The notes under the pieces: generated by a model
Databases searched by the model: none
What the model saw: the letters and a program-made list of their open reading frames with translations, nothing else
What the model was told of the DNA's origin: nothing
Made by a program: the position numbers and the translations under genes
NCBI GenBank assembly: GCA_035764005.1
Contig: DASTZZ010000098.1
Location: 1-60,529 of the forward strand
Direction of reading: 5' to 3'
Origin: Terriglobales bacterium
GTDB lineage: Bacteria > Acidobacteriota > Terriglobia > Terriglobales > Acidobacteriaceae
DNA length: 60,529 nt
Part shown: in pieces, positions 1 to 60,529 of the stretch
Numbering within the stretch: the stretch's first letter is position 1
How the letters are laid out: each line of letters starts with the position of its first letter

Positions 1-81
1 GCTGGGCTACACATATGTCGCGCCTACGGCGCTTTGGGCTTCGCTTCGCTCGCGTCGATGACACGGCGGCTGGCCCTACGT

Positions 82-1389
82 TTACTTCGCTCGCCGTTCC
101 GCGTACAACGGAAACTGCTCCGCCAACTCGAACACCTGATGGCGAATGCGATCCAGCACCTTGTCGTCTGATCGATGTTCGAGGGCCTCGGCGATCCAGC
201 GCCCGATCTGTTCCATTTCGGGTTCCTTCATTCCGCGCGTAGTCATTGCGGGCGTGCCGATGCGGATGCCGCTGGGTTTGAGTGGTGGATTTGTATCGAA
301 AGGAATTGCGTTTTTGTTGACCGTGATTCCAGCTTTACCTAGAGCCGCTTCGGCTTCGCTGCCAAGCATGCCTTTGGCAAAGACATCAACCAGCATGAGG
401 TGGGTATCAGTCCCGCCGGAGATGATGCGATAGCCTGCATCCTTCAAGGTCTGCGCCAGAACTTTCGCATTGGCGACGATCTGGCGGGCGTACTCCTTAA
501 ACGAGGGTTCGAGCGCTTCCTTGAACGCGACCGCTTTGGCGGCGATGATGTGTACGAGCGGACCACCTTGATGTCCGGGGAATACGTTCTTATCAACGGC
601 CGCAGCGTATTCCTGTTTGCACAAAATCATTCCCGCGCGCGGACCTCGTAGAGTTTTGTGTGTGGTCGTAGTTACGAATTGCGCGTGCGGAACTGGCGAA
701 GGATGTACACCGCCAGCAACGAGTCCGGCGAAGTGCGCCATGTCGATGAGCAGCAGTGCGCCGCAGGCGTCCGCAATCGCTCTCATGCGTGGAAAATCGA
801 ACGTTCGCGGATACGCGCTGCCTCCGCCGATGATCAACTTCGGCTTGTCGCGTTGCGCGATCTGCTCGAGCTCGTCGTAATCGATCGTTTCCGTGTCTTT
901 CCGGACTCCATAGGAAACGACGCGATACAACTTGCCGGAGAAATTCAGCTTGTGGCCATGCGTAAGGTGCCCGCCATGGGCGAGATCGAGTCCCAAAATG
1001 GTATCCCCGGGCTGAAGGACAGAAGAATACGCCGCAGCGTTGGCTTGCGAGCCTGAGTGCGGCTGCACGTTAGCATGATCGGCGCCGAAGAGCTGCTTGG
1101 CACGATCGCGAGCTAGATTCTCGACAACATCACTGAACTCGCACCCGCCGTAATAACGCTTGCCGGGATAGCCTTCGGCATACTTGTTGGTGAAGACACT
1201 GCCCGCGGCTTCCATCACCGCTTCGCTGACAAAGTTTTCTGACGCGATCAGCTCCAAGCCTTCGTGTTGACGGCGTTGCTCGTTCTCAATCGCGGTGAAA
1301 ACCTCTGGATCGACGGCCGAAAGTGGCCGCGCCATTCTTGCTTCGGCTCCAGAGCGCTGAGTCTGATGCGGAGATGTCATCGTCGCCAT
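82..1389 (-). CDS. glyA: Serine hydroxymethyltransferase
   Basis: Cytosolic PLP enzyme that interconverts serine plus tetrahydrofolate with glycine plus 5,10-methylene-tetrahydrofolate, the main entry to the one-carbon pool. Seen in the 435-residue product: the N-terminal [12 protein letters not shown] block, [10 protein letters not shown], and the PLP-lysine segment [14 protein letters not shown]. It is full length, with about 18 residues before the usual family start; an internal Met at residue 19 (position 1335) is an alternative start. The ATG overlaps the stop of the upstream pruA gene (TAATG), so the two are probably translationally coupled. Identity is secure; only the exact start is open. 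Confidence 0.96.
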
Positions 1390-2984
1390 TATCGCGTCAC
1401 CTTCTCTCCTATCGATTTTGCCTGCGTGAACAAATACAGATAATCCGGTCCACCGGCTTTCGAGTCCGTGCCCGACATATTAAAACCGCCGAACGGATGC
1501 GCGCCGACCATCGCTCCCGTACACTTGCGATTGATGTAAAGATTGCCGACGTGGAAGTCGCGCTTGGCAATCTCGATCTTCTCCGGGGACGACGTGTAAA
1601 TCGCTCCGGTGAGTCCGTATTCGGTATTATTTGCAATCGCAAGCGATTCTTCGAAATCGCGAGCTTTGATCACGGCGAGCACCGGACCGAAAATCTCCTC
1701 CTGGGAGATGCGCGCATTCGGAGCGACATCGGCGATCACGGTTGGCTGAACGTAATAACCCTCGCCCTCGCCACGGCCGCCGCCGGCAATCACCCGACCT
1801 TCTTTCTTGCCGATTTCGATGTACTCGAGAATCGACTTCATCGCTCCTTCATTCACTACCGGTCCTGTGTTCTTGTTCTCGGCGGGATCGCCCTGCGTAA
1901 GCCGGCTCACACGCTCGCGCAGGCGCGACAGGAACACATCATAGATTGGCTCTTCGACAATCGCGCGCGAGCACGCTGAGCATTTTTGTCCGTTGAACCC
2001 GAATGCCGACGCCACCACGCCTTCGACCGCTGCTTCGAGATCGCAGTCAGCCTGCACGACGATTGAATCCTTGCCGCCCATTTCCAAAATGGTCCGCTTG
2101 ATCCAGATCTGTCCTTTGCGCGGCTGCGCGGCGCGCATGTTTATGTCGAGGCCAACTTCTTTTGAACCCGTAAAAGCAATGAAGCGAGTCTTCGGATGCT
2201 CGACCAGGGCATTGCCGAAAGTGCCTCCCGATCCGGGACAGAAATTGACGACGCCGTCGGGCATGCCTGCCTCTTGCAGCACTTCGAAAAATTTCGCGGC
2301 GATTGTTGGTGAATCGCTGGAAGGCTTCAGAATTACGGTATTCCCGGAGACGATCGCCGCCGAAGTCATCCCTGCCATGATTGCGAAAGGGAAGTTCCAA
2401 GGGGGAATTACCGCGCCTACGCCGAGCGGAATGTATTGGAGTTGGTCGTGCTCGCCGGGAAGCTGCACCGGAGCTTCAGCGCGGGAAAGCCGCAGCGCCT
2501 CGCGCGCATAAAACTCAAGAAAGTCGATGGTTTCAGCGGTATCGGCATCTGCCTCCGCCCAGTTCTTGCCGACTTCGTAGACCATCCAGGCATTGAACTC
2601 AAAACGGCGCGATTGAATGATGGCGCTCGCGTTCAGCAGCAGAGACGCGCGTTCTTCCCAGGAAGTCGTTTTCCAGCTTTCGAAAGCTCGCAGCGCCGCC
2701 TGCATCGCCGGGTCAACGTGCTCAGCCCCGGCCTTCTGATGAATACCGACAACCTCTGAGGGCTTCGCCGGATTTAGCGATTTGATCTTGTCCTTGGTGC
2801 GCACCATCTCGCCGCCGATGACGAGGTCGTACTCGGTCCCGAGCTGCGCACCCACCGACCGCAGAGCGTCGCGCATGCTGCGGGCATTCTCCTCGCGGCC
2901 GAAGTCAGTGTGCGTACAGTTGCGGAACTCGCCCTGCGGCGAACGCAAAGAAATCGTGGAGATAGTGTCAACGGTAGCTGCCAT
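1389..2984 (-). CDS. pruA: L-glutamate gamma-semialdehyde (1-pyrroline-5-carboxylate) dehydrogenase
   Basis: NAD-dependent aldehyde dehydrogenase for the last step of proline breakdown, glutamate semialdehyde to glutamate. The 531-residue product shows the PWNFPFAI motif, FTGSKEVG of the cofactor site, the general-base glutamate in [11 protein letters not shown] and the nucleophilic cysteine in NGQKCSACS (about residue 335). The N-terminus, with a DF...EEN...AL segment before LVIGGE, matches stand-alone bacterial RocA/PruA enzymes rather than the fused PutA. No proline dehydrogenase gene is in the window. It is the first gene of a two-gene unit with glyA and is divergent from the acetyltransferase at 3082. 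Confidence 0.94.
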
Positions 2985-3081
2985 GAATGGCCCTCAGGAA
3001 GGAATCGGGCGGCAGAAGCGCCGCAAAAGGGTAGTTTACACCCGAGAACTTTGCGAAGAGCGCCAGGGTAAATATAAGAAG

Positions 3082-3702
3082 ATGGGTTGCGAGCTCTGCG
3101 AAAATCAGAACATGTCTCGCGAGAATTTTCCGGAACTTTTGAAAACGGACCGGCTGGTCTTGCGGCGTTACCGCCCGGCAGACTCTCCTGGCATTTTAAG
3201 ACTGGTAAGTAGCGACAGAGACCGTCTGGTCAGAGAATTCGCGCAAATCGCCGCGCTACGAACGCTCGAAGACGCCGCCTCATTCGTCTCCGAAAAACGC
3301 GAACAATGGAATGAGCGGAAGACCTTCTGCTATGGCATCTGGCGCAACGATCAAGCCGATCAAATCGGCCAGATCCAGGTGAAGAACATATCTTGGCAAA
3401 TTCCTGGGGCCGAGCTGGGATATTTCATTGGCGGAACCTGGCAACAATGCGGTTATGCGACCGAGGCCATCCACGCACTTTTGCGCTTCGCGTTTCTTAG
3501 ATTGTCGTTCGAACGGGTGTTTGTGCGCATCTTGCCCGACAATCATCGGAGCTTGTCGCTAGTGCAGAAGCTAGGCTTTCGATCGGAGGGTCTGCACCGT
3601 AGCGCATACCGCTGCGGGTTCGGTGAACTTCACGATGTCCATTGCCTGGGGTTAATTCAAGACGACTATCGAAAGCTGGAGAGATCGGATGCGAATTCTT
3701 GA
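3082..3702 (+). CDS. GNAT family N-acetyltransferase (RimJ/RimL type)
   Basis: Acetyl-CoA-dependent N-acetyltransferase; the substrate is unknown, and the subfamily includes enzymes acting on ribosomal protein N-termini. The product opens with a TDRLVLRRYRPAD strand-helix, followed by GYFIGGTWQQCGYATEAI (the acetyl-CoA loop; the usual G-x-G is less obvious) and the NHRSLSLVQKLGFRSEG helix near the C-terminus. I start at ATG 3082 because an AAGAAG stretch lies just upstream; the reading frame is open further back, and ATG 3112 is an alternative. With the 3082 start the product carries a short CELC motif at residues 3-6, absent from the core family. Convergent with dusB across a palindromic element. 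Confidence 0.82.
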   Translation: MGCELCENQNMSRENFPELLKTDRLVLRRYRPADSPGILRLVSSDRDRLVREFAQIAALRTLEDAASFVSEKREQWNERKTFCYGIWRNDQADQIGQIQVKNISWQIPGAELGYFIGGTWQQCGYATEAIHALLRFAFLRLSFERVFVRILPDNHRSLSLVQKLGFRSEGLHRSAYRCGFGELHDVHCLGLIQDDYRKLERSDANS

Positions 3703-3776
3703 CCGAAGATTGCGCTGCTGTTAAAGCATGTTTCACTTGCCATAGACTGAGTTTGAAAAGCCTGACCTTCCCTGCA

Positions 3777-3941
3777 CTGTCATCCTTCGGAGCGCCGCGA
3801 TGAAGTCTCGATTTTTCACAATTTGGCGTGCGCTCCGGGGGATCTGCTGTTTCATTTTGCCTTTAAAACAGCAGGTTCCCCGCGCCGCGAACCCAAGTCT
3901 TGGCAGGAGGCACTCTGTCGCTGCGGCGCGAGGAATGACAG
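3777..3941. repeat. Palindromic intergenic element (TGTCATYC-ended family, diverged copy)
   Basis: The gap between convergent GNAT and dusB genes holds an element bounded by CTGTCATCCTTCGG on the left and GAGGAATGACAG on the right, which are near reverse complements. Inside is a strong hairpin: CTGCTGTTT (about 3844-3852) pairs perfectly with AAACAGCAG, flanked by GGGG/CCCC. The ends resemble the clearer copy at 26911-27120. No protein is encoded. It may act as a transcript end for both flanking genes. Confidence 0.55.
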
Positions 3942-4045
3942 GGTTAACCATGGTCGTTTGAGTTGGAGCCTCGGCGGAGTTTCACGCGAGCTGTGCCGTA
4001 CATCACGATTGGATCAGGTATGGAGAAAAATGCTCTGACATCGAG

Positions 4046-5203
4046 TCAGAACGCCGCAGCAAGGACTGAAGGGACAATCGCTTGTTCGTGCTGTGGTCGA
4101 CCTAGATGTTGCTCAAAGAATTCGTCCACGCGGCCTAGAACTTCGTTAGCCGACTTCGCTTCGTAGACGGCTTTTCTCAGATAACTGCCGTTCGTTACAC
4201 CATGCGTAAACCACGAAGCGAACTGCTTCATCTTGCCGACCGCATCTGGTAACTCCTCAGCAATAAGCATGGCGAAGTAGGTGCGGATCATCTGGTAGCG
4301 GTCGTACTCAGTCGGCTGCGTGTACGTGCCCACGCCGGTCGCCTGCTTTGAGGCGGTGTACTCGGCGATTTGGCGGAAGATCCACGGATTTGATGGCGCG
4401 GTACGGCCGATCATAATGCCATCGCATCCGGTCTGCGCGACCATTGCCCCCGCATCCTCGGGAGTGCGAATGTCCCCATTTCCTATAACGGGAATTTTAA
4501 CAGCACTCTTTACCGCCGCGATGAATTCCCAACGCGCATTCCCACTGTAGCCTTGCTCGCGAGTGCGGGCGTGGAGAGCGACGGCATTCAATCCACAATT
4601 CTCAGCTAGACGTGCGAGTTCCACACACACTATTTCCGAGTCCGACCAGCCCAGCCGGTATTTCACCGTAAACGGAATCTTCACCGCCGAGCGCACCGCT
4701 TCGAAGATGCGCTGAATCTGCGGCAGATCGCGCAGCAATCCCGATCCGCCATTGCACTTGACCACCCGCTTGGCCGGACAGCCGAGATTGAGATCGACCA
4801 GGTCAAACCCGAGGTCTTCGACAACACGCGCAGCGCCGGCCACGATCGTTGGATCAGAGCCAAAGAGCTGCGCCGAGATCGGATGCTCGTCATCGTAGAA
4901 CGTGAGATAGCGCTTGCGACGCGACTCGCGGCACCGCGCCAGCCCGTCGGCCGAGGTGAACTCAGTCATAATCAGCCCGCAGCCGGACTGAACGTTCGTG
5001 ATGTCAGCCTCGACCCGTGAACTCAGAACCCCCTGCGGTAGCGGGGGGCGATCTTCGTTAGTACTTGTAAACAGGCTAGCGTTGCGGATAAAGCGACGAA
5101 ACACGGTGTCCGTAACACCCGCCATGGGAGCCAGAACGGTGGCAGGAGCCACACGAACGTTCCCAATACGCACCTCCGCCGGCACGCAGACGTCTGCCGG
5201 CAT
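4046..5203 (-). CDS. dusB: tRNA-dihydrouridine synthase B
   Basis: FMN enzyme reducing specific uridines in the tRNA D-loop to dihydrouridine with NADPH. The 385-residue product shows APMAGVTDTVFRRF at the N-terminus, the DLNLGCPAKRVVKCNGGSG block with the catalytic cysteine region, KYRLGW, VALHARTREQGY and the phosphate loop IPVIGNGDIRTPEDA. The frame is open about 41 codons upstream, but those codons run through a GGTTACAGGGGACAGG repeat array and have no family similarity, so I start at ATG 5203 (MPADVC). An insert around residues 45-60 (SLFTSTNEDRPPLPQG) is longer than in most DusB proteins. Confidence 0.92.
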   Translation of the reverse strand: MPADVCVPAEVRIGNVRVAPATVLAPMAGVTDTVFRRFIRNASLFTSTNEDRPPLPQGVLSSRVEADITNVQSGCGLIMTEFTSADGLARCRESRRKRYLTFYDDEHPISAQLFGSDPTIVAGAARVVEDLGFDLVDLNLGCPAKRVVKCNGGSGLLRDLPQIQRIFEAVRSAVKIPFTVKYRLGWSDSEIVCVELARLAENCGLNAVALHARTREQGYSGNARWEFIAAVKSAVKIPVIGNGDIRTPEDAGAMVAQTGCDGIMIGRTAPSNPWIFRQIAEYTASKQATGVGTYTQPTEYDRYQMIRTYFAMLIAEELPDAVGKMKQFASWFTHGVTNGSYLRKAVYEAKSANEVLGRVDEFFEQHLGRPQHEQAIVPSVLAAAF

Positions 5204-5244
5204 GGCATGGGAGATCGGGTTGTCCCAGGATTTGCGCACGGTTA

Positions 5245-5396
5245 GGGAACAGGTTACAGGGGACAGGGTACAGGGAAAAGCACAAAGGGAGTACTTCCCG
5301 CTGACCGGATGTGCAGCTAAAGCCAACAGGATGGACAGCTAAAAGAAGCGGTGGCTCTGAGCCGCCCTGTTCCCTGTAACCTGTCCCCTGTTCCCT
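5245..5396. repeat. Inverted pair of GGTTACAGGGGACAG arrays
   Basis: Positions 5245-5276 carry GGGAACAGGTTACAGGGG followed by ACAGGGTACAGGGA; positions 5364-5396 carry the reverse complement with small changes (CCCTGTTCCCTGTAACCTG then TCCCCTGTTCCC). About 85 bp separates the arms. The unit is a degenerate 7/14-bp word built from GGTTACAG and GGGACAG. The same word returns at 56254-56287 inside a gene. The pair fills the gap between rpmE and dusB and could fold into a long hairpin. Confidence 0.85.
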
Positions 5397-5400
5397 TGTC

Positions 5401-5634
5401 TTATTTCGTGCCTGTCTTCGCGCCCGCCTGCTCTGACTTGGCGTACTTGCGGCGGAAGCGCTCAACGCGACCGGCGGTATCGACCAGCTTCTGTTTGCCG
5501 GTGAAGAACGGATGGCAATTAGAGCAGATTTCCAGGTGGATATCGCCCTTATGGGTGGATCGGGTGGTAAAGCTGTTCCCGCACGCGCACATGACGCGTA
5601 TCTCGTTGTAAGCGGGATGAATCTTCTCTTTCAC
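5401..5634 (-). CDS. rpmE: 50S ribosomal protein L31 (zinc-binding form)
   Basis: Small protein of the large ribosomal subunit. The 77-residue product begins [12 protein letters not shown] and keeps the zinc ligands as CAC (residues 16-18) and CSNC (residues 37-40), so it is the C+ form, which can hold zinc. The lysine-rich tail after RKYAKSEQ is slightly long. It lies alone between the R1 repeat element and the cold-shock gene; in many bacteria rpmE sits beside prfA, but here prfA is 26 kb away. Confidence 0.95.
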
Positions 5635-5735
5635 AGTAAAACCTTCCTTGGATCACCGGGGCACACGGAGCCTCTCCGCGAGTTTTCCGGGAACTTCTAG
5701 TTTACGGGAATTCACCACAGTTCGGCAACGCGCGC

Positions 5736-5770
5736 AGTCCATCAAGTCCACCAAGTCCACTGAGTCCACC
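5736..5770. repeat. AAGTCCACY 9-bp array
   Basis: Four successive degenerate 9-mers of the form AGTCCAYCA / AGTCCACTG. The same word occurs as an inverted pair inside the gene at 50216-50920. Here only one arm is seen, directly next to the cold-shock gene terminator. Confidence 0.8.
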
Positions 5771-5772
5771 CC

Positions 5773-5802
5773 AAAAACGAAAGGGCGACCTTTCGGTCGC
5801 CC
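5773..5802 (-). terminator. Rho-independent terminator of the cold-shock gene
   Basis: Reading the minus strand, GGGCGACC and GGTCGCCC form a perfect 8-bp stem with a GAAA tetraloop (5783-5802), followed by TTTCGTTTTTGG. It lies 22 bases past the cold-shock stop codon. Confidence 0.88.
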
Positions 5803-5824
5803 CTGGTGTTCCGGTATTTCAGGA

Positions 5825-6025
5825 TTAGAGCGGTTGGACGCTCTCTGCCTGCCAACCCTTGGGTCCCTTCACGACGGTGAACTGCACCGGCTGGCCTTCT
5901 TTCAGGCTGCGAAATCCGTTGGCCTGAATTGCCGAAAAGTGCACGAAAACATCTTCGCCGTTCTGGCGGCTGATGAATCCGTAGCCCTTAGCGTCGTTGA
6001 ACCACTTAACTGTACCTTGTTCCAT
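5825..6025 (-). CDS. Cold-shock domain protein (CspA family)
   Basis: Single-stranded nucleic-acid-binding OB-fold protein acting as an RNA chaperone. The 66-residue product starts [18 protein letters not shown] and shows RNP1 (KGYGFI) and RNP2 (VFVHF) with the usual spacing. A purine-rich GGATTAGAGAG lies upstream of the ATG. The roughly 150-200 nt upstream before ppk would give a long 5' leader, as is common for csp genes; a TATACT on the minus strand (6146-6151) is a weak -10 candidate. It has its own terminator, so it is monocistronic. Confidence 0.95.
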
Positions 6026-6472
6026 AGTGTTGCTCTCTAATCCTTTAATCTTGTGAATTACGCTGAGATGTCAAGCGGAGGATACTTCAGGCAGGACCAG
6101 CTTTAAGGCGAGGACTGCTCACAACCGTGCATCTAACGCGGGCATAGTATACCAGAGAACATCCTTGTTCCCTCAGAAATTCTGCTTAATACTAACTATA
6201 GAGTTCGTGCTGAAGGGCCTTTTGTGCTCGCAGCTCGGCTAAGCCTTTACTGACCCGCAACTTGCCAGAGCGGTTCCATTCGACCACTCTTCCCGAAACT
6301 GTGAACCTATCAGATGCCGCACGGTTGTGGGCCTTCGCACATCGGAACACTTATATGGCTTTACGCCGGTTTGCTAAGCCATTCACCCATCAGGCTGCCA
6401 ATTCGAGGTCGGTCGCCGTGCGTTACACTTTTCTGAGCCCAACTGGCGTTCCTCCCCGCTCTTAGGCCGACC
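6026..6472. other. Intergenic region between divergent csp and ppk
   Basis: No convincing gene. It should hold the csp leader and promoter (minus strand) and the ppk promoter (plus strand). A minus-strand TATACT at 6146-6151 could be a csp -10 box, but no good -35 is at the right distance. No strong Shine-Dalgarno precedes ppk (only AGG 7-9 bases upstream). Confidence 0.5.
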
Positions 6473-8635
6473 ATGCCGCCTCTCTCGACTGATAAACCTG
6501 ACTACTTCCTGAATCGTGAACTATCGTGGCTCAAGTTCAACGAGCGTGTTCTTGAAGAGGCTGAAGATGAATCGAATCCGCTGTTGGAGCGGGTGAAATT
6601 TCTCAGCATTACAGCGTCCAACCTCGATGAATTCTTCGAGGTTCGCCTCGCCGGCCTTCTGCAGCGCATTGAAGACGGCTACATCATTCCTGGGCCTGAT
6701 GGATTGCCTCCGGAGCAGGAACTTGAGCTCGTCATTAAAGACGTAAAGCAATTCGTCGATGCTCAGTACTCGTCCTGGAACGACCACCTGCGTCCCGCGC
6801 TGGCCGAGAACGGCATTCGCATCCTTGCACTGAGCGATCTCGACACCAACGCCGCCGATTTTCTTGAAGAGTATTGCGAGCGCGAGGTCGATCCGCTGCT
6901 TACGCCCATTACGATCGATCCAGCGCACCCGTTTCCGCGTGTCGTGAACAAAGCGTTGTGCCTGGCATTCCTGCTGCGTCGGCGCCGGCGATCTTCGGCG
7001 GTTTACATGGGTGTGATTACGGTGCCGCGTTCGCTGCCCCGCATCCTGCGCGTGCCTTCTGACGAAGGCACCCACGATTACGTATTCCTTGCTGATCTGG
7101 TGGCAGCCCATGCTGCGAAGATGTATCGCGGGTACGAGATTATCTCCGCCGCAGCCTTTCGCGTTACGCGCAACAGCAATCTCTATTTGCAGGAAGAAGA
7201 GTCGCGCAATCTGCTCGAGTCAGTACGAACTGAGCTGCACAACCGTCGTAAGGGCGATGCGGTGAGACTTGAAATCGATGATGGCGCGGCTCCGGAGATC
7301 GTTGAGCGTCTCCGCGGTAATTTTGGACTCGAAGAATGGCAGGTATTTCGCACTCCCGGGCCAGTGAATCTTTCGCGCGTGTTGAGCATTCACGAGCAGA
7401 CGCCGCGTCCCGATTTGAAATTCCGGCCGTTCGTGCCGCGCGAACTGCATCTCACCGGCAAAGCGCGCGACATCTTCGAGGAAATTCGCAAGCACGACAT
7501 CCTCTTGCACCATCCCTTTGACTCGTTCAATGCCGTAGTCGGCTTCATTGAGACTGCAGCCAAAGATCCGAACGTGATCTCCGTTCGCCAGACTCTTTAC
7601 CGGACGGGCGAGGAGTCGCGCATTGTGCAAGCGATGATCGAAGCGGCCGCGAGTAAGGAAGTCACGGTGGTGGTCGAACTGAAAGCGCGCTTTGACGAAG
7701 CTTCGAACATTCGCTGGGCCCGCAGCCTTGAAGATGCAGGCGTGCAGGTCTTCCATGGCCTGGTCGGACTCAAGACGCATTGCAAGCTCACCCTGCTGGT
7801 GCGCCGCGATCCTGACGGCGTGACGCGCCGTTATGCCCATCTTGGGACCGGCAACTACAATGCGGTGACCGCCCGGTTCTATACCGACCTGAGTCTGCTG
7901 ACTGCAAACGAAGAAATTACCGAAGCCGTCCAGGAGGTCTTCAATTTCCTCACCGCCTATGCCGATCACGCGCACTACGACCCGCTGCTCGTCTCGCCTG
8001 TCGATTGCGCCGAGCGCACTATCGCGTTGATTCAACGGGAGGCAGATCATGCTCGCGCACGTCGTCCGGCACGCATTATCGGAAAGATGAATGCGCTTCT
8101 CGACAAGCCGGTGATTCAGGCCTTGTATCGTGCGTCGCAGGCTGGAGTCGAGATTGATCTCATTGTGCGCGGTATGTGCGCGCTTCGCCCGGGCGTTCGT
8201 GGAATCAGCGATCGCATTCGTGTGCGCAGCATTGTCGGCAGATTTCTGGAGCACAGCAGAATCTTTTCGTTCGCCAACGCCGGCGAGGAAGAACTCTATC
8301 TCGGCAGCGCCGATTGGATGCCGCGCAATCTTTACGAGCGCGTGGAGGTTGTTTTTCCGGTTTTCGATCCCTTGCTGAAGCAGCGGGTACGCCAGGAGAT
8401 TCTCGAATCGTATTTGGCCGACACCGCGAAGGCCCGCGTACTGCAATCTTCCGGCGACTACATTCGCGCCAGTGAACTGGCACGCGGAGGCCGACGTAGA
8501 AGGCTGCGCCCACTCTTCAACGCGCAGGAGTTCCTGATAGCATTAGCCGAGGGCAGCGCGTCGCTCGCATCGATTCCCCCCATTCCGGTGCGTTCGCAGC
8601 GACCACGTCCGCGTCACCGAGTTGAGCAGGCATGA
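6473..8635 (+). CDS. ppk: Polyphosphate kinase 1
   Basis: Makes inorganic polyphosphate from ATP through a phosphohistidine intermediate. The 720-residue product has the N-terminal FLNRELSWLKFNERVLEEA motif and the SNLDEFFEVRLAGL segment. The two conserved histidines are visible: RRYAHLGTGNYN (His456) and GRFLEHSRIF (His594, matching His592 of the E. coli enzyme), and the GSADWMPRNL motif follows. The C-terminus ends in a basic tail. The stop overlaps the next start as ATGA, coupling it to the sixA-like gene. It opens a four-gene polyphosphate region. Confidence 0.97.
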   Translation: MPPLSTDKPDYFLNRELSWLKFNERVLEEAEDESNPLLERVKFLSITASNLDEFFEVRLAGLLQRIEDGYIIPGPDGLPPEQELELVIKDVKQFVDAQYSSWNDHLRPALAENGIRILALSDLDTNAADFLEEYCEREVDPLLTPITIDPAHPFPRVVNKALCLAFLLRRRRRSSAVYMGVITVPRSLPRILRVPSDEGTHDYVFLADLVAAHAAKMYRGYEIISAAAFRVTRNSNLYLQEEESRNLLESVRTELHNRRKGDAVRLEIDDGAAPEIVERLRGNFGLEEWQVFRTPGPVNLSRVLSIHEQTPRPDLKFRPFVPRELHLTGKARDIFEEIRKHDILLHHPFDSFNAVVGFIETAAKDPNVISVRQTLYRTGEESRIVQAMIEAAASKEVTVVVELKARFDEASNIRWARSLEDAGVQVFHGLVGLKTHCKLTLLVRRDPDGVTRRYAHLGTGNYNAVTARFYTDLSLLTANEEITEAVQEVFNFLTAYADHAHYDPLLVSPVDCAERTIALIQREADHARARRPARIIGKMNALLDKPVIQALYRASQAGVEIDLIVRGMCALRPGVRGISDRIRVRSIVGRFLEHSRIFSFANAGEEELYLGSADWMPRNLYERVEVVFPVFDPLLKQRVRQEILESYLADTAKARVLQSSGDYIRASELARGGRRRRLRPLFNAQEFLIALAEGSASLASIPPIPVRSQRPRPRHRVEQA

Positions 8636-9279
8636 TCATCTACTTCGTTCGCCACGCTAGCGCAGGTCAGAAAAAACTCAGCGGAAAAAAAGACGAGAAG
8701 CGCCCCCTCGACCCCGACGGTGTGCAACAGTGTACGCAAATGGGGCGGGTCCTCTCGTCGATGGAAGTTGGCGTAGACGCCATCATCTCGAGTCCTCTGA
8801 AGCGTGCAACGCAGACCGCCGCTCTGATCGCGAACGAGATTGGCTACGATGGCAAGCTGCACATCGAGAACGCGCTGCGTCCTGAGGCCAAGTACGACCA
8901 CTTTCGCGACATGCTGCGCGATTACTCGAAGAACGAATCTATTCTGGTGGTCGGCCATAATCCCAACTTCAGCGACTTTCTTGGACGGACAATTGCCGGA
9001 AGCGGCGAGCGCGCGCACGTGGACATGAGGAAGGGCGCAGTCGCGAAGATCGAAAGCAAGCAGAAGAAGTACGTGCTCGACTGGCTGCTCACGCCGCGGC
9101 TGGCGAAAGCTGCAGCCGATGCCAATGCCGGTGACAGCACCGCTTCGAATGCCCCAAACGGGAATGGAGAATTCGAAATTCCGGACGAGTACTTGAGCGT
9201 ACGAGGAAAAAGCCTGACGAACAACGATCAGGGCGCTGGACGCACGACTAAATCCCGTCCGAAGACGTCGCGGAAGTAG
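8632..9279 (+). CDS. sixA: SixA-like phosphohistidine phosphatase
   Basis: Histidine phosphatase superfamily member of the SixA type, expected to remove phosphate from phosphohistidine. The product starts MIIYFVRHASAG with the catalytic RH, then SSPLKRATQTAA and LVVGHNPNFS with the second histidine. The core ends near residue 150; about 60 more residues form a low-complexity, basic tail ending TTKSRPKTSRK, longer than E. coli SixA (161 aa). It overlaps ppk by 4 bp, and its tail overlaps the convergent ppx gene by 52 bp. Coupling to ppk, itself a phosphohistidine enzyme, suggests but does not prove a role in polyphosphate metabolism. Confidence 0.85.
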   Translation: MIIYFVRHASAGQKKLSGKKDEKRPLDPDGVQQCTQMGRVLSSMEVGVDAIISSPLKRATQTAALIANEIGYDGKLHIENALRPEAKYDHFRDMLRDYSKNESILVVGHNPNFSDFLGRTIAGSGERAHVDMRKGAVAKIESKQKKYVLDWLLTPRLAKAAADANAGDSTASNAPNGNGEFEIPDEYLSVRGKSLTNNDQGAGRTTKSRPKTSRK

Positions 9280-10751
9280 CTGCGCTCTTTTTCCGCCGCC
9301 CAGACTTCCAGGTCCATTCCCGACTTGCCACGCAATTCCAAAAGCACGAGTGGGCCGCGCTGCTGCGCGCGCACTTGTTGCACTATGCCGCGTCGGCCCT
9401 GATTCAGAGCGCGCGCGATCCGCAGCAAGATGACCGCACGGTCGAGCAAGGCGCGAGCCGAAGGACGCAGGCTCTTCAACTCGCGATCGCGTTCACTGGG
9501 CCGCGATTTGCCCATGTAGCGCGCGATGGCAGCGATCAAATGACGCTGCTCCGGCGCGAAACCAAACAGTTCTGAATTGGAAATCAGGTAGTACGTGTGG
9601 CGATGGCGCCCGTTGCGATTTACGTACGAACCGATCTCATGGAGCATCGCCGCCGCGCCAATCCACTGTGTGTATTCCGCAGGCAGGCCGTGCAGCTTCT
9701 CCAGTGCCTTGAATAGCTGCAGGACTAGCTCACGGACATTTTGTGCGTGACGGGCGTCGGCTCCATACCGTTTGCCTAAAGCGATGAGAGCATCCTCCTG
9801 CTCGGCCTCAAGCTGGCGATGCGCACGAACTCCAATACCGGCGTCCGCCGCCATTTGAGCGAGCAGGCCGTCCCGTAATCCTAAAGGCGAATACTGGAAA
9901 GAAGGGAGTTCGTACGCGCTCATTAGCTCGGAGAATACGAAAGCGCCGGCAACGATGATCTCGGCGCGTCTCGGTCCGATTCCGGAATACCGCTCGCGCT
10001 CGTTGCGGGAGTGAACAGCCAGTTCCCGGGCCAGCCCAGCCGTCATGCTGCGCGAGACTTTGTGCGCGTACTTCGATCGTTTCTGGATCGATCTCGCGGC
10101 CTGTGCCAATGCAGCCGCCGTTCCCGAAGTGGCAATCGCGAGATCGATGCGATAGCTGCGAATGGCCGGCGCGATCCGGTTGACCTGCTCGGCGATATAC
10201 TCCCGCATGCGTTCAACTTCTTTCGATTTTGGCGGATCATGCAGCAGAAACTCCTGCGTGAGCCGCACCGCGCCTAGAGGCAGGCTGAACATCTCGCGAA
10301 TGTGTCCGCGCTCGGAGATGGTGACCTCGCAACTGCCGCCGCCGAGGTCGAACAGGAGCACGTCTTTGTTCTCGATGCGCAAATTCGAGAGGACGCCGAG
10401 ATGGATGAGGCGTCCTTCTTCGAGTCCTGAAATGATCTCGATCTTCCAGCCGGTTGCGGATTTCACCCATTCGAGGAACGCTCGGGCGTTCTTGGAGTCG
10501 CGCAGAGGACTCGTTGCGACGATTCGAACCTGCTCCACATGAAACTTCTGCGTGGCCCGATAGAAGCGCGTAAGCACTTTCACCGTCTGCGCCATCGCTT
10601 CCGGCGCGAGCGCACTGTTGCGAAAGACCGATTCGCCGAGACGCGTGACTTCGCGGTCTTCGTGAATCACCCTCAGCTTGCTGCGGCTAAGCTCGGCGAT
10701 TTTTAGACGGACCGAATTGGCGCCGATGTCAACGGCGGCAAAGACAGGCAT
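9228..10751 (-). CDS. ppx: Ppx/GppA family exopolyphosphatase
   Basis: ASKHA-fold phosphatase that trims polyphosphate ends and/or hydrolyses pppGpp. The 507-residue product starts MPVFAAVDIGANSVRLKIAE, followed by LFDLGGGSCEVTI (second phosphate motif) and ATSGTAAALAQAAR. The C-terminal part resembles an HD fold (AAAMLHEIGSYVNRNGRHRH...). Family members are often bifunctional, so exopolyphosphatase against guanosine pentaphosphate phosphatase cannot be settled from sequence; the ppk and CHAD neighbours favour polyphosphate. It is convergent with the sixA-like gene and overlaps it by 52 bp. The CHAD gene lies 24 nt upstream on the same strand. Confidence 0.93.
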   Translation of the reverse strand: MPVFAAVDIGANSVRLKIAELSRSKLRVIHEDREVTRLGESVFRNSALAPEAMAQTVKVLTRFYRATQKFHVEQVRIVATSPLRDSKNARAFLEWVKSATGWKIEIISGLEEGRLIHLGVLSNLRIENKDVLLFDLGGGSCEVTISERGHIREMFSLPLGAVRLTQEFLLHDPPKSKEVERMREYIAEQVNRIAPAIRSYRIDLAIATSGTAAALAQAARSIQKRSKYAHKVSRSMTAGLARELAVHSRNERERYSGIGPRRAEIIVAGAFVFSELMSAYELPSFQYSPLGLRDGLLAQMAADAGIGVRAHRQLEAEQEDALIALGKRYGADARHAQNVRELVLQLFKALEKLHGLPAEYTQWIGAAAMLHEIGSYVNRNGRHRHTYYLISNSELFGFAPEQRHLIAAIARYMGKSRPSERDRELKSLRPSARALLDRAVILLRIARALNQGRRGIVQQVRAQQRGPLVLLELRGKSGMDLEVWAAEKERSYFRDVFGRDLVVRPAP

Positions 10752-10775
10752 AAGACGGTGAGTTGCTTTCCGAGA

Positions 10776-11627
10776 TTACGCGACCGACGAACGACGATGA
10801 TTCTTGCGCACGCCGGCGGGCTTCTTCTTGGCCGTCTCAGGACTCGCCAGAAGCTGACGTTCGGCAGTCTCAACCGCGGCGACCGACTCGTCATACTTCT
10901 TATCGCGCATTCCCACCAGCAATGAATGCAGGGTACAGTCGCCGCAGACTTCTTCCGTCAATTCCGAGAGCGTGAGGTAATCATGCCAATCGCCACTCAC
11001 CTCCTGAACCGACTTCCACGCGTCAATCAGCGTTCGAGCCTGTGGCGTATCGCCGGCCAGTTCCGCTTTGTAGCGAAATCCTTTGCAGGCGAGGCGATAA
11101 GAATGCAAGTTATCTGGCGACAAAGGCGCACGGCTTTCGACAAAGCTGCGGTATTCGTCCAGAGCGAGTTGATCGGCTGCGGGCAGCGGATTTTCGCTCG
11201 CTTCGCGGCTCGCCAGCGGCGGCTCTCCGAAAAGGCGCAGGTGATTCAAATGCGCTTTCACGTCGGCATCGCTGAGCAGCGATTCGAGTTTGGTGCGCGC
11301 AGCCTTGCGCCGGAGCTTTAGAGCTTTTTCAACTTTCTTTTTCTCCTTTGCAGTGACTCCGTCGAGACTGTCGAGCAGATCAAGATGAACCTCACTGTCG
11401 CGCAACCTTCCGGTTGCTTTCCGCATTTTGTTGAGGAACTTCATGGAGTTCTTCTTGTCCGAATCCAGCTTGGGATGAATCACCTCCTCCCAAGCTTGAA
11501 AACGACGCAGGCTGGTGCGGAAGAAGTGAGCGCTCTTCGAGTTGTGACGCTTGCGCAGGCGCTCGATAGAAATAAGCAGCCGCTCGACTGGCGATCCTTC
11601 ATCGGCGTGACGCTTCTGTGCAGTCAT
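10776..11627 (-). CDS. CHAD domain-containing protein
   Basis: All-helical CHAD domain protein of 283 residues. Conserved basic helices are visible: ERLRKRHNSKSAHFFRTSLRRFQAW, NKMRKATGRLRDSEVHLDLL, LHSYRLACKGFRYKAEL and WHDYLTLSELTEE. CHAD domains carry conserved His/Lys/Arg and bind polyphosphate (established for several family members). It is probably cotranscribed with ppx 24 nt downstream. A role in tethering or sensing polyphosphate beside ppk and ppx is inferred. Confidence 0.88.
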   Translation of the reverse strand: MTAQKRHADEGSPVERLLISIERLRKRHNSKSAHFFRTSLRRFQAWEEVIHPKLDSDKKNSMKFLNKMRKATGRLRDSEVHLDLLDSLDGVTAKEKKKVEKALKLRRKAARTKLESLLSDADVKAHLNHLRLFGEPPLASREASENPLPAADQLALDEYRSFVESRAPLSPDNLHSYRLACKGFRYKAELAGDTPQARTLIDAWKSVQEVSGDWHDYLTLSELTEEVCGDCTLHSLLVGMRDKKYDESVAAVETAERQLLASPETAKKKPAGVRKNHRRSSVA

Positions 11628-11651
11628 TCAAGAAAATCTGCTTTCGTGAGA

Positions 11652-12863
11652 TTAGATGATTGCGAGACGCTTTCCGACGTGCTTCAAGGTATCCAGCGCC
11701 TGGTCGAGCTGCTCACGCGTGTGAGTCGCAGTCATGATCGTTCGAATGCGAGCTTTGCCCTCGGGAACAGTTGGAAAAGCGATTCCGGTTGCCATCACTC
11801 CTTCGCTGAACAGCTCGCGCGAGAACTGCATCGCCAGCTTGCCTTCACCGACGATGATCGGCGTGATTGGCGTCTCGCTCGCAGGTGTGTTCGTTCCACC
11901 GATATTGAAGCCGAGATTGCCGAGTTCCTTTTTGAAATAACGCGTGTTCTCCCACAGCTTCTCCATGAGCTGCGGTTCCTGTTCCAGGACCTCGAAAGCG
12001 GCAATGCAGGTCGCAGCGACCGATGGTGGATGAGAGGTCGAAAAGAGGAATGGACGAGCGCGGTGATACAGATAGTCGATCAGATCGCGCGAGCCGCAGA
12101 CGTACCCGCCTAGCGCGCCGATTGCCTTTGAGAGCGTTCCGACCTGAACGTCGACGCGACCGTGGACTTTGAAATGATCGATCGTACCCCGACCATTGCG
12201 TCCGAGAACGCCAGATGCGTGCGCGTCATCGACCATCATGATTGCCCCGTACTTCTCGGCTAAATGGCAGAGTGCGGGCAGAGGTCCGATATCGCCGTCC
12301 ATAGAGAAGACGCCGTCAGTGATCAGCAGCTTGTGTCCGGGCTGATCTTTTACTGACGCGAGCTGCTCCTCGGCATGAGCAATGTCTTTGTGGCGAAATA
12401 CGAGGATCTTCGCGCGAGAGAGCCTGGCGCCGTCAATGATCGAAGCATGATTCAGTTCGTCGGAAATGATGAAATCTTCTTTTCCCAAAATCGCAGAGAC
12501 GGTGCCTGCGTTCGCGGTAAATCCCGACTGAAAGACTACACATGCCTCAACGTCCTTAAAGCGCGCAATCTTCTCTTCCAGTTCCATGTGAATGCGCATG
12601 GTGCCCGCAATGGTGCGGACCGCGCCTGAACCAACGCCGTATTTCCTGGTTGCTTCGAGCGCCGCCTCGCGCAGCTTGGGATGGGTGGTCAGCCCGAGGT
12701 AATTGTTGGAAGCGAGATTGATGACCTTCTTGCCGTCAAAGGTACACACCGGCTCCTGCTCGTCTTCGAGCACACGTAGCCTAAAATATGTGCCTTTTTC
12801 TTTGAGCTGACTGATTTGATCGCCGAGATAGGACAGGGGATCGACGCGTGTTGCGGTAGGCAT
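11652..12863 (-). CDS. kbl: Glycine C-acetyltransferase (2-amino-3-ketobutyrate CoA ligase) or related alpha-oxoamine synthase
   Basis: PLP enzyme of the alpha-oxoamine synthase family, about 403 residues. Visible: ASNNYLGLTTHP, GSGAVRTIAGTMRIHMELEE, DELNHASIIDG, VDDAHASGVLG and the PLP-lysine GTLSKAIGALGG. The HMELEEKIARF and GRGTIDHF segments fit Kbl, which converts aminoketobutyrate plus CoA to glycine plus acetyl-CoA in threonine breakdown. BioF and serine palmitoyltransferase share the fold, and no threonine dehydrogenase gene is present in the window, so the substrate is less certain than the family. It stands 24 nt upstream of CHAD, possibly in the same transcript. Confidence 0.85.
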   Translation of the reverse strand: MPTATRVDPLSYLGDQISQLKEKGTYFRLRVLEDEQEPVCTFDGKKVINLASNNYLGLTTHPKLREAALEATRKYGVGSGAVRTIAGTMRIHMELEEKIARFKDVEACVVFQSGFTANAGTVSAILGKEDFIISDELNHASIIDGARLSRAKILVFRHKDIAHAEEQLASVKDQPGHKLLITDGVFSMDGDIGPLPALCHLAEKYGAIMMVDDAHASGVLGRNGRGTIDHFKVHGRVDVQVGTLSKAIGALGGYVCGSRDLIDYLYHRARPFLFSTSHPPSVAATCIAAFEVLEQEPQLMEKLWENTRYFKKELGNLGFNIGGTNTPASETPITPIIVGEGKLAMQFSRELFSEGVMATGIAFPTVPEGKARIRTIMTATHTREQLDQALDTLKHVGKRLAII

Positions 12864-12890
12864 GACGGGATAGTGTAAATCTAAAACCTA

Positions 12891-13034
12891 TTCACCACGG
12901 AGACACGGAGAACACGGAGGAACCTTGGGAGTTTTTCTGTGTAGGCCGCAACTCGCGATAATGCATTGAGTTTCCTCCCATGCAGAAAAAGATACTTTCG
13001 ACATTCTCCGTGTGCCCCGTGTCTCCGTGGTGAA
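12891..13034. repeat. Inverted pair of CACCACGGAGACACGGAG arrays
   Basis: Left arm 12891-12922 reads TTCACCACGGAGACACGGAG then AACACGGAGGAA; right arm 13004-13034 is its reverse complement with two or three changes (CTCCGTGTGCCCCGTGTCTC then CGTGGTGAA). The spacer is about 80 bp. The unit is an ACACGGAG-like 8-mer. The element separates selD from kbl. Confidence 0.88.
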
Positions 13035-13041
13035 TTACTTT

Positions 13042-14091
13042 CTATACAACTTCAATCGCCTTCTCGGCTTTTGGCAGCACTTCGCCGATCCGCACAGCCG
13101 GCACCCCAGCGACTTCCAGCGCGGCAACTACACCCTTCGCGATCTCGCTGGGAACCGAGAGCAGGAGACCGCCAGCGGTTTGTGGATCGTACAGCAGCGT
13201 CTTCAATTCTTCCGGACGCTCGCCTTTGTAGACGACGCAACATTCTGCAAAGTCACGGTTCGTATTAAGTCCTCCCGGAATGTACCGAGCCCGCACGCAT
13301 TCCAGCGCGCCAGGCAAAAGTTCGATTCGTTCGGCTTCTATACGGATTGTGGTCTTGCTGCCTATTGCCATCTCGCGCACATGACCGATGATGCCGAAGC
13401 CGGTGATGTCAGTCGCAGCATGAACGGTGAAGCCGCCTTGATGGATTACCTCGACGGCGCGATTGTTGAGCTTCGTCATAGACGCCATGGCGCCATCGAT
13501 CCATTCCTGCTTCGCTTTGCCTTTTTTGATTGCCGTCGAGATGACTCCTGTGCCAATGGCTTTCGTGAGCACGAGGGCATCACCAACTTTGGCCTTTGAG
13601 TTTGCCCAGAATTTCTTCGGATGAACACGGCCGGTGACAGAGTATCCGAGTTTCATTTCGGGATCGCGCACGCTGTGTCCGCCGGCGACAATGCATCCGG
13701 CTTCCTGCATCTTGGAGAGCCCCCCGGCGAGCATTTGTCCGAGCACTTCCAGATCACCCTCATCGGGAAAGCAGGAGATCGCTAGAGCGGTCATCGGCAT
13801 TCCGCCCATGGCATACACATCGCTGAGCGAGTTCACGGCCGCGATCTGTCCGAAAATGTAAGGATCATCGACGATTGGAGTGAAGAAATCGACCGTCTGC
13901 ACTAACGCCAGATCGTCCGAAAGACGGTACACTGCGGCGTCGTCGGCGGTATCGAAGCCGACCAGCAGGTTTTCGTCATGTTGCCGGGCTAATTTCCCAA
14001 GCACCGTGTCCAGCGCCGCCGGACTCAGCTTCGACGCTCAACCCGCAGCTTTCACCTGTTCCGTGAGCCGCAATGGACGGCGATCTTCCAT
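13042..14091 (-). CDS. selD: Selenide, water dikinase with selenocysteine at the active site (recoded UGA)
   Basis: Makes selenophosphate from selenide and ATP for selenoprotein and seleno-tRNA synthesis. The obvious part (GTG 14004 onward) matches SelD: LLVGFDTADDAAVYRL, TTDFFTPIVDDPY-like block, NSLSDVYAMGG, GGHSVRDPE, DITGFGIIGH and DPQTAGGLLLSV. That part lacks the catalytic N-terminus. Reading upstream in frame gives LTEQVKAAG, a TGA at 14038-14040, then ASKLSPAALDTVL, and an ATG at 14089-14091. E. coli SelD has AGCGCKISP here with Cys17 and Lys20; the TGA falls exactly on Cys17 and the lysine is kept. I therefore annotate a 349-residue selenoprotein with Sec18. SelA, SelB and tRNA-Sec are not in the window. 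Confidence 0.92.
14003..14029 (-). promoter_or_regulatory. Candidate bacterial SECIS hairpin for selD
   Basis: Starting 8 nt after the in-frame UGA, the mRNA GCUGAGUCC and GGACACGGU can pair (9 positions with one A-A mismatch and G-U wobbles) around the nine-base loop GGCGGCGCU. Location and size fit bacterial SECIS elements, which lie just 3' of the UGA in the coding sequence. Predicted by hand only. Confidence 0.5.
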
Positions 14092-14221
14092 GAACCCGAT
14101 TCTAGGGTGCGGGGAGCAAAACTGCCATGATTCACGCCCAGGTCAGAGGCGTAGGACGGCAGGCGGGCCTTTTGGGGGCAAAGTACTTGACACTATGCCT
14201 CTGTTCCAGCATTCTCGTTGA

Positions 14222-14866
14222 ATGCAGCAATGCCGGCAAACGCGCAGTGGGGCACGACTGCGTGCACGCGCTCTGATTGGAGACGCGCCTGAGAATCCAC
14301 CCTCCCGCGAGGTTCTAGACCAGCTCGAATACATCCGCCAGACCATGGAAGGAGCGACATCCTTCACTGCCGTCCCCGGGTGGGGAATGGTCCTGCTCGG
14401 GACCACGGCGCTGGCGACTGCGTTGTTGACGAGGAGCATCGCGTCGCAGACCAATTGGGTCTTGCTATGGCTCGGTGAAGCCTTTGCTGCCGCCGTGATC
14501 TCGCTCATCGCAATGGTCAAGAAGACTGGCAGCATCGAAAAGCTGGCCAGCAACATCCCAGCGCGCAGGTGCGCCCTGAGCCTGGTGCCGCCGTTAGCCG
14601 CCGGCGGAGTGCTCACCGTTGTGATGATGAATGAGCACTTCTACCGGGCGCTCCCCGGCATGTGGCTGATGCTTTACGGCGTCGCCGTGATTACCGGCGG
14701 AGCATTCTCGGTGCGAGTAATTCCTGTAATGGGAATCTGTTTTGCTCTGTTCGGAACGGCTGCGCTTGGATTTCCGGCAAGTTGGGCTAATGCAGCGATG
14801 GCCGTGGGATTCGGCGGACTGCACATATTTTTCGGGCTGTGGATCGCCCGCAGACATGGAGGCTAG
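14222..14866 (+). CDS. Multipass membrane protein of unknown function
   Basis: No named family recognised. The 214-residue product has a polar N-terminus with SREVLDQLEYIRQTMEGAT, then about five or six hydrophobic stretches: around GWGMVLLGTTALATALL, WVLLWLGEAFAAAVISLIAM, CALSLVPPLAAGGVLTVVMM, MWLMLYGVAVITGGAF, VMGICFALFGTAALGF and AMAVGFGGLHIFFGLWI. It ends just 6 nt before a winged-helix regulator, and such membrane protein/regulator pairs are probably one functional unit (inference). The start is uncertain: ATG 14222 is used; the conserved-looking part begins around residue 28. Confidence 0.72.
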   Translation: MQQCRQTRSGARLRARALIGDAPENPPSREVLDQLEYIRQTMEGATSFTAVPGWGMVLLGTTALATALLTRSIASQTNWVLLWLGEAFAAAVISLIAMVKKTGSIEKLASNIPARRCALSLVPPLAAGGVLTVVMMNEHFYRALPGMWLMLYGVAVITGGAFSVRVIPVMGICFALFGTAALGFPASWANAAMAVGFGGLHIFFGLWIARRHGG

Positions 14867-14872
14867 AGAGGT

Positions 14873-15256
14873 TTGACGCAGCCGAAGTTGAAGTCAAAGT
14901 CGTTGGCGCCGGAGAACTCACGTCTGAGCGCGCGTTCCCTTGCCGTGCGAAAAGAGGCTTCGGCCGCCGAACTCGATCCCGTAATTCACGAGCGCATGCG
15001 CCTGGGCATCATCAGCGCGCTCGCGGTTCGTGATGCTCTCACCTTCTCAGAGCTGAAGCGTCTGCTCGAAGCCACCGACGGCAATCTGAGCGTCCATGCA
15101 CGCAAGCTCGAAGAAGCTGAATACATCGTATGCACGAAGAGCTTTAACGGACGCGTCCCTCGCACCGAATACCGGATCACAGCCGCCGGCCGCAAGGCGC
15201 TCGAGGGGTATCTCGATCAAATGGAGCAAATCATCCGCCAGACGCGCGGAGATTGA
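14873..15256 (+). CDS. Winged-helix transcriptional regulator (MarR/ArsR-like, single-domain)
   Basis: Small DNA-binding protein of about 127 residues. The core is a winged helix: LDPVIHERMRLGIISALAVRDALTFSELKRLLEATDGNLSVHARKLEEAEY is the helix-turn-helix, followed by a wing (TKSFNGRVPRTEYRIT) and a C-terminal dimer helix (AGRKALEGYLDQMEQII). It matches the winged-helix DNA-binding family often paired with membrane proteins. TTG 14873 is taken as the start; its purine-rich GAGAGG is very close, and an in-frame GTG further in (AVRKEAS) is possible. Probably cotranscribed with the membrane protein gene at 14222. Confidence 0.85.
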   Translation: MTQPKLKSKSLAPENSRLSARSLAVRKEASAAELDPVIHERMRLGIISALAVRDALTFSELKRLLEATDGNLSVHARKLEEAEYIVCTKSFNGRVPRTEYRITAAGRKALEGYLDQMEQIIRQTRGD

Positions 15257-15436
15257 CCTCTCGCCGCTCTAACCTTCAAGCGATAACTGCTGTCGCGATC
15301 GCCTGAGTGAAACATGCGCACATTTGCCTCCCCGACGATCGTTTCACAACGCGCATCTTTCTTGGAAAACACCATCTTCATCGGCGAGAATAGCTGACAG
15401 AAGCACTATTTCAGGGCTGAACTAAAAGGACCACGC

Positions 15437-16804
15437 ATGAAGACGGTGTTCGTCGTAGGCGCGGGGCCGGCGGGGATGTTCGCCGCGCAGAAGATCGCGC
15501 TTGCCGGTCACCAGGTTGTCATCCTCAATCGCGACATCAAACCCGGCGGCCTGGCCGAGTACGGCATTTATCCGACAAAGGACAAGATGAAAGTGGGACT
15601 GCGAAAGCAGTTCGCCAAGGTGCTCGCATTGCCGAACGTCCATTATTTCGGACATGTGTGCATTGCGGAGAATGGCTGTCTCTCGATTAAGGATCTCCGT
15701 GATTTCAATCCCTCTGCCATCGTTTTTGCCGTTGGAGCGCAGGGCACGAAGAAACTGAGCCTTGAAGGCAGTTCCGCCCGCGGAGTTTATTCAGCCAAGG
15801 ACTTCGTCTATTTCTACAATCAACTCCCGCCGTACACTTCGCAGGATTTCTCCACCGGCAAGCGCGTCGCCGTCATTGGCATGGGAAACGTGGCGGTCGA
15901 TATTGCCCACTGGTTGCTGGTTGATGCTCCAGAAAAAGCTGAGGAAGTGATCGTGGTTGCGCGCCGCGGGCCGTTTGAGGCCAAGTTCGACAAGAAAGAA
16001 TTCGCATACATCGAGCAATATCTCGATCGCGAAGCGTTTCACGCCGAACTCGAACGCATTCGCCCGCAGCTTGAGGCCGTAGGTCAGGACGCCAGCAAAG
16101 TTGCCGAAACGACTTTCCCAATTTTGAACAAGCCTGCAACCCCCGCTTTGGGCGAAGGAAGGCTTCTGTTCCGCTTTTTGAGTTCGCCGTGCTCGATCCA
16201 TGTCGACCCGAATGGCCGCATCAACCGTCTGCGAGTTACCGAAAATGTTCTCGTGCAGCGTGACACCAGCATCGCCTGCAAAGCCACGGATCGCACCGCG
16301 GACATCGACGTAGACACAATGATCTTCGCCATCGGCGACGTAGCAGATCCTGCCGTGGGCCTGCCGTACGGAACGGACAGCTATCTGATTAACCCCGATA
16401 CGACCGATCCGCAGCGCGCCGCCTACGAGGTCTACGACAACCTAGGCTGCTGCGCGATGGAAGGTATTTACGTTGTCGGCTGGGCGCGCAAAGCCAGTGA
16501 AGGCCTGGTGGGCATCGCGCGCCATGACGCCGAAGTTGGTGCGACGCACGTGCTGAAGTACCTCGAAGCGACGCCGGAAAAAGCCTGCGCCACGCCCGAG
16601 CAGATCAAGAAAAGCATCGAAGCTCGAGGCGTTCGCGTCGTGGATAAGTCCGATCTCGATCACCTGGCCAAGGCTGAAGAAGAGCAGGCCAAGGCCAAAG
16701 GGATGCTCTGGTTCAAGTTCTCAGAAGACGAAGCCATGCTGGCGGCAATCGATGAAAGAAAGCGCCAAGCTCAACCTACCACTGCCGGAAGCGTCTTTGC
16801 CTGA
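15437..16804 (+). CDS. FprA-like ferredoxin/adrenodoxin-NADP+ reductase family flavoprotein
   Basis: FAD/NAD(P)H oxidoreductase of the glutathione-reductase-like fold. The 455-residue product has the FAD dinucleotide motif VFVVGAGPAGMFAAQKIA at the N-terminus, GGLAEYGIYPTKDKMK (the adrenodoxin reductase signature region), a second Rossmann motif RVAVIGMGNVAVDIAHWLL for NADP, and VVGWARKASEGLVGIARHDA near the end, typical of FprA/adrenodoxin reductase. It probably moves electrons between NADPH and ferredoxin; the partner is not in the window. About 180 nt upstream has no gene; the ATG at 15437 follows an AAAAGGA sequence. Confidence 0.87.
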   Translation: MKTVFVVGAGPAGMFAAQKIALAGHQVVILNRDIKPGGLAEYGIYPTKDKMKVGLRKQFAKVLALPNVHYFGHVCIAENGCLSIKDLRDFNPSAIVFAVGAQGTKKLSLEGSSARGVYSAKDFVYFYNQLPPYTSQDFSTGKRVAVIGMGNVAVDIAHWLLVDAPEKAEEVIVVARRGPFEAKFDKKEFAYIEQYLDREAFHAELERIRPQLEAVGQDASKVAETTFPILNKPATPALGEGRLLFRFLSSPCSIHVDPNGRINRLRVTENVLVQRDTSIACKATDRTADIDVDTMIFAIGDVADPAVGLPYGTDSYLINPDTTDPQRAAYEVYDNLGCCAMEGIYVVGWARKASEGLVGIARHDAEVGATHVLKYLEATPEKACATPEQIKKSIEARGVRVVDKSDLDHLAKAEEEQAKAKGMLWFKFSEDEAMLAAIDERKRQAQPTTAGSVFA

Positions 16805-17102
16805 GGGCGAACTCCGGCAAGGTTCGCGATCTACTTATCTCGATATCGCAAAGATCAGCGAATAGAACAGCGATGATTCCGCAATTCCGCTACAAATTCA
16901 TCGAATTTGGCCCCAAATCCGATAATTTCGCTGGGCACCAGGGATTTATCAGCGAAAGAGTCAAAATCCACACGTAAGCGTTTCATTTCAGATGGCTTAG
17001 CCGGATTTTTCCCGCGCACCGTCAAATTAACAGCGATTTATCAGTGAAAATTTCGTCCTATTTTGGGACAGGCTCCTTGAAATAGATCCGGAGCTTGACC
17101 GA
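16805..17102. other. Intergenic region between convergent flavoprotein and peptidase genes
   Basis: About 300 bp of AT-richer DNA without a convincing gene. Two direct copies of GATTTATCAGYGAAA lie near 16943 and 17035, and a related ATCAGCGAA near 16855. I saw no clear terminator hairpin. Confidence 0.5.
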
Positions 17103-18524
17103 TTACTCGCGCGCATGCGGCTGCTTCCCGGGCAGCCAGTGCGGGACGAAGTCGGAATTGGCCAGCCAGCGGAGGGGCTCGATCAGAGACTGAATGGCCT
17201 CGGTCATGAAGTTGAAATCAAGATGAGCGAGATCATCGTCAGGTTTGTGATACGTGGGCGGCGTACCCCATCCTCCGGCCGTGTGCGCGACCACGCCTTT
17301 CAGGGCCAGCGGATAATTGTCGGAGCGCTCGAAGAAGTGCTGCTCGGGATACGGATCGTTCCCCAGCAGCGCTCCGTGCTGGACAAGAGTGGGACCTAGA
17401 TTCGAACGATCCCATCCGGTCAGCAGCATCTTTCCCTTAGGCATCTTCGGATCCTGATTGCCGATCATCTCGAATTCCAGGTTCGCAGCAATGCGATCAA
17501 GTGGAATCGGAGGGTGCTCGCGGAAATACGTCGACCCAAGTCCTCCCAGCTCTTCGCTGCCATAGCAGACGAAATAAACCGTCCGCTGGAGTGGCTGTCC
17601 CGATGCCAACGCATGCGCCAGCTCGATGACTGCCGTGGTGCCTGAAGCATCGTCATCAGCACCGTTGTAGATGGAGTCGCCATTCACGGGCGTGCCAATT
17701 CCGAGGTGGTCGAGATGGGCTGAGAGCAAAAGAACCTTCGCGTTGGCGCTGGAGTTCTTACCTGGAAGCACGCCAATGGCGTTATAGCTGTATCGTGGCG
17801 TGTCCTTGGCTTGAAGTTGCAGGGAGACAATCGTTCCATCCGACAAACCAGATAACTGATCACCGGCGTTCGAAGTGAGTGATACCACGCTAAAACCAGC
17901 GCCCATTACTCCGCCAGTACTTCCCGCCAGATGCAGATGGATCGAACTGCCCTCCTCACTTGCCGCTTCCATCTTCTCCGCAGTGAGACTGGGATCCATG
18001 CGGAGCAGCGCCTTTGCTCCAGCGATGACGGCTCTGCGCGCGACGGCCCGAGACTGCTCCCCAAGATCACTGCCAAGCAGAACGACGCTCCCGGGCTGGA
18101 ATTGAGCCGTGCCCGCATTCGCAGCCGTAACCTTCAGCAACGGACCGGAAAAGCCCTGCCCGTCCGTACGCGAGAGGAGGAAGTCTTTGCCTTGCTCCAA
18201 GGTGATGCCGGAAGTCTGCGCGGTGAGCGTAGCTTTGCCTTCGATCACCGGCTGCACCAACTCAACTCGCTGGATGAAGGTTCCGTCGGGCGTGCCGGGC
18301 TTTAATCCAAATCTCTCGAATTGCGATGCAACGTAGGTCGCCGCGATCAGCTCATCAGGTGTCGCGCTGCCTCGGCCGCGCATGGCATCGCTGGCCAGGA
18401 ACATTTCATGCGCGCGCACCCATTCCGGTTTTACTTTCCAGGGCGAAGCATTCTGAGCGAGGGAACTAAGCGAAAGACAAAAAATTACAAGAAAAAAGTT
18501 GAAGTGAGCCTTCGTTCTGAGCAT
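17103..18524 (-). CDS. Secreted M28 family metallopeptidase
   Basis: Zinc-dependent exopeptidase (aminopeptidase Y/IAP type), likely exported. The 473-residue product starts with a signal peptide (MLRTKAHFNFFLVIFCLSLSSLAQ), has a PA-like insert (residues about 120-230), then the M28 core: LSAHLDHLGIG (first metal His and Asp), NGADDDASGT, YGSEELGG (catalytic Glu pair), FEMIGN and a final metal His in TYHKPDDDL. The frame is open 115 codons upstream, but those residues look random, and the signal peptide fixes the start at 18524. A minus-strand TATACT at 18532-18537 is a possible -10 that would give a very short leader. Divergent from the sugar operon. Confidence 0.9.
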   Translation of the reverse strand: MLRTKAHFNFFLVIFCLSLSSLAQNASPWKVKPEWVRAHEMFLASDAMRGRGSATPDELIAATYVASQFERFGLKPGTPDGTFIQRVELVQPVIEGKATLTAQTSGITLEQGKDFLLSRTDGQGFSGPLLKVTAANAGTAQFQPGSVVLLGSDLGEQSRAVARRAVIAGAKALLRMDPSLTAEKMEAASEEGSSIHLHLAGSTGGVMGAGFSVVSLTSNAGDQLSGLSDGTIVSLQLQAKDTPRYSYNAIGVLPGKNSSANAKVLLLSAHLDHLGIGTPVNGDSIYNGADDDASGTTAVIELAHALASGQPLQRTVYFVCYGSEELGGLGSTYFREHPPIPLDRIAANLEFEMIGNQDPKMPKGKMLLTGWDRSNLGPTLVQHGALLGNDPYPEQHFFERSDNYPLALKGVVAHTAGGWGTPPTYHKPDDDLAHLDFNFMTEAIQSLIEPLRWLANSDFVPHWLPGKQPHARE

Positions 18525-18850
18525 TGGCGGCAGTATATAAGAGCGCGCGGCCGCTACTATCAGCGAGACGAGCAGTTCAGCCGCTGTTTTTTGGACTTTG
18601 GCCGGAAAGCGCGGGCTGAAGTTGAGGGCTTTCACCCTAACCGACCCGATGAGTTGGCGGCGCACTCCGCGAAATGCCGTTTGGATCGCATTTCCGCATT
18701 CGGAACAGATCGACTGCTCCTGGCAAACTCGCCGAAGCAGTCGACTTAGCCGGTTCAGTACGCAATACGATGGCTTGTGATTCCTGCACAACGGACTGAA
18801 AATGTTTCTGTTGCTGCCGCGCACGCTGGCGGCAGAGAGGCTGCACACAA
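18525..18850. other. Divergent promoter region (peptidase / sugar operon)
   Basis: Between the M28 peptidase start and the dehydratase start. It contains no convincing gene. A TATATAA box lies at 18534-18540, close to the peptidase start. The operon start has a GAGAGG purine run about 11 nt upstream of its TTG. No regulator gene is adjacent. Confidence 0.45.
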
Positions 18851-20515
18851 TTGCCCGAGATACTGACACAAACTCGCGTCTTAAAACTCGACCGCCAGGA
18901 TGATGTCCTCATTGCGCTAACTGACCTGCGCGCCGGCGAGGAGATTCATTTTGGGAACGAGACCTGCAGGCTCGTCACCGGCGTTCCGGCTAAACATAAG
19001 TTCGCATTGCGTGACTTTGCCCTGGGCGATCGCATCACCATGTACGGCGTGACCGTTGGCAAAGCCATGCAGCCGATCCGCCGCGGCGAAGCGATCACAA
19101 CACGCAATCTTCGCCACGAAGCCGCGGATTTTCATCAGAAGACCGGCACGTACGACTGGCACGCACCCGATGTCGCTAAGTGGAAGAAGCGCACGTTTTC
19201 CGGTTACCGTCGGGCCGATGGCCAGGTAGGCACGAGGAATTATTGGCTGGTTGTGCCGCTCGTCTTCTGTGAGAACCGCAACATTGACGTGTTGCGCAAA
19301 GCGTTCGATGAGGGACTCGGATACGCGCCTCCGCAGGTTTATCGCGAGCAGGTTTCCGACCTTGCCCGGTTATATCGCGAAGGGCGCGTTGACGCGATTA
19401 GAAATTATCAGCAGACCTCAGAAGATGGCCGGCAACAGCATCGCGGATTCTTCGAGAACGTCGATGGAGTGAAATTTCTCACGCACGAGCGCGGCTGCGG
19501 CGGCACGCGCGAGGATGCGCGCAATCTATGCGGCCTCATCGCCGGCTATCTGCATCATCCCAACGTTGCCGGCGCTACGGTGTTGAGCCTTGGGTGCCAG
19601 CACTCGCAGTCGGACATTCTGCGCGAAGAGATTCAGAAGCGCGATCCGCACTTCAACAAGCCGCTCATTCTGCTCGAGCAGCAGCGCAGTCCTTCGGAGC
19701 GCGCGATGCTCTCGCAGGCGATACGCGAGACTTTCCTGGGCATGGTCGAGGCCAACAAAATGAAGCGCGAGGACACATCGCTCGCGAGCCTGTGTGTTGG
19801 ATTGAAGTGCGGAGGATCGGATGGATTTTCCGGGATTTCGGCGAATCCAGCCATAGGTCACGTTTCAGATATTCTTGCCGAGCTTGGCGGGAAAACAGTG
19901 CTCGCCGAATTTCCCGAGCTGTGCGGTGTGGAACAATCGCTGATCGATCGCGCCACCACACAAGCTGTCGCCGACCGCTTTATCGAGCTCATGCGGGATT
20001 ATGCGGCGCGCGCAAAGGCCGTGCGAGCAGGCTTCGAGATGAATCCGTCGCCCGGCAACATCAAAGACGGTCTGATCACCGATGCGATGAAGTCGGCTGG
20101 CGCTGCGCGCAAAGGGGGAAGCTCGCCGGTGACAGGAGTTCTCGATTATCCCGAATACGCAACCACGTCCGGACTCAACCTGCTCTGTACTCCTGGGAGT
20201 GATGTCGAAGCGGTCACCGCGCAAGTCGGAGCTGGATGCAACGTCGTGCTGTTTACTACCGGACTGGGCACGCCAACGGGCAATCCCATTGCGCCGGTCA
20301 TCAAAATTTCGACCAACACACAGCTGGCACAGCGCATGTCCGACGCTATCGACATCGATACCGGACAGATCATTGCCGGAGAAGAGACGGTGGAAGAAGC
20401 CGGCGAACGAGTGCTCGAATTCATTCTGAAGGTCGCGAGCGGCGAGGTGAAAACCAAAGCGGAACTGCTGGGGCAGGACGACTTCATCCCCTGGAAGCGA
20501 GGCGTTTCACTCTGA
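18851..20515 (+). CDS. UxaA-family sugar-acid dehydratase (altronate or L-fuconate dehydratase)
   Basis: Fe-dependent dehydratase turning a sugar acid into its 2-keto-3-deoxy form. The 554-residue product has an N-terminal SAF-type domain (ITMYGVTVGKAMQPIRRGE) and the UxaA core: GYRRADGQVGTRNYW, TVLSLGCQHSQ, GLKCGGSDGFSGISANPAIG, AEFPELCGVEQ, NPSPGN and TTGLGTPTGNPIAPVIKIS. E. coli UxaA acts on altronate; in the Campylobacter jejuni fucose locus a homologue is thought to act on L-fuconate. The downstream lactonase and two SDRs favour the second role. Start TTG 18851. The gene overlaps the next one. Confidence 0.88.
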   Translation: MPEILTQTRVLKLDRQDDVLIALTDLRAGEEIHFGNETCRLVTGVPAKHKFALRDFALGDRITMYGVTVGKAMQPIRRGEAITTRNLRHEAADFHQKTGTYDWHAPDVAKWKKRTFSGYRRADGQVGTRNYWLVVPLVFCENRNIDVLRKAFDEGLGYAPPQVYREQVSDLARLYREGRVDAIRNYQQTSEDGRQQHRGFFENVDGVKFLTHERGCGGTREDARNLCGLIAGYLHHPNVAGATVLSLGCQHSQSDILREEIQKRDPHFNKPLILLEQQRSPSERAMLSQAIRETFLGMVEANKMKREDTSLASLCVGLKCGGSDGFSGISANPAIGHVSDILAELGGKTVLAEFPELCGVEQSLIDRATTQAVADRFIELMRDYAARAKAVRAGFEMNPSPGNIKDGLITDAMKSAGAARKGGSSPVTGVLDYPEYATTSGLNLLCTPGSDVEAVTAQVGAGCNVVLFTTGLGTPTGNPIAPVIKISTNTQLAQRMSDAIDIDTGQIIAGEETVEEAGERVLEFILKVASGEVKTKAELLGQDDFIPWKRGVSL

Positions 20516-21312
20516 GCGCAAACGGCAACAACTCGGCGGCATTTCGGCTGGACGGCAAGAATGCTGTCGTCACCGGTGGAGCGAGCGGCATTGGCCGGGC
20601 CATCGCGATCAGCTTCGCTGAGGCCGGCGCGTCCGTCCACATCATTGAAGTCGATAAAAAGAATGCGGAAGAGACGACGCAGCAGATTCGCGATGCCGGA
20701 GGCACAGCTCAGTGGACGCTCTGCGATGTTTCCGATCAGAAGCAGGTCAGAGATGTTTTCGGGGGGATTGCGGCTGCAGGCACCATCAATATTCTTGTGA
20801 ACAATGCCGGCGTATCCCATATTGGGAAGCTGGAGAGCACACCCGAAGACGAATTCGATCGCGTTTATCGCATTAACGTGAAGGGCGTTTACAACTGCAT
20901 GTACGCGGCGCTCGGCGCTATGAAAGCTGCCGGTGGTGGCGTGATTCTGAATCTCGCCTCCATTGCCGGGCTTGCAGGACTCGCCGACCGCTTCGCGTAC
21001 AGCATGAGCAAAGGTGCAGTGCTCACGATGACGTATTCCGTTGCACGCGATTACCTAAACCACAATATCCGCTGCAACTGCATCTCGCCGGCGCGCGTGC
21101 ATACGCCGTTTGTCGACGGCTTCCTGCGTAAGAACTATCCCGGACGCGAGCAGGAGATGATGCAGAAACTCTCGCAGCTGCAGCCCATCGGCCGCATGGG
21201 GCAGCCCGAAGAAGTCGCATCGCTGGCGCTGTTCCTCTGCTCCGATGCCGCCGGTTTCATTACGGGAAGCAATTATCCCATCGACGGAGGATTTCTGAAC
21301 CTGCACGGGTAG
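20512..21312 (+). CDS. SDR oxidoreductase (2-keto-3-deoxy-L-fuconate dehydrogenase-like), CTG start
   Basis: NAD(P)-dependent classical short-chain dehydrogenase. Visible: cofactor motif VVTGGASGIGRAIA, NNAGV, the active-site serine in NLASIAG, the catalytic YSMSK, and IDGGFLNLHG at the C-terminus. In the pathway it should oxidise the keto-deoxy acid made by the dehydratase (inferred). No ATG, GTG or TTG lies in frame between the end of the dehydratase and the cofactor motif. The best start is CTG at 20512, overlapping the previous stop as CTGA and preceded by GGAAGCGAGG. The next in-frame CTG is at 20548. Confidence 0.82.
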   Translation: MSANGNNSAAFRLDGKNAVVTGGASGIGRAIAISFAEAGASVHIIEVDKKNAEETTQQIRDAGGTAQWTLCDVSDQKQVRDVFGGIAAAGTINILVNNAGVSHIGKLESTPEDEFDRVYRINVKGVYNCMYAALGAMKAAGGGVILNLASIAGLAGLADRFAYSMSKGAVLTMTYSVARDYLNHNIRCNCISPARVHTPFVDGFLRKNYPGREQEMMQKLSQLQPIGRMGQPEEVASLALFLCSDAAGFITGSNYPIDGGFLNLHG

Positions 21313-21335
21313 TGCTTCGTTCGGAGCCTCCGAGC

Positions 21336-22935
<1,600 letters not shown>

Positions 22936-23008
22936 CAGAACCGTCGGCGGTAGAGCGGGGTCCCCGGGAAGCGCCGGTTTTGCGCTTGCTGGGGTGCTAG
23001 CCGATGGG

Positions 23009-23030
23009 GCAGCCGCGTGTTTGCGGCTGC
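23009..23030. terminator. Bidirectional terminator hairpin between sugar operon and MarR gene
   Basis: GCAGCCGC and GCGGCTGC form a perfect 8-bp stem with a six-base loop between two convergent genes. The T-run is weak on both sides (GTTATC on plus), so termination may be partial. Confidence 0.6.
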
Positions 23031-23040
23031 GTTATCACAA

Positions 23041-23505
23041 TCAGCCTGTCGACGCCTTCTTGCGAGCTTCTAGCAACATCTCCGCAAGTTCGCGCAAACG
23101 GCTGATCCCGAGGTGTCCCAACTGCCGGCGGTGCATCTGCAGGATGGGTTCATCTAGCCGGGCGAGCATCTTCAGGCCGTCACGCGTGATCTTTGCCATA
23201 ACTGTCCGACGGTCTTGGGGATCCCGACCCCGCTCGATGAGCTTTCGTCTCTCGAGACGATCGAGCAAACGAGTTACGTCGGGATCGCGTGTGATCATGC
23301 GATTGGCGATTTCGCCGCACGCAAGCCCATCAGGAGCTCCACGCAAGATTCGCAGCACGTTGTATTGCGTGGCCGACAGGTCGTCTTCTCTGAGTACTTG
23401 TACGATTCCACGCGAGAGCGAGTCAGTGGTGCGCAGCAACTCGAGATAGACGAGTTCTTCGAGACAGACCTTCTGGGTGATGCCGGAAGCCTTTGCTTTG
23501 CTCAC
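23041..23505 (-). CDS. MarR family transcriptional regulator
   Basis: DNA-binding dimer of 154 residues. The winged-helix core is clear: LSATQYNVLRILRGAPDGLACGEIANRMI, then RDPDVTRLLDRLERRKLIERGRDPQDRRTVMAKIT (recognition helix and wing). Ligand and targets are unknown; it faces the sugar operon and could regulate it, but MarR genes more often regulate a divergent neighbour, which here is a tRNA. Start GTG 23505, with little Shine-Dalgarno sequence, so the start is uncertain. Confidence 0.9.
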   Translation of the reverse strand: MSKAKASGITQKVCLEELVYLELLRTTDSLSRGIVQVLREDDLSATQYNVLRILRGAPDGLACGEIANRMITRDPDVTRLLDRLERRKLIERGRDPQDRRTVMAKITRDGLKMLARLDEPILQMHRRQLGHLGISRLRELAEMLLEARKKASTG

Positions 23506-23564
23506 AGCTCATTATTTGTTGTAACGAGCATCCGTCGCAAGGCGGGCAGAAAGTCTGGCGAATA

Positions 23565-23654
23565 TGGCGGAGGGAGAGGGATTCGAACCCCCGATACCCT
23601 TTCGGGTATAGCGGTTTTCAAGACCGCCTGTTTCAACCGCTCACACATCCCTCC
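23565..23654 (-). tRNA. tRNA-Ser (anticodon UGA)
   Basis: On the minus strand GGAGGGA opens the acceptor stem and TCCCTCC closes it, followed by G and an encoded CCA. The anticodon stem GCGGT/ACCGC encloses CTTGAAA, giving anticodon UGA (reads UCA). A long variable arm (TATACCC GAAA GGGTATC) marks a class II serine tRNA, and GGTTCGAATCC is the T arm. A 90-nt gene including CCA. Confidence 0.96.
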
Positions 23655-23891
23655 GCGGTTCTAAAAGATTATCTCATTCGCTCACGAGAATTCATCGATG
23701 GCACGATGCGCTGAGCCCGATTTTCCTGCTTCGAATGTTGATAAAGGACCTCGAATGCGCGAGCGCGATTTCATTGGCTCTGGCTTACCGAGGTAACACC
23801 TGGGTACCCGGTCGTAACCTCTGGCGGGCAATTCCAATTAAGGATTTCTAATTCCAGCGTTACTCTGCATTCTGCGCCATTTTCATTTTTT

Positions 23892-24683
23892 ATGAAGAGC
23901 GAGTCCACCCTCACGCCTCGCAAAGAGACCGTCTACGACGGCCCGGAGGTGGACCTTTTTAAACCTCGCCAGCTCAAACCCACCGTCGCCGAGACCCATG
24001 CGGGAAAAGAGACGGTACACCAAGGCGAAATCCCTGATTTCATTAGCCGGCGTTTCAAGGGCAAACTCGAGCAAGAAGTTCCGCTGAAGCCGCAAACCGA
24101 AACCGTCCATCAAGGCCCAATTCCGGAAATGTTCGCGAAGCTCGGACGCATTGCGCATGACCTCGTGATGCCCGATAAGGAGACCATTTACCAGGGGCCG
24201 GAAGTTGTCTCCCGGCAAACCGTGGATCTAGCGCAGTTAAATTCGGAAACGGGAGAGAAGAAAGAAACGGTTTACGACGAGAGCAATTTCGTCGCCAAGC
24301 GTGTTGACACCAGCGCTGCCCGCGATCTGGTCACGCGCATGGTGCAGCGCGCATCGGTTCGGTTCTTCGCCGTGGCTGTCCTATCGGGAATCGAACTCTA
24401 TGTATGCCGGGACAATTTGCCGATCGCCATCGCGTCGGGAATCATGGCATTCACGTTTGCCATCGTCGGCGTCCAGACATACAAGCTGAACTTGAAAGCC
24501 CTGCTCCTGGCGATCGGACTCTATGCCTTCAGCACTCTGTTCATGATTGCGAATGGGATCATGGAGGACCACATGCTGGAGATGCTCATTCCCCTGTTCT
24601 CGCGCGGCTTCATGATATATAACCTGCTCAGGACATACGGACTGCTCGTTGACCTTCATCTGCTCGAAGCTGAAATCTACTGA
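23892..24683 (+). CDS. Membrane protein with five ETV repeats (unknown function)
   Basis: No known family recognised. The 263-residue product has a polar N-terminal half holding five copies of a short motif: RKETVYDGPEVD, GKETVHQGEIPD, QTETVHQGPIPE, DKETIYQGPEVV and KKETVYDESNF. ETV begins at residues 12, 40, 70, 97 and 125, a spacing of 27-30. The C-terminal half has about four hydrophobic helices (FFAVAVLSGIELYV; IAIASGIMAFTFAIVGV; ALLLAIGLYAFSTLFMIA; MLIPLFSRGFMIYNLL). The repeats would face the cytosol if the N-terminus is inside. A small four-helix membrane protein follows 21 nt downstream. Confidence 0.8.
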   Translation: MKSESTLTPRKETVYDGPEVDLFKPRQLKPTVAETHAGKETVHQGEIPDFISRRFKGKLEQEVPLKPQTETVHQGPIPEMFAKLGRIAHDLVMPDKETIYQGPEVVSRQTVDLAQLNSETGEKKETVYDESNFVAKRVDTSAARDLVTRMVQRASVRFFAVAVLSGIELYVCRDNLPIAIASGIMAFTFAIVGVQTYKLNLKALLLAIGLYAFSTLFMIANGIMEDHMLEMLIPLFSRGFMIYNLLRTYGLLVDLHLLEAEIY

Positions 24684-24704
24684 CACGAGCGGCCGCTCCG
24701 CCGC

Positions 24705-25058
24705 ATGATCAACGCACTCGTACGCTGGTTGCTGATGTCGCTCAGCCTGCTCATTGTTTCGTATATCGTTCCCGGCTTTTATGTCCGAAGTCTCGGCGCA
24801 GCGCTGGTCGCAGCCATCGTGTTCGGATTCCTGAACGCCACGCTGGGCCTGATAGTGAAGATCATCACTTTCCCACTAACGGTGCTTACGCTCGGGATTT
24901 TCTGGTTCATCATCAACGCGATCATCCTCGAGATCACGTCCGCGCTGGTGCCTGGATTCTTCATTCGACATTTCCTCTCGGCATTAGTGGGAGCTGTCGT
25001 GCTGATGTTCGTGAACATGCTCTTACGTGCGCTGGTGAGAGAAGTAGAAACCAGATAA
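24705..25058 (+). CDS. Small four-helix membrane protein (phage_holin_4_2 / DUF family)
   Basis: 117 residues with four transmembrane helices: LVRWLLMSLSLLIVSYIV, LGAALVAAIVFGFLNATLGLIV, FPLTVLTLGIFWFIINAIIL and FLSALVGAVVLMFVNMLLRAL. The VPGF...N...FPLTVLTLGIF...VPGF pattern is that of the 'phage holin 4 superfamily' domain, a chromosomally widespread membrane family not tied to phages. Function unknown. Follows the ETV-repeat membrane protein at 21 nt. Confidence 0.85.
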   Translation: MINALVRWLLMSLSLLIVSYIVPGFYVRSLGAALVAAIVFGFLNATLGLIVKIITFPLTVLTLGIFWFIINAIILEITSALVPGFFIRHFLSALVGAVVLMFVNMLLRALVREVETR

Positions 25059-25090
25059 TCACAGCTACGTGGGGTAAGGGGAATCGGCCC

Positions 25091-25651
25091 TCACCTCAGC
25101 TTCGTCGCGGTCACCTCCAGGTCGAATCTGCCAGTTCCATCCACCTGGTCGGCGCTTCCGACAAGAGTTCTCTTTTCGAGTGGAACGATGCTTTCGGCCT
25201 GAATTTGAGTATTCCTGATAATTGGGGGCAGATTTCGATTTTCACTGGGTTGATCAGGAGGGACGCTGCTCACCTGGCTATTAGTGACCAGGACAACGGC
25301 CGCATCAGCGTCGTGCTCGACGCGACAATCAATATTCACACCGAGATCAACATACTGGTATTGCTGATTGGCCGTAGGAACGGGCACCCTGCTGCCGAGT
25401 CGAATGCTGCCTCGCTCTCCAGTACGCACCACCATGGTATAAGCGCGCGAGTTGACCTTCTTCCCATTCTGGATTTCAGAGAATACATATTCCAGCCGGT
25501 ACACTGAATTCGATTGCGTGGCCGGTGGTGTCTTCTGTTCCTGTTTTTGCTCCTGCACGTGTTCTTGCTTCTGCTCCTGCGCCCAGCAAGAAACCGTGAC
25601 AATGAGTACGACAACCAATACTGCCGGCTTAGCTATTTGTTTAAGAAACAT
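25091..25651 (-). CDS. Secreted protein of unknown function with Q/E/K-rich linker
   Basis: 186 residues. An N-terminal signal peptide (KPAVLVVVLIVTVSCWAQ) with a cysteine near its end may be a lipoprotein box. It is followed by a low-complexity linker of Gln, Glu and Lys (residues about 25-45), then a beta-rich domain with YRLEYVFSEI, RVPVPTANQQYQYVDLGVNIDCRVE and a C-terminal strand RFDLEVTATKL. I do not recognise the domain. It is the third gene behind the ECF sigma factor and its membrane partner, so it may be part of an envelope regulon. Confidence 0.7.
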   Translation of the reverse strand: MFLKQIAKPAVLVVVLIVTVSCWAQEQKQEHVQEQKQEQKTPPATQSNSVYRLEYVFSEIQNGKKVNSRAYTMVVRTGERGSIRLGSRVPVPTANQQYQYVDLGVNIDCRVEHDADAAVVLVTNSQVSSVPPDQPSENRNLPPIIRNTQIQAESIVPLEKRTLVGSADQVDGTGRFDLEVTATKLR

Positions 25652-25667
25652 CTCTTCATCTCCATTT

Positions 25668-26258
25668 TCAATACAGCGGCGAATTATCCCGTGGAGTTCC
25701 CTCCATCGGAGGAATGTTGATTGCAGGAATCGATAGTTCCTTTAGCGGCGAATCCGAATTGAGATGCGCTGTCTGCAGCAAGCCTGGTTGCGCTGCCAGT
25801 CGCAGGAGCAGACGTTCCTGTTCCGTTTCGGGCCGAGGAGTAGGGAATGCAGCTAATTTTGGCAACCGTTCGCGAGTCTGTTCTCTGGATACGGCATTTC
25901 TACTCACCCAAATCCGACCATGCCTGAGCCTGGCGGTAGCTGCGGCTCTGGAAGCTTGGCTTGTTCGTGTCGGGCTACTCACACGCTGAGCACTCGCCGG
26001 CTCTGCAGCACCATGCGCAAGCGTGGGCTCATGCCGGGTTGGTCTCAGCAAGGCGATAGCGAGCGCGATTAAAACAACTGCCGCTCCCGCCACTGCAATC
26101 GCTGGCCACCAAACCTTGCGCCGCGGTTCCGATGCGAGCCGCGCCAGCACGCGCTCCTCCAGTCGCATCCGCGGCTCGGCATTCGCCCTCGCTTGCAGTG
26201 CTGAGTCAAGCCAGTGATCGAAATTCTTTTGCTGATCGGATCTGTTTTCAGCGTCCAT
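25668..26258 (-). CDS. Single-pass membrane protein, likely anti-sigma partner
   Basis: 196 residues: an acidic/polar N-terminal helix region (SDQQKNFDHWLDSALQARANAEPRM...ERVLARLA), one transmembrane helix (WWPAIAVAGAAVVLIALAIALL, about residues 50-70) and an Arg/Pro/Ala-rich external part. It overlaps the ECF sigma gene by 11 bp, the arrangement typical of an anti-sigma factor, but the usual zinc-binding HxxxCxxC motif is absent. An anti-sigma role is inferred from position and topology only. Confidence 0.7.
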   Translation of the reverse strand: MDAENRSDQQKNFDHWLDSALQARANAEPRMRLEERVLARLASEPRRKVWWPAIAVAGAAVVLIALAIALLRPTRHEPTLAHGAAEPASAQRVSSPTRTSQASRAAATARLRHGRIWVSRNAVSREQTRERLPKLAAFPTPRPETEQERLLLRLAAQPGLLQTAHLNSDSPLKELSIPAINIPPMEGTPRDNSPLY

Positions 26259-26856
26259 AACTTACACCTGTTAACTTCTGCAGCTTCTCCGCGAGCCGTT
26301 GGCGCGCGCGGAACACTCGCGCTCGCACTGAGGTCTCGCTTGTGCCGAGGACTCTCGCGGCTTCAGTGCTGCTCAACTCCTCGACCGAGGTGAGCAATAG
26401 GGCTTCGCGTTCTTTCCTTGGGAGCGCAGCAATAAGTCGATCAAGGAGGGCGAGCATCTCGCGCGATATCGCTTCGTGTTCCGTTCCACTCACGTGAACA
26501 AACGGCGGATGGATTCGTTCGTCGAACTCTTCCTGGCTCTGCTTCCTCGCGCTGCGATAGCGATCTACGGATACGCGCCACGCAATCCGCGCAAGCCATG
26601 CTTTCCCGTCACCGATGTCTTTTGCTCCATGCTTCGCGACTCGCAAGAAGACGTCCTGCACGATGTCCTCAGCGTCGGCATGATTGCGAACAACCGAGTA
26701 AGCGATGCGAAACACCAGCCGCGAATGCTCGCGCACCAGCCGTTCAACGTTCGGCGAAACGCCGCAGTCGGTCACGCAGCATGACTCCGCTTGTGCAAGA
26801 TCGAAGGCCATCGCGCCGGAAATGGAGTGCTCCAGGCCACCCATGCTACGTCTCAT
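26248..26856 (-). CDS. ECF RNA polymerase sigma factor
   Basis: Directs RNA polymerase to a small regulon. The 202-residue product has sigma-2 region VREHSRLVFRIAYSVVRNHADAEDIVQDVFLRV and a region-4 helix-turn-helix TSVEELSSTEAARVLGTSETSVRARVFRARQRL. The first 40 residues, up to SPNVERL, are longer than usual; an internal ATG at 26811 (MAFDLAQAES) may be the true start. It overlaps its downstream membrane partner. Upstream is the TGTCATTCC palindromic element. Confidence 0.9.
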   Translation of the reverse strand: MRRSMGGLEHSISGAMAFDLAQAESCCVTDCGVSPNVERLVREHSRLVFRIAYSVVRNHADAEDIVQDVFLRVAKHGAKDIGDGKAWLARIAWRVSVDRYRSARKQSQEEFDERIHPPFVHVSGTEHEAISREMLALLDRLIAALPRKEREALLLTSVEELSSTEAARVLGTSETSVRARVFRARQRLAEKLQKLTGVSYGR

Positions 26857-26910
26857 GAGTGAAGAACGGGAGTTTAAGGGAATCGTTCGGATTTTTCAGT
26901 GCCTTTGGTC

Positions 26911-27120
26911 TTGTCATTCCGAACCGCCGGGGTTGGCGGTGAGGAATCCCTATCCATGTCTATGCGCGTGGATGGCACGGGCCTCTAGCAGCGTGGTAGA
27001 GAAGGCGCGAAATGAGAGTGCACTCAATTCAAATCTCCGCGTTCTAAAATTTGCGAATGCAGCCGGCATCGAGGCCATAGGGATTCCTCGCCGCCAAAAT
27101 CGGGCGGTTCGGAATGACAA
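26911..27120. repeat. Long palindromic element, TTGTCATTCC ends
   Basis: A 210-bp element between the ECF sigma start and gatB stop. The outer ends TTGTCATTCC and GGAATGACAA are perfect reverse complements, and pairing continues for about 40 bp (CGAACCGCC.../...GGCGGTTCG; GAGGAATCCCTAT/ATAGGGATTCCTC). The central about 125 bp is unpaired. It shares its ends with the element at 3777-3941. It carries no gene. Confidence 0.88.
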
Positions 27121-27132
27121 ACATAAGAGCAC

Positions 27133-28605
27133 CTAGCCGCCGAGCTTGCGCGTGAGGATCTCGTTGACCAGCGCAGGATTTGCCTGGCCCTTGGATGCTT
27201 TCATCACCTGGCCAACGAAGAATCCCGCGACGGTCTTCTTGCCGGCGCGGTATTGCTCGACCTGCTTGGGATTGGCGGCGATCACCTCGTCGATCATCTT
27301 TTCAATCGCAGACATATCGGTGATCTGCTGCGGCTTTTCCTGCTCGTAAATCGCGGGGAAATCCTGGTTGCGTTCGAAAGCCAGGTCGTAGAGGTCTTTG
27401 AGAATCTTGCCGGAGATCGTTCCGCTCTCAACCAGATCGGCGGACATTGCTACACCCTTCATGCTAATAGGCGATTGCTCGATTTCGAGCCCGCGAGTTT
27501 TCAGGCGGCCCATAATCTCGCTCTGCACCAGGTTGGCGACGCGCTTGGGATTCTTCGCCGATCGTGCAGCTTCTTCGAATTGGTCAGCCAGGGTGCGAGA
27601 AGCTGTGAGAACTGCAGCGTCGTAGGCGGTGATGCCGTATTGGGAAACCATGCGCTCGCGCCGTGCCTCCGGCATTTCAGGCAGGGAAGAGCGAATCTCT
27701 TGCTGCCGTTTCGCATCGACGATGAGTGGCAGCAGATCGGGTTCGGGGAAGTAGCGGTAATCGTGAGCTTCTTCCTTTGACCTCATGCTGTAGGTTCTGC
27801 CCTCGTTGGCATTGTAAAGACGCGTTTCCTGAACGACCTTTTCTCCGGATTCGACGATCTCGATCTGGCGTTCGATTTCGTACTCCAGCGCATCGCGAAT
27901 GAAGCGGAAGGAGTTCACGTTTTTGACCTCGGCTTTGGTGCCGAGCTTCTGCTCGCCGCGTGGACGGATGCTTACATTCGCGTCACAACGTAGGGAGCCC
28001 TCTTCCATGTTGCAGTCGCTCACGCCGGTGTACAGGACGATCTCTTTCAGCCGCGTGAGGTATTCATAAGCTTCATCAGGCGAGCGCATGTCGGGCTCGC
28101 TGACGATCTCGATCAGAGGCACGCCGGAGCGGTTCAGATCGACATAAGTGAAGTGTGCCGAATCGGGAAGACCGTCGTGCAGGCTCTTGCCCGCATCTTC
28201 TTCCATGTGGAGGCGCGTGATGCCGATCCTTTTCGGGCCGTCGTTGGCCGAAGGTATGTCGATGAAGCCATGTTCGGCAATCGGTTTGTCATACTGGGAA
28301 ATCTGGTATCCCTTGGGAAGGTCGGGATAGAAGTAATTCTTGCGGGCAAAGATCGAGCGCTCGCGAATCTGGCAGTGCAAGGCCATGGCCGCGCGCACCG
28401 CAAATTCGACTGCTTTGCTGTTCAAAACAGGAAGCGCGCCGGGCAATCCGAGACATACCGGGCAGACATTCGTGTTCGGAGGAGCGCCGAAGGCGGCCGA
28501 GCATCCGCAGAATGCCTTGGTTTTCGTAAGAAGCTGGACGTGCACCTCGAGTCCAATCACGGCCTCGTAGCGCGTGCGCACGTCAGGCGAAAGCAGGGTG
28601 GCCAT
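27133..28605 (-). CDS. gatB: Asp/Glu-tRNA(Asn/Gln) amidotransferase subunit B
   Basis: Subunit of GatCAB, which amidates misacylated Glu-tRNA(Gln) and/or Asp-tRNA(Asn). The 490-residue product starts with YEAVIGLEVHVQLLTKTKAFCGC and shows NTNVCPVCLGLPGALPVLN (zinc cysteines), FYPDLPKGYQISQYDKP, LHMEEDAGKS and DLNRSGVPLIEIVSEPD. The C-terminal YqeY-like tail ends with KGQANPALVNEILTRKL. gatA and gatC are elsewhere. Full length. Confidence 0.97.
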   Translation of the reverse strand: MATLLSPDVRTRYEAVIGLEVHVQLLTKTKAFCGCSAAFGAPPNTNVCPVCLGLPGALPVLNSKAVEFAVRAAMALHCQIRERSIFARKNYFYPDLPKGYQISQYDKPIAEHGFIDIPSANDGPKRIGITRLHMEEDAGKSLHDGLPDSAHFTYVDLNRSGVPLIEIVSEPDMRSPDEAYEYLTRLKEIVLYTGVSDCNMEEGSLRCDANVSIRPRGEQKLGTKAEVKNVNSFRFIRDALEYEIERQIEIVESGEKVVQETRLYNANEGRTYSMRSKEEAHDYRYFPEPDLLPLIVDAKRQQEIRSSLPEMPEARRERMVSQYGITAYDAAVLTASRTLADQFEEAARSAKNPKRVANLVQSEIMGRLKTRGLEIEQSPISMKGVAMSADLVESGTISGKILKDLYDLAFERNQDFPAIYEQEKPQQITDMSAIEKMIDEVIAANPKQVEQYRAGKKTVAGFFVGQVMKASKGQANPALVNEILTRKLGG

Positions 28606-28652
28606 TGCACAAATTATAGAGTGCTAGTTTCAATCTGGCAGGTGGATCAGGT

Positions 28653-29861
28653 TCAGGACGCCTTGGCTCGTCGCTTCTTACCGTCCAGCCCTTCGCCAAG
28701 CAGCCGCCCAAAGGGCTCCAGCCCTTCGACGTTGTCGCAAACGATCTTGATTGCTCCCAGAACGGGAACGGCGAGGATCAGACCCATGGCGCCCCAAATC
28801 CATCCCCAGATCAGCAGGCCGAGGGTTACAGCTAACGGATTCAATTCCAATCTGCCGCCAATCACTTTCGGATAGAGCACGTTCATTGAGAAAACGTGCA
28901 ATCCAAGAATCACCACAGCAATGATGATGATGCCTGTTCCGTGCAGCACGCCAATGCCGGAGGCAATCGGAGGCAGCAGCGCAAGAACTATTCCAAGATA
29001 TGGAATCAAACTGAGAAAACCACTGATGAGTCCGAGGAAATAAAAGTAGGGCAGGTGAAGGAAAGCAAATACGATCCCGCTGGCAATCGCCATAAAGATG
29101 CCAATGACGAAGTTGCCGACAATAAATCCCTTCATCATCTCCGAGATCTTTCCCATTGCGGAATACGCCTTCAGACGTTTTTCGCGCGGAAAGAGACATA
29201 CGGTCGAGCGCCTCATGTGCTCCTCCCACGTGAGCATGAAGTAGACGATGAAAGGAATGAAGGCAATGGTGAGGAGAACCTCCCCGATGTTGGCTATTTC
29301 CGAGCCTCCGATGAGTCCGCGAATCCCGCTTTCCTGCTGAACTTTTACCGGAACCGCATTTTTGTCTTCACCGGGCATTACTCCCTGCGTGCTCTTCTGA
29401 ATCTGCTCCGCACCCTTTTGGTACTTGCCCATCACTTTCTTGATTTCACTTTGCACTCTTGGCAGTTGGTGAGCGAAATCCACGGCACGCTGATAAAAGA
29501 AATAACTGAGTCCGTACAGAAGAGCGAGCACAAGCAAGACAGCAATTCCCGATCCCAATGTGCGAGGAATCTTGATTTTTCCCATGAGCCGAACAAACGG
29601 TTCGAGAATGTAAGCAATCAGAATGGAAGTAAAGATGGTCACCAAGACCAGCTTGGCAAAGTAACAGACTGCGAGGACGGCAAGGATCGTGAGGACAATC
29701 TGTGTAATCGTGGCCTTGCGAAGTTCTTCGTGGACCTCCTGAACGCCTTCGCCGAGGTCTTCGAGTTCCGCCGCCGTTTCCGCAGCAACATCATCCGCAA
29801 CCGGAGTCGGACCCTTTAGCTGCTGCTCCGATCGTTTCGGCCATAGCGATTTTGAAGACAC
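28653..29861 (-). CDS. AI-2E family transporter (PerM/TqsA-like permease)
   Basis: Polytopic inner-membrane protein of the AI-2E transporter family; substrates are largely unknown. Paired N-terminal helices (IVLTILAVLAVCYFAKLVLVTIF), a large periplasmic/loop region (residues about 130-210) and a C-terminal block with FLSLIPYLGIVLALLPPIASGI and VLYPKVIGGRLELNPLAVTLGLLIWGWIWGAMGLILAVPVLG are diagnostic. GTG 29861 is chosen because GAGGAG lies 10-16 nt upstream; a GTG at 29900 would be only 13 bp from the divergent ruvX start. Either start leaves all helices intact. Confidence 0.88.
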   Translation of the reverse strand: MSSKSLWPKRSEQQLKGPTPVADDVAAETAAELEDLGEGVQEVHEELRKATITQIVLTILAVLAVCYFAKLVLVTIFTSILIAYILEPFVRLMGKIKIPRTLGSGIAVLLVLALLYGLSYFFYQRAVDFAHQLPRVQSEIKKVMGKYQKGAEQIQKSTQGVMPGEDKNAVPVKVQQESGIRGLIGGSEIANIGEVLLTIAFIPFIVYFMLTWEEHMRRSTVCLFPREKRLKAYSAMGKISEMMKGFIVGNFVIGIFMAIASGIVFAFLHLPYFYFLGLISGFLSLIPYLGIVLALLPPIASGIGVLHGTGIIIIAVVILGLHVFSMNVLYPKVIGGRLELNPLAVTLGLLIWGWIWGAMGLILAVPVLGAIKIVCDNVEGLEPFGRLLGEGLDGKKRRAKAS

Positions 29862-29913
29862 GGTGTCGGCTTCTCCTCGCAGGTAGGATGCTGAGCGCAC
29901 CTATAATCGCAGC

Positions 29914-30360
29914 ATGGAGGCAGAGCAAAATCACGTCAGAGGCCGCATCCTCGGCCTTGATGTTGGCGCACGTCGTATTGGAATTGCGGTCTCCGATCCG
30001 CTCGGCCTCACCGCCCAAGGACTTCCTACATTGCACCGTCGGAATCGCCGCTACGATCAATCGGAGCTGCGAAAAGTAGTCCGCGAATATGAGGTCAGCG
30101 AGATCGTGGTTGGAAATCCGCTCCGCATGAGCGGACAAACCGGTGCGCAGGCAGACAAAATGGCGGCTTTCGCTGAGCAAATCAAGCAGGAGCTTTCGTT
30201 GCCCGTGCATTTATGGGATGAGCGTCTAAGCACAGCGGAAGCTCACCGCCTCCTGGATGAAACCGGCATTCGCGATGCGCGACGCAAAGAAGTAATCGAC
30301 AAAATGGCAGCGGTGCTGATTCTGCAGTCGTTCCTGGATGGGAGAGCAGCCAGAAGATAA
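29914..30360 (+). CDS. ruvX: Holliday junction resolvase-like protein RuvX/YqgF
   Basis: RNase H-fold protein of the YqgF family, linked to pre-16S rRNA 5' maturation and/or recombination. The 148-residue product shows ILGLDVGARRIGIAVSDPLG (first catalytic Asp), VVGNPLRMSGQ, WDERLSTAEA (Glu) and KEVIDKMAAVLILQSFLD (last Asp). Family length is about 140. Divergent from the AI-2E permease and convergent with prmC across a palindromic element. Confidence 0.93.
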   Translation: MEAEQNHVRGRILGLDVGARRIGIAVSDPLGLTAQGLPTLHRRNRRYDQSELRKVVREYEVSEIVVGNPLRMSGQTGAQADKMAAFAEQIKQELSLPVHLWDERLSTAEAHRLLDETGIRDARRKEVIDKMAAVLILQSFLDGRAARR

Positions 30361-30370
30361 GGCGGATCCT

Positions 30371-30625
30371 AGGCCCGGGCCGACATAAGCGCAGCCCAGC
30401 GGCGTAAGCCCTGGGTTAACCGTGCCTCTCGAATCCGAGCTTGTAAGGGCGGCATTTTGGGCGACCGGACAATGGAGTCATTCAGATCCAAATGGGAACG
30501 CCGCAACCTTGGAACCGGGAGAGTGCCCCGCCGAAGGATGGCGCCCTTACGGGGCTCCGATGACCCGATGTACATTCCCAGGACTTACGCTGCTGGGCTG
30601 CGCTTATTTCGGCCCTTTGGGGCCT
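30371..30625. repeat. Long palindromic element, AGCCCAGCGGCGTAAGCCCTGGG family, copy A
   Basis: The two arms (about 85 bp each) are near reverse complements: left AAGCGCAGCCCAGCGGCGTA...CTTGTAAGGGCGGC, right GCGCCCTTACGGGGC...TACGCTGCTGGGCTGCGCTT. The element lies between convergent ruvX and prmC. A second copy is at 55558-55765. No protein is encoded in it. Confidence 0.9.
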
Positions 30626-30644
30626 GTGCTGCTTCTCAGTGGAA

Positions 30645-31487
30645 TCATTTTCGCGCGATTACCACTCTGGGAATTCCGCGCAAGTCTGGCACCGAATGTA
30701 CATCGTGCCAGTCACGCAGGAGTTGATGAATCTGCTGCTCTTGAGAAAAGCCGATCTCCATCACCAGCCATCCACCCGGCTTCAGAACCTGGCGCGCTTG
30801 CGGAATGAGGCGGCCGTAGATGTCCAGCCCTTGTTGTCCGCCGAACAGAGCACAATGCGGCTCGTGCTGGCGGACCTCAATCTGCAGCTTCTCGGCTTCG
30901 CTCTCGCCTACGTAAGGAGGATTGGAAATGACCATGTCGTACGTTCGGCCAAGATCAAGGTAGTTGCCTAGCAGATCGCCCTGAGCGAATTTGATGCGAT
31001 CGCCGAATCCGAGCCGTTGGGCGTTACTACGTGCGATCTCGAGTGCCTCGGCTGAAATGTCTACGGCACCGATCTTGGCCGTTGGCAATTCGGAAGCGAG
31101 CGCCAACGCGATGCACCCTGATCCGGTGCCCACATCGACGATGCGCGGCGATTCGATATCGCGCAACAACTCCAGAGCGGCTTCAACCGAATGTTCCGTT
31201 TCGGGACGCGGTATCAATACCGCCGGAGTGACCAATAGGTCGAGCCCCCAGAACTCCTGATGTCTGGTGATGTACTGCAGCGGCTCTCCGCTCGCGCGCC
31301 GCTCGAGGAGTTGGTTATATCCGCTGAGCTCGCGGCAAGAGAGTTCCAAATCAGGATGTGCGTATAAGTATGCTCGGTCGCGTCCGAGGACGTGCATCAA
31401 CAAAGTTTCGGCGTCGAGGCGGGCGTCGCCTCGGGCACTGGCCTCCAGGCGCTCTGTCGCTTGCTTGATGGTGAGATCGAGCCGCAA
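30645..31487 (-). CDS. prmC: Peptide chain release factor N5-glutamine methyltransferase
   Basis: Methylates the glutamine of the GGQ motif in release factors. The 280-residue product shows the N-terminal helical domain, EPLQYITRHQEFWGLD, the SAM site IVDVGTGSGCIALALA and the catalytic MVISNPPYVGESE. The start is TTG 31487, with AGGAAGGGAG just upstream, 13 nt after the prfA stop, so prfA-prmC is a clear operon. Confidence 0.95.
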   Translation of the reverse strand: MRLDLTIKQATERLEASARGDARLDAETLLMHVLGRDRAYLYAHPDLELSCRELSGYNQLLERRASGEPLQYITRHQEFWGLDLLVTPAVLIPRPETEHSVEAALELLRDIESPRIVDVGTGSGCIALALASELPTAKIGAVDISAEALEIARSNAQRLGFGDRIKFAQGDLLGNYLDLGRTYDMVISNPPYVGESEAEKLQIEVRQHEPHCALFGGQQGLDIYGRLIPQARQVLKPGGWLVMEIGFSQEQQIHQLLRDWHDVHSVPDLRGIPRVVIARK

Positions 31488-31500
31488 GGCTCCCTTCCTC

Positions 31501-32577
31501 TTAAACCGCCACCATCTCCTGCTTGAGCTTTTCCGCCTGGAAGTGCGCGATGAGCGCGTCGATGAGCGGCTGGATTTTTCCGTCCATCACTTCCGGAAGC
31601 TGGTGGATGGTTAAGCCGATGCGATGATCCGTGACGCGGTTCTGCGGGAAGTTGTAGGTGCGAATCTTCTCGCTGCGATCGCCGCTGCCAACTTGCGTCT
31701 TGCGCTCTTTGGCCAGCTCCGCCTGCTGACGCTCCAGCTCAACCTCATACAGACGTGAGCGTAGAACGCGCATGGCCTTTTCGCGGTTCTTAATCTGCGA
31801 CTTTTCATCCTGACAGCTCACGACCGTGTTCGTTGGAATGTGCGTGATGCGGACGGCAGAGTAAGTCGTGTTCACCGACTGGCCGCCGGGACCTGAAGAG
31901 CAAAAAGTATCGATGCGAATGTCCTTGGCCTCGATTTTGATGTCTACGTCTTCGGCTTCGGGCAGCACAGCAACCGTGATGGCGGAAGTGTGCACGCGCC
32001 CCTGCTGTTCGGTTTCGGGAACGCGTTGTACGCGATGCACTCCACTTTCATATTTCAGCTTGGAGTAGGCGCCGTGACCTTCGATCATGGCAATGACTTC
32101 TTTCAGCCCACCGACTCCCGATTCGGAACTCGACAGGACTTCTACCTTCCAGCGCTGCGATTCGGCATAACGCGAGTACATACGGAACATTTCGGCGGCG
32201 AACAACGAAGACTCGTCCCCACCCGTACCGGCGCGAATTTCGAGGATCACGTTGCGCTCGTCGTTCGGGTCTTTGGGAAGGAGAAGCACCTTCAGCTCCT
32301 CTTCGGTCTTATCGAGCCGCGATTGCAGAGACGCCAACTCTTCCTCCGCCATTGCCTTCAGCTCCGCATCATGCTCGTCGGCAAGCATGGATTTCGTATC
32401 GGCGATGCCTCGCTTCAAATCCTTGTACTCGCGATAGCGGTCGACTATGGACGTGAGCTCGCTGTGCGCTTTCGCGGTCTTCTGATACCGCGACGAGTCG
32501 CTGATGATCTCCGGCGAAGCGAGCGCTTCGGTGAGTTCCTGATATTTATTTTCGATTTGGTCGAGTCGTTCAAACAT
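31501..32577 (-). CDS. prfA: Peptide chain release factor 1
   Basis: Recognises UAA and UAG and releases the peptide. The 358-residue product begins [19 protein letters not shown] and carries the GGQ loop ([10 protein letters not shown], residues about 231-233). The codon-recognition PxT tripeptide reads PET in [14 protein letters not shown], where E. coli has PAT. An upstream in-frame start would add 14 residues that are not family-like. UGA is read by RF2, whose gene is elsewhere; relevant because UGA is recoded in selD. Confidence 0.96.
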
Positions 32578-32679
32578 GGTGGCTACCGGCTGCTGGCCAC
32601 CTGCTTCCGGCCGCAGCAATCTGATATTGCGTTTTAAGAAAGGAAGGAGGGCAAAAAGACGAGTGCGCGGCGGGGGCCG

Positions 32680-33681
32680 CTAGGCAATCACCAGTTCGCC
32701 GCCGTTTTGCTTTTCGAGATCGAGAGCGGCGTCGAGGGCGGTGATTGCGCAGACTACTTGCTCGTCAGACGGTGGCTGGGTCGTGATCCTCTGCAGCCAA
32801 AGTCCCGGCTTCGTGAGCATCGCGAAAAGCGAATTGCGCTTCTTCGCTGCGTAGCGGATCAGCTCATACGAGATGCCGGCGATAAACGGCAGCGCGATGA
32901 TGCGCAGCGCGAACTTGCCCCAAAAGGTCTGAATCGGGAACAGACTGTAAACGATGATGCAGATCAGCATCACCGTCATCAGGAAGCTGGTGCCGCAGCG
33001 CGGATGCCATGTGACGAAGCTCTGTGCGCGCGGTACATCCACCGGCTCGCCAGTTTCGAAAGCAAACACCGTCTTGTGCTCGGCGCCGTGATACTCGTAC
33101 ACGCGATGGATGTCATTGGCCAGCGAGATTCCCCAGACGAAGAGCAGGAACAAGCCAATACGAATCGCGCCATCAACAAGATTGAAGAGAATCTGATTGC
33201 CCAGTGTGGGAAATGCGTGCTTTAGACCGGTAGCTGCGAGCAGCGGGAGGAACTTGTAGAACAGAATGAAAAAACCGAGTGAGAGGACGATGTTGACGGT
33301 CGCCATCCATCCGCTGATCTCGAGCTTCTCCTGAGGCTTTGAGCCTTCCGAAGGCTTGCCGGTCATCTCTTCCAAAGCTACGTTCGCCGAGAACTTCAGA
33401 GCACGAAAGCCGAGCATCATCGCATAACCAAGCGTCACGACTCCGCGAACGACCGGCCAACCCATCCACTTGCGCTTGTCCGAGGGACGCTTCAGCAGGT
33501 CTGAATGCGTGACCGTCTCGCCCGACTGCTTGCGAACCGTGATGCCCCACGCATGGGGCGTACGCATCATGACTCCTTCGAGCACAGCCTGGCCGCCGAC
33601 GAGGGTCTCCTCTCCGCTCTCAAGAGCGGGAAGCAGCTGAGTCGCCGCCAGTAGTCGAAGGTATTGTTTCCAGTAAGTCAT
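32680..33681 (-). CDS. DUF1385 family membrane protein
   Basis: Multi-pass membrane protein of the DUF1385 (YqhQ) family; function unknown. Seen: GGQAVLEGVMMRTPHAW and WPVVRGVVTLGYAMMLGFRAL at the N-terminus, YHGAEHKTVFAFETGE and HPRCGTSFL in the middle, and RIIALPFIAGISYELIRYAAK near the end. Five or so hydrophobic helices. It lies just upstream of prfA on the same strand, a neighbourhood also seen in other bacteria, so cotranscription is likely. Confidence 0.9.
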   Translation of the reverse strand: MTYWKQYLRLLAATQLLPALESGEETLVGGQAVLEGVMMRTPHAWGITVRKQSGETVTHSDLLKRPSDKRKWMGWPVVRGVVTLGYAMMLGFRALKFSANVALEEMTGKPSEGSKPQEKLEISGWMATVNIVLSLGFFILFYKFLPLLAATGLKHAFPTLGNQILFNLVDGAIRIGLFLLFVWGISLANDIHRVYEYHGAEHKTVFAFETGEPVDVPRAQSFVTWHPRCGTSFLMTVMLICIIVYSLFPIQTFWGKFALRIIALPFIAGISYELIRYAAKKRNSLFAMLTKPGLWLQRITTQPPSDEQVVCAITALDAALDLEKQNGGELVIA

Positions 33682-33839
33682 GCCTGCCCAGCGCCAAAGT
33701 GGTAACCTGTAACAGTTACCAGCAAAACTCTTCCATTATACGTTAGGCACGTGCCAACGCCGCGCGTATGGTATCGGGTCAGTGCCTCGCGCAACTTTTT
33801 GCCAGATCTTCAGTTTGGCAGTTACGAACCCTCATTTCG

Positions 33840-34235
33840 ATGAGTAATTTACCTGAGAAGATTCAATCAGCCACCCAGGAGCTTCGCCGCCTTCAGGAGG
33901 AGATCCAGACCTCGACGACGGCTCCAAATCTGGCGGAGGCCGATTCTAATGCTATTCGCGAGTTCAAGGCGGCGATCGGCTATGTACGGCAGCTTCTCTG
34001 GAATCTGATTCAAGCTGACACCCTTCAAAGGGGGCAGAGTGTCGACGAGGAAGTCCGCAGCCTGCGCCTGCAGCGCGTGACCGAAATGCTGCACGCGATC
34101 CAGCAAGAAGCCAAAGTGCGAAAGTTGACACCCACTCCCGCTACAGTAACCTTCTTGAATGCTGTGCATGACATTGCCGACGCCGCTTTCGAGCGACATT
34201 CGGGTTCAGGAACGGAAGTCGATAAGGCGAGCTAG
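33840..34235 (+). CDS. Conserved hypothetical helical protein
   Basis: 131 residues, no domain recognised. Predicted mostly alpha-helical: NLPEKIQSATQELRRLQEEIQTS, REFKAAIGYVRQLLWNLIQAD and DEEVRSLRLQRVTEMLHAIQQEA. No signal peptide or membrane segment. Start ATG 33840; the frame is open 24 codons upstream but without family-like sequence. Divergent from DUF1385 and followed by the DNA ligase. Confidence 0.6.
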   Translation: MSNLPEKIQSATQELRRLQEEIQTSTTAPNLAEADSNAIREFKAAIGYVRQLLWNLIQADTLQRGQSVDEEVRSLRLQRVTEMLHAIQQEAKVRKLTPTPATVTFLNAVHDIADAAFERHSGSGTEVDKAS

Positions 34236-34253
34236 GTGGCTAGGGTTGCCAAG

Positions 34254-34300
34254 TAGTCAGCGTTCAGTGGCAAACCGCTTTGCCGATTGCTGACTGCGGA
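34254..34300. repeat. GTCAGCGTTCAG / CCGATTGCTGACTGCG inverted words
   Basis: Short imperfect palindrome made of the TCGGC/TCAGC-type word also seen at 36052-36147 and 60164-60363. It lies just before the ligase start and creates a false in-frame TTG start. Confidence 0.5.
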
Positions 34301-34325
34301 TTACTTTTCCCGCTACCATCCTTCC

Positions 34326-36047
34326 ATGCTGCGCTTCGCCCAGCTCTGTGAAGCTGTTGCTGCAACCCCGAAGAAGCTGGAGAAGCGCAGGCTCGTCGCC
34401 GAGTACTTTTGCGCGCAGCCGGAGCAGACTGCTTCACAGGCGGCCATTTTCCTCTCCGGCGATGTCTATCCCGCATTTTCTGAGCGTACGCTCAACGTCG
34501 GTGGCTCGATCGTTTGGCGAGCCGTGCAGCAGATCACCGGAGCTTCTGAACAGGAGATGTCGGCAGCTTATCGGCGAACCGGAGATCTCGGAGCCGCTGC
34601 CCACCTTATATGGCCTGCGAAGTTCACCGGCTCCCTCCTCACTCTTCCCGATTTGACAAAGCTACTTGATGACATCGCAGTCGCGCATGGTCCGGCCGCA
34701 AAGCTGGAGAGAGTGACAGCCCTGCTGAGACAATGCTCGGCTCTCGAAGCAAAGTATGCGATCAAAATCATCGTTGGTGATTTGCGCATTGGAATGCGCG
34801 AGAGTCTGGTCGAGGAAGCAATTGCCGCAGCCTACGGCAAACCGGAATCAGCCGTACGACGTGCCAACATGCTGCTCGGCGATATCGGCGAAACGTTGCG
34901 TCTGGCTGCAGAAGACCGGCTGACTGAAGCACAGATGCGGCTCTTCCACCCGATCGGCTTTATGCTCGCTGCGGAAGTGAAATCGAGTGACGAAGCCCTG
35001 TCGTATTTCGAGGATGCCCAGGTGGAGGACAAATACGACGGCGTTCGCGCGCAAGTCCATTGCGGTGAGGGTAAAGTACGCATCTTCTCGCGGACGCAGG
35101 ACGACATCGCCGAATCATTTCCCGAATTGATACCGGTGTTCGCAGGTGTGCGCACGCAATTGGTCCTCGATGGCGAGATTCTTGCCTGGGGAACGGATGC
35201 AAGCGGCGCCGCATCTGCAGGGAGCGCTTTGCCATTCTCTGCTCTACAGAAAAGGCTCGGTCGCAAGCGCGTCACCGAAAAGATGATGCGCGAGGTTCCT
35301 GTCGTATACGTCGCCTTCGATGTACTCTTCGCTGGCGATGAGATGGTCATCGATCGTCCGCTGCGGGAACGATCTGAGCTTCTGGCGCAGATCATTGCAG
35401 AAATGCCCGCAACCACATCCAGTGATGGCTTCTCTGAGCAGGGCAGCCTTTCTTTTGACGAAGAAACAGCCATGGTATCGATGCCTCGCATATTCCGCGC
35501 GCCTTTTGCCGCTGCGCACACATCGGAAGACATCGATCGCATCTTCGTCGAGGCGCGTGCCCGCGGAAATGAAGGTTTGATGATTAAGAATCGCACTTCT
35601 CTCTATGCTCCCGGCCGGCGTGGACACGCTTGGCTCAAGATGAAGCGCGAACTGGCGACGCTCGATTGCGTAGTTACCGCAGTCGAGTTTGGAAACGGCA
35701 AGCGCGCCGGCGTCTTGAGCGACTACACCTTCGCCGTTCGCGGAGAGAATGGCCGCCTGATGAATGTGGGCAAAGCCTACTCAGGATTGACCGACGCCGA
35801 GATTGCAGAGATGACCGAATGGTTCAAGCAGCACACGCTGGCCGACTTCGGTCACTCACGCCTGGTCGAACCGAAGATCGTGCTGGAAGTAGCGTTCAAC
35901 AACATCATGCGTTCCGATCGGCACGAGAGCGGCTTCGCTCTGCGCTTCCCGCGTATTGTGCGCCTGCGTCCAGACAAGCCGCCGGAAGAGGCGGATACAG
36001 TGAAGCGCGTAGAAGAGATCTACTTGAGCCAGCATCGGGCGGAATAA
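34326..36047 (+). CDS. ATP-dependent DNA ligase (archaeal/LigB type)
   Basis: Seals nicks with ATP. The 573-residue product has an N-terminal DNA-binding domain (FAQLCEAVAATPKKLEKR...), the adenylation motif VEDKYDGVRAQVH with the nucleophile Lys236, LVLDGEILAW (motif III), FDVLFAGDEM, EGLMIKNRTSLYAPGRRGHAWLKMKRE (motifs IV-V) and an OB-fold tail. Length and motif spacing match archaeal Lig1-like enzymes carried by some bacteria beside NAD-dependent LigA. ATG 34326 is chosen over an upstream TTG that lies in repeat DNA. The usual helicase/exonuclease partners of bacterial LigB-like ligases are not adjacent. Confidence 0.92.
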   Translation: MLRFAQLCEAVAATPKKLEKRRLVAEYFCAQPEQTASQAAIFLSGDVYPAFSERTLNVGGSIVWRAVQQITGASEQEMSAAYRRTGDLGAAAHLIWPAKFTGSLLTLPDLTKLLDDIAVAHGPAAKLERVTALLRQCSALEAKYAIKIIVGDLRIGMRESLVEEAIAAAYGKPESAVRRANMLLGDIGETLRLAAEDRLTEAQMRLFHPIGFMLAAEVKSSDEALSYFEDAQVEDKYDGVRAQVHCGEGKVRIFSRTQDDIAESFPELIPVFAGVRTQLVLDGEILAWGTDASGAASAGSALPFSALQKRLGRKRVTEKMMREVPVVYVAFDVLFAGDEMVIDRPLRERSELLAQIIAEMPATTSSDGFSEQGSLSFDEETAMVSMPRIFRAPFAAAHTSEDIDRIFVEARARGNEGLMIKNRTSLYAPGRRGHAWLKMKRELATLDCVVTAVEFGNGKRAGVLSDYTFAVRGENGRLMNVGKAYSGLTDAEIAEMTEWFKQHTLADFGHSRLVEPKIVLEVAFNNIMRSDRHESGFALRFPRIVRLRPDKPPEEADTVKRVEEIYLSQHRAE

Positions 36048-36051
36048 GAAG

Positions 36052-36147
36052 GCGCTCGGCACTCGGCTGTCGGCGTTCGGCCAGTGGACTGTTTAGCTTC
36101 ACCGAAAAGGTTACTGGCCGAAAGCTGACAGCCGAAAGCCGACAGCG
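36052..36147. repeat. Inverted pair of CGGCTGTCGGC arrays
   Basis: Left arm GCGCTCGGCACTCGGCTGTC then GGCGTTCGGCCAGT (to 36084); right arm ACTGGCCGAAAGCTGACAG then CCGAAAGCCGACAGCG (36113-36147). The arms are reverse complements with scattered changes and a 28-bp loop. The element separates the convergent ligase and rlmI genes and could end both transcripts. Confidence 0.85.
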
Positions 36148-36150
36148 TGT

Positions 36151-37404
36151 TTATTCAACGTATGCAATCACGCACTTCAAATACGCCGTTTCGGGAATGC
36201 CGGCGACCACCGGATGATCCTGGCTCTGGCCCCGCACTTCGAGCAGGCGGATGCGGCGATGTGCATCACGTGCGGCTTCAGCGAGCATGGAGAGGAAATC
36301 GTCCTGGCCGACATGATGCGAGCACGAGCAGGTCACGAGGATGCCGCCAGGCTCCAACATCCTCAGGGCGCGCAGATTCAGCTCTTTATACCCGCGAAGA
36401 GCGGTTGGGAGAGCGCGTTTAGTTTTGGCAAAGGCCGGGGGATCCAGGACGATTGTGCCGAACTTCCGGCCAGCGTCTGACCAGTCGCGCAGAAGGTCAA
36501 AGGCATTGCCTTCGATCCATTCGATCTCTGGCGCGCGTAGTGAATCACGATTGAGTGCGAAGTTCTCTTCTGCGGCTTCGAGTGCCTCGCGGGAGGCGTC
36601 CACGCCGGTAACTTGCGAGCAAACGCGCGAGAGATGCAGAGCAAATCCGCCTCGATAGCAGAAAACGTCCATCGCCGCTCCGCGAGCGTAGCACTCGGCG
36701 GCAGCGTAGTTCTCCCGCTGATCGAGAAAAGCGCCCGTCTTTTGACCTCCCAAAGCGTCGTACTGAAAACGCAACGCAGGCGAACTAGCCGTAGCGTTCA
36801 TTTCAACTGTGGTGTTTGATTTCGATCCGGCGATCAGGCCGCCTGCAATCGCGGGCAGCTCTTCCAGTTCGCGAATACGCGTCTCGACGCGCTCCACAAT
36901 TCCCGCCGGTCGCATTTCATCGCGCAACGTTTGCACAACGGAATTTCGAACTTCGGCGCGATCCATAGCCTGGGTTAGAACCTGAAAGGCGAGCACATCG
37001 TTATAGCGATCGACGATCAATCCGGGCAATTGGTCGGCTTCGCTGAAGACGACGCGATACGCGTTTGACCGCTCAGGAATTCCGAGGCGCTCACGATAGG
37101 CGATGGCGGCGCGTATGCGTTCTATGACGATGCCGGGCAGATCGCGGCTCGAGCATTCGCGTTCCGAGATCATTCGCAGCGCGATTTGGGAGGTAGAACT
37201 CGATAACGCGTAGCCAAGAGTGCGGTCGAGTTGGTCCGCGATACGAACCACCTCACCTCTCGGTAACTCGATTTCAGGGTCCAAATCCGAGCGATACGTC
37301 CAAGGGTGACCAGAACGCAGGCGCGCCGCTGCGCGGGTATTGACTCGAACGCTGAATGACGAAAGAGCTACAGGTGGCGAACTGCGAACGCGGGGGGCGG
37401 GCAT
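36151..37404 (-). CDS. rlmI: Class I SAM-dependent rRNA methyltransferase (RlmI-like)
   Basis: Probable 23S rRNA m5C methyltransferase. The 417-residue product has an N-terminal PUA-like segment (GHPWTYRSDL...VVRIADQLDRTLGYAL), FSEADQLPGLIVDRY, GGQKTGAFLDQRENY, the SAM site MDVFCYRGGFALHLSRV and the catalytic DPPAFAKTK / VTCSCSHHV cysteine pair region. E. coli RlmI acts on C1962; the target here is inferred. An extra about 20-residue insertion (AGGLIAGSKSNTTVEMNATASS) precedes the GGQKTG motif. Confidence 0.9.
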   Translation of the reverse strand: MPAPRVRSSPPVALSSFSVRVNTRAAARLRSGHPWTYRSDLDPEIELPRGEVVRIADQLDRTLGYALSSSTSQIALRMISERECSSRDLPGIVIERIRAAIAYRERLGIPERSNAYRVVFSEADQLPGLIVDRYNDVLAFQVLTQAMDRAEVRNSVVQTLRDEMRPAGIVERVETRIRELEELPAIAGGLIAGSKSNTTVEMNATASSPALRFQYDALGGQKTGAFLDQRENYAAAECYARGAAMDVFCYRGGFALHLSRVCSQVTGVDASREALEAAEENFALNRDSLRAPEIEWIEGNAFDLLRDWSDAGRKFGTIVLDPPAFAKTKRALPTALRGYKELNLRALRMLEPGGILVTCSCSHHVGQDDFLSMLAEAARDAHRRIRLLEVRGQSQDHPVVAGIPETAYLKCVIAYVE

Positions 37405-37798
37405 TCGTGCTCGATTGTAAGTCGTCCCTGTCGCTCAAGGAACGACCGGCACCGAACATAGTTCGGTGTATCACGAATGTAAGGCGAAAGTCAAGACATT
37501 CTTGAGCGCGCGGCAGCGGTCCGTTCCCATTTTGGAATGCATCGGCGCGGGAAAATCGTGGATAGGCTGTAATCGCAACTTCTTTCGCTGTTCGGAACAA
37601 GACTCCGCCCAGCCGCAAGTCCGTAAGACGTTGCGCGTCAGAGAGTTGCACGAATCATTCGCGGTTCGCACGCGGCAATTTTAAAACTTACGCTGTTAAG
37701 TACGCTGTTATGTTCGCTGTTCTCAGAAAAACTGCGTCCCGGCAGCCATCGACCCGCGATCCCAGGGCGCGTCAACCGCTGGCTCAATTGTCAGCGGT
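37405..37798. other. Intergenic region without recognised gene
   Basis: Nearly 400 bp between the rlmI start and the OFA transporter stop, both on the minus strand. Small open frames here look like chance. Three spaced TACGCTGTTA/GTTCGCTGTT words occur near 37690-37720. It should hold the rlmI promoter. Confidence 0.5.
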
Positions 37799-39055
37799 TC
37801 AGCTTGCCGCTTTGAGCTGAGTTACGACTGCACTCTCTTTCGTCGGACGTCGCGCGATGAGCGGCAACACCAGCGACGCTGCCATGACGATCGCAATAAC
37901 GTAGATCCCCGTCGTGTACTGTCCTGTCACTTGCCGCAGGCGCGCAATCATGATGGGAGACGGAATCGCGCCGGCTCCCCAGGCCAGCAGAATCCAGCCA
38001 TAGATTCCGCCCATGTACTTGGCGCCGAAGTAGTCGGCGGTGAAAGAGGGCATGGTACCGAAGCCGCCGCCGTAGCAGAGGCCGATGATGGCGAAGGCGA
38101 TGCTAAATACGGTTACGTTTGAAATGTGCGGCAGGGAGAAGAACACCACGACCTGAATGAGAAAGAGCAGGAAGTAAACTCGTGCTCTCCCGATATGGTC
38201 TGAGACCCAGGCCCAGAAGACGCGGCCGAGTCCATTGAAAATAGAGATCACGCCCACCATGCCCGCCGCCTGCACGGCAGTCATGCGGATCATCTGCTGC
38301 GCCATGGGCGATGCTTGACTGATGATCATGATTCCGGCGGAGACATTCAGAAAGAGCATCGCCCACAACAGATAGAACTGCCACGTCGCGACCGCTTCTT
38401 TCACGGTGTAATCGTAAGTACCCGCCGCCTTGGAAACCGCAGTCTTCGGCTGCCATCCGGGGAGAGTCCAACCTTGGGGAGGATTCGCGTAGAACTGGGC
38501 GGCCACGACGACGCCGATGAAATATACGATTCCGAGAGTAAGAAAAGTCGCTGGAACACCTTTGGAGAGAATCTCGCGCGCGGCGAATGGACTCATCACG
38601 AGAGCGCCAAATCCGTATCCGCAAACCGCTACGCCGGTCATCAGGCCGCGCTTATCGGGAAACCACTTCACTAGTGTTGCGACGGGCGTGATGTATCCCA
38701 TTCCCATTCCCAATCCGCCGATCACGCCGTAACTGAGGTAGAGCCCACTTAGGGAATGCTTGCCGGCCGCCAGCGAGGCGAGCATGTAACTCACGCCGTA
38801 AAGTATGCCGGCCACAGTTGCTACTTTGCGCGGACCAACGCGGTCCATCCACAAGCCGCCAATCACCGTGCCCACGCCGAGAAACAGAATGGCAAGGGTG
38901 AACGTTAAGGAGACTTGCGTGAGTGTCCAATGCTCGACGCCGATCAGAGGTTTGACAAAGACGCTCCAGCCATAAGCAGCGCCCAGGCAGATTTGCATCA
39001 CCACCGCGGCAACTGCGATCCCCCAGCGGTTCGGGATATTGTTAGAAGGCATCAT
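37799..39055 (-). CDS. OFA family MFS transporter (oxalate/formate antiporter-like)
   Basis: 12-helix MFS carrier of 418 residues. Typical start NRWGIAVAAVVMQICLGAAYGWSVFVKPL, MDRVGPRKVATVAG loop, GLGMGMGYITPVATLVKWFPDKRGLMTGVAVCGYG and FGTMPSFTADYFGAKYMGGIYGW are OFA signatures. Members exchange oxalate, formate or other monocarboxylates; the substrate is not certain. It ends the transcript 24 nt behind the FdhF-like oxidoreductase, so a role in formate or oxalate handling is a reasonable inference. Confidence 0.9.
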   Translation of the reverse strand: MMPSNNIPNRWGIAVAAVVMQICLGAAYGWSVFVKPLIGVEHWTLTQVSLTFTLAILFLGVGTVIGGLWMDRVGPRKVATVAGILYGVSYMLASLAAGKHSLSGLYLSYGVIGGLGMGMGYITPVATLVKWFPDKRGLMTGVAVCGYGFGALVMSPFAAREILSKGVPATFLTLGIVYFIGVVVAAQFYANPPQGWTLPGWQPKTAVSKAAGTYDYTVKEAVATWQFYLLWAMLFLNVSAGIMIISQASPMAQQMIRMTAVQAAGMVGVISIFNGLGRVFWAWVSDHIGRARVYFLLFLIQVVVFFSLPHISNVTVFSIAFAIIGLCYGGGFGTMPSFTADYFGAKYMGGIYGWILLAWGAGAIPSPIMIARLRQVTGQYTTGIYVIAIVMAASLVLPLIARRPTKESAVVTQLKAAS

Positions 39056-39079
39056 CTTCGTCTCCTTGCGTTCTCTTGC

Positions 39080-41365
39080 TCAAGCCACAGCTACCGCGGC
39101 ATCTCCTACCAGGCAGGTTGCTCCAACGATCTCGACAGTCGCGTTGTAATCGGGCACGCCACTGGCATCGAGGCGGCCGGCGGGAATCAGAACGTTGATC
39201 TCCGGCCAATGTGCTGCCAGAACTCCGGGGCGGATACGATCCACGCGCACGCGTCCTTGGAACTCGCCTGACTGATTTCGCAGTGTGATTGGATCACCGT
39301 TCTTTAAGCTCAGACGCTCGGCGTCTTCGGTGGAGATGATCACGTCGTCACGTCGCGCTCCGGTGAGTGGGTCGGTCTCATCGTGGATGATGCTGTTGAA
39401 CTGCTTGCCGCGCCGCGTGGTGAGCAGGAACTGGCCTGCGGGCACGTGCTCGTCCGGGAGCTCGACCGCGGAGAAATGACCTTTGCCGTCGGGTGTGAGG
39501 CATTTGTCGACGAGCAAGCGGCTGCCGCCGTATTGGAAGTTATCGCCCTTGTATTTGAGGTTGGCGATGCCTTTATAGGTAGGACAGACGCGCTCGATTT
39601 CGTTACGAATGTCCTGTGTATCGGCCCAGGCGAACGCGTTCTGCGCTCGCGCGGGATCGAGCTTGCGCGCGACCAAAACGGGAATCTCCCACTCGTCTTT
39701 CGTTTCAGGAATGCGCGGACCAGCGATCTCCGGACTGAAGATAACGCGTCGCTCCGTACTGGTCTCACTGCCGCCACCACGTTGCTCGTAGCGTGTGCGG
39801 GCGGGAAAGAGGACGACTGTATCGGCAGGATCGACAAGCATTGTCGGATTCACCACGATGTCCTGATGAACGCGCAGCTTGATTTTTCCCAGAGCTCGAT
39901 CGACTAACTCCGGCTGCGGCAGCGTCTGCTTGAAGTTGCCGCCGCTTTGCCACAGCGCATCGATCTCACCGCGTTCGGCTGCCAGGACCATATGGGCCGC
40001 AGGCATTCCCTTCCAACTCGGGGGCTCAAAGCCCCACATTTGCGGCGCTGCGAATCGTTTCGCGTTGTCTTCTGTTACGGGAAAGCCCATGACGTATGCG
40101 GACGGCATGCCTCCCATTTCGGCACCGCCCTGCACGCCGCTGTGCCCGCGAATGGGCATCAATCCTGTATGCGGCCGCCCGATGTTTCCACGCGAGAGCT
40201 GCAGGTTGACGATGGCGCGAACGTTATCAGTCCCGTATCGGTGCTGCGTGATTCCCATGCTCCAGACCACGATCGCGTGTCGCGCCTGCCCGAACATTTT
40301 GGCGAAACGGAACATATCGGCGCGAGTCTGACCGGCGGATCGCTCCAGCGCCTCCCAGGAAAGTGAGCGGGCTTTGGCTTCGATCTGTTCCCAACCTGCA
40401 GTGCGCGCGGCGATGAAGTCGCGATTGATCCAGTTGTTCTCGATCAGGTGCTTAATGGCGCCATAGAAGAAGGCAATGTCGCCGCCCGCATGTACCTGAA
40501 AGAAATCGTCGGCAAGCTTGGTGCCGAACAACGCGCTCTCCATCACCGACGGAACCCAGTACCGTTCCATTCCGGGCTCAGCGTAAGGATTCACTACAAC
40601 AATCTTTGTCCCGGCCTTCTTCGCGTAGTAAAGATACTTGGTCGTGACTGGCTGATTGTTGGCCGGATTCGCTCCGACAAAGACGATCAGATCGCTGCCG
40701 ATCCAGTCGGAGTATGAGCACGTCGTTGCTGCGCATCCGACCGTCGCCATGAGCCCGGCTGTGCTTGGCGCATGGCAGATGCGTGCGCTCGTATCGACAT
40801 GATTTGTCCCAATGAATCGCGCAACTTTCTGATGCGCATAGTAGGCTTCGTTCGTCAGCCCGCGCGATGTCAGGAACCATGCGACACGCTTCGGATCGAT
40901 GCCCTTGAGTTGCTCGGCAACGATCTCGATGGCCTCATCCCACGAAACGCGCGTAAATCCTTTTTCACCTTTGCGTCGGACCATCGGAACGGCCAGTCGT
41001 CCCAGCTTGCGCAGCTTCTTTTCTGACGTCTCTCGCAGAGGCGCGACATCTTCGAGCAGATGCCAGTCCATCGCCGGCATGGTGTTCAAGCGCAGAAGCT
41101 GCAGCCGGACCGCGCACAGATGAATGCCTTTCATCGTCCAGTCATGCATGCCGCTGGTGCCCAGCGAGCATCCATCGCAGCAGCCGTCGCGCAGAATGCG
41201 ATAGGCATACCCCAGGTTGTCGCGGTTCTCCCAGGCGACATCGAGCATTTCTTTGTAGCTGTTGGGATGCTGCTGATTCAGGCCATAAGGAATGAGGCTG
41301 ACCCAACTCTTCGGATTCCACCGCGAATTGCCTTTCTCGGCAGAACCCTGCACTGGACGTGCCAC
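39080..41365 (-). CDS. FdhF/YdeP-family molybdopterin oxidoreductase alpha subunit
   Basis: Molybdopterin-dependent oxidoreductase related to formate dehydrogenase H. The 761-residue product has an N-terminal GCCDGCSLG cysteine cluster, the active-site region SARICHAPSTAGL with cysteine where FdhF has selenocysteine, VFVGANPANNQPV, GITQHRYGTDNVRAIVNLQLSRGNIGRPHTGLMPIRGHSGVQGGAEM and a C-terminal molydopterin dinucleotide-binding domain (GQFLLTTRRGKQFNSI, LKNGDPITLRN). This is the YdeP-like family, whose reaction is not established; formate oxidation is possible. Start GTG 41365 is chosen for the GGGAGG 5 nt upstream. Cotranscribed with the OFA transporter. Confidence 0.88.
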   Translation of the reverse strand: MARPVQGSAEKGNSRWNPKSWVSLIPYGLNQQHPNSYKEMLDVAWENRDNLGYAYRILRDGCCDGCSLGTSGMHDWTMKGIHLCAVRLQLLRLNTMPAMDWHLLEDVAPLRETSEKKLRKLGRLAVPMVRRKGEKGFTRVSWDEAIEIVAEQLKGIDPKRVAWFLTSRGLTNEAYYAHQKVARFIGTNHVDTSARICHAPSTAGLMATVGCAATTCSYSDWIGSDLIVFVGANPANNQPVTTKYLYYAKKAGTKIVVVNPYAEPGMERYWVPSVMESALFGTKLADDFFQVHAGGDIAFFYGAIKHLIENNWINRDFIAARTAGWEQIEAKARSLSWEALERSAGQTRADMFRFAKMFGQARHAIVVWSMGITQHRYGTDNVRAIVNLQLSRGNIGRPHTGLMPIRGHSGVQGGAEMGGMPSAYVMGFPVTEDNAKRFAAPQMWGFEPPSWKGMPAAHMVLAAERGEIDALWQSGGNFKQTLPQPELVDRALGKIKLRVHQDIVVNPTMLVDPADTVVLFPARTRYEQRGGGSETSTERRVIFSPEIAGPRIPETKDEWEIPVLVARKLDPARAQNAFAWADTQDIRNEIERVCPTYKGIANLKYKGDNFQYGGSRLLVDKCLTPDGKGHFSAVELPDEHVPAGQFLLTTRRGKQFNSIIHDETDPLTGARRDDVIISTEDAERLSLKNGDPITLRNQSGEFQGRVRVDRIRPGVLAAHWPEINVLIPAGRLDASGVPDYNATVEIVGATCLVGDAAVAVA

Positions 41366-41597
41366 AAACACCTCCCGGAGCGAAAAGCAAACCAGGGACG
41401 CTGGGGAGTCGCGTCCTAAAACGGCAAATGCCGAAACTGCCCGACAAATCTACGCCGATTGTCGTTGTACGAGCAATGAATTTGTGAAAGAAATGCGGTG
41501 CGAAATTGCGGTTTGGACCTGAATTACACGCCACAGGCGAGCCACGCAGGCTCTTCAAGCTCAGGAATTTCCCTAAGCGGTGCTAAACTTTCCTTCG

Positions 41598-41870
41598 ATG
41601 CCCCAGTTTGTCATTGAACGGGAAGTACCAGGCGCTGGGTCCCTCTCCGAGTCCGAAATCCGGGAGCTATCGCTACGCTCGCTGCGTGCGTTGAACGAGC
41701 TGGGTCCGCAGATTCAGTGGCTTCACAGCTACGTCACCGAAGACAAGGTCTACTGCGTGTATATCGCGCCAGATGAAAACAGCATCCGCGAGCACGCCCG
41801 GCGGTCGGGCATTCCCGCAGACCGCATCTCCGCCGTCCGCAGGCTCATCGACCCGAATGGGTTGAACTGA
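41598..41870 (+). CDS. DUF4242 small protein (nickel-binding SCO4226-like)
   Basis: 90-residue ferredoxin-like fold protein: MPQFVIEREVPGAGSLSESEI, IQWLHSYVTEDKVYCVYIAPDENSIREHARRSGIP. The family includes the actinobacterial SCO4226 nickel-binding protein; function here is unknown. The ATG at 41598 gives the family start. Its 3' end overlaps the convergent regulator by 26 bp. Confidence 0.85.
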   Translation: MPQFVIEREVPGAGSLSESEIRELSLRSLRALNELGPQIQWLHSYVTEDKVYCVYIAPDENSIREHARRSGIPADRISAVRRLIDPNGLN

Positions 41871-44424
41871 AGGATTGCGGCTGTTCCAGCGAGTACTGGA
41901 TCGCCTTCTCGAAGCTCATCGCAGCCCCTTCCGCCCAAGCCTCTTTACCAACCGCCTGGCCTAACGCATCCCAAGCCGGGGCAAGCGCCTGATTGAGCTT
42001 TTCCTGTTCCGAGTGCCTCAACGGGGCGCCGATCACCCCGCGCAGATGAGCAGCGGCGCCGGCGAGCTTCAGTGCGCGTTTGGGTTGTCCTTGAGCTAGC
42101 GCCAGACGTGCGTATCCTTCCAGGCTTCGGGCCAAACCGCGTCGATGCCCAAGATCGACAAAGATCTGCAGCGCCTCGGCATATGCCTCCAGCGCTGAGG
42201 GATACTCGCCCCGATTGGCATAAATAAGCCCGAGATCGGCCAGGGAACGCGCGCAGCCCCAGCGGTCGCCGGCTTCACGGAACAGAGAGAGAGCCCGCTC
42301 GTAGAGTTCCCTGGCCGCAGTGATATCGCCCTGTTCAGACGAAATGTCGCCCTCCAAGTTGATGGACCATGCAGCGCCGCTGCGGTCCCCGAGTTCCTGA
42401 AAGATTGCCGTAGCCTCGCGGGCCGCAGCGTGCGCGCCGGCATAATCGCGACGAAGACGGAGCACATTGGCGAGGTTGTGAAGGCCCCGTGCCGTGGACA
42501 CGCGGTCAGAAACTGCTCGCCAAAAGGCGAGGCTTTTTTCGAAATTCTTCTGCGCGTTGGCGTAGTCGCCTAAATCGCGAGTGTTGACCGCCAGCGCATT
42601 GAGCGCCGCACCTATTCCCCACTTGTCGTCGAGTTCCTCATACAACGAGAGGCTTTGACTGAGGTAGCCCTGTGCAATCTCAAACTCCCCCTGACTGGTC
42701 GTCAGCGCGCCCAGGAAGGTCCAAATCTGAGCTCGCTCGCGCGGGTAGTCATCTCCTGCGAGCTGCACGATCGTTTCCAGCCGCGCGCGTCCTTCGCTCA
42801 AATGTTCTCGCATATCCCAAAAGCGGAATAACGCAATGCACAAACGCAAACCCCACTCGAGTTCCCGATTCTGGAACAGCCAATCGAGAGATGAGCGAAA
42901 GTTGTCGATCTCGCTGTCGCAGCGCGCCAGCCAGGCGTCGCGGTCGACCGCATTCAGTTCCGGATTCCCCTCTTCCGCGAGCACCAGGCAATACGCCGCA
43001 TGCGCCCGCCGCACCTTGCGCTCCTCGCCGCTCTCGCGCAGACGCTCCAGAGCGTATTCGCGGATAGTGTCCAGCATGACGAAGCGCGGTTCCGCATCAT
43101 GCACTTCCAGACTCTGAACAAGATTCTTATCGACCAGAGAGGAGACACCCTCGAAGGCGTCAAGATCGAGGTCGTAACGCGTGTTGCAGACAGCCTCTAC
43201 GGCCTCCAGCGTGCAGCCGCCTACGAAGACAGAAAGCCGACGAAAGAGCTTCTGCTCGGCCTCATTCAGCAGATCATGGCTCCAGTCGATCGCGCTGCGC
43301 AGTGTTTGCTGACGCTGCGGCAGATCAAGCGCTCCACCGACCAATAACTGCAGACGGCTCTGCAATCGTTCGAGCATAGTGAGTGGCGAGAGCACTCTGG
43401 TTCTCGCTGCGGCGAGTTCGATGGCTAATGGCAATCCATCCAGCTTAGAGCAGATTTCCCGAATTGAAATTTCGTTCTCTGGCGTAACTGCGAAACTCGG
43501 CCGCACCGCTCGTGCTCGCTGCACAAACAATTCCATGGCTGACTCTTGTGCGAGTGGAGATACGGGAAACTCCTGCTCCCCATAAATGCGCAGGCAGGCG
43601 CGGCTGGTGATAAGAATCTTCACCGACGGGCACGCTTCCAGCAGTTCGGCAATGAGCGTCGCTGCGGGAAGCAGTTGTTCGAAGTTGTCGAGGAGAAGCA
43701 GAAAAGGTCCCGACTCATGAAGTTCGGCGGAGATGGCTTGGGTGAATGTCCGTCCGGCCGGCTGCTGGGCGTCAAGGGCTTTGACAATCACGCTGCCGAC
43801 CAGATCGGGATTGGTGATCCCGCCTAAGCCAACAAACTGTACGCCTGCCGTGAAATGATCACCGACAGCAGCAGCGACTGCGAGGGCCAGCCGCGTCTTT
43901 CCGGCTCCACCCGGACCAACCAGGGTCAACAAGCGGACGTCGGGGCGTACCAACAGCTTCGCCGCATTTGCAACCTGTTGCTCACGACCGATCAGCGATG
44001 TGCGCGGATTGGGGACATCGAAGCGCTTCTTGCGTACCTTTGCGAATCGCTGTTCGGCAATTTCTTCTCGCTCGAAATTCTCTTCAGATGACTCTGAGGG
44101 AGCTTTGTGCCGACTGACATTGGCGGTGAACAGATATCCCCGACGAGGAACGGTTTTGAGCAACTCCTGTTTGTGATCGTCGAGCGCACGGCGAAGCTCG
44201 ACCGTGCACTGGACCAGCGAGTCATCGGTGACAAAGGAATCGGGCCATACGGCTTGAATTAGTTCTTTTTTGCTGACCAGGCGGCCAGAGTTCTCAACCA
44301 GGTATTTGAGGGCCTCAAAGACTTTGGGACGAAGCTTCACTTCATGTCCCGCACGGATCACGCATCCCTTGGCGACGTCGAGAATGAACTCACCGAACTG
44401 ATAGTTTAGGCGCTCTGTCTCCAA
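41845..44424 (-). CDS. Winged-helix / NB-ARC / TPR transcriptional regulator
   Basis: 859-residue STAND-type regulator. Residues 1-105 form an OmpR-type winged helix (FGEFILDVAKGCVIRAGHEV, LRPKVFEALKYLVEN, DSLVQCTVELRRALDD, VPRRGYLF). Residues about 140-410 are an NB-ARC ATPase with P-loop GPGGAGKT (near 170-177), LLLLDNFEQLL, TSRACLRIYGE and GLPLAIELAAAR. The rest is TPR-like repeats (YEELDDKWGIGAALNALA..., FREAGDRWGCARSLADLGLIYANRGEYPSALE). The start appears to be TTG 44424. It is divergent from the secreted protein/methyltransferase/acyl-CoA dehydrogenase genes, which are its likely targets. Confidence 0.92.
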   Translation of the reverse strand: METERLNYQFGEFILDVAKGCVIRAGHEVKLRPKVFEALKYLVENSGRLVSKKELIQAVWPDSFVTDDSLVQCTVELRRALDDHKQELLKTVPRRGYLFTANVSRHKAPSESSEENFEREEIAEQRFAKVRKKRFDVPNPRTSLIGREQQVANAAKLLVRPDVRLLTLVGPGGAGKTRLALAVAAAVGDHFTAGVQFVGLGGITNPDLVGSVIVKALDAQQPAGRTFTQAISAELHESGPFLLLLDNFEQLLPAATLIAELLEACPSVKILITSRACLRIYGEQEFPVSPLAQESAMELFVQRARAVRPSFAVTPENEISIREICSKLDGLPLAIELAAARTRVLSPLTMLERLQSRLQLLVGGALDLPQRQQTLRSAIDWSHDLLNEAEQKLFRRLSVFVGGCTLEAVEAVCNTRYDLDLDAFEGVSSLVDKNLVQSLEVHDAEPRFVMLDTIREYALERLRESGEERKVRRAHAAYCLVLAEEGNPELNAVDRDAWLARCDSEIDNFRSSLDWLFQNRELEWGLRLCIALFRFWDMREHLSEGRARLETIVQLAGDDYPRERAQIWTFLGALTTSQGEFEIAQGYLSQSLSLYEELDDKWGIGAALNALAVNTRDLGDYANAQKNFEKSLAFWRAVSDRVSTARGLHNLANVLRLRRDYAGAHAAAREATAIFQELGDRSGAAWSINLEGDISSEQGDITAARELYERALSLFREAGDRWGCARSLADLGLIYANRGEYPSALEAYAEALQIFVDLGHRRGLARSLEGYARLALAQGQPKRALKLAGAAAHLRGVIGAPLRHSEQEKLNQALAPAWDALGQAVGKEAWAEGAAMSFEKAIQYSLEQPQSFSSTHSGR

Positions 44425-44589
44425 GGCACACCAACGCGGCGGTCCGCGTATTCGTTGAATCTTTGGACTTTCTTTGGCGGTCTTTCGTTACTTCCGGTTT
44501 GTCCGCGCAGTACCTTCCAGTTGCGAGGCGAGATAAGCACCGCGTTCCGGTTTAAGCGAGCCCTGCGCAGTGCGAATTCTAGCAAAGCA

Positions 44590-44621
44590 GTGGCTACGGC
44601 CCTAGTAAGGTGCGTAGCCAC
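44590..44621. promoter_or_regulatory. Candidate operator palindrome in the regulator divergent region
   Basis: GTGGCTACG (44590-44598) and CGTAGCCAC (44613-44621) are a perfect 9-bp inverted repeat around 14 bp, with an overlapping AAGGTG/CACCTT pair. It lies 59 bp before the ATG at 44680 and 166 bp from the regulator start, in the place expected for an operator. A leader hairpin is the alternative. Confidence 0.5.
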
Positions 44622-44679
44622 CTTCAGGGACCTAGATCCCATAAACAGATAAGAAATCCAGATTGGGGAGGATTCCACG

Positions 44680-45270
44680 ATGAACTTCGAAAGATTCGCG
44701 ACGTACTTGCAGCTTTCCACCGTCGCGTTGTTTGTTGCAGTGGTGTGCGCCTGTACCTCAAGCGCTTTGGCGCAGGATGGGCATTCGCATAACGCGCAGC
44801 AAAACGACGCAATGAGCAGCCAAGCCCAAAATCTTGTGAACGTTGTTCGCCAGGCGACTGAGAAGTACAAGGACGTCTCTGTGGCCGAGGCGGACGGCTA
44901 TGCCCTGCAGTTTGGCTGTGTTACCGGTCCTGATTCGGGAGCAATGGGGCTTCACTACGTGAATGGCGCTCTCGTATCCAGCGGCATTCTCGATGCCAGA
45001 CACCCGCAGATCGTGATCTACGAGCCGACACCGGATGGGAAGTTGAAGCTCATCGGCGCTGACTTTCTGGTGATCGCGCAGCAATGGGATTCGCAGCACT
45101 CCGGCCCCCCGGAACTTATGGGGCAGCTCTTCCACTACTTCGAAGCTCCCAACCGGTTCGGTCTTCCGGCCTTCTACACGCTGCATGTATGGGCGTGGAA
45201 GGAGAATCCTAATGGAGCATTCGTGAACTGGCACCCGAATGTTTCCTGCCAATCCTTCTCTGCACAGTGA
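44680..45270 (+). CDS. Secreted protein of unknown function
   Basis: 196 residues with a signal peptide (STVALFVAVVCACTSSALAQ; a CAC near its end could be a lipobox). A His-rich stretch DGHSHNAQQ follows. The rest is a soluble domain: EADGYALQFGCVTGPDSGAMGLHYVNGAL, HPQIVIYEPTPDGKLKLIGADFLV, HPNVSCQSF. Similar proteins exist in acidobacteria but I know no function. A strong GGGGAGG lies upstream. It faces the STAND regulator and precedes a methyltransferase. Confidence 0.75.
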   Translation: MNFERFATYLQLSTVALFVAVVCACTSSALAQDGHSHNAQQNDAMSSQAQNLVNVVRQATEKYKDVSVAEADGYALQFGCVTGPDSGAMGLHYVNGALVSSGILDARHPQIVIYEPTPDGKLKLIGADFLVIAQQWDSQHSGPPELMGQLFHYFEAPNRFGLPAFYTLHVWAWKENPNGAFVNWHPNVSCQSFSAQ

Positions 45271-45279
45271 GACAATTCC

Positions 45280-45321
45280 AGCCCAGCTTCCCGTGCCCGT
45301 TGCTGGCGGGGAGACTGGGCT
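45280..45321 (+). terminator. Possible hairpin between secreted protein and methyltransferase genes
   Basis: AGCCCAG pairs with CTGGGCT (7 bp), with an inner CCCG/CGGG. There is no U-run, so this may be a processing or attenuation hairpin rather than a terminator. Confidence 0.4.
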
Positions 45322-45372
45322 GAGAAGACTGAACAATAGAAACTTGCAACAGCAACGAAAAGGGGTATTCAT

Positions 45373-46446
45373 ATGAGCACAGCACCAGCTTCCGCACTCG
45401 ACATGAACAAACTCAACGCCTTCATCGGACAGTTTGTAAACGATCTCGGCGCTTCGGCCCACGCGGGTATGGTTGTGATCGGGGAGAGACTCGGACTCTA
45501 CAAAGCGTTGGCCAGCGGTCCCATGACGCCGGCTCAGCTCGCAGCGAAGACGCAGACGGATGAACGCTATGTGCGTGAATGGCTGTCATCCCAGGCGGCT
45601 GGCGGATATGTCACATACGATGACAAGAGCGGTAAATTCAGCCTCAGCGAAGAACAGGCATTTACGCTTGCGGATGAGAACAGTCCCGCATACCTGCCTG
45701 GCGCATTCCAGTTGGCACTTGGCGCACTGGCTGCGGTGCCGCGGATCACAGATGCATTTCGCACCGGCGCCGGATTTGGCTGGCACGAACACGCCGAGGA
45801 TGTCTTTCACGGATGCGAGAAGTTCTTTCGCCCTGGCTACGCCGCCAACCTCGCAAGTTCGTGGATTCCGTCCCTCGAAGGCGTGCAGAAGAAACTGCAG
45901 GCGGGTGCGCGTGTCGCCGACGTCGGCTGTGGCAAAGGAGCTTCCACTCTACTCTTGGCAAAGACGTTCACGAAATCACGCTTTTATGGCTTTGATTATC
46001 ACACGGGCTCCATCGACGCAGCCCGTGAGGGTGCCAAGCGCGAAGGAGTCGCTGATCGCGTCAGCTTCGAGATAGGCAAGGCAAAAGAATTTCCGGGCAA
46101 GGACTACGATCTCGTAGCTTTCTTCGACTGCCTGCACGACATGGGCGATCCGGTGGGTGCGGCGACTCATGTGCATCAAGCGCTGGCAAAAGACGGCACA
46201 TGGATGATCGTGGAACCTTATGCTAAGGACGATTTGAAGGACAATCTGAATCCGGTCGGACGCGTGTACTACTCGTTCTCCACGTTGTTATGCACGCCGT
46301 GCTCGCGTTCGCAGGAAGTTGGATTGTGCTTGGGCGCACAGGCTGGAGAAGCTCGCATCCGCGAAGTTGTTACCAAAGCTGGATTCAGCCGCTTCCGTCG
46401 CGCAACAGAAACTCCGTTCAACATCGTTTACGAGGCGAGACCGTAA
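45373..46446 (+). CDS. Class I SAM methyltransferase with N-terminal winged helix (Rv2258c-like)
   Basis: 357 residues. Residues about 10-100 form a winged-helix dimerisation domain (LGLYKALASGPMTPAQLAAKTQTDERYVREWLSSQAAGGYVTYD). The Rossmann domain shows ARVADVGCGKGASTLLLAKTF (SAM site), YGFDYHTGSIDAAREGA and LVAFFDCLHDMGDP. The family includes mycobacterial Rv2258c; natural substrates are not known. Probably under the divergent STAND regulator. Confidence 0.87.
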   Translation: MSTAPASALDMNKLNAFIGQFVNDLGASAHAGMVVIGERLGLYKALASGPMTPAQLAAKTQTDERYVREWLSSQAAGGYVTYDDKSGKFSLSEEQAFTLADENSPAYLPGAFQLALGALAAVPRITDAFRTGAGFGWHEHAEDVFHGCEKFFRPGYAANLASSWIPSLEGVQKKLQAGARVADVGCGKGASTLLLAKTFTKSRFYGFDYHTGSIDAAREGAKREGVADRVSFEIGKAKEFPGKDYDLVAFFDCLHDMGDPVGAATHVHQALAKDGTWMIVEPYAKDDLKDNLNPVGRVYYSFSTLLCTPCSRSQEVGLCLGAQAGEARIREVVTKAGFSRFRRATETPFNIVYEARP

Positions 46447-46497
46447 GTAAACGGGAACTGAAGAACCCATTTTACCACAATGGGAAAGAAGGAAAAC

Positions 46498-47763
46498 ATG
46501 AATTCAAGTTCACAGGCAACAGCCTCAAAGACGATCCCAATCGACGGGCGCTCTGATTTTTCGTCGATAGTTTCCGTTCCGCAGCAGGGTGCTGCACGCG
46601 AGTCGCTTCTCACTGACGAGATGCTGGCGCGATTCGCGTCGCGCGCTGCTGCGTACGATCGCGAGAACCGGTTCTTCCAGGAAGACTTCGACGAACTACG
46701 CGCGGCGAAGTATCTCCTCATGCCGGTGCCTACCCAATTCGGCGGCGCCGGCATGACGCTTGCCGAGGTTTGCCGGGAGCAGCGGCGGCTTGCATATCAC
46801 GCTCCGGCTACCGCCTTGGCTGTGAACATGCATTTGTACTGGGTAGGCATCGCCGCTGACCTGTGGAGCGGCGGCGATCACTCGCTGGAGTGGCTCCTGC
46901 GCGAGGCCGCCGCCGGCGAGGTCTTCGCCGCTGGGCACGCGGAAAGCGGCAACGACATCCCGATCCTGCTCTCCACGACGAAGGCAGAACGAGTCGAAGG
47001 CGGATATAGGTTTACAGGCCGCAAGCAGTTCGGCAGCTTGACTCCAGTCTGGACGCGCTTCGGCCTGCACGGCATGGACATGAGCGATCCCAAGCAGCCG
47101 AAGATAGTCCACGGCTTCATGCCGCGCGACACCGCCGGCTACGTGATCAAAGAAACCTGGGACACTCTCGGCATGCGCGCAACGCGCAGCGACGATACCG
47201 TTTTGGAAAATGTCTTTGTTCCAGATCGGTATATCGCTCGTGTTGTGCCCGCTGGAGGAGCTGGAGTGGATGCCTTTATTCTCGGCATTTTTGCCTGGGG
47301 GTTGCTGGGATTCGGCAACATCTATTATGGACTGGCGAACCGGGCGCTTGACCTGGCCGTGGCATCAACAAAAAAGAAAACCTCACTCGCGCTTTCTCGA
47401 TCAATGGCGTACCACCCCGAAGTACAGCACGCAGTCGCTGAGATGGCGATTGAACTTGAATCCATCGGCCCTCACCTGGAGAGCGTTGCGCAGGATTGGT
47501 CAAACGGCCTAGATCACGGCGCCGCCTGGCCGGCAAAGATATTCGCAGCCAAATATCGAGCGGTCGAGGGTTCCTGGCGCGTAATCGATTTGGGCCTCGA
47601 CGTCATGGGCGGGGGAGGCATCTTTCGCTCCGTCGGCTACGAGCGCCTGGTCAGAGATGCGCGGCTCGGACGCATTCACCCGGCAAACTCGTTTCTTGCT
47701 CATGAGGTGATAGCCAAGACAATGCTAGGCATCAGTCTGGATGAACATCCGAGGTGGGGCTGA
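46498..47763 (+). CDS. Acyl-CoA dehydrogenase family flavoprotein
   Basis: 421-residue protein of the acyl-CoA dehydrogenase/flavin monooxygenase-like family. Seen: an N-terminal helical domain (RAAKYLLMPVPTQFGGAGMTLAEVCREQRRLAYHAP), the middle beta domain (AGHAESGNDIPILLSTTKAERVEGGYRFTGRKQFGSL, GMRATRSDDTVLENVFVP) and a helical C-terminus (MAIELESIGPHLESVAQDW, GGGGIFRSVGYERLVRDARLG). The substrate is unknown. The ATG at 46498 is chosen for the GAAGGA 5 nt upstream; ATG 46480 is an alternative. Linked to the methyltransferase 51 nt upstream. Confidence 0.85.
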   Translation: MNSSSQATASKTIPIDGRSDFSSIVSVPQQGAARESLLTDEMLARFASRAAAYDRENRFFQEDFDELRAAKYLLMPVPTQFGGAGMTLAEVCREQRRLAYHAPATALAVNMHLYWVGIAADLWSGGDHSLEWLLREAAAGEVFAAGHAESGNDIPILLSTTKAERVEGGYRFTGRKQFGSLTPVWTRFGLHGMDMSDPKQPKIVHGFMPRDTAGYVIKETWDTLGMRATRSDDTVLENVFVPDRYIARVVPAGGAGVDAFILGIFAWGLLGFGNIYYGLANRALDLAVASTKKKTSLALSRSMAYHPEVQHAVAEMAIELESIGPHLESVAQDWSNGLDHGAAWPAKIFAAKYRAVEGSWRVIDLGLDVMGGGGIFRSVGYERLVRDARLGRIHPANSFLAHEVIAKTMLGISLDEHPRWG

Positions 47764-47951
47764 ACGCTTTCCCTGACAGAATTGTCATAATTCGATCGCT
47801 TGTTGCTCATTCAAAGCAAAACAATTTGGCGCCTTTCAAATCTTCCCGCATCTAAAGCTCTCGTCGGGACCAGCGGAACGTGACAACAGTACGCTGGTCC
47901 TTGGCCGTCGCTTGTTTTCTGGCGACGGTTTAAGATTCCCAGAATTGCCCT

Positions 47952-49250
47952 ATGGCAACTTCTCTGTCCAGCCGGTGGTCTGGTTCGCAGCGCTCGGTTG
48001 AGAGCCTGCAAGCGCGATACGGTGAGGTGCGCCGCGCCACGCTCGCGCTGCTTGCTTCGCTCTCTGCGGAAGATCAGATGTTGCAGTCGATGCCTGGAGC
48101 TAGTCCGGCGAAGTGGCATCTGGCGCATACCGCCTGGTTTTTTGAGACTTTCATTCTTAGACCGAATTGCCGCGAATACCGCCCTATCGATGAACGGTTC
48201 CAGACCGTCTTTAACTCCTATTACAAACAAGTCGGAGATCATCCCAATCGCGCCAATCGCGGTCTGTTTTCGCGCCCGACCTTGGATGAAGTAATCGCTT
48301 ATCGCGAATATGTGGATGAGCACATGGTGCGGCTGATTGGCGATTTGGATCCTGACCGCCAGACGGATCTGCTTTCCAAAATCGAACTCGGCCTGCAGCA
48401 CGAGCAGCAGCATCAGGAACTGATTCTCACCGATATCAAGCATGCCTTCTGGAGCCAGCCACTAAGACCTCTATATCGCACTCAGCCGAGGGACATGCAG
48501 CCGCAACGCGGTATCGATTCAAAATGGGAAACATATTCGGGCGGCATTGTGAACATCGGTTATTCAGGCGAGGGATTTTGCTTCGATAACGAGCTGCCGC
48601 GCCACGAAGCCCTCCTTCGCGATTTTCGTCTGCAAAGCCGGCTCGTTACCAACCGCGAATACCTCGAATTCATCGAGGATGGCGGGTATCGCCGCCCGGA
48701 GCTGTGGCTCTCGAATGGATGGGACACTGTCTTACAGGAACACTGGGAAGCTCCTCTGTATTGGGAGCGCCATGACCAAGGCTGGCGCGTGTTCACACTG
48801 ACAGGAGTGCATGAGCTTCGTCTCCATGAACCCGTCTGCCACGTGAGCTATTTCGAGGCCGATGCATTTGCGCGCTGGAAAGGCGTGCGCCTTCCGCTCG
48901 AATCAGAATGGGAACATGCCGCGTCTGATCGGCCGATAACCGGCAACTTTGTCGAAAGCGGTGCGCTGCACCCTGAAGCTGCAGGTTCCCAATTTGGAAC
49001 TAATCCGGAGCAGATGTTCGGAGACGTCTGGGAATGGACGTCGAGTCCCTACGTCGCCTATCCCGGATTCCGCGCCGCGACAGGGGCTCTCGGCGAGTAC
49101 AACGGAAAATTCATGTGCGATCAGTGGGTGCTTCGCGGAGGGTCATGTGCAACGCCGCAGTCGCACATTCGCGCAAGCTATCGGAATTTCTTTCCTGCGC
49201 CAGCCCGCTGGCAATTCACTGGGATAAGGCTGGCCGCGGATGCTGCCTAG
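47952..49250 (+). CDS. egtB: Ergothioneine biosynthesis sulfoxide synthase EgtB-like
   Basis: Iron-dependent enzyme joining a sulfur donor to trimethylhistidine. The 432-residue product has an N-terminal DinB helical domain with the iron ligands in WHLAHTAWFFETFIL and GLQHEQQHQELILTDIKHAF, followed by an FGE-sulfatase-like domain (GFCFDNELPRHEALL, NREYLEFIEDGGYRRPELWLSNGW, GVRLPLESEWEHAA, FGDVWEWTSSPY, LRGGSCATPQSHIRASYRNFF). Its 3' end overlaps egtD by 11 bp. The sulfur donor (gamma-glutamyl-cysteine or cysteine) cannot be told from sequence. Confidence 0.93.
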   Translation: MATSLSSRWSGSQRSVESLQARYGEVRRATLALLASLSAEDQMLQSMPGASPAKWHLAHTAWFFETFILRPNCREYRPIDERFQTVFNSYYKQVGDHPNRANRGLFSRPTLDEVIAYREYVDEHMVRLIGDLDPDRQTDLLSKIELGLQHEQQHQELILTDIKHAFWSQPLRPLYRTQPRDMQPQRGIDSKWETYSGGIVNIGYSGEGFCFDNELPRHEALLRDFRLQSRLVTNREYLEFIEDGGYRRPELWLSNGWDTVLQEHWEAPLYWERHDQGWRVFTLTGVHELRLHEPVCHVSYFEADAFARWKGVRLPLESEWEHAASDRPITGNFVESGALHPEAAGSQFGTNPEQMFGDVWEWTSSPYVAYPGFRAATGALGEYNGKFMCDQWVLRGGSCATPQSHIRASYRNFFPAPARWQFTGIRLAADAA

Positions 49251-50202
49251 AGTCGTTCCTGCAATCCGCGAGCTGCCGGAGATCGCCGGCGCGGTTCTCG
49301 AAGGGCTCACATCATTCCCAAAATGGCTCCCGCCAAAGCTGTTCTACGACCATGAAGGTTCGCTGCTCTTCGAACGCATCACAGAATTGCCGGAGTATTA
49401 CCTCACGCGCACTGAACGGGGGATTCTCAGCGAGTACGCCGATGAGATCATCTCTGCTGCGGGCAATCCCGAAACGCTTGTTGAACTTGGAGCAGGGAGT
49501 GCTTCGAAAACCACATTGCTGCTCGGCGCGGCAGTCGAGGCCTCTGGTGAAGCGAATTACATTCCCATTGATGTGTCTGGAGCTGCGCTGCGCGATGCCC
49601 AATCTCGTATCCGCTCCATCTGTTCCGGCGTAAACGTACAGCCCATTCATGCCGAGTACGCTCCAGGTCTGGCAAAATTACCGCGCTTCGCTGGCCGCAA
49701 GCTTGTGCTCTTCATCGGTTCAAGCATCGGCAATTTCGAACTCTTTGAAGCTGCGCGTCTACTTTCAGATATTCGCCGCAGCCTCTCGGCACACGATGCC
49801 GTTCTCCTCGGCACCGATATGCGCAAGAGCCTCGACCTGCTGATCCCTGCCTATGACGATGCGCAAGGCGTGACTGCTGCGTTTAACAAGAACTTGCTTC
49901 GCCGGATCAACCGAGAACTCGGCGCCGGATTCAAGCTCAGCACGTTCGCGCACCGCATCCGCTGGAACGACGAGCAGAGCCGCATCGAGATGCACCTCGA
50001 AAGCGTGTGCGAGCAGAGTGTGCCGATCGAGATGCTGGACATAGTCGTAAGTTTCCGCGAGGGCGAAACCATTCACACCGAAAACAGCACGAAGTTCTCC
50101 ATGGACATGGTGGACAGAATGGTCGCCAATGCTGGACTTCGCCGCGAACGCACGTGGTTTGACCCACGGAAGTGGTTCGGGGTTCATTTGCTGCGGCGAT
50201 GA
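49240..50202 (+). CDS. egtD: L-histidine N-alpha-methyltransferase
   Basis: Trimethylates histidine to hercynine, the first step of ergothioneine synthesis. The 320-residue product shows GLTSFPKWLPPKLFYDHEGSLLFERI, LPEYYLTRTERGIL, the SAM region LVELGAGSASKTTLLL, YIPIDVSGAAL, LFIGSSIGNFE and AFNKNLLRRINRELGA. The order egtB-egtD with an 11-bp overlap makes a minimal two-gene ergothioneine unit; egtC and egtE are not present nearby. Convergent with the four-helix-bundle gene at 13 bp. Confidence 0.95.
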   Translation: MLPRVVPAIRELPEIAGAVLEGLTSFPKWLPPKLFYDHEGSLLFERITELPEYYLTRTERGILSEYADEIISAAGNPETLVELGAGSASKTTLLLGAAVEASGEANYIPIDVSGAALRDAQSRIRSICSGVNVQPIHAEYAPGLAKLPRFAGRKLVLFIGSSIGNFELFEAARLLSDIRRSLSAHDAVLLGTDMRKSLDLLIPAYDDAQGVTAAFNKNLLRRINRELGAGFKLSTFAHRIRWNDEQSRIEMHLESVCEQSVPIEMLDIVVSFREGETIHTENSTKFSMDMVDRMVANAGLRRERTWFDPRKWFGVHLLRR

Positions 50203-50215
50203 GAGCTCAGTGCCA

Positions 50216-50920
50216 TTACCGGCCACGTGCTTGCGCGCGAACGCGGTAGAGGCGTTCGGCAAACCCTCCCTCACGTTCAAAGGCGGCAGCAAGAGAAGCA
50301 AGCTGGCGATCAAGCAGGCTGCACGCTACCGCAATTAGCACCAACGCAGCATTCGCGGCAATTTCGGGAAAAGTGGACTCAGTGGACTTGGTGGACTTAG
50401 TGGACGAAGGCGACGACTGCGAGCCCCTCGCACCGATATTGATCTTGTTTGGTTCACTGCGTCCACTCAGTCCACTGGGTCCACCAAGTCCACTCAGTCC
50501 ACGTTGTTCTTGCACCCACAGAGCCACGCAATCAGCGCTCGTGCATCGCCGTGCAATCAAACTTTCGCGCCTCCGATCTTGCCGATCCCAAATTGGCAGG
50601 CCGCGCTGCCGAAGAAAGTCTTCATAATCGAGGTGCAGCTCTTCTAGACTTGCACGCGCTACGTTGGTCAATTTGAGTTCGGTCTTCTTTGAGGTGCCGG
50701 CAGCCTGGCTGCCTTCGGCAATGTTTTGCACTCCGCTCCTGGCTGCCTGGACCATCTGATCGTGGGTACGGCTGCGCTTCTCGACGTATCGATCGCAGAA
50801 GCGGATAGTCACGTCGTAAATCAATTGAGCTACTTGAAAGCTCTTGAGCTTGCGATAACCGCCACGTTTAGGAATCAGCGGCTCTTTTTCGCGCGTATCG
50901 CGGGCTTCCGCGCTGCACAG
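50216..50920 (-). CDS. Four helix bundle protein with C-terminal 'suffix' domain; unusual start and repeat insert
   Basis: S23-like four-helix-bundle protein of unknown function. Family sequence begins upstream of the first usable TTG (50824): PLIPKRGGYRKLKSFQVAQLIYD, then YVEKRSRTHDQMVQAARSGVQNIAEGS, NVARASLEELHLDYEDFLRQRGLPIWD, and a C-terminal suffix NAALVLIAVACSLLDRQLASL. The frame closes upstream at 50924-50926 (TGA), and the only start-like codon before the conserved part is CTG 50920; a frameshift after an out-of-frame ATG (about 50928) is possible. Residues around the middle (RGLSGLGGPSGLSGRSE and SSTKSTKSTESTF) come from the 9-bp repeat arrays at 50373-50502, read in frame. Confidence 0.72.
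   Translation of the reverse strand: MCSAEARDTREKEPLIPKRGGYRKLKSFQVAQLIYDVTIRFCDRYVEKRSRTHDQMVQAARSGVQNIAEGSQAAGTSKKTELKLTNVARASLEELHLDYEDFLRQRGLPIWDRQDRRRESLIARRCTSADCVALWVQEQRGLSGLGGPSGLSGRSEPNKINIGARGSQSSPSSTKSTKSTESTFPEIAANAALVLIAVACSLLDRQLASLAAAFEREGGFAERLYRVRAQARGR
50373..50502. repeat. Inverted pair of GTGGACTTR 9-bp arrays inside a coding gene
   Basis: 50373-50405 has GTGGACTCAGTGGACTTGGT then GGACTTAGTGGAC; 50461-50502 has GTCCACTCAGTCCACTGGGT then CCACCAAGTCCACTCAGTC. The arms are inverted copies of the word seen at 5736-5770, about 55 bp apart. Nine-base units keep the reading frame of the gene that contains them. Confidence 0.9.
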
Positions 50921-50994
50921 ATATCATTCTGAACGCCGTTCTAGCGATCAACCACGCCAATTCACCTGCGGGTGGATTAACATTGCTCTCCCAC

Positions 50995-53829
50995 ATGATC
51001 TCCATGACAGTTTTGAGAAATTCCTTTTTACTGACCATCCGGTCTCTTTGCGTGCTTCTTTTTGTATTGATTCTGTGCAGTGCAGGAGCGGCACAACAAC
51101 CTAAGTCAGCGCCGACTCTGCCGGGACTCTACAACCCTGTCGCCGATCACGCAGCGGTTGTCATCCTCGGCAATGCGCGGTTTACCGTGCTGACGCCGCA
51201 GATGATTCGCATGGAGTGGGCGGCGGATGGCAAATTCGAGGATCATCCCTCGTTGGTGTTCCTAAATCGGCATCTACCCGTGCCCGAGTTCACGCATTCC
51301 GAGCACAAGGACGGCGATACTGACGTGCTCGATATTAAGACCGATGCCCTGTCGCTGTCGTATCGGCAGTCCGGCGATGGCAAATTCACTTCAGACAATC
51401 TGCACATTGACCTCACGCTCAACGGCAATCAAGTCACTTGGCATCCCGGAATGGAAGACAAAGGCAATCTCCAGGGCACCACGCGCACGCTCGATGGCGC
51501 GCTCGGGGGAAAGACACGCGAGCCGATCGATCCTGGCCTGATCTCGCGCGATGGCTGGGTGCTGGTCGACGACTCCAAACGTCCGCTCTTCGATTCCGAC
51601 GATTTTCGTTTTACGCAAGGTGAACAGAGCCCCTGGCCGTGGGTGATGGAGCGTCCGGAAGGCGATCGTCAGGACTGGTACTTCTTCGGGTACGGACACA
51701 ACTACAAGCAGGCTCTTACCGATTTCACTCGCGTCGCCGGAAAAATCCCACTGCCGCCGCGGTTCGCTTTCGGAACCTGGTGGTCACGGTACTGGGCGTA
51801 CAGCGATCAGGAATTTCAGGATCTCGTGCGCGGCTTCCACGAGAGCGATGTCCCACTCGACGTGCTCGTCATCGACATGGACTGGCACCTCACCTTCCAT
51901 CAGAACTGGTTTTCGCAGGAGAAAGATCAGTCCGGCCACACGCTCGGCTGGTCGGGATACACATGGAACAAGCTGCTCTTTCCGGATCCCGACGCATTCA
52001 TGAAGAGCATCAAGAGCCAGGGGCTGAAGACCACGATGAATCTGCATCCCGCGTCCGGTGTGCAGCCTTGGGAGCAAGCCTATCCCGAAATGGCACGCCG
52101 CATGGGCATCGATCCGGCAACGAAGAAATACGTGCCGTTCGATATTACAAACAAGAAGTTCGCCCAGAACTATATGGACGTGCTGCACCATCCACTGGAG
52201 AGACAAGGTGTCGATTTCTGGTGGCTCGACTGGCAGCAGGAGAAGGACACAAAAACTGCGGGCGTGAATCCGACGTGGTGGCTGAACTACGTTCATTTCA
52301 CAGACCAGGAACGCGAGGGCAAGCGTCCGCTGCTCTTTCATCGCTGGGGTGGGCTCGGGAATCATCGTTACCAGATCGGATTCTCCGGTGACACGATTTC
52401 CGTCTGGGACTCGCTCGCTTTCCAGCCGTGGTTTACGGCGACAGCAGCGAACGTCGGATACGCGTACTGGAGCCACGACATCGGTGGACACATGCCCGGA
52501 GCCGTCGATCCCGAGCTCTACACGCGCTGGATTCAGTTTGGGACTTTCAGCCCGATTCTGCGGACGCACACCACGAAGAATCCTGAATCAGAACGACGTA
52601 TCTGGGCCTATCCCGAGCCTTATGCCGACATCATGCGCGACGAGTTTCATCTTCGCTATGCGCTGATCCCGTACATCTACACCGAGGCGCGGCGGACCTA
52701 CGACACCGGCGTGGCCTTCCTGCGCCCGCTCTACTATGACTGGCCTGAAGCTGAGCAGGCATACGCGGCGAAAAACGAATACATGTTCGGCGACAACATG
52801 ATCGTTGCCCCAGTCGTCAGCCCGATCGACAAGGCCACGGGGCTGGCAAGCGAATCTGTCTGGCTGCCACAAGGCGAGTGGATCGAGTGGAACACCGGCA
52901 AGCATTTCACCGGACCGGTTGAACTTACGCGCAAGTTCTCGATTCGCGAGACCCCGGTCTATGTGCGTGCGGGCGCAATCGTTCCCATGGCTCCCAAGAT
53001 GGAGCACACCGGCGAGAAGCCGATCGATCCATTGATCGTGAATGTCTTTCCCCTTACCGCAGGAGAGAAGTCGTCGTACACGCTTTACGAGGATTCCGGG
53101 AAGGCACGGGAATACCAAATTGGGAAAGATGCCTGGACTGATCTTCACGCTTCCGAGACGAATGGAACGCTCACGGTGACGGTCGCTCCAGTTCGAGGCG
53201 GATATGCAGGCATGCCGACGCAGCGCTCATACGAAATTCGCTTGCCGGGAGATTGGCCACCACAGTCAGTAACTGTAAACGGCAAGGCACTGACCCTCGC
53301 ATCAGCGCAGGACAAAGTCGGCTGGCGTTACGATGGCAACGCGCTGGATACCATCATCACAACTCCACATTTTCCGGTGAGCAGCACGGTGACTGTTCAG
53401 GTGAAGCGCACTGCCGATGTGATCGGGCGCCGGAAGGAGCTGGACGGCTTTGCCGGCGCTATGACTCGGCTCCGCGAAGCCTACGATTCCCTGAATGAAA
53501 CCTGGCCTCTCGGCTGGTCTCCCGATGAGCTGATCGATGCTATGCAGAGCGGCGATCGTCTCAGCTATCACCCGGAGAATGCGGCGAAGGAGCTTACTCA
53601 CTACAGCGAAGTTCTCACTAAAGCGCAGGAGCAAGTGCAGGCGCTCACGAAAGGCCTGAGCCAGGAGCAGATGGAGAAGGTTGCCTCACGTGTCGGTCAG
53701 GACTGGAGGTCGGACGTGGTGAAGAAAAAAATTTCTGAGTACAACGATCGTGTCGCGCGAGCGGCAGCGGAGATCGCCGACATCCAAACGCAACCGGCGG
53801 CTCAAGCCACTGCAGGCGGTGCCAAATGA
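50995..53829 (+). CDS. Secreted glycoside hydrolase family 31 enzyme
   Basis: Retaining alpha-glycosidase (alpha-xylosidase/alpha-glucosidase type), likely exported: MISMTVLRNSFLLTIRSLCVL...CSAGAAQ signal peptide. After an N-terminal beta-sandwich comes the TIM barrel with PLDVLVIDMDWHLTF, nucleophile Asp412 in GVDFWWLDWQQE, Asp466 in GFSGDTISVWDSL (acid/base), and WSHDIGGHMPG. The last about 110 residues, after VIGRRKELDGFAGAMTRL, are a helical tail not typical of GH31. Start ATG 50995, with ATG 51004 possible. The stop overlaps the next start as ATGA. Confidence 0.92.
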   Translation: MISMTVLRNSFLLTIRSLCVLLFVLILCSAGAAQQPKSAPTLPGLYNPVADHAAVVILGNARFTVLTPQMIRMEWAADGKFEDHPSLVFLNRHLPVPEFTHSEHKDGDTDVLDIKTDALSLSYRQSGDGKFTSDNLHIDLTLNGNQVTWHPGMEDKGNLQGTTRTLDGALGGKTREPIDPGLISRDGWVLVDDSKRPLFDSDDFRFTQGEQSPWPWVMERPEGDRQDWYFFGYGHNYKQALTDFTRVAGKIPLPPRFAFGTWWSRYWAYSDQEFQDLVRGFHESDVPLDVLVIDMDWHLTFHQNWFSQEKDQSGHTLGWSGYTWNKLLFPDPDAFMKSIKSQGLKTTMNLHPASGVQPWEQAYPEMARRMGIDPATKKYVPFDITNKKFAQNYMDVLHHPLERQGVDFWWLDWQQEKDTKTAGVNPTWWLNYVHFTDQEREGKRPLLFHRWGGLGNHRYQIGFSGDTISVWDSLAFQPWFTATAANVGYAYWSHDIGGHMPGAVDPELYTRWIQFGTFSPILRTHTTKNPESERRIWAYPEPYADIMRDEFHLRYALIPYIYTEARRTYDTGVAFLRPLYYDWPEAEQAYAAKNEYMFGDNMIVAPVVSPIDKATGLASESVWLPQGEWIEWNTGKHFTGPVELTRKFSIRETPVYVRAGAIVPMAPKMEHTGEKPIDPLIVNVFPLTAGEKSSYTLYEDSGKAREYQIGKDAWTDLHASETNGTLTVTVAPVRGGYAGMPTQRSYEIRLPGDWPPQSVTVNGKALTLASAQDKVGWRYDGNALDTIITTPHFPVSSTVTVQVKRTADVIGRRKELDGFAGAMTRLREAYDSLNETWPLGWSPDELIDAMQSGDRLSYHPENAAKELTHYSEVLTKAQEQVQALTKGLSQEQMEKVASRVGQDWRSDVVKKKISEYNDRVARAAAEIADIQTQPAAQATAGGAK

Positions 53830-55430
53830 AGACCATATCGGTCCCGCAAGCGATCGTCATTTCCCTGCTTGTGACGCTCAGCGCGGCACAGGCTCAAACG
53901 TCCTCGTGCGAAAAGCTCAAACAACTGGCTTTGAAGGACGCGCAAATTACTGCAGCAGAGGCAGTCGACGCAGGCTCAGCTTCCTCTCCGGAAAATGTTC
54001 CTCCTGCCATGGCTGCGCAGTTCAAATCGCTTCCGGCGTTCTGCCGCGTTCGCGTAGAAGCTCATCCCAGCTCTGATTCCGATATCAAGATCGAAGTCTG
54101 GATGCCGGCTACTGGCTGGAATGGGAAATTCCAGGCGCAGGGAAACGGCGGCTTCGCCGGACAGATCGATTATCGCGGCATGGCTACAGCTCTTAGGCAG
54201 GGGTATGCGACCGCCGGAACCGATACTGGCCATTCAGGATCGGCAGTCGATGCAAGTTGGGCGCTCGGACATCCGGAAAAGATCGTCGATTTCGGCTATC
54301 GCGGGATTCACGTAATGACGGAGATCGCCAAGCAGACGATCACAGCGTTTTACCAGAGCAAGCCGAAGCATTCCTATTTTGGGAGCTGCTCGAACGGCGG
54401 ACGCGAGGCTCTGATGGAAGCGCAGCGGTATCCGGAGGACTACGACGGCATTCTCGCCGGCGCTCCCGCAAATTATTGGAGTCATCTGCTGGTCGGCGCG
54501 TTATGGGACGCGCAGGCGACCACGCTCGATCCTGCCAGCTACATTCCATCGTCGAAGCTCCCGGCGATCGCAGCAGCGGTAAACTCTGCCTGCGATGCCC
54601 AGGATGGAGTAAAAGACGGAATCCTCAACGACCCACGCCAGTGCCATTTTGATCCTGAGGTGCTGACCTGCAAGTCGACCGACAACGACCAATGCCTGAC
54701 CCCGCCGCAGGTCACAGCCTTGAAGAAGCTTTATCAAGGCGCGCACGACAGCCATGGTCAAATATTCCCCGGCTTCCTTCCGGGCGCAGAAACCGGCGAA
54801 ATCGGTTGGTCCGTATGGATCACCGGCGCGGCTCCCGGCCGTGCTTTGCTTTTCGCTTTCGGGAACGGCTACTTTGCAAACATGATTTACGACAAAGCCG
54901 ACTGGGATTACAAAACCGCCGATCTGTCGCAGGCGACAAAGGCCTCCGATAAAAAAGGCGCGAAAATTCTAAACGCCACCAATCCCGATCTATCGCGGTT
55001 TAAGAACAGAGGCGGCAAGCTCATCATCTACCACGGGTGGAACGATCCCGCGATCTCCGCGCTGAACACCATCAACTACTTCCACCAGGTGCAGACCAAA
55101 ATGGGAGCGCAGAGCGTCGAGTCGTTTCTGCGCGTGTACATGGTGCCAGGGATGCAGCACTGCGGCGGCGGCCCGGGAGCAACATCGTTCGAGGAGGGTG
55201 TACACGCTCGTCAGGATGCTGAGCACAACATGCGGTTAGCGCTCGAAGACTGGGTGGAAAGAGGCACAGCTCCGTCAAAGATCATCGCGAGTAAATACGT
55301 CGACTCCAATGCTGCGAGTCAGCCGAGCATGACTCGGCCCTTGTGCGCATATCCGCAGATCGCGAAGTATAAAGGCTCAGGAGATGTTAACAGTGCGGAG
55401 AGCTTCGCGTGTGTCGCGGGCGAGAAGTGA
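53826..55430 (+). CDS. Tannase/feruloyl esterase family alpha/beta hydrolase
   Basis: Secreted esterase releasing hydroxycinnamic or gallic acid groups from plant material (family role). The 534-residue product has a signal peptide (VPQAIVISLLVTLSAAQAQ), the serine motif YFGSCSNGGREAL (Cys188-Ser189), an aspartate in IIYHGWNDP (Asp407) and PGMQHCGGGPG (His445-Cys446), the Cys-Ser...His-Cys disulfide arrangement of tannases. A lid insert lies between about residues 220 and 330, with CDAQDGVKDGILNDPRQCHFDP matching a calcium loop. Coupled to GH31 by a 4-bp overlap, so both are probably for plant polysaccharide breakdown. Confidence 0.92.
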   Translation: MKTISVPQAIVISLLVTLSAAQAQTSSCEKLKQLALKDAQITAAEAVDAGSASSPENVPPAMAAQFKSLPAFCRVRVEAHPSSDSDIKIEVWMPATGWNGKFQAQGNGGFAGQIDYRGMATALRQGYATAGTDTGHSGSAVDASWALGHPEKIVDFGYRGIHVMTEIAKQTITAFYQSKPKHSYFGSCSNGGREALMEAQRYPEDYDGILAGAPANYWSHLLVGALWDAQATTLDPASYIPSSKLPAIAAAVNSACDAQDGVKDGILNDPRQCHFDPEVLTCKSTDNDQCLTPPQVTALKKLYQGAHDSHGQIFPGFLPGAETGEIGWSVWITGAAPGRALLFAFGNGYFANMIYDKADWDYKTADLSQATKASDKKGAKILNATNPDLSRFKNRGGKLIIYHGWNDPAISALNTINYFHQVQTKMGAQSVESFLRVYMVPGMQHCGGGPGATSFEEGVHARQDAEHNMRLALEDWVERGTAPSKIIASKYVDSNAASQPSMTRPLCAYPQIAKYKGSGDVNSAESFACVAGEK

Positions 55431-55457
55431 TCACGCCATACAATAAAATTGACCGAT

Positions 55458-55534
55458 GGCCCTGTAGCTCAGATGGATAGAGCAGCGGTTTCCTAAACCG
55501 TTGGTCGGCAGTTCGACTCTGCCCAGGGCCTCCA
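55458..55534 (+). tRNA. tRNA-Arg (anticodon CCU)
   Basis: GGCCCTG and CAGGGCC form the acceptor stem, followed by T and encoded CCA. The anticodon arm CGGTT/AACCG encloses TTCCTAA, giving anticodon CCU (reads AGG). GTAGCTCAGATGGATAGAGC is a normal D arm and GGCAGTTCGACTCTGCC the T arm. Confidence 0.97.
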
Positions 55535-55557
55535 TCGTACCCAAGATTCACCAGATT

Positions 55558-55765
55558 AGGCCCGAAGGGCTGACAGAAGCGGAGCCCAGCGGCGTGAGCC
55601 CTGGGTAAGTCCGGTTGCAGTCCAGAGCCCTGAAAGGGCGGCATCCCGCCTTGGAAAACGTCCAATTTTTCGTACCGATGTCGCCCTTTCAGGGCTCGGT
55701 CTCGTTGGTCGCACCAACCCAGGGCTCACGCCGCTGGGCTCCGCTTCTGCCAGCCCTTCGGGCTT
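55558..55765. repeat. Long palindromic element, AGCCCAGCGGCGTGAGCCCTGGG family, copy B
   Basis: Arms of about 85 bp: left AAGCGGAGCCCAGCGGCGTG...AGCCCTGAAAGGGCGGC, right GTCGCCCTTTCAGGGCT...GAGCCCAGC read from the other strand. It shares the central words with 30371-30625. It lies between tRNA-Arg and the heparinase-like gene. Confidence 0.9.
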
Positions 55766-55853
55766 GTGGTCTGGCGACGGAGGAGACTGAATAGGGCCCA
55801 CCCGGAAGGGGCAAACGGTACAATCCCGACCATTCGAAAATTCATCGGTCAGG

Positions 55854-58055
55854 ATGATCCCTCCTTCCACTGCCTGGAAACTCGTGCGCGACCTCGGTCC
55901 GGGTTGGGCGCTCCGCCGGTTGCGAATTGAAGCTGAGTTGAGGCTGGGAATTGTCGAGCGGCGTTTGCCGGTTTCAGATTGGAACTTCACAGTCGGCAAT
56001 GCGTCTGACAATGAGACCAGAGTTGGCGATCCACTTAGATCTGAACTCCTCAGATCGAAATTTTTCTTCTCCCCGCAACAACTCCCGAAACCTGTTTGCT
56101 CGGCTCAAGTCTGCCGCGATGCAGATCGGGTCTTGGCCGGTGAGTGGCCGTACTTCTCACATTCATGGTTCCAGATCGGCTTTCCTCCCGACTGGCATCT
56201 CAATGTGCTCGATGGAAGTCGTGCTGATGATGCGAGACACTGGAGCCGCACGGCAGGTTACAGGGGACAGGTTACAGGGGACAGGGACGGCAGCGATATC
56301 AAGTTTGTCTGGGAACCTAGCCGATTCTCGGTGGTGTACTTGCTGGTTCGCGCTTATGCGGCGAGCGCAGATGAAAGATATGCAGAGGCTTTCTGGACTC
56401 TGGTGGAGGATTGGGCGGAGGTGAATCGGCCGAATTGTGGCGTGAACTGGGCCAGCGGGCAGGAAGCTGCCTTTCGCGTGATGGCGTGGTGCTTCGGTCT
56501 GTTCGGGTTCCTGAATGCCTCGTGTTCCACTTCGGAACGAGTCTTCCGCCTTGCGCGAATGATTGATGTTCACGGTGACAGGATCGCGGGATTCATCGAA
56601 TACGCGCTTTCACAGCGGAACAATCACGGCATCAGCGAAGCAGTGGGGCTGTTCACGATTGGCGTTCTGTTTCCTCATCTAGCGCGCGCGGCCGAGTGGA
56701 CCAGAATGGGACAGCTGCTGATCGTCTCGCAACTGCGCGAGCAGGTTTATGAAGACGGTAGCTACATTCAGCATTCGTTCAACTACGAACGCGTGCTCAT
56801 CGATCTGCTGATCTGGGCGCTCCGGCTCGGCGAGATCCACGAAGTGCGCTTCGCCGCCGAATGTTATGAAGCGCTCGACCGCTGCCTGGCATTTATGGTT
56901 CGCTTCTGCCATTTGCGCAGCGGGCGCATACCCAACTACGGAGCGAATGACGGCACTCTTTTGTTGCCATTAACGAACTGCGATTACACAGATTTTCGGC
57001 CTTCCATCGATGCCGCACATCAGTTGCTTCACGGCAAGCCACTCTTGCGCGAAGGTCCGTGGAGTGAGTTATCGGCTTGGCTCCTCGGACGTCCTCTGTC
57101 GGACCGAGCCGCCGCGGATTCTTCCATTCCGGCATTGCGTTACATCCGAGCAAGTCAGCCTACGGCTTCCTCTGGTCCTCCGAAGAGACTTCCTCCTTCT
57201 GGATACCTGAACCTGATTGCCAACGAAAGTAACGGGATGCTGCGAGCAGGGCGATACGAAGATCGTCCGTCACAGGCTGATCAGTTGCATTTTGATCTGT
57301 GGTGGCGAGGGCAAAACGTAGCCTGCGACGCCGGATCGTATCTGTACAACGCTGGTCCATTATGGGCAAACGCGCTCGCCGGTACGGCGGTGCACAACAC
57401 CGTCACGATCGCCGGACGCGATCAGATGACGCCTGCCGGACGGTTCCTCTGGCTCGATTCGGCCCAGGCTTCCTCTGAAAACTATTCCATTGGAACTCAA
57501 GCACAAGCGGTCACGGCGTATCACAACGGCTACCGTCGTCTTGGCGCAACGCACCGAAGGTCAATACTGTGCTTCCAGGAGGCGGATCTGTGGATCGTTG
57601 TCGATGATGTGACGGGAAGCTACTCAGGCGAAGTCCAGTTGCATTGGCTCTTTCCAGACGTTCCGTTCCGGTTCGATCTCGATCCAATCAGGCTGTTGCT
57701 GCAGTTTCCTGAAGGTGATTTCAACTGCGCGATCATCGCTGACCACCCATTCTCGACAAGTCTGGCCAGGGCAGGTCAACTAATTAGCGGAGCAGACGAC
57801 TTATCGGTATGTGACAAAGAAATTCGCGGCTGGCGCTCGCTGTACTACGGGAGCAAGGATCCGGCTCTATCGTTAGGCGCACGCGCGGCGGCTGCCCTGC
57901 CGATGAGGTTCGTGACATTGTTTCATCCCGCTGAAGTGTCGGTGGAACAATTCAGTCCGACGTGCGTGGCTTTTCAAGCCGCAGGCACAACCTACGCAGT
58001 TGGATTGCAGGCCATCGGAACTCCGAAGATTTTCACGACGGTCCATCAAGCGTGA
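55854..58055 (+). CDS. Heparinase II/III family protein with in-frame repeat insert
   Basis: Polysaccharide lyase-like protein of 733 residues. An alpha-helical toroid comes first (RFSVVYLLVRAYAASADERYAEAFW, NRPNCGVNWASGQEAAFRVMAWCFGLFGF, HGISEAVGLFTIGVLFPHL, SYIQHSFNYERVLIDLLIWALRLGE), then a heparinase II/III beta domain (LHFDLWWRGQNVACDAGSYLYN, GTAVHNTVTIAGRDQM, DLWIVVDDVTGSYSG). Such genes often sit in glycan biosynthesis or breakdown loci. Residues around 132-145 (TAGYRGQVTGDRDG) are encoded by the repeat at 56254-56287 and look like an insert between HWSR and DIKFVWEPSRF. No signal peptide is evident. Confidence 0.88.
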   Translation: MIPPSTAWKLVRDLGPGWALRRLRIEAELRLGIVERRLPVSDWNFTVGNASDNETRVGDPLRSELLRSKFFFSPQQLPKPVCSAQVCRDADRVLAGEWPYFSHSWFQIGFPPDWHLNVLDGSRADDARHWSRTAGYRGQVTGDRDGSDIKFVWEPSRFSVVYLLVRAYAASADERYAEAFWTLVEDWAEVNRPNCGVNWASGQEAAFRVMAWCFGLFGFLNASCSTSERVFRLARMIDVHGDRIAGFIEYALSQRNNHGISEAVGLFTIGVLFPHLARAAEWTRMGQLLIVSQLREQVYEDGSYIQHSFNYERVLIDLLIWALRLGEIHEVRFAAECYEALDRCLAFMVRFCHLRSGRIPNYGANDGTLLLPLTNCDYTDFRPSIDAAHQLLHGKPLLREGPWSELSAWLLGRPLSDRAAADSSIPALRYIRASQPTASSGPPKRLPPSGYLNLIANESNGMLRAGRYEDRPSQADQLHFDLWWRGQNVACDAGSYLYNAGPLWANALAGTAVHNTVTIAGRDQMTPAGRFLWLDSAQASSENYSIGTQAQAVTAYHNGYRRLGATHRRSILCFQEADLWIVVDDVTGSYSGEVQLHWLFPDVPFRFDLDPIRLLLQFPEGDFNCAIIADHPFSTSLARAGQLISGADDLSVCDKEIRGWRSLYYGSKDPALSLGARAAAALPMRFVTLFHPAEVSVEQFSPTCVAFQAAGTTYAVGLQAIGTPKIFTTVHQA
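56254..56287. repeat. Tandem GGTTACAGGGGACA repeat inside the heparinase-like gene
   Basis: Two perfect 14-bp units (56256-56269 and 56270-56283) with partial flanking copies. Same word as 5245-5396. The frame stays open across it. Confidence 0.9.
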
Positions 58056-58196
58056 GCGAACTTCGAGGCAAACAAGCATAGTGAAGCGGCGACTCGCAGA
58101 ATCATTCACGACGGAAAAGGCAACATGCCGCCTTTCTGACGAATGCTCAGCCGGCGTGAACTCGACGATCTGATCGCGTATATTAAGACCCTGTGA
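58056..58196 (+). pseudogene. Remnant of a cytochrome c C-terminus
   Basis: Reading in the frame of the heparinase gene past its stop gives EAATRRIIHDGKGNMPPF, a TGA at about 58137, then RMLSRRELDDLIAYIKTL and a stop at 58194. The GKGNMPPF...LSxxELDDLIAYIKTL pattern is the methionine-ligand loop and last helix of class I c-type cytochromes. No CXXCH haem motif or upstream part is present. It is a decayed fragment. Confidence 0.65.
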
Positions 58197-58225
58197 TCGT
58201 GAGTTCCCTCTATTAGTTGCTAAAG

Positions 58226-58444
58226 CTAGTCCCGAAAAATCCGTGACTCGTCTCCCAACTCTGGATCCCCTGATTCGAACAAGCGAGTTGAGGGCGGGCG
58301 GCGATCGGAATAGAAGGCAGATGCGATAATTCGTGGGTCTTGTCGTAATAGCTCAGACGGGCAATATCCGGCATCACGAGCACGCTTCAAAGCGCGCACG
58401 TCATTTCGCGTAAGGCGGACGGTCACAGAAATAAAAAGCGACAT
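58226..58444 (-). CDS. Small protein, possible ribbon-helix-helix type
   Basis: 72 residues from ATG 58444: MSLFISVTVRLTRNDVRALKRARDAGYCPSELLRQDP. The pattern of a short strand (SVTVRLT) followed by two helices (NDVRALKRARDAG, SELLRQD) resembles a ribbon-helix-helix DNA-binding protein. GGTGA lies 5 nt upstream of the ATG. No toxin gene is adjacent. It could also be a chance frame. Confidence 0.4.
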   Translation of the reverse strand: MSLFISVTVRLTRNDVRALKRARDAGYCPSELLRQDPRIIASAFYSDRRPPSTRLFESGDPELGDESRIFRD

Positions 58445-58580
58445 ACATTCACCAGACAATCAGCAAGTCGCTAAGCAATTCTCGCATCACGTTTGCAAGT
58501 TTGCTAGTAACGCAAACATCATGTAAGAATTTTGCTGGTTTCGCCAAATCCAAACTCGAGCCTAAATTCAAAGCTGCTAA

Positions 58581-58964
58581 ATGATTTCGAAATCCTGCAT
58601 TCTTTTACTCCTGTGTGGATCGATGCTGGCCGCTGATCAATCCTGCCCCGTAACCGTTACGAAAACAGAGATCCTTCCAGGCATGAGAGGGGACGCTATT
58701 AGCGTTGAATTTAGGAATCTTGGTGATAAGCCCGTAGCCGCGGAAAAGTTCTTCTACAACTGGGTCGACGGAGTAGGAGATGAACGTCCGGGTGGTGCTT
58801 TGGTCTCTCAAAAGAAGCTCAAACCGGGTGACAAGAAAGCGATCGGCTCCGGACCTGTGCCTCACCCAGATGGCACCTACCCACACGCTTGGGTTGCAGT
58901 TACAAAATTTGCAGACGGCAGCACATGGCGTGACGACGGATCGCATTCGTGTGGTGCGAAGTAG
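58581..58964 (+). CDS. Small secreted protein of unknown function
   Basis: 127 residues with a signal peptide (MISKSCILLLLCGSMLAADQSC; the cysteine after LAADQS could be lipidated or disulfide-bonded). The mature part looks like one immunoglobulin-type beta-sandwich: CPVTVTKTEIL, AISVEFRNLGDKPVAAEKFFYNW, KKLKPGDKKAIGSG, HAWVAVTKFADGSTW and a terminal cysteine (HSCGAK) that may pair with the first. Partners unknown. Confidence 0.7.
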   Translation: MISKSCILLLLCGSMLAADQSCPVTVTKTEILPGMRGDAISVEFRNLGDKPVAAEKFFYNWVDGVGDERPGGALVSQKKLKPGDKKAIGSGPVPHPDGTYPHAWVAVTKFADGSTWRDDGSHSCGAK

Positions 58965-58979
58965 TTCGTTCTGCGGGCA

Positions 58980-59009
58980 TTGACACCCTCTCCGGGACTC
59001 CGCTATCCT
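58980..59009 (+). promoter_or_regulatory. Promoter of rplM-rpsI
   Basis: TTGACA (58980-58985) and TATCCT (59004-59009) are separated by 18 bp, a near-consensus sigma-70-type promoter. It lies about 140 nt before rplM, leaving a leader with a GGGCG-TAGT-CGCCC hairpin near 59108-59121. Confidence 0.7.
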
Positions 59010-59151
59010 CAATTTGTAGTAGTATTCCTACGCGTTGTGTAGGCTGCAAGCGCCCTTCTAACTGATCAGTTTAAGTGGTTGGCTTCTTGCCTTGCTTTTT
59101 CGTAGGACGGGCGTAGTCGCCCCTCCCTTTATCTCTTTTGGAGAATTTGGA

Positions 59152-59586
59152 ATGTCCACCAGTTTCCCCACTGCGGGGAAAATCGCGCGCAAGTGGTACG
59201 TGGTCGATGCCACGGACCAGACTTTGGGCCGCCTTGCGACCAAGGTAGCTCACGTTCTCGCGGGCAAGCATAACCCGCAGTACACGCCGTTTATCGACAC
59301 CGGCGACCACGTGATCGTGGTGAACGCGGCCAAGGTGAAATTGACCGGCATGAAGGCCGGACAGAAAGTTTATCGCCGCTACACCGGATTCCCGGGCGGT
59401 CTGCGTGAAGAGCAGTTCGAGAAGCGCATTGCACGGCGTCCGGAAGCGGTTGTGGAAGACGCGATCAAAGGCATGCTGCCCAAGACCAAGCTCGGCCGAG
59501 CGATGGGAAGCAAGCTGAAGGTTTATCGCGACGATAAGCACACGCATGCTGCACAGAAACCCGAGCCGCTGGCAGTCGGAAAATAA
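59152..59586 (+). CDS. rplM: 50S ribosomal protein L13
   Basis: Large-subunit protein. The 144-residue product has [59 protein letters not shown] and [25 protein letters not shown] 59152 is preceded by TTGGAG; the frame is open 20 codons further up but without family sequence. A normal rplM-rpsI pair. Confidence 0.97.
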
Positions 59587-59736
59587 GCTACGAAGCTTCG
59601 GAGCCGCGCAGCCTCGAAGCTTGCTTTTAGGTTTAGAGACACTGATGCTCTTAGCGACCGGGTTGCTGAGAGCGAAGCAGTTAACAATTTGAGGTTCAGG
59701 CTACGAGGCTTCGCAGCTGCGTAGCTTCGAAGCTTC
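59587..59736. repeat. Two copies of a CTACGAAGCTTCGnAGC word between rplM and rpsI
   Basis: 59588-59624 (CTACGAAGCTTCGGAGCCGC then GCAGCCTCGAAGC) and 59700-59736 (CTACGAGGCTTCGCAGCTGC then GTAGCTTCGAAGC) are direct copies, and each is itself nearly palindromic. They flank about 75 bp and lie inside a single ribosomal operon. Confidence 0.85.
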
Positions 59737-59759
59737 TGTACACAGGAAACGAAAACAGA

Positions 59760-60155
59760 ATGGCTGATCTGGTTCAGTATTACGGCACGGGACGTCGTAA
59801 ATCGAGCATCGCTCGCGTGTTTTTGCGTCCCGGCAGCGGAAAGTTCACCGTCAATGATCGCGAGTTTGACAAATACTTTGTCACCGACGCGCAGCGCGTA
59901 GCTGCCAAGTCTGCTCTGGTGAGCAGCGAGACTGGCACGACTTTTGACGTCATTGCCAACGTCCACGGCGGCGGAGTCAACGGACAGGCCGACGCGGTGA
60001 AGATGGGCATTGCCCGCGCACTGCTTGAGTTCAACGTCGAGCTTCGCAAGAAGCTGAAGGGTGAAGGTCTGCTCTCGCGTGATGCGCGCGGCAAAGAGCG
60101 CAAGAAGTACGGACAAAAGGGAGCAAGAAAGCGCTTCCAATTCTCGAAGCGCTAG
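59760..60155 (+). CDS. rpsI: 30S ribosomal protein S9
   Basis: Small-subunit protein of 131 residues: [49 protein letters not shown], and the basic tail [18 protein letters not shown] that reaches the P-site tRNA. Preceded by GGAAACG-type purines. Follows rplM. Confidence 0.97.
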
Positions 60156-60163
60156 CGCGCTTC

Positions 60164-60363
60164 GAGGCTATCGGCTGTCGGCCATCGGCTTTCGGCTTTT
60201 TGAGGGAGTCCTCAAATTCAATGCCGGAAGTCGGGGCTTTCACCGTGCATCGAGTTTGAAGTCGTAATGTTGTTCAACTGAAGAAACGGTAATTAGCTGA
60301 AGATCGGTAGCGGAAACATGTTTTGGCCGATAGCCGATTGCCGACAGCCGAAAGCCGGTTTTT
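60164..60363. repeat. Inverted pair of CGGCTGTCGGCCATCGGC arrays
   Basis: 60164-60202 (GAGGCTATCGGCTGTCGGCC then ATCGGCTTTCGGCTTTT) and 60325-60363 (GGCCGATAGCCGATTGCCGA then CAGCCGAAAGCCGGTTTTT) are inverted copies with about 120 bp between them. Related to 36052-36147. It fills the rpsI-rpsB gap. Confidence 0.88.
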
Positions 60364-60468
60364 CAAATCTTCCCGAACCCGAAATCCAAATGCAACGGGT
60401 CCGGGCCGGGAATGTAATTCTTGGGACGTACTTTGATCCTGGGAATGCAATCCATAGAAGGAGGTCAA

Positions 60469-60529
60469 TTGGCGAATATCACAATGAAGGAACTGCTCGA
60501 AGCGGGCGTTCACTTCGGGCACCAGACCA
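60469..60529 (+). CDS. rpsB: 30S ribosomal protein S2 (5' end only)
   Basis: Starts TTG at 60469 with a strong AAGGAGGT just upstream (about 60458-60465). The readable product is [20 protein letters not shown], the standard S2 N-terminus. The window ends inside it. An rpsB-tsf operon probably continues. Confidence 0.92.

Follow-up and report, generated by a model that had tools for sequence, protein, structure and literature searches.

The window, by which we mean the whole 60,529-nt stretch of Terriglobales DNA that was analysed, contains numerous arrays of short degenerate words, most of them arranged as inverted pairs with a fixed polarity. A first-pass annotation had described five families of such arrays. 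These were found at the positions it gave, except that no CGGCTGTCGGC is present at 34254, where the sequence instead reads as a TCAGCGTTCAG/ATTGCTGACT hairpin, and the genome holds more hairpin families of this kind than the five. From the proposed unit range of 7 to 14 bp, lengths of 7 (ACAGGGG and TNTCGGC), 8 (GAAGCTNC), and 9 bp (AGTCCACNN and CACGGAGNC) were borne out, while 14 proved to be twice 7. The inverted-pair design held for most arrays, those at 56254 and 5736 being single.

The first hairpin (5244..5396; arms 5244-5275 and 5365-5396) is built of the 7-mer ACAGGGG word and lies a few nucleotides past the stop codon of a minus-strand rpmE-like gene, which was read from the sequence and overlooked by the gene caller. 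Upstream of this gene is the single array of the 9-mer AGTCCAC word (5736..5770). A CACGGAG-word hairpin (12890..13035) and the stop codon of gene 13042-14004(-) are 6 nt apart, and a TCAGC-word hairpin (34252..34298) follows the stop codon of ORF 33768-34235(+); the start of a mechanically called ORF (34287-36047) would fall within the latter. The TCAGC hairpin was missed by the arm finder and had an MFE of -23.8, compared with -12.4 ± 3.0 for shuffled sequences. By eye, its word resembles the arms of a broken S23 locus (L319/L320). A hairpin of the 7-mer TNTCGGC word (36052..36147) occupies the space between convergent stop codons at 36047 and 36151, an AGTCCAC hairpin (50370..50505) lies inside an S23-variant gene, and the single GGTTACAGGGGACAG array (56254..56287) is in frame within ORF 55854-58055(+). 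Toward the end of the window, a hairpin of the 8-mer GAAGCTNC word (59587..59736) is found directly 3' of an rplM-like stop codon and before an rpsI-like gene, and a second TNTCGGC-word hairpin (60166..60356) begins 10 nt past the rpsI-like stop codon, upstream of an rpsB-like gene.

The same places were compared in related genomes. Different sequences were found at 5736..5770 in both aligned congeners and at 60166..60356 in the congeners. At 12890..13035, G108 has the CACGGAG word with a different loop and G054 has a CGGC array. The array at 56254..56287 contributes approximately eight residues that are not present in the orthologues of G108 (L090) and G054 (L091). In the five genomes of the genus that have the 59587..59736 locus, including this one, the place holds an array or hairpin of one of three kinds, as judged by eye. 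We propose that the same spacers have been targeted repeatedly, so that congeners have, at one site, structures alike in shape but differing in word.

To gauge abundance, a de novo scan was run over 460.5 kb of the genome, made up of the window and 20 arbitrary stretches of 20 kb each; it yielded 54 inverted pairs with arms of at least 20 nt, compared with 5 in one Markov-1 control, where the longest arm was 24 nt. Genome-wide, ACAGGGG was observed at 36 places (1 in a reversed-pattern control), AGTCCAC at 75 (4), CACGGAG at 68 (0), and GATTTCG at 42 (1). Neighboring CACGGAG arrays within 450 bp were inward facing in 17 cases and never outward facing or on the same strand, with only ∼0.4 neighbors expected in all; the corresponding inward/outward/same-strand counts were 7/0/1 for ACAGGGG and 8/0/0 for GATTTCG, while AGTCCAC occurs in both polarities. 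Set beside the array counts, the pair counts mean that many arrays have no listed partner at the mismatch limits used. Few copies per genome or a lack of inverted-pair excess had been named beforehand as the outcome that would tell against the families, and neither was seen in the counts or the neighbor orientations.

The gene containing the AGTCCAC hairpin (50216..50824, minus strand, start codon uncertain) encodes a four helix bundle protein (TIGR02436) with a suffix domain (TIGR04258) and scored 34.3 bits with the S23 model PF05635, for which the cut-off is 33.8. Its arrays are translated in frame (...STKSTKSTEST...), an arrangement resembled by L322, an S23-variant paralogue in the same genome in which the right arm falls within the ORF. 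Genes were counted as enclosed when the inverted pair around them scored at least 16. A separate scan of this genome placed 7/8 S23 loci (PF05635) between arms, each with a different word. In other genomes of the phylum, 23 of the 29 loci returned by protein score were enclosed, compared with 19/812 mismatched flank pairs, and among plasmid and viral-contig loci, some of them near-copies, the figures were 17/22 and 27/462. Random pseudo-genes were enclosed once in 1,500. Six and five loci of the two sets, respectively, fell under the threshold; of the latter five, three have visible arrays scoring 13.5 to 15, and the others scored 8 and 9. The word-selected loci happened to include three S23 genes, only one of which passed (L277, 23; L201, 13; L174, 8).

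The enclosing words were mostly 7-mers, and some connect directly to the window. Words similar to ACAGGGG form the arms around S23 genes on plasmids of Nostoc and Anabaena (L361, L362, and L371), while the arms of the 36052..36147 hairpin match S23 element L315 with a score of 26.5, as by eye does the inner end, GTTCGGCCAG; the arms at 60166..60356 scored 21 against the same element. For the GAAGCTNC word, no cognate gene was found, and in this genome, where the search covered S23 genes, none is known to go with CACGGAG, ACAGGGG, or GAAGCTNC. Phage records searched with one S23 protein gave no match. With the Avd model NF033474 (cut-off 80), two proteins scored 20.5 and 27.2 bits, short of what a diversity-generating retroelement would require.

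A second family came to light within CACGGAG arms when pairs with long loops were scanned and profiles were searched in six frames, having been missed in an earlier pattern-based look. GxxExxY genes (TIGR04256) were enclosed at 5/6 word-selected and 3/5 protein-selected loci; viral contigs scanned with a GxxExxY protein contained no relative. Unrelated ORFs lie within further CACGGAG or CGGC pairs with long loops (L041, L117, L243, L263, L283, and L294), and GIY-YIG genes occur inside hairpins of another type. The scanned proteins from within word arms matched TIGR02436, TIGR04258, or TIGR04256.

Two comparisons of cyanobacterial plasmids each gave a clean filled and empty site, with the insert at a stop codon. 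At the first, a 428-bp insert is bounded by flanks identical at 610/616 and 683/700 positions (99.0% and 97.6%); the 5-bp direct repeat, GTAAT, includes the TAA stop codon upstream. A decayed copy at the same site, L388, from outside the Terriglobales genome, keeps one arm and the beginning of the S23 gene. At the second, an insert of ∼500 bp lies at an overlapping TAATG stop/start with an exact 3-bp repeat, ATG. Direct repeats are known from these two sites only, differ in length, and both belong to gene-bearing elements.

It is likely, with a probability of about 0.78, that the word arrays mark both ends of minimal mobile elements in which one small gene lies between inverted arms of degenerate words. 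Each arm would comprise about three to six degenerate copies of a 7- to 9-bp word, and each element type would have its own word, with the gene either retained or lost; the gene-less hairpins of the window may be non-autonomous relatives or remnants. The small protein would recognize its own word array and be needed for movement. The hairpin would be transcribed and probably cut by RNase III, as reported for the 23S rRNA intervening sequence (IVS) with its S23 ORF, and we propose that such cutting, together with location at stop codons, allows it to be tolerated in operons. Mobilization in trans, raised in the first-pass annotation, fits the inverted arms around small genes and the precise filled and empty sites, although action in trans itself is putative. 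More speculatively, these may be a new class of element, ∼430 to 500 bp long and without a known transposase, whose word-array ends are read by its own four-helix-bundle protein. Entry at stop codons might then proceed via mRNA, with cutting or insertion linked to translation termination and followed by DNA copying, and the word would shift as the protein diverges, so that many phyla would become filled with unrelated-looking repeats, including ones read as regulator sites or quadruplexes.

The gene-less hairpins bear on this reading. Among 49 short hairpins of this genome, 11 matched one of its own S23 words, never in the opposite polarity, one of the 11 being the window hairpin inside the S23-variant gene; the remaining 38 were unmatched. 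Five of the seven own S23 words were represented among these hairpins, compared with 9/37 from other genomes. No recognizable S23, GxxExxY, or GIY-YIG remnant was found in 66 loops tested. Homology was limited to 12 pairs among the 66, several from nested GTCATTCC hairpins, and loops of one word family were mostly unrelated to each other; there is thus no evidence for recent internal deletion in this genome. In terms of MITEs, the matched copies share their ends with a gene-bearing element, but no parental interior was recognized in the loops tested.

A different mobilizer is a possible but doubtful alternative. The arms might be moved by homologous recombination, by a nuclease of the host, or by a transposase whose gene lies elsewhere, with S23 and GxxExxY genes as passengers or protectors, an arrangement partly compatible with the main reading. 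We know of no catalytic domain in S23, and the two structures found (2gsc, of Xanthomonas campestris XCC0516, and 2rld) are named only "uncharacterized"; moreover, arms surround unrelated genes or none, and the loops lack gene remnants. Against this, several unrelated small genes occupy the same place, and close protein relatives retain the same word. Word and protein similarity were correlated (Mantel r, 0.48; 0/2000 permutations), and all 20 pairs with at least 70% protein identity, many of them near-copies, had a common word in the same polarity, with none opposite. Over all pairs, the rank correlation was approximately zero (Spearman, 0.03), the signal lying above ∼60% identity. Words thus track protein relatedness among closer relatives, a pattern that simple inheritance of the whole unit could explain without recognition. 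Unit length clustered weakly on the protein tree (7 changes, against 8.5 on average after shuffling; 11/200 shuffles gave as few).

Selection for RNA 3'-end hairpins, acting as terminators, stabilizers, or RNase III sites, appears improbable. Word hairpins do lie close to adjoining 3' gene ends (median, 7 nt; 32/37 within 30 nt) rather than 5' ends (median, 51 nt; 12/43 within 30 nt), and the folding energies of the seven window hairpins tested were well under those of shuffled sequences. However, if only pairing were under selection, nothing would preserve the word, its polarity, or a gene between the arms, and some hairpins are inside operons (rplM-rpsI and fabD-fabG). Marginally less credible is that the pairs are binding sites of global regulators, IHF/HU or an unknown one, as proposed for Geobacter metallireducens. 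The published anatomy is the same, with tandem octamers, TCTCCGTS[Y] units, and heptamers paired on opposite strands at a variable distance (PMC2700814), but small genes lie between arms far above control levels, inserts are clean with direct repeats, the distance between arms ranges from 10 nt to several hundred, and some arrays lie within ORFs. Least plausible is that local slippage and template switching, suggested in the first-pass annotation, built and tidied the arrays in place without mobility: slippage may set the variable unit number (about nine in one arm of L085) and perfect arrays exist (L344), but it is unneeded for pairing, fixed polarity, and dispersal, a single word, its polarity fixed, turns up at dozens of otherwise unrelated loci and in records whose names span many phyla, and the precise filled and empty sites, above all the first, strain it.

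If arrays are the ends of mobile elements, heptamer arrays, paired "regulator sites," quadruplex repeats, and hairpins after stop codons would have a single origin, and two families whose names reflect only a shape or a motif (four helix bundle protein and GxxExxY protein) would gain a possible role. The origin of 23S rRNA IVSs would become directly testable, and the interior of paired arrays is predicted to be the place to search for such genes.

In REP/RAYT systems, each Y1 transposase has its own dispersed hairpin, in gene-bearing and gene-less copies; S23 is not a Y1 nuclease, and REP arms are short palindromes, unlike the word arrays. The enclosed genes that were scanned belong to other families, with no Y1 (HUH) transposase among them, so this assignment was not retained for the word hairpins. 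A Y1-like gene was found in a separate hairpin family, at L033, where a 96-aa piece matches models of IS200 and REP transposases with scores under the cut-offs.

A close gene-bearing parallel is the 23S rRNA IVS of Coxiella burnetii, a 428-nt sequence called selfish, in which an S23 ORF lies within terminal inverted repeats, RNase III cuts in vitro, and transposition is one hypothesis of origin (PMC4990558). The present elements share the S23 ORF within terminal inverted repeats but, in the sites examined, occupy protein-gene spacers at stop codons. They also have dispersed gene-less relatives and demonstrated empty sites. Their own arms are word arrays that vary from copy to copy.

The first-pass annotation knew of no named element of this design. 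Paired arrays have in fact been published from G. metallireducens and Xanthomonas, though without the present explanation. In G. metallireducens, classes 1 to 3 are paired tandem-repeat "global regulator binding sites," possibly for IHF/HU, with 7- to 9-bp words on opposite strands and a variable distance in classes 1 and 2; TCTCCGTS, the unit of class 2, gives CACGGAGA when reverse complemented, and G. sulfurreducens has a different sequence between proBA (PMC2700814). The CACGGAG hairpins likewise consist of TCTCCGTS[Y] units paired on opposite strands. In the sections at hand, the Geobacter pairs are described without a gene in the loop and without mobility (PMC2700814). The Xanthomonas GGGAATC repeats are also heptamer arrays, two sites converging in 70 instances in Xcc, but were studied as G-quadruplexes, and the text consulted reports generally no mobile-element link (PMC4692102). 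In the P6b stem of the Nostoc trnL intron, also built of repeat units, the repeat class has been swapped several times at one site, but this is a single locus in a group I intron without a gene (PMC4476775). A literature search for word arrays linked to S23 or GxxExxY found none among the matches listed.

The short-word arrays that the first-pass annotation had described, mostly as inverted pairs, were present in the window where it placed them, except that the hairpin at 34254 is built of a TCAGC word and not of CGGCTGTCGGC. When 460.5 kb of the source genome, made up of the window and 20 arbitrary stretches of 20 kb, was scanned de novo, 54 inverted pairs were detected; one Markov control had 5. 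That the words are numerous and form inverted pairs was borne out by genome-wide word counts far above a reversed-pattern control and by an excess of inward-facing neighbors. Within 450 bp, same-word neighbors faced inward 17 times for CACGGAG (68 arrays), 7 times for ACAGGGG (31) and 8 times for GATTTCG (40), with no outward-facing and one same-strand case among the three. Given these array totals, many arrays were without a partner at the mismatch limits used. AGTCCAC, found in both polarities, was the exception to fixed polarity. All seven window hairpins tested folded well below shuffled sequences. Within the ribosomal protein gene cluster at 59585-60356, neighboring spacers hold two different word hairpins.

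The arrays are read here as the ends of tiny mobile elements around one small gene, with gene-less hairpins as relatives. The S23 four-helix-bundle family (PF05635) gave nine matches in the source genome, eight of them over the cutoff, at eight loci, and none in 14 control genomes. Seven of these loci lie between inverted word arms, each with a different word. CGGC, CAGCTAC, AATAGGC and GTTTCGG arms surround the gene; at the TCAGCAA locus the S23 gene is broken, at the GTGGAC locus the right arm lies within the reading frame, and at the GATTTCG locus the match is below the cutoff. The eighth, at 50216-50824 on the minus strand of the window, carries an AGTCCAC hairpin in frame and is classed by NCBIfam as a four helix bundle protein with suffix domain. 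Comparable long-loop pairs (two) span 0.3% of the source-genome sample, and arms enclosed 1 of 1500 random pseudo-genes.

PF05635 was present in 99/199 genomes of the same phylum, probably Acidobacteriota. Among 29 S23 loci from other genomes of the phylum, chosen by protein score with at most one per genome, 23 were enclosed by an inverted word pair scoring ≥16, compared with 19/812 mismatched left/right flank pairs. Enclosure was likewise found at 17/22 plasmid and viral-contig loci, compared with 27/462 mismatched pairs; these comprised 4 viral-contig loci and 18 plasmid loci (mainly cyanobacteria; also Azospirillum, Gemmatirosa and Treponema saccharophilum) from 18 of the 33 plasmid records with a match, several loci being near-copies. 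Of the five loci that failed, L369, L374 and L375 had visible arrays scoring 13.5 to 15, and no arrays were visible at L359 and L380. Three S23 genes occurred by chance in loci selected by CACGGAG: L277 passed, L201 (Flavobacteriales) scored 13 with a visible array, and L174 failed. The unit was mostly a heptamer (35 of 46 enclosed rows, from 62 rows including fragments and near-copies). Word similarity tracked protein identity (Mantel r 0.48, 0/2000 permutations), a signal that came from the pairs exceeding about 60% identity, with polarity always the same; over all 990 pairs there was no rank correlation (0.03). From this co-inheritance of word and protein, we infer that S23 may take part in movement.

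Filled and empty sites were compared directly. Trichormus variabilis plasmid C (L363) differed from plasmids of Nostoc linckia NIES-25 (L386) and Tolypothrix PCC 7601 (L387) by exactly 428 bp, comprising the arms and the S23 gene, with flank identities of 610/616 and 683/700 to the former and 609/616 and 681/700 to the latter. GTAAT, which includes the upstream TAA stop, flanks the insert at each end, and the empty site has a single copy. At this site, Nostoc C052 pC052_E (L388) has only one arm and the start of the S23 gene. In a second pair (L373/L392), an element of ~500 bp occupies a place where stop and start codons overlap (TAATG), and its direct repeat is ATG. Given the direct repeats, insertion is a simpler reading than precise loss. 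At the L361 site, a Nostoc ATCC 53789 plasmid (L389) has a hairpin whose outer ends are similar but no annotated S23 gene, and a Nostoc C057 plasmid (L390) has no hairpin. The sites of L370 and L366 may likewise be filled in some records and empty in others, judging by the matches listed. The annotated cas6-cas4 spacer of two cyanobacterial plasmids (L360 and L371) holds S23 elements with different words, apparently independent insertions.

The first-pass annotation had also suggested comparing the same loci in close relatives. Two genomes of the genus, G054 and G108, align at roughly 68-90% over the longer window matches. In the rplM-rpsI and rpsI-rpsB spacers, on either side of rpmE and at 12890 (gene names assigned from the sequences), the word or hairpin in these two was mostly another one. 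Sharing was partial at two sites: at 12890 the word in G108 is that of the window with a different loop, and at 26933 one hairpin family (GTCATTCCGAACCGC...GGAATCCCTA, window 26911-27120) is common to the source genome, G054 and G108, three congeners with different loops. Elsewhere in the genome, arms of this type contain GIY-YIG genes (L325 and L327). The rpsI locus was found in 5/6 genomes of the genus, the source genome included, and by eye each of the 10 spacers beside rpsI in these five held an array or a palindrome, and several kinds occurred. In two congeners (L105 in G108, L106 in G120), the spacer between rplM and rpsI is filled by a further palindrome, GTAGAGACGCAGCATGCTGCGTCTCTAC. 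Word hairpins lay a median of 7 nt from the adjoining 3' gene end (≤30 nt in 32/37) and 51 nt from a 5' end (≤30 nt in 12/43), in a sample of 44 hairpins, mostly from loci chosen by three words (3 at edges, 1 inside a gene), with genes from a rough caller that missed some.

Of 49 short hairpins sampled, 11 matched an S23 word of the source genome, including the hairpin within the window's S23-variant gene (50216-50824); the other 38 belonged to other families or to words for which no gene was found. Five of the genome's seven S23 words were represented among short hairpins, versus 9/37 from other genomes. No gene remnant was found in 66 loops; the gene-less copies may therefore stem from old internal deletions whose loops have since decayed, or the arms may move without the interior.

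Other words enclose other genes. CACCACGGAGNCACGGAG occurred in 48/120 genomes of the family, with 0 to 84 copies. Across the genome collection, at least 120 stretches contained it, in records named for many phyla, as did 88 viral-contig stretches. The protein at L211 is GxxExxY (TIGR04256), and a GxxExxY gene lay inside CACGGAG arms at 5/6 word-selected loci, one of the five a fragment and the sixth at a contig edge. Five plasmid loci were chosen by protein, from 5 of the 8 matching records; 3/5 had the gene in other 9-mer arrays, one between fabD and fabG. Further long-loop CACGGAG pairs had unrelated ORFs or none between the arms. In six CACGGAG loops (L049, L053, L062, L063, L065 and L066), a second hairpin of another family is nested. 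Five GIY-YIG loci (4/6 matches of the source genome and one of G108) lay inside hairpins of another type, and the genes at L326 and L328 did not. For GAAGCTNC, the analysis identified no cognate gene. At L041:821-1497, an unrelated ORF of ~200 aa stands between CGGC arms instead of an S23 gene, either as cargo or with the arms being two separate single arms. Long hairpins with AGCGGAGCCCAGCGGCGTGAGCCCTGGG-type arms occur in the window at 55560-55763 and 30377-30615; because similar arms enclose an IS200/REP-transposase-like ORF at L033:3882-4567, the family appears to consist of ordinary hairpins of the Y1-transposase type.

Paired arrays themselves are already known, and earlier-known repeats include the cyanobacterial STRR repeats. 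Among the open-licence papers listed, in a search that covered GxxExxY less fully than S23, none joined S23 or GxxExxY to word arrays. In the available passages of a paper on Coxiella IVSs, their functionality and origin are called unclear (PMC4990558). TAACTGA repeats are described as patchy in the accessible portion of MacGregor 2015 (PMC4679880), and excerpts on Geobacter bemidjiensis report many multicopy intergenic sequences (PMC2996986). A paper on quadruplex repeats in Xanthomonas and Nostoc, as excerpted, counts 70 cases in Xcc where two heptamer sites converge, and describes the repeats as generally unlinked to mobile elements (PMC4692102). For Geobacter metallireducens, the sections available describe classes of paired arrays, one with units TCTCCGTS[Y], read as putative IHF/HU sites (Aklujkar et al. 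2009, PMC2700814).
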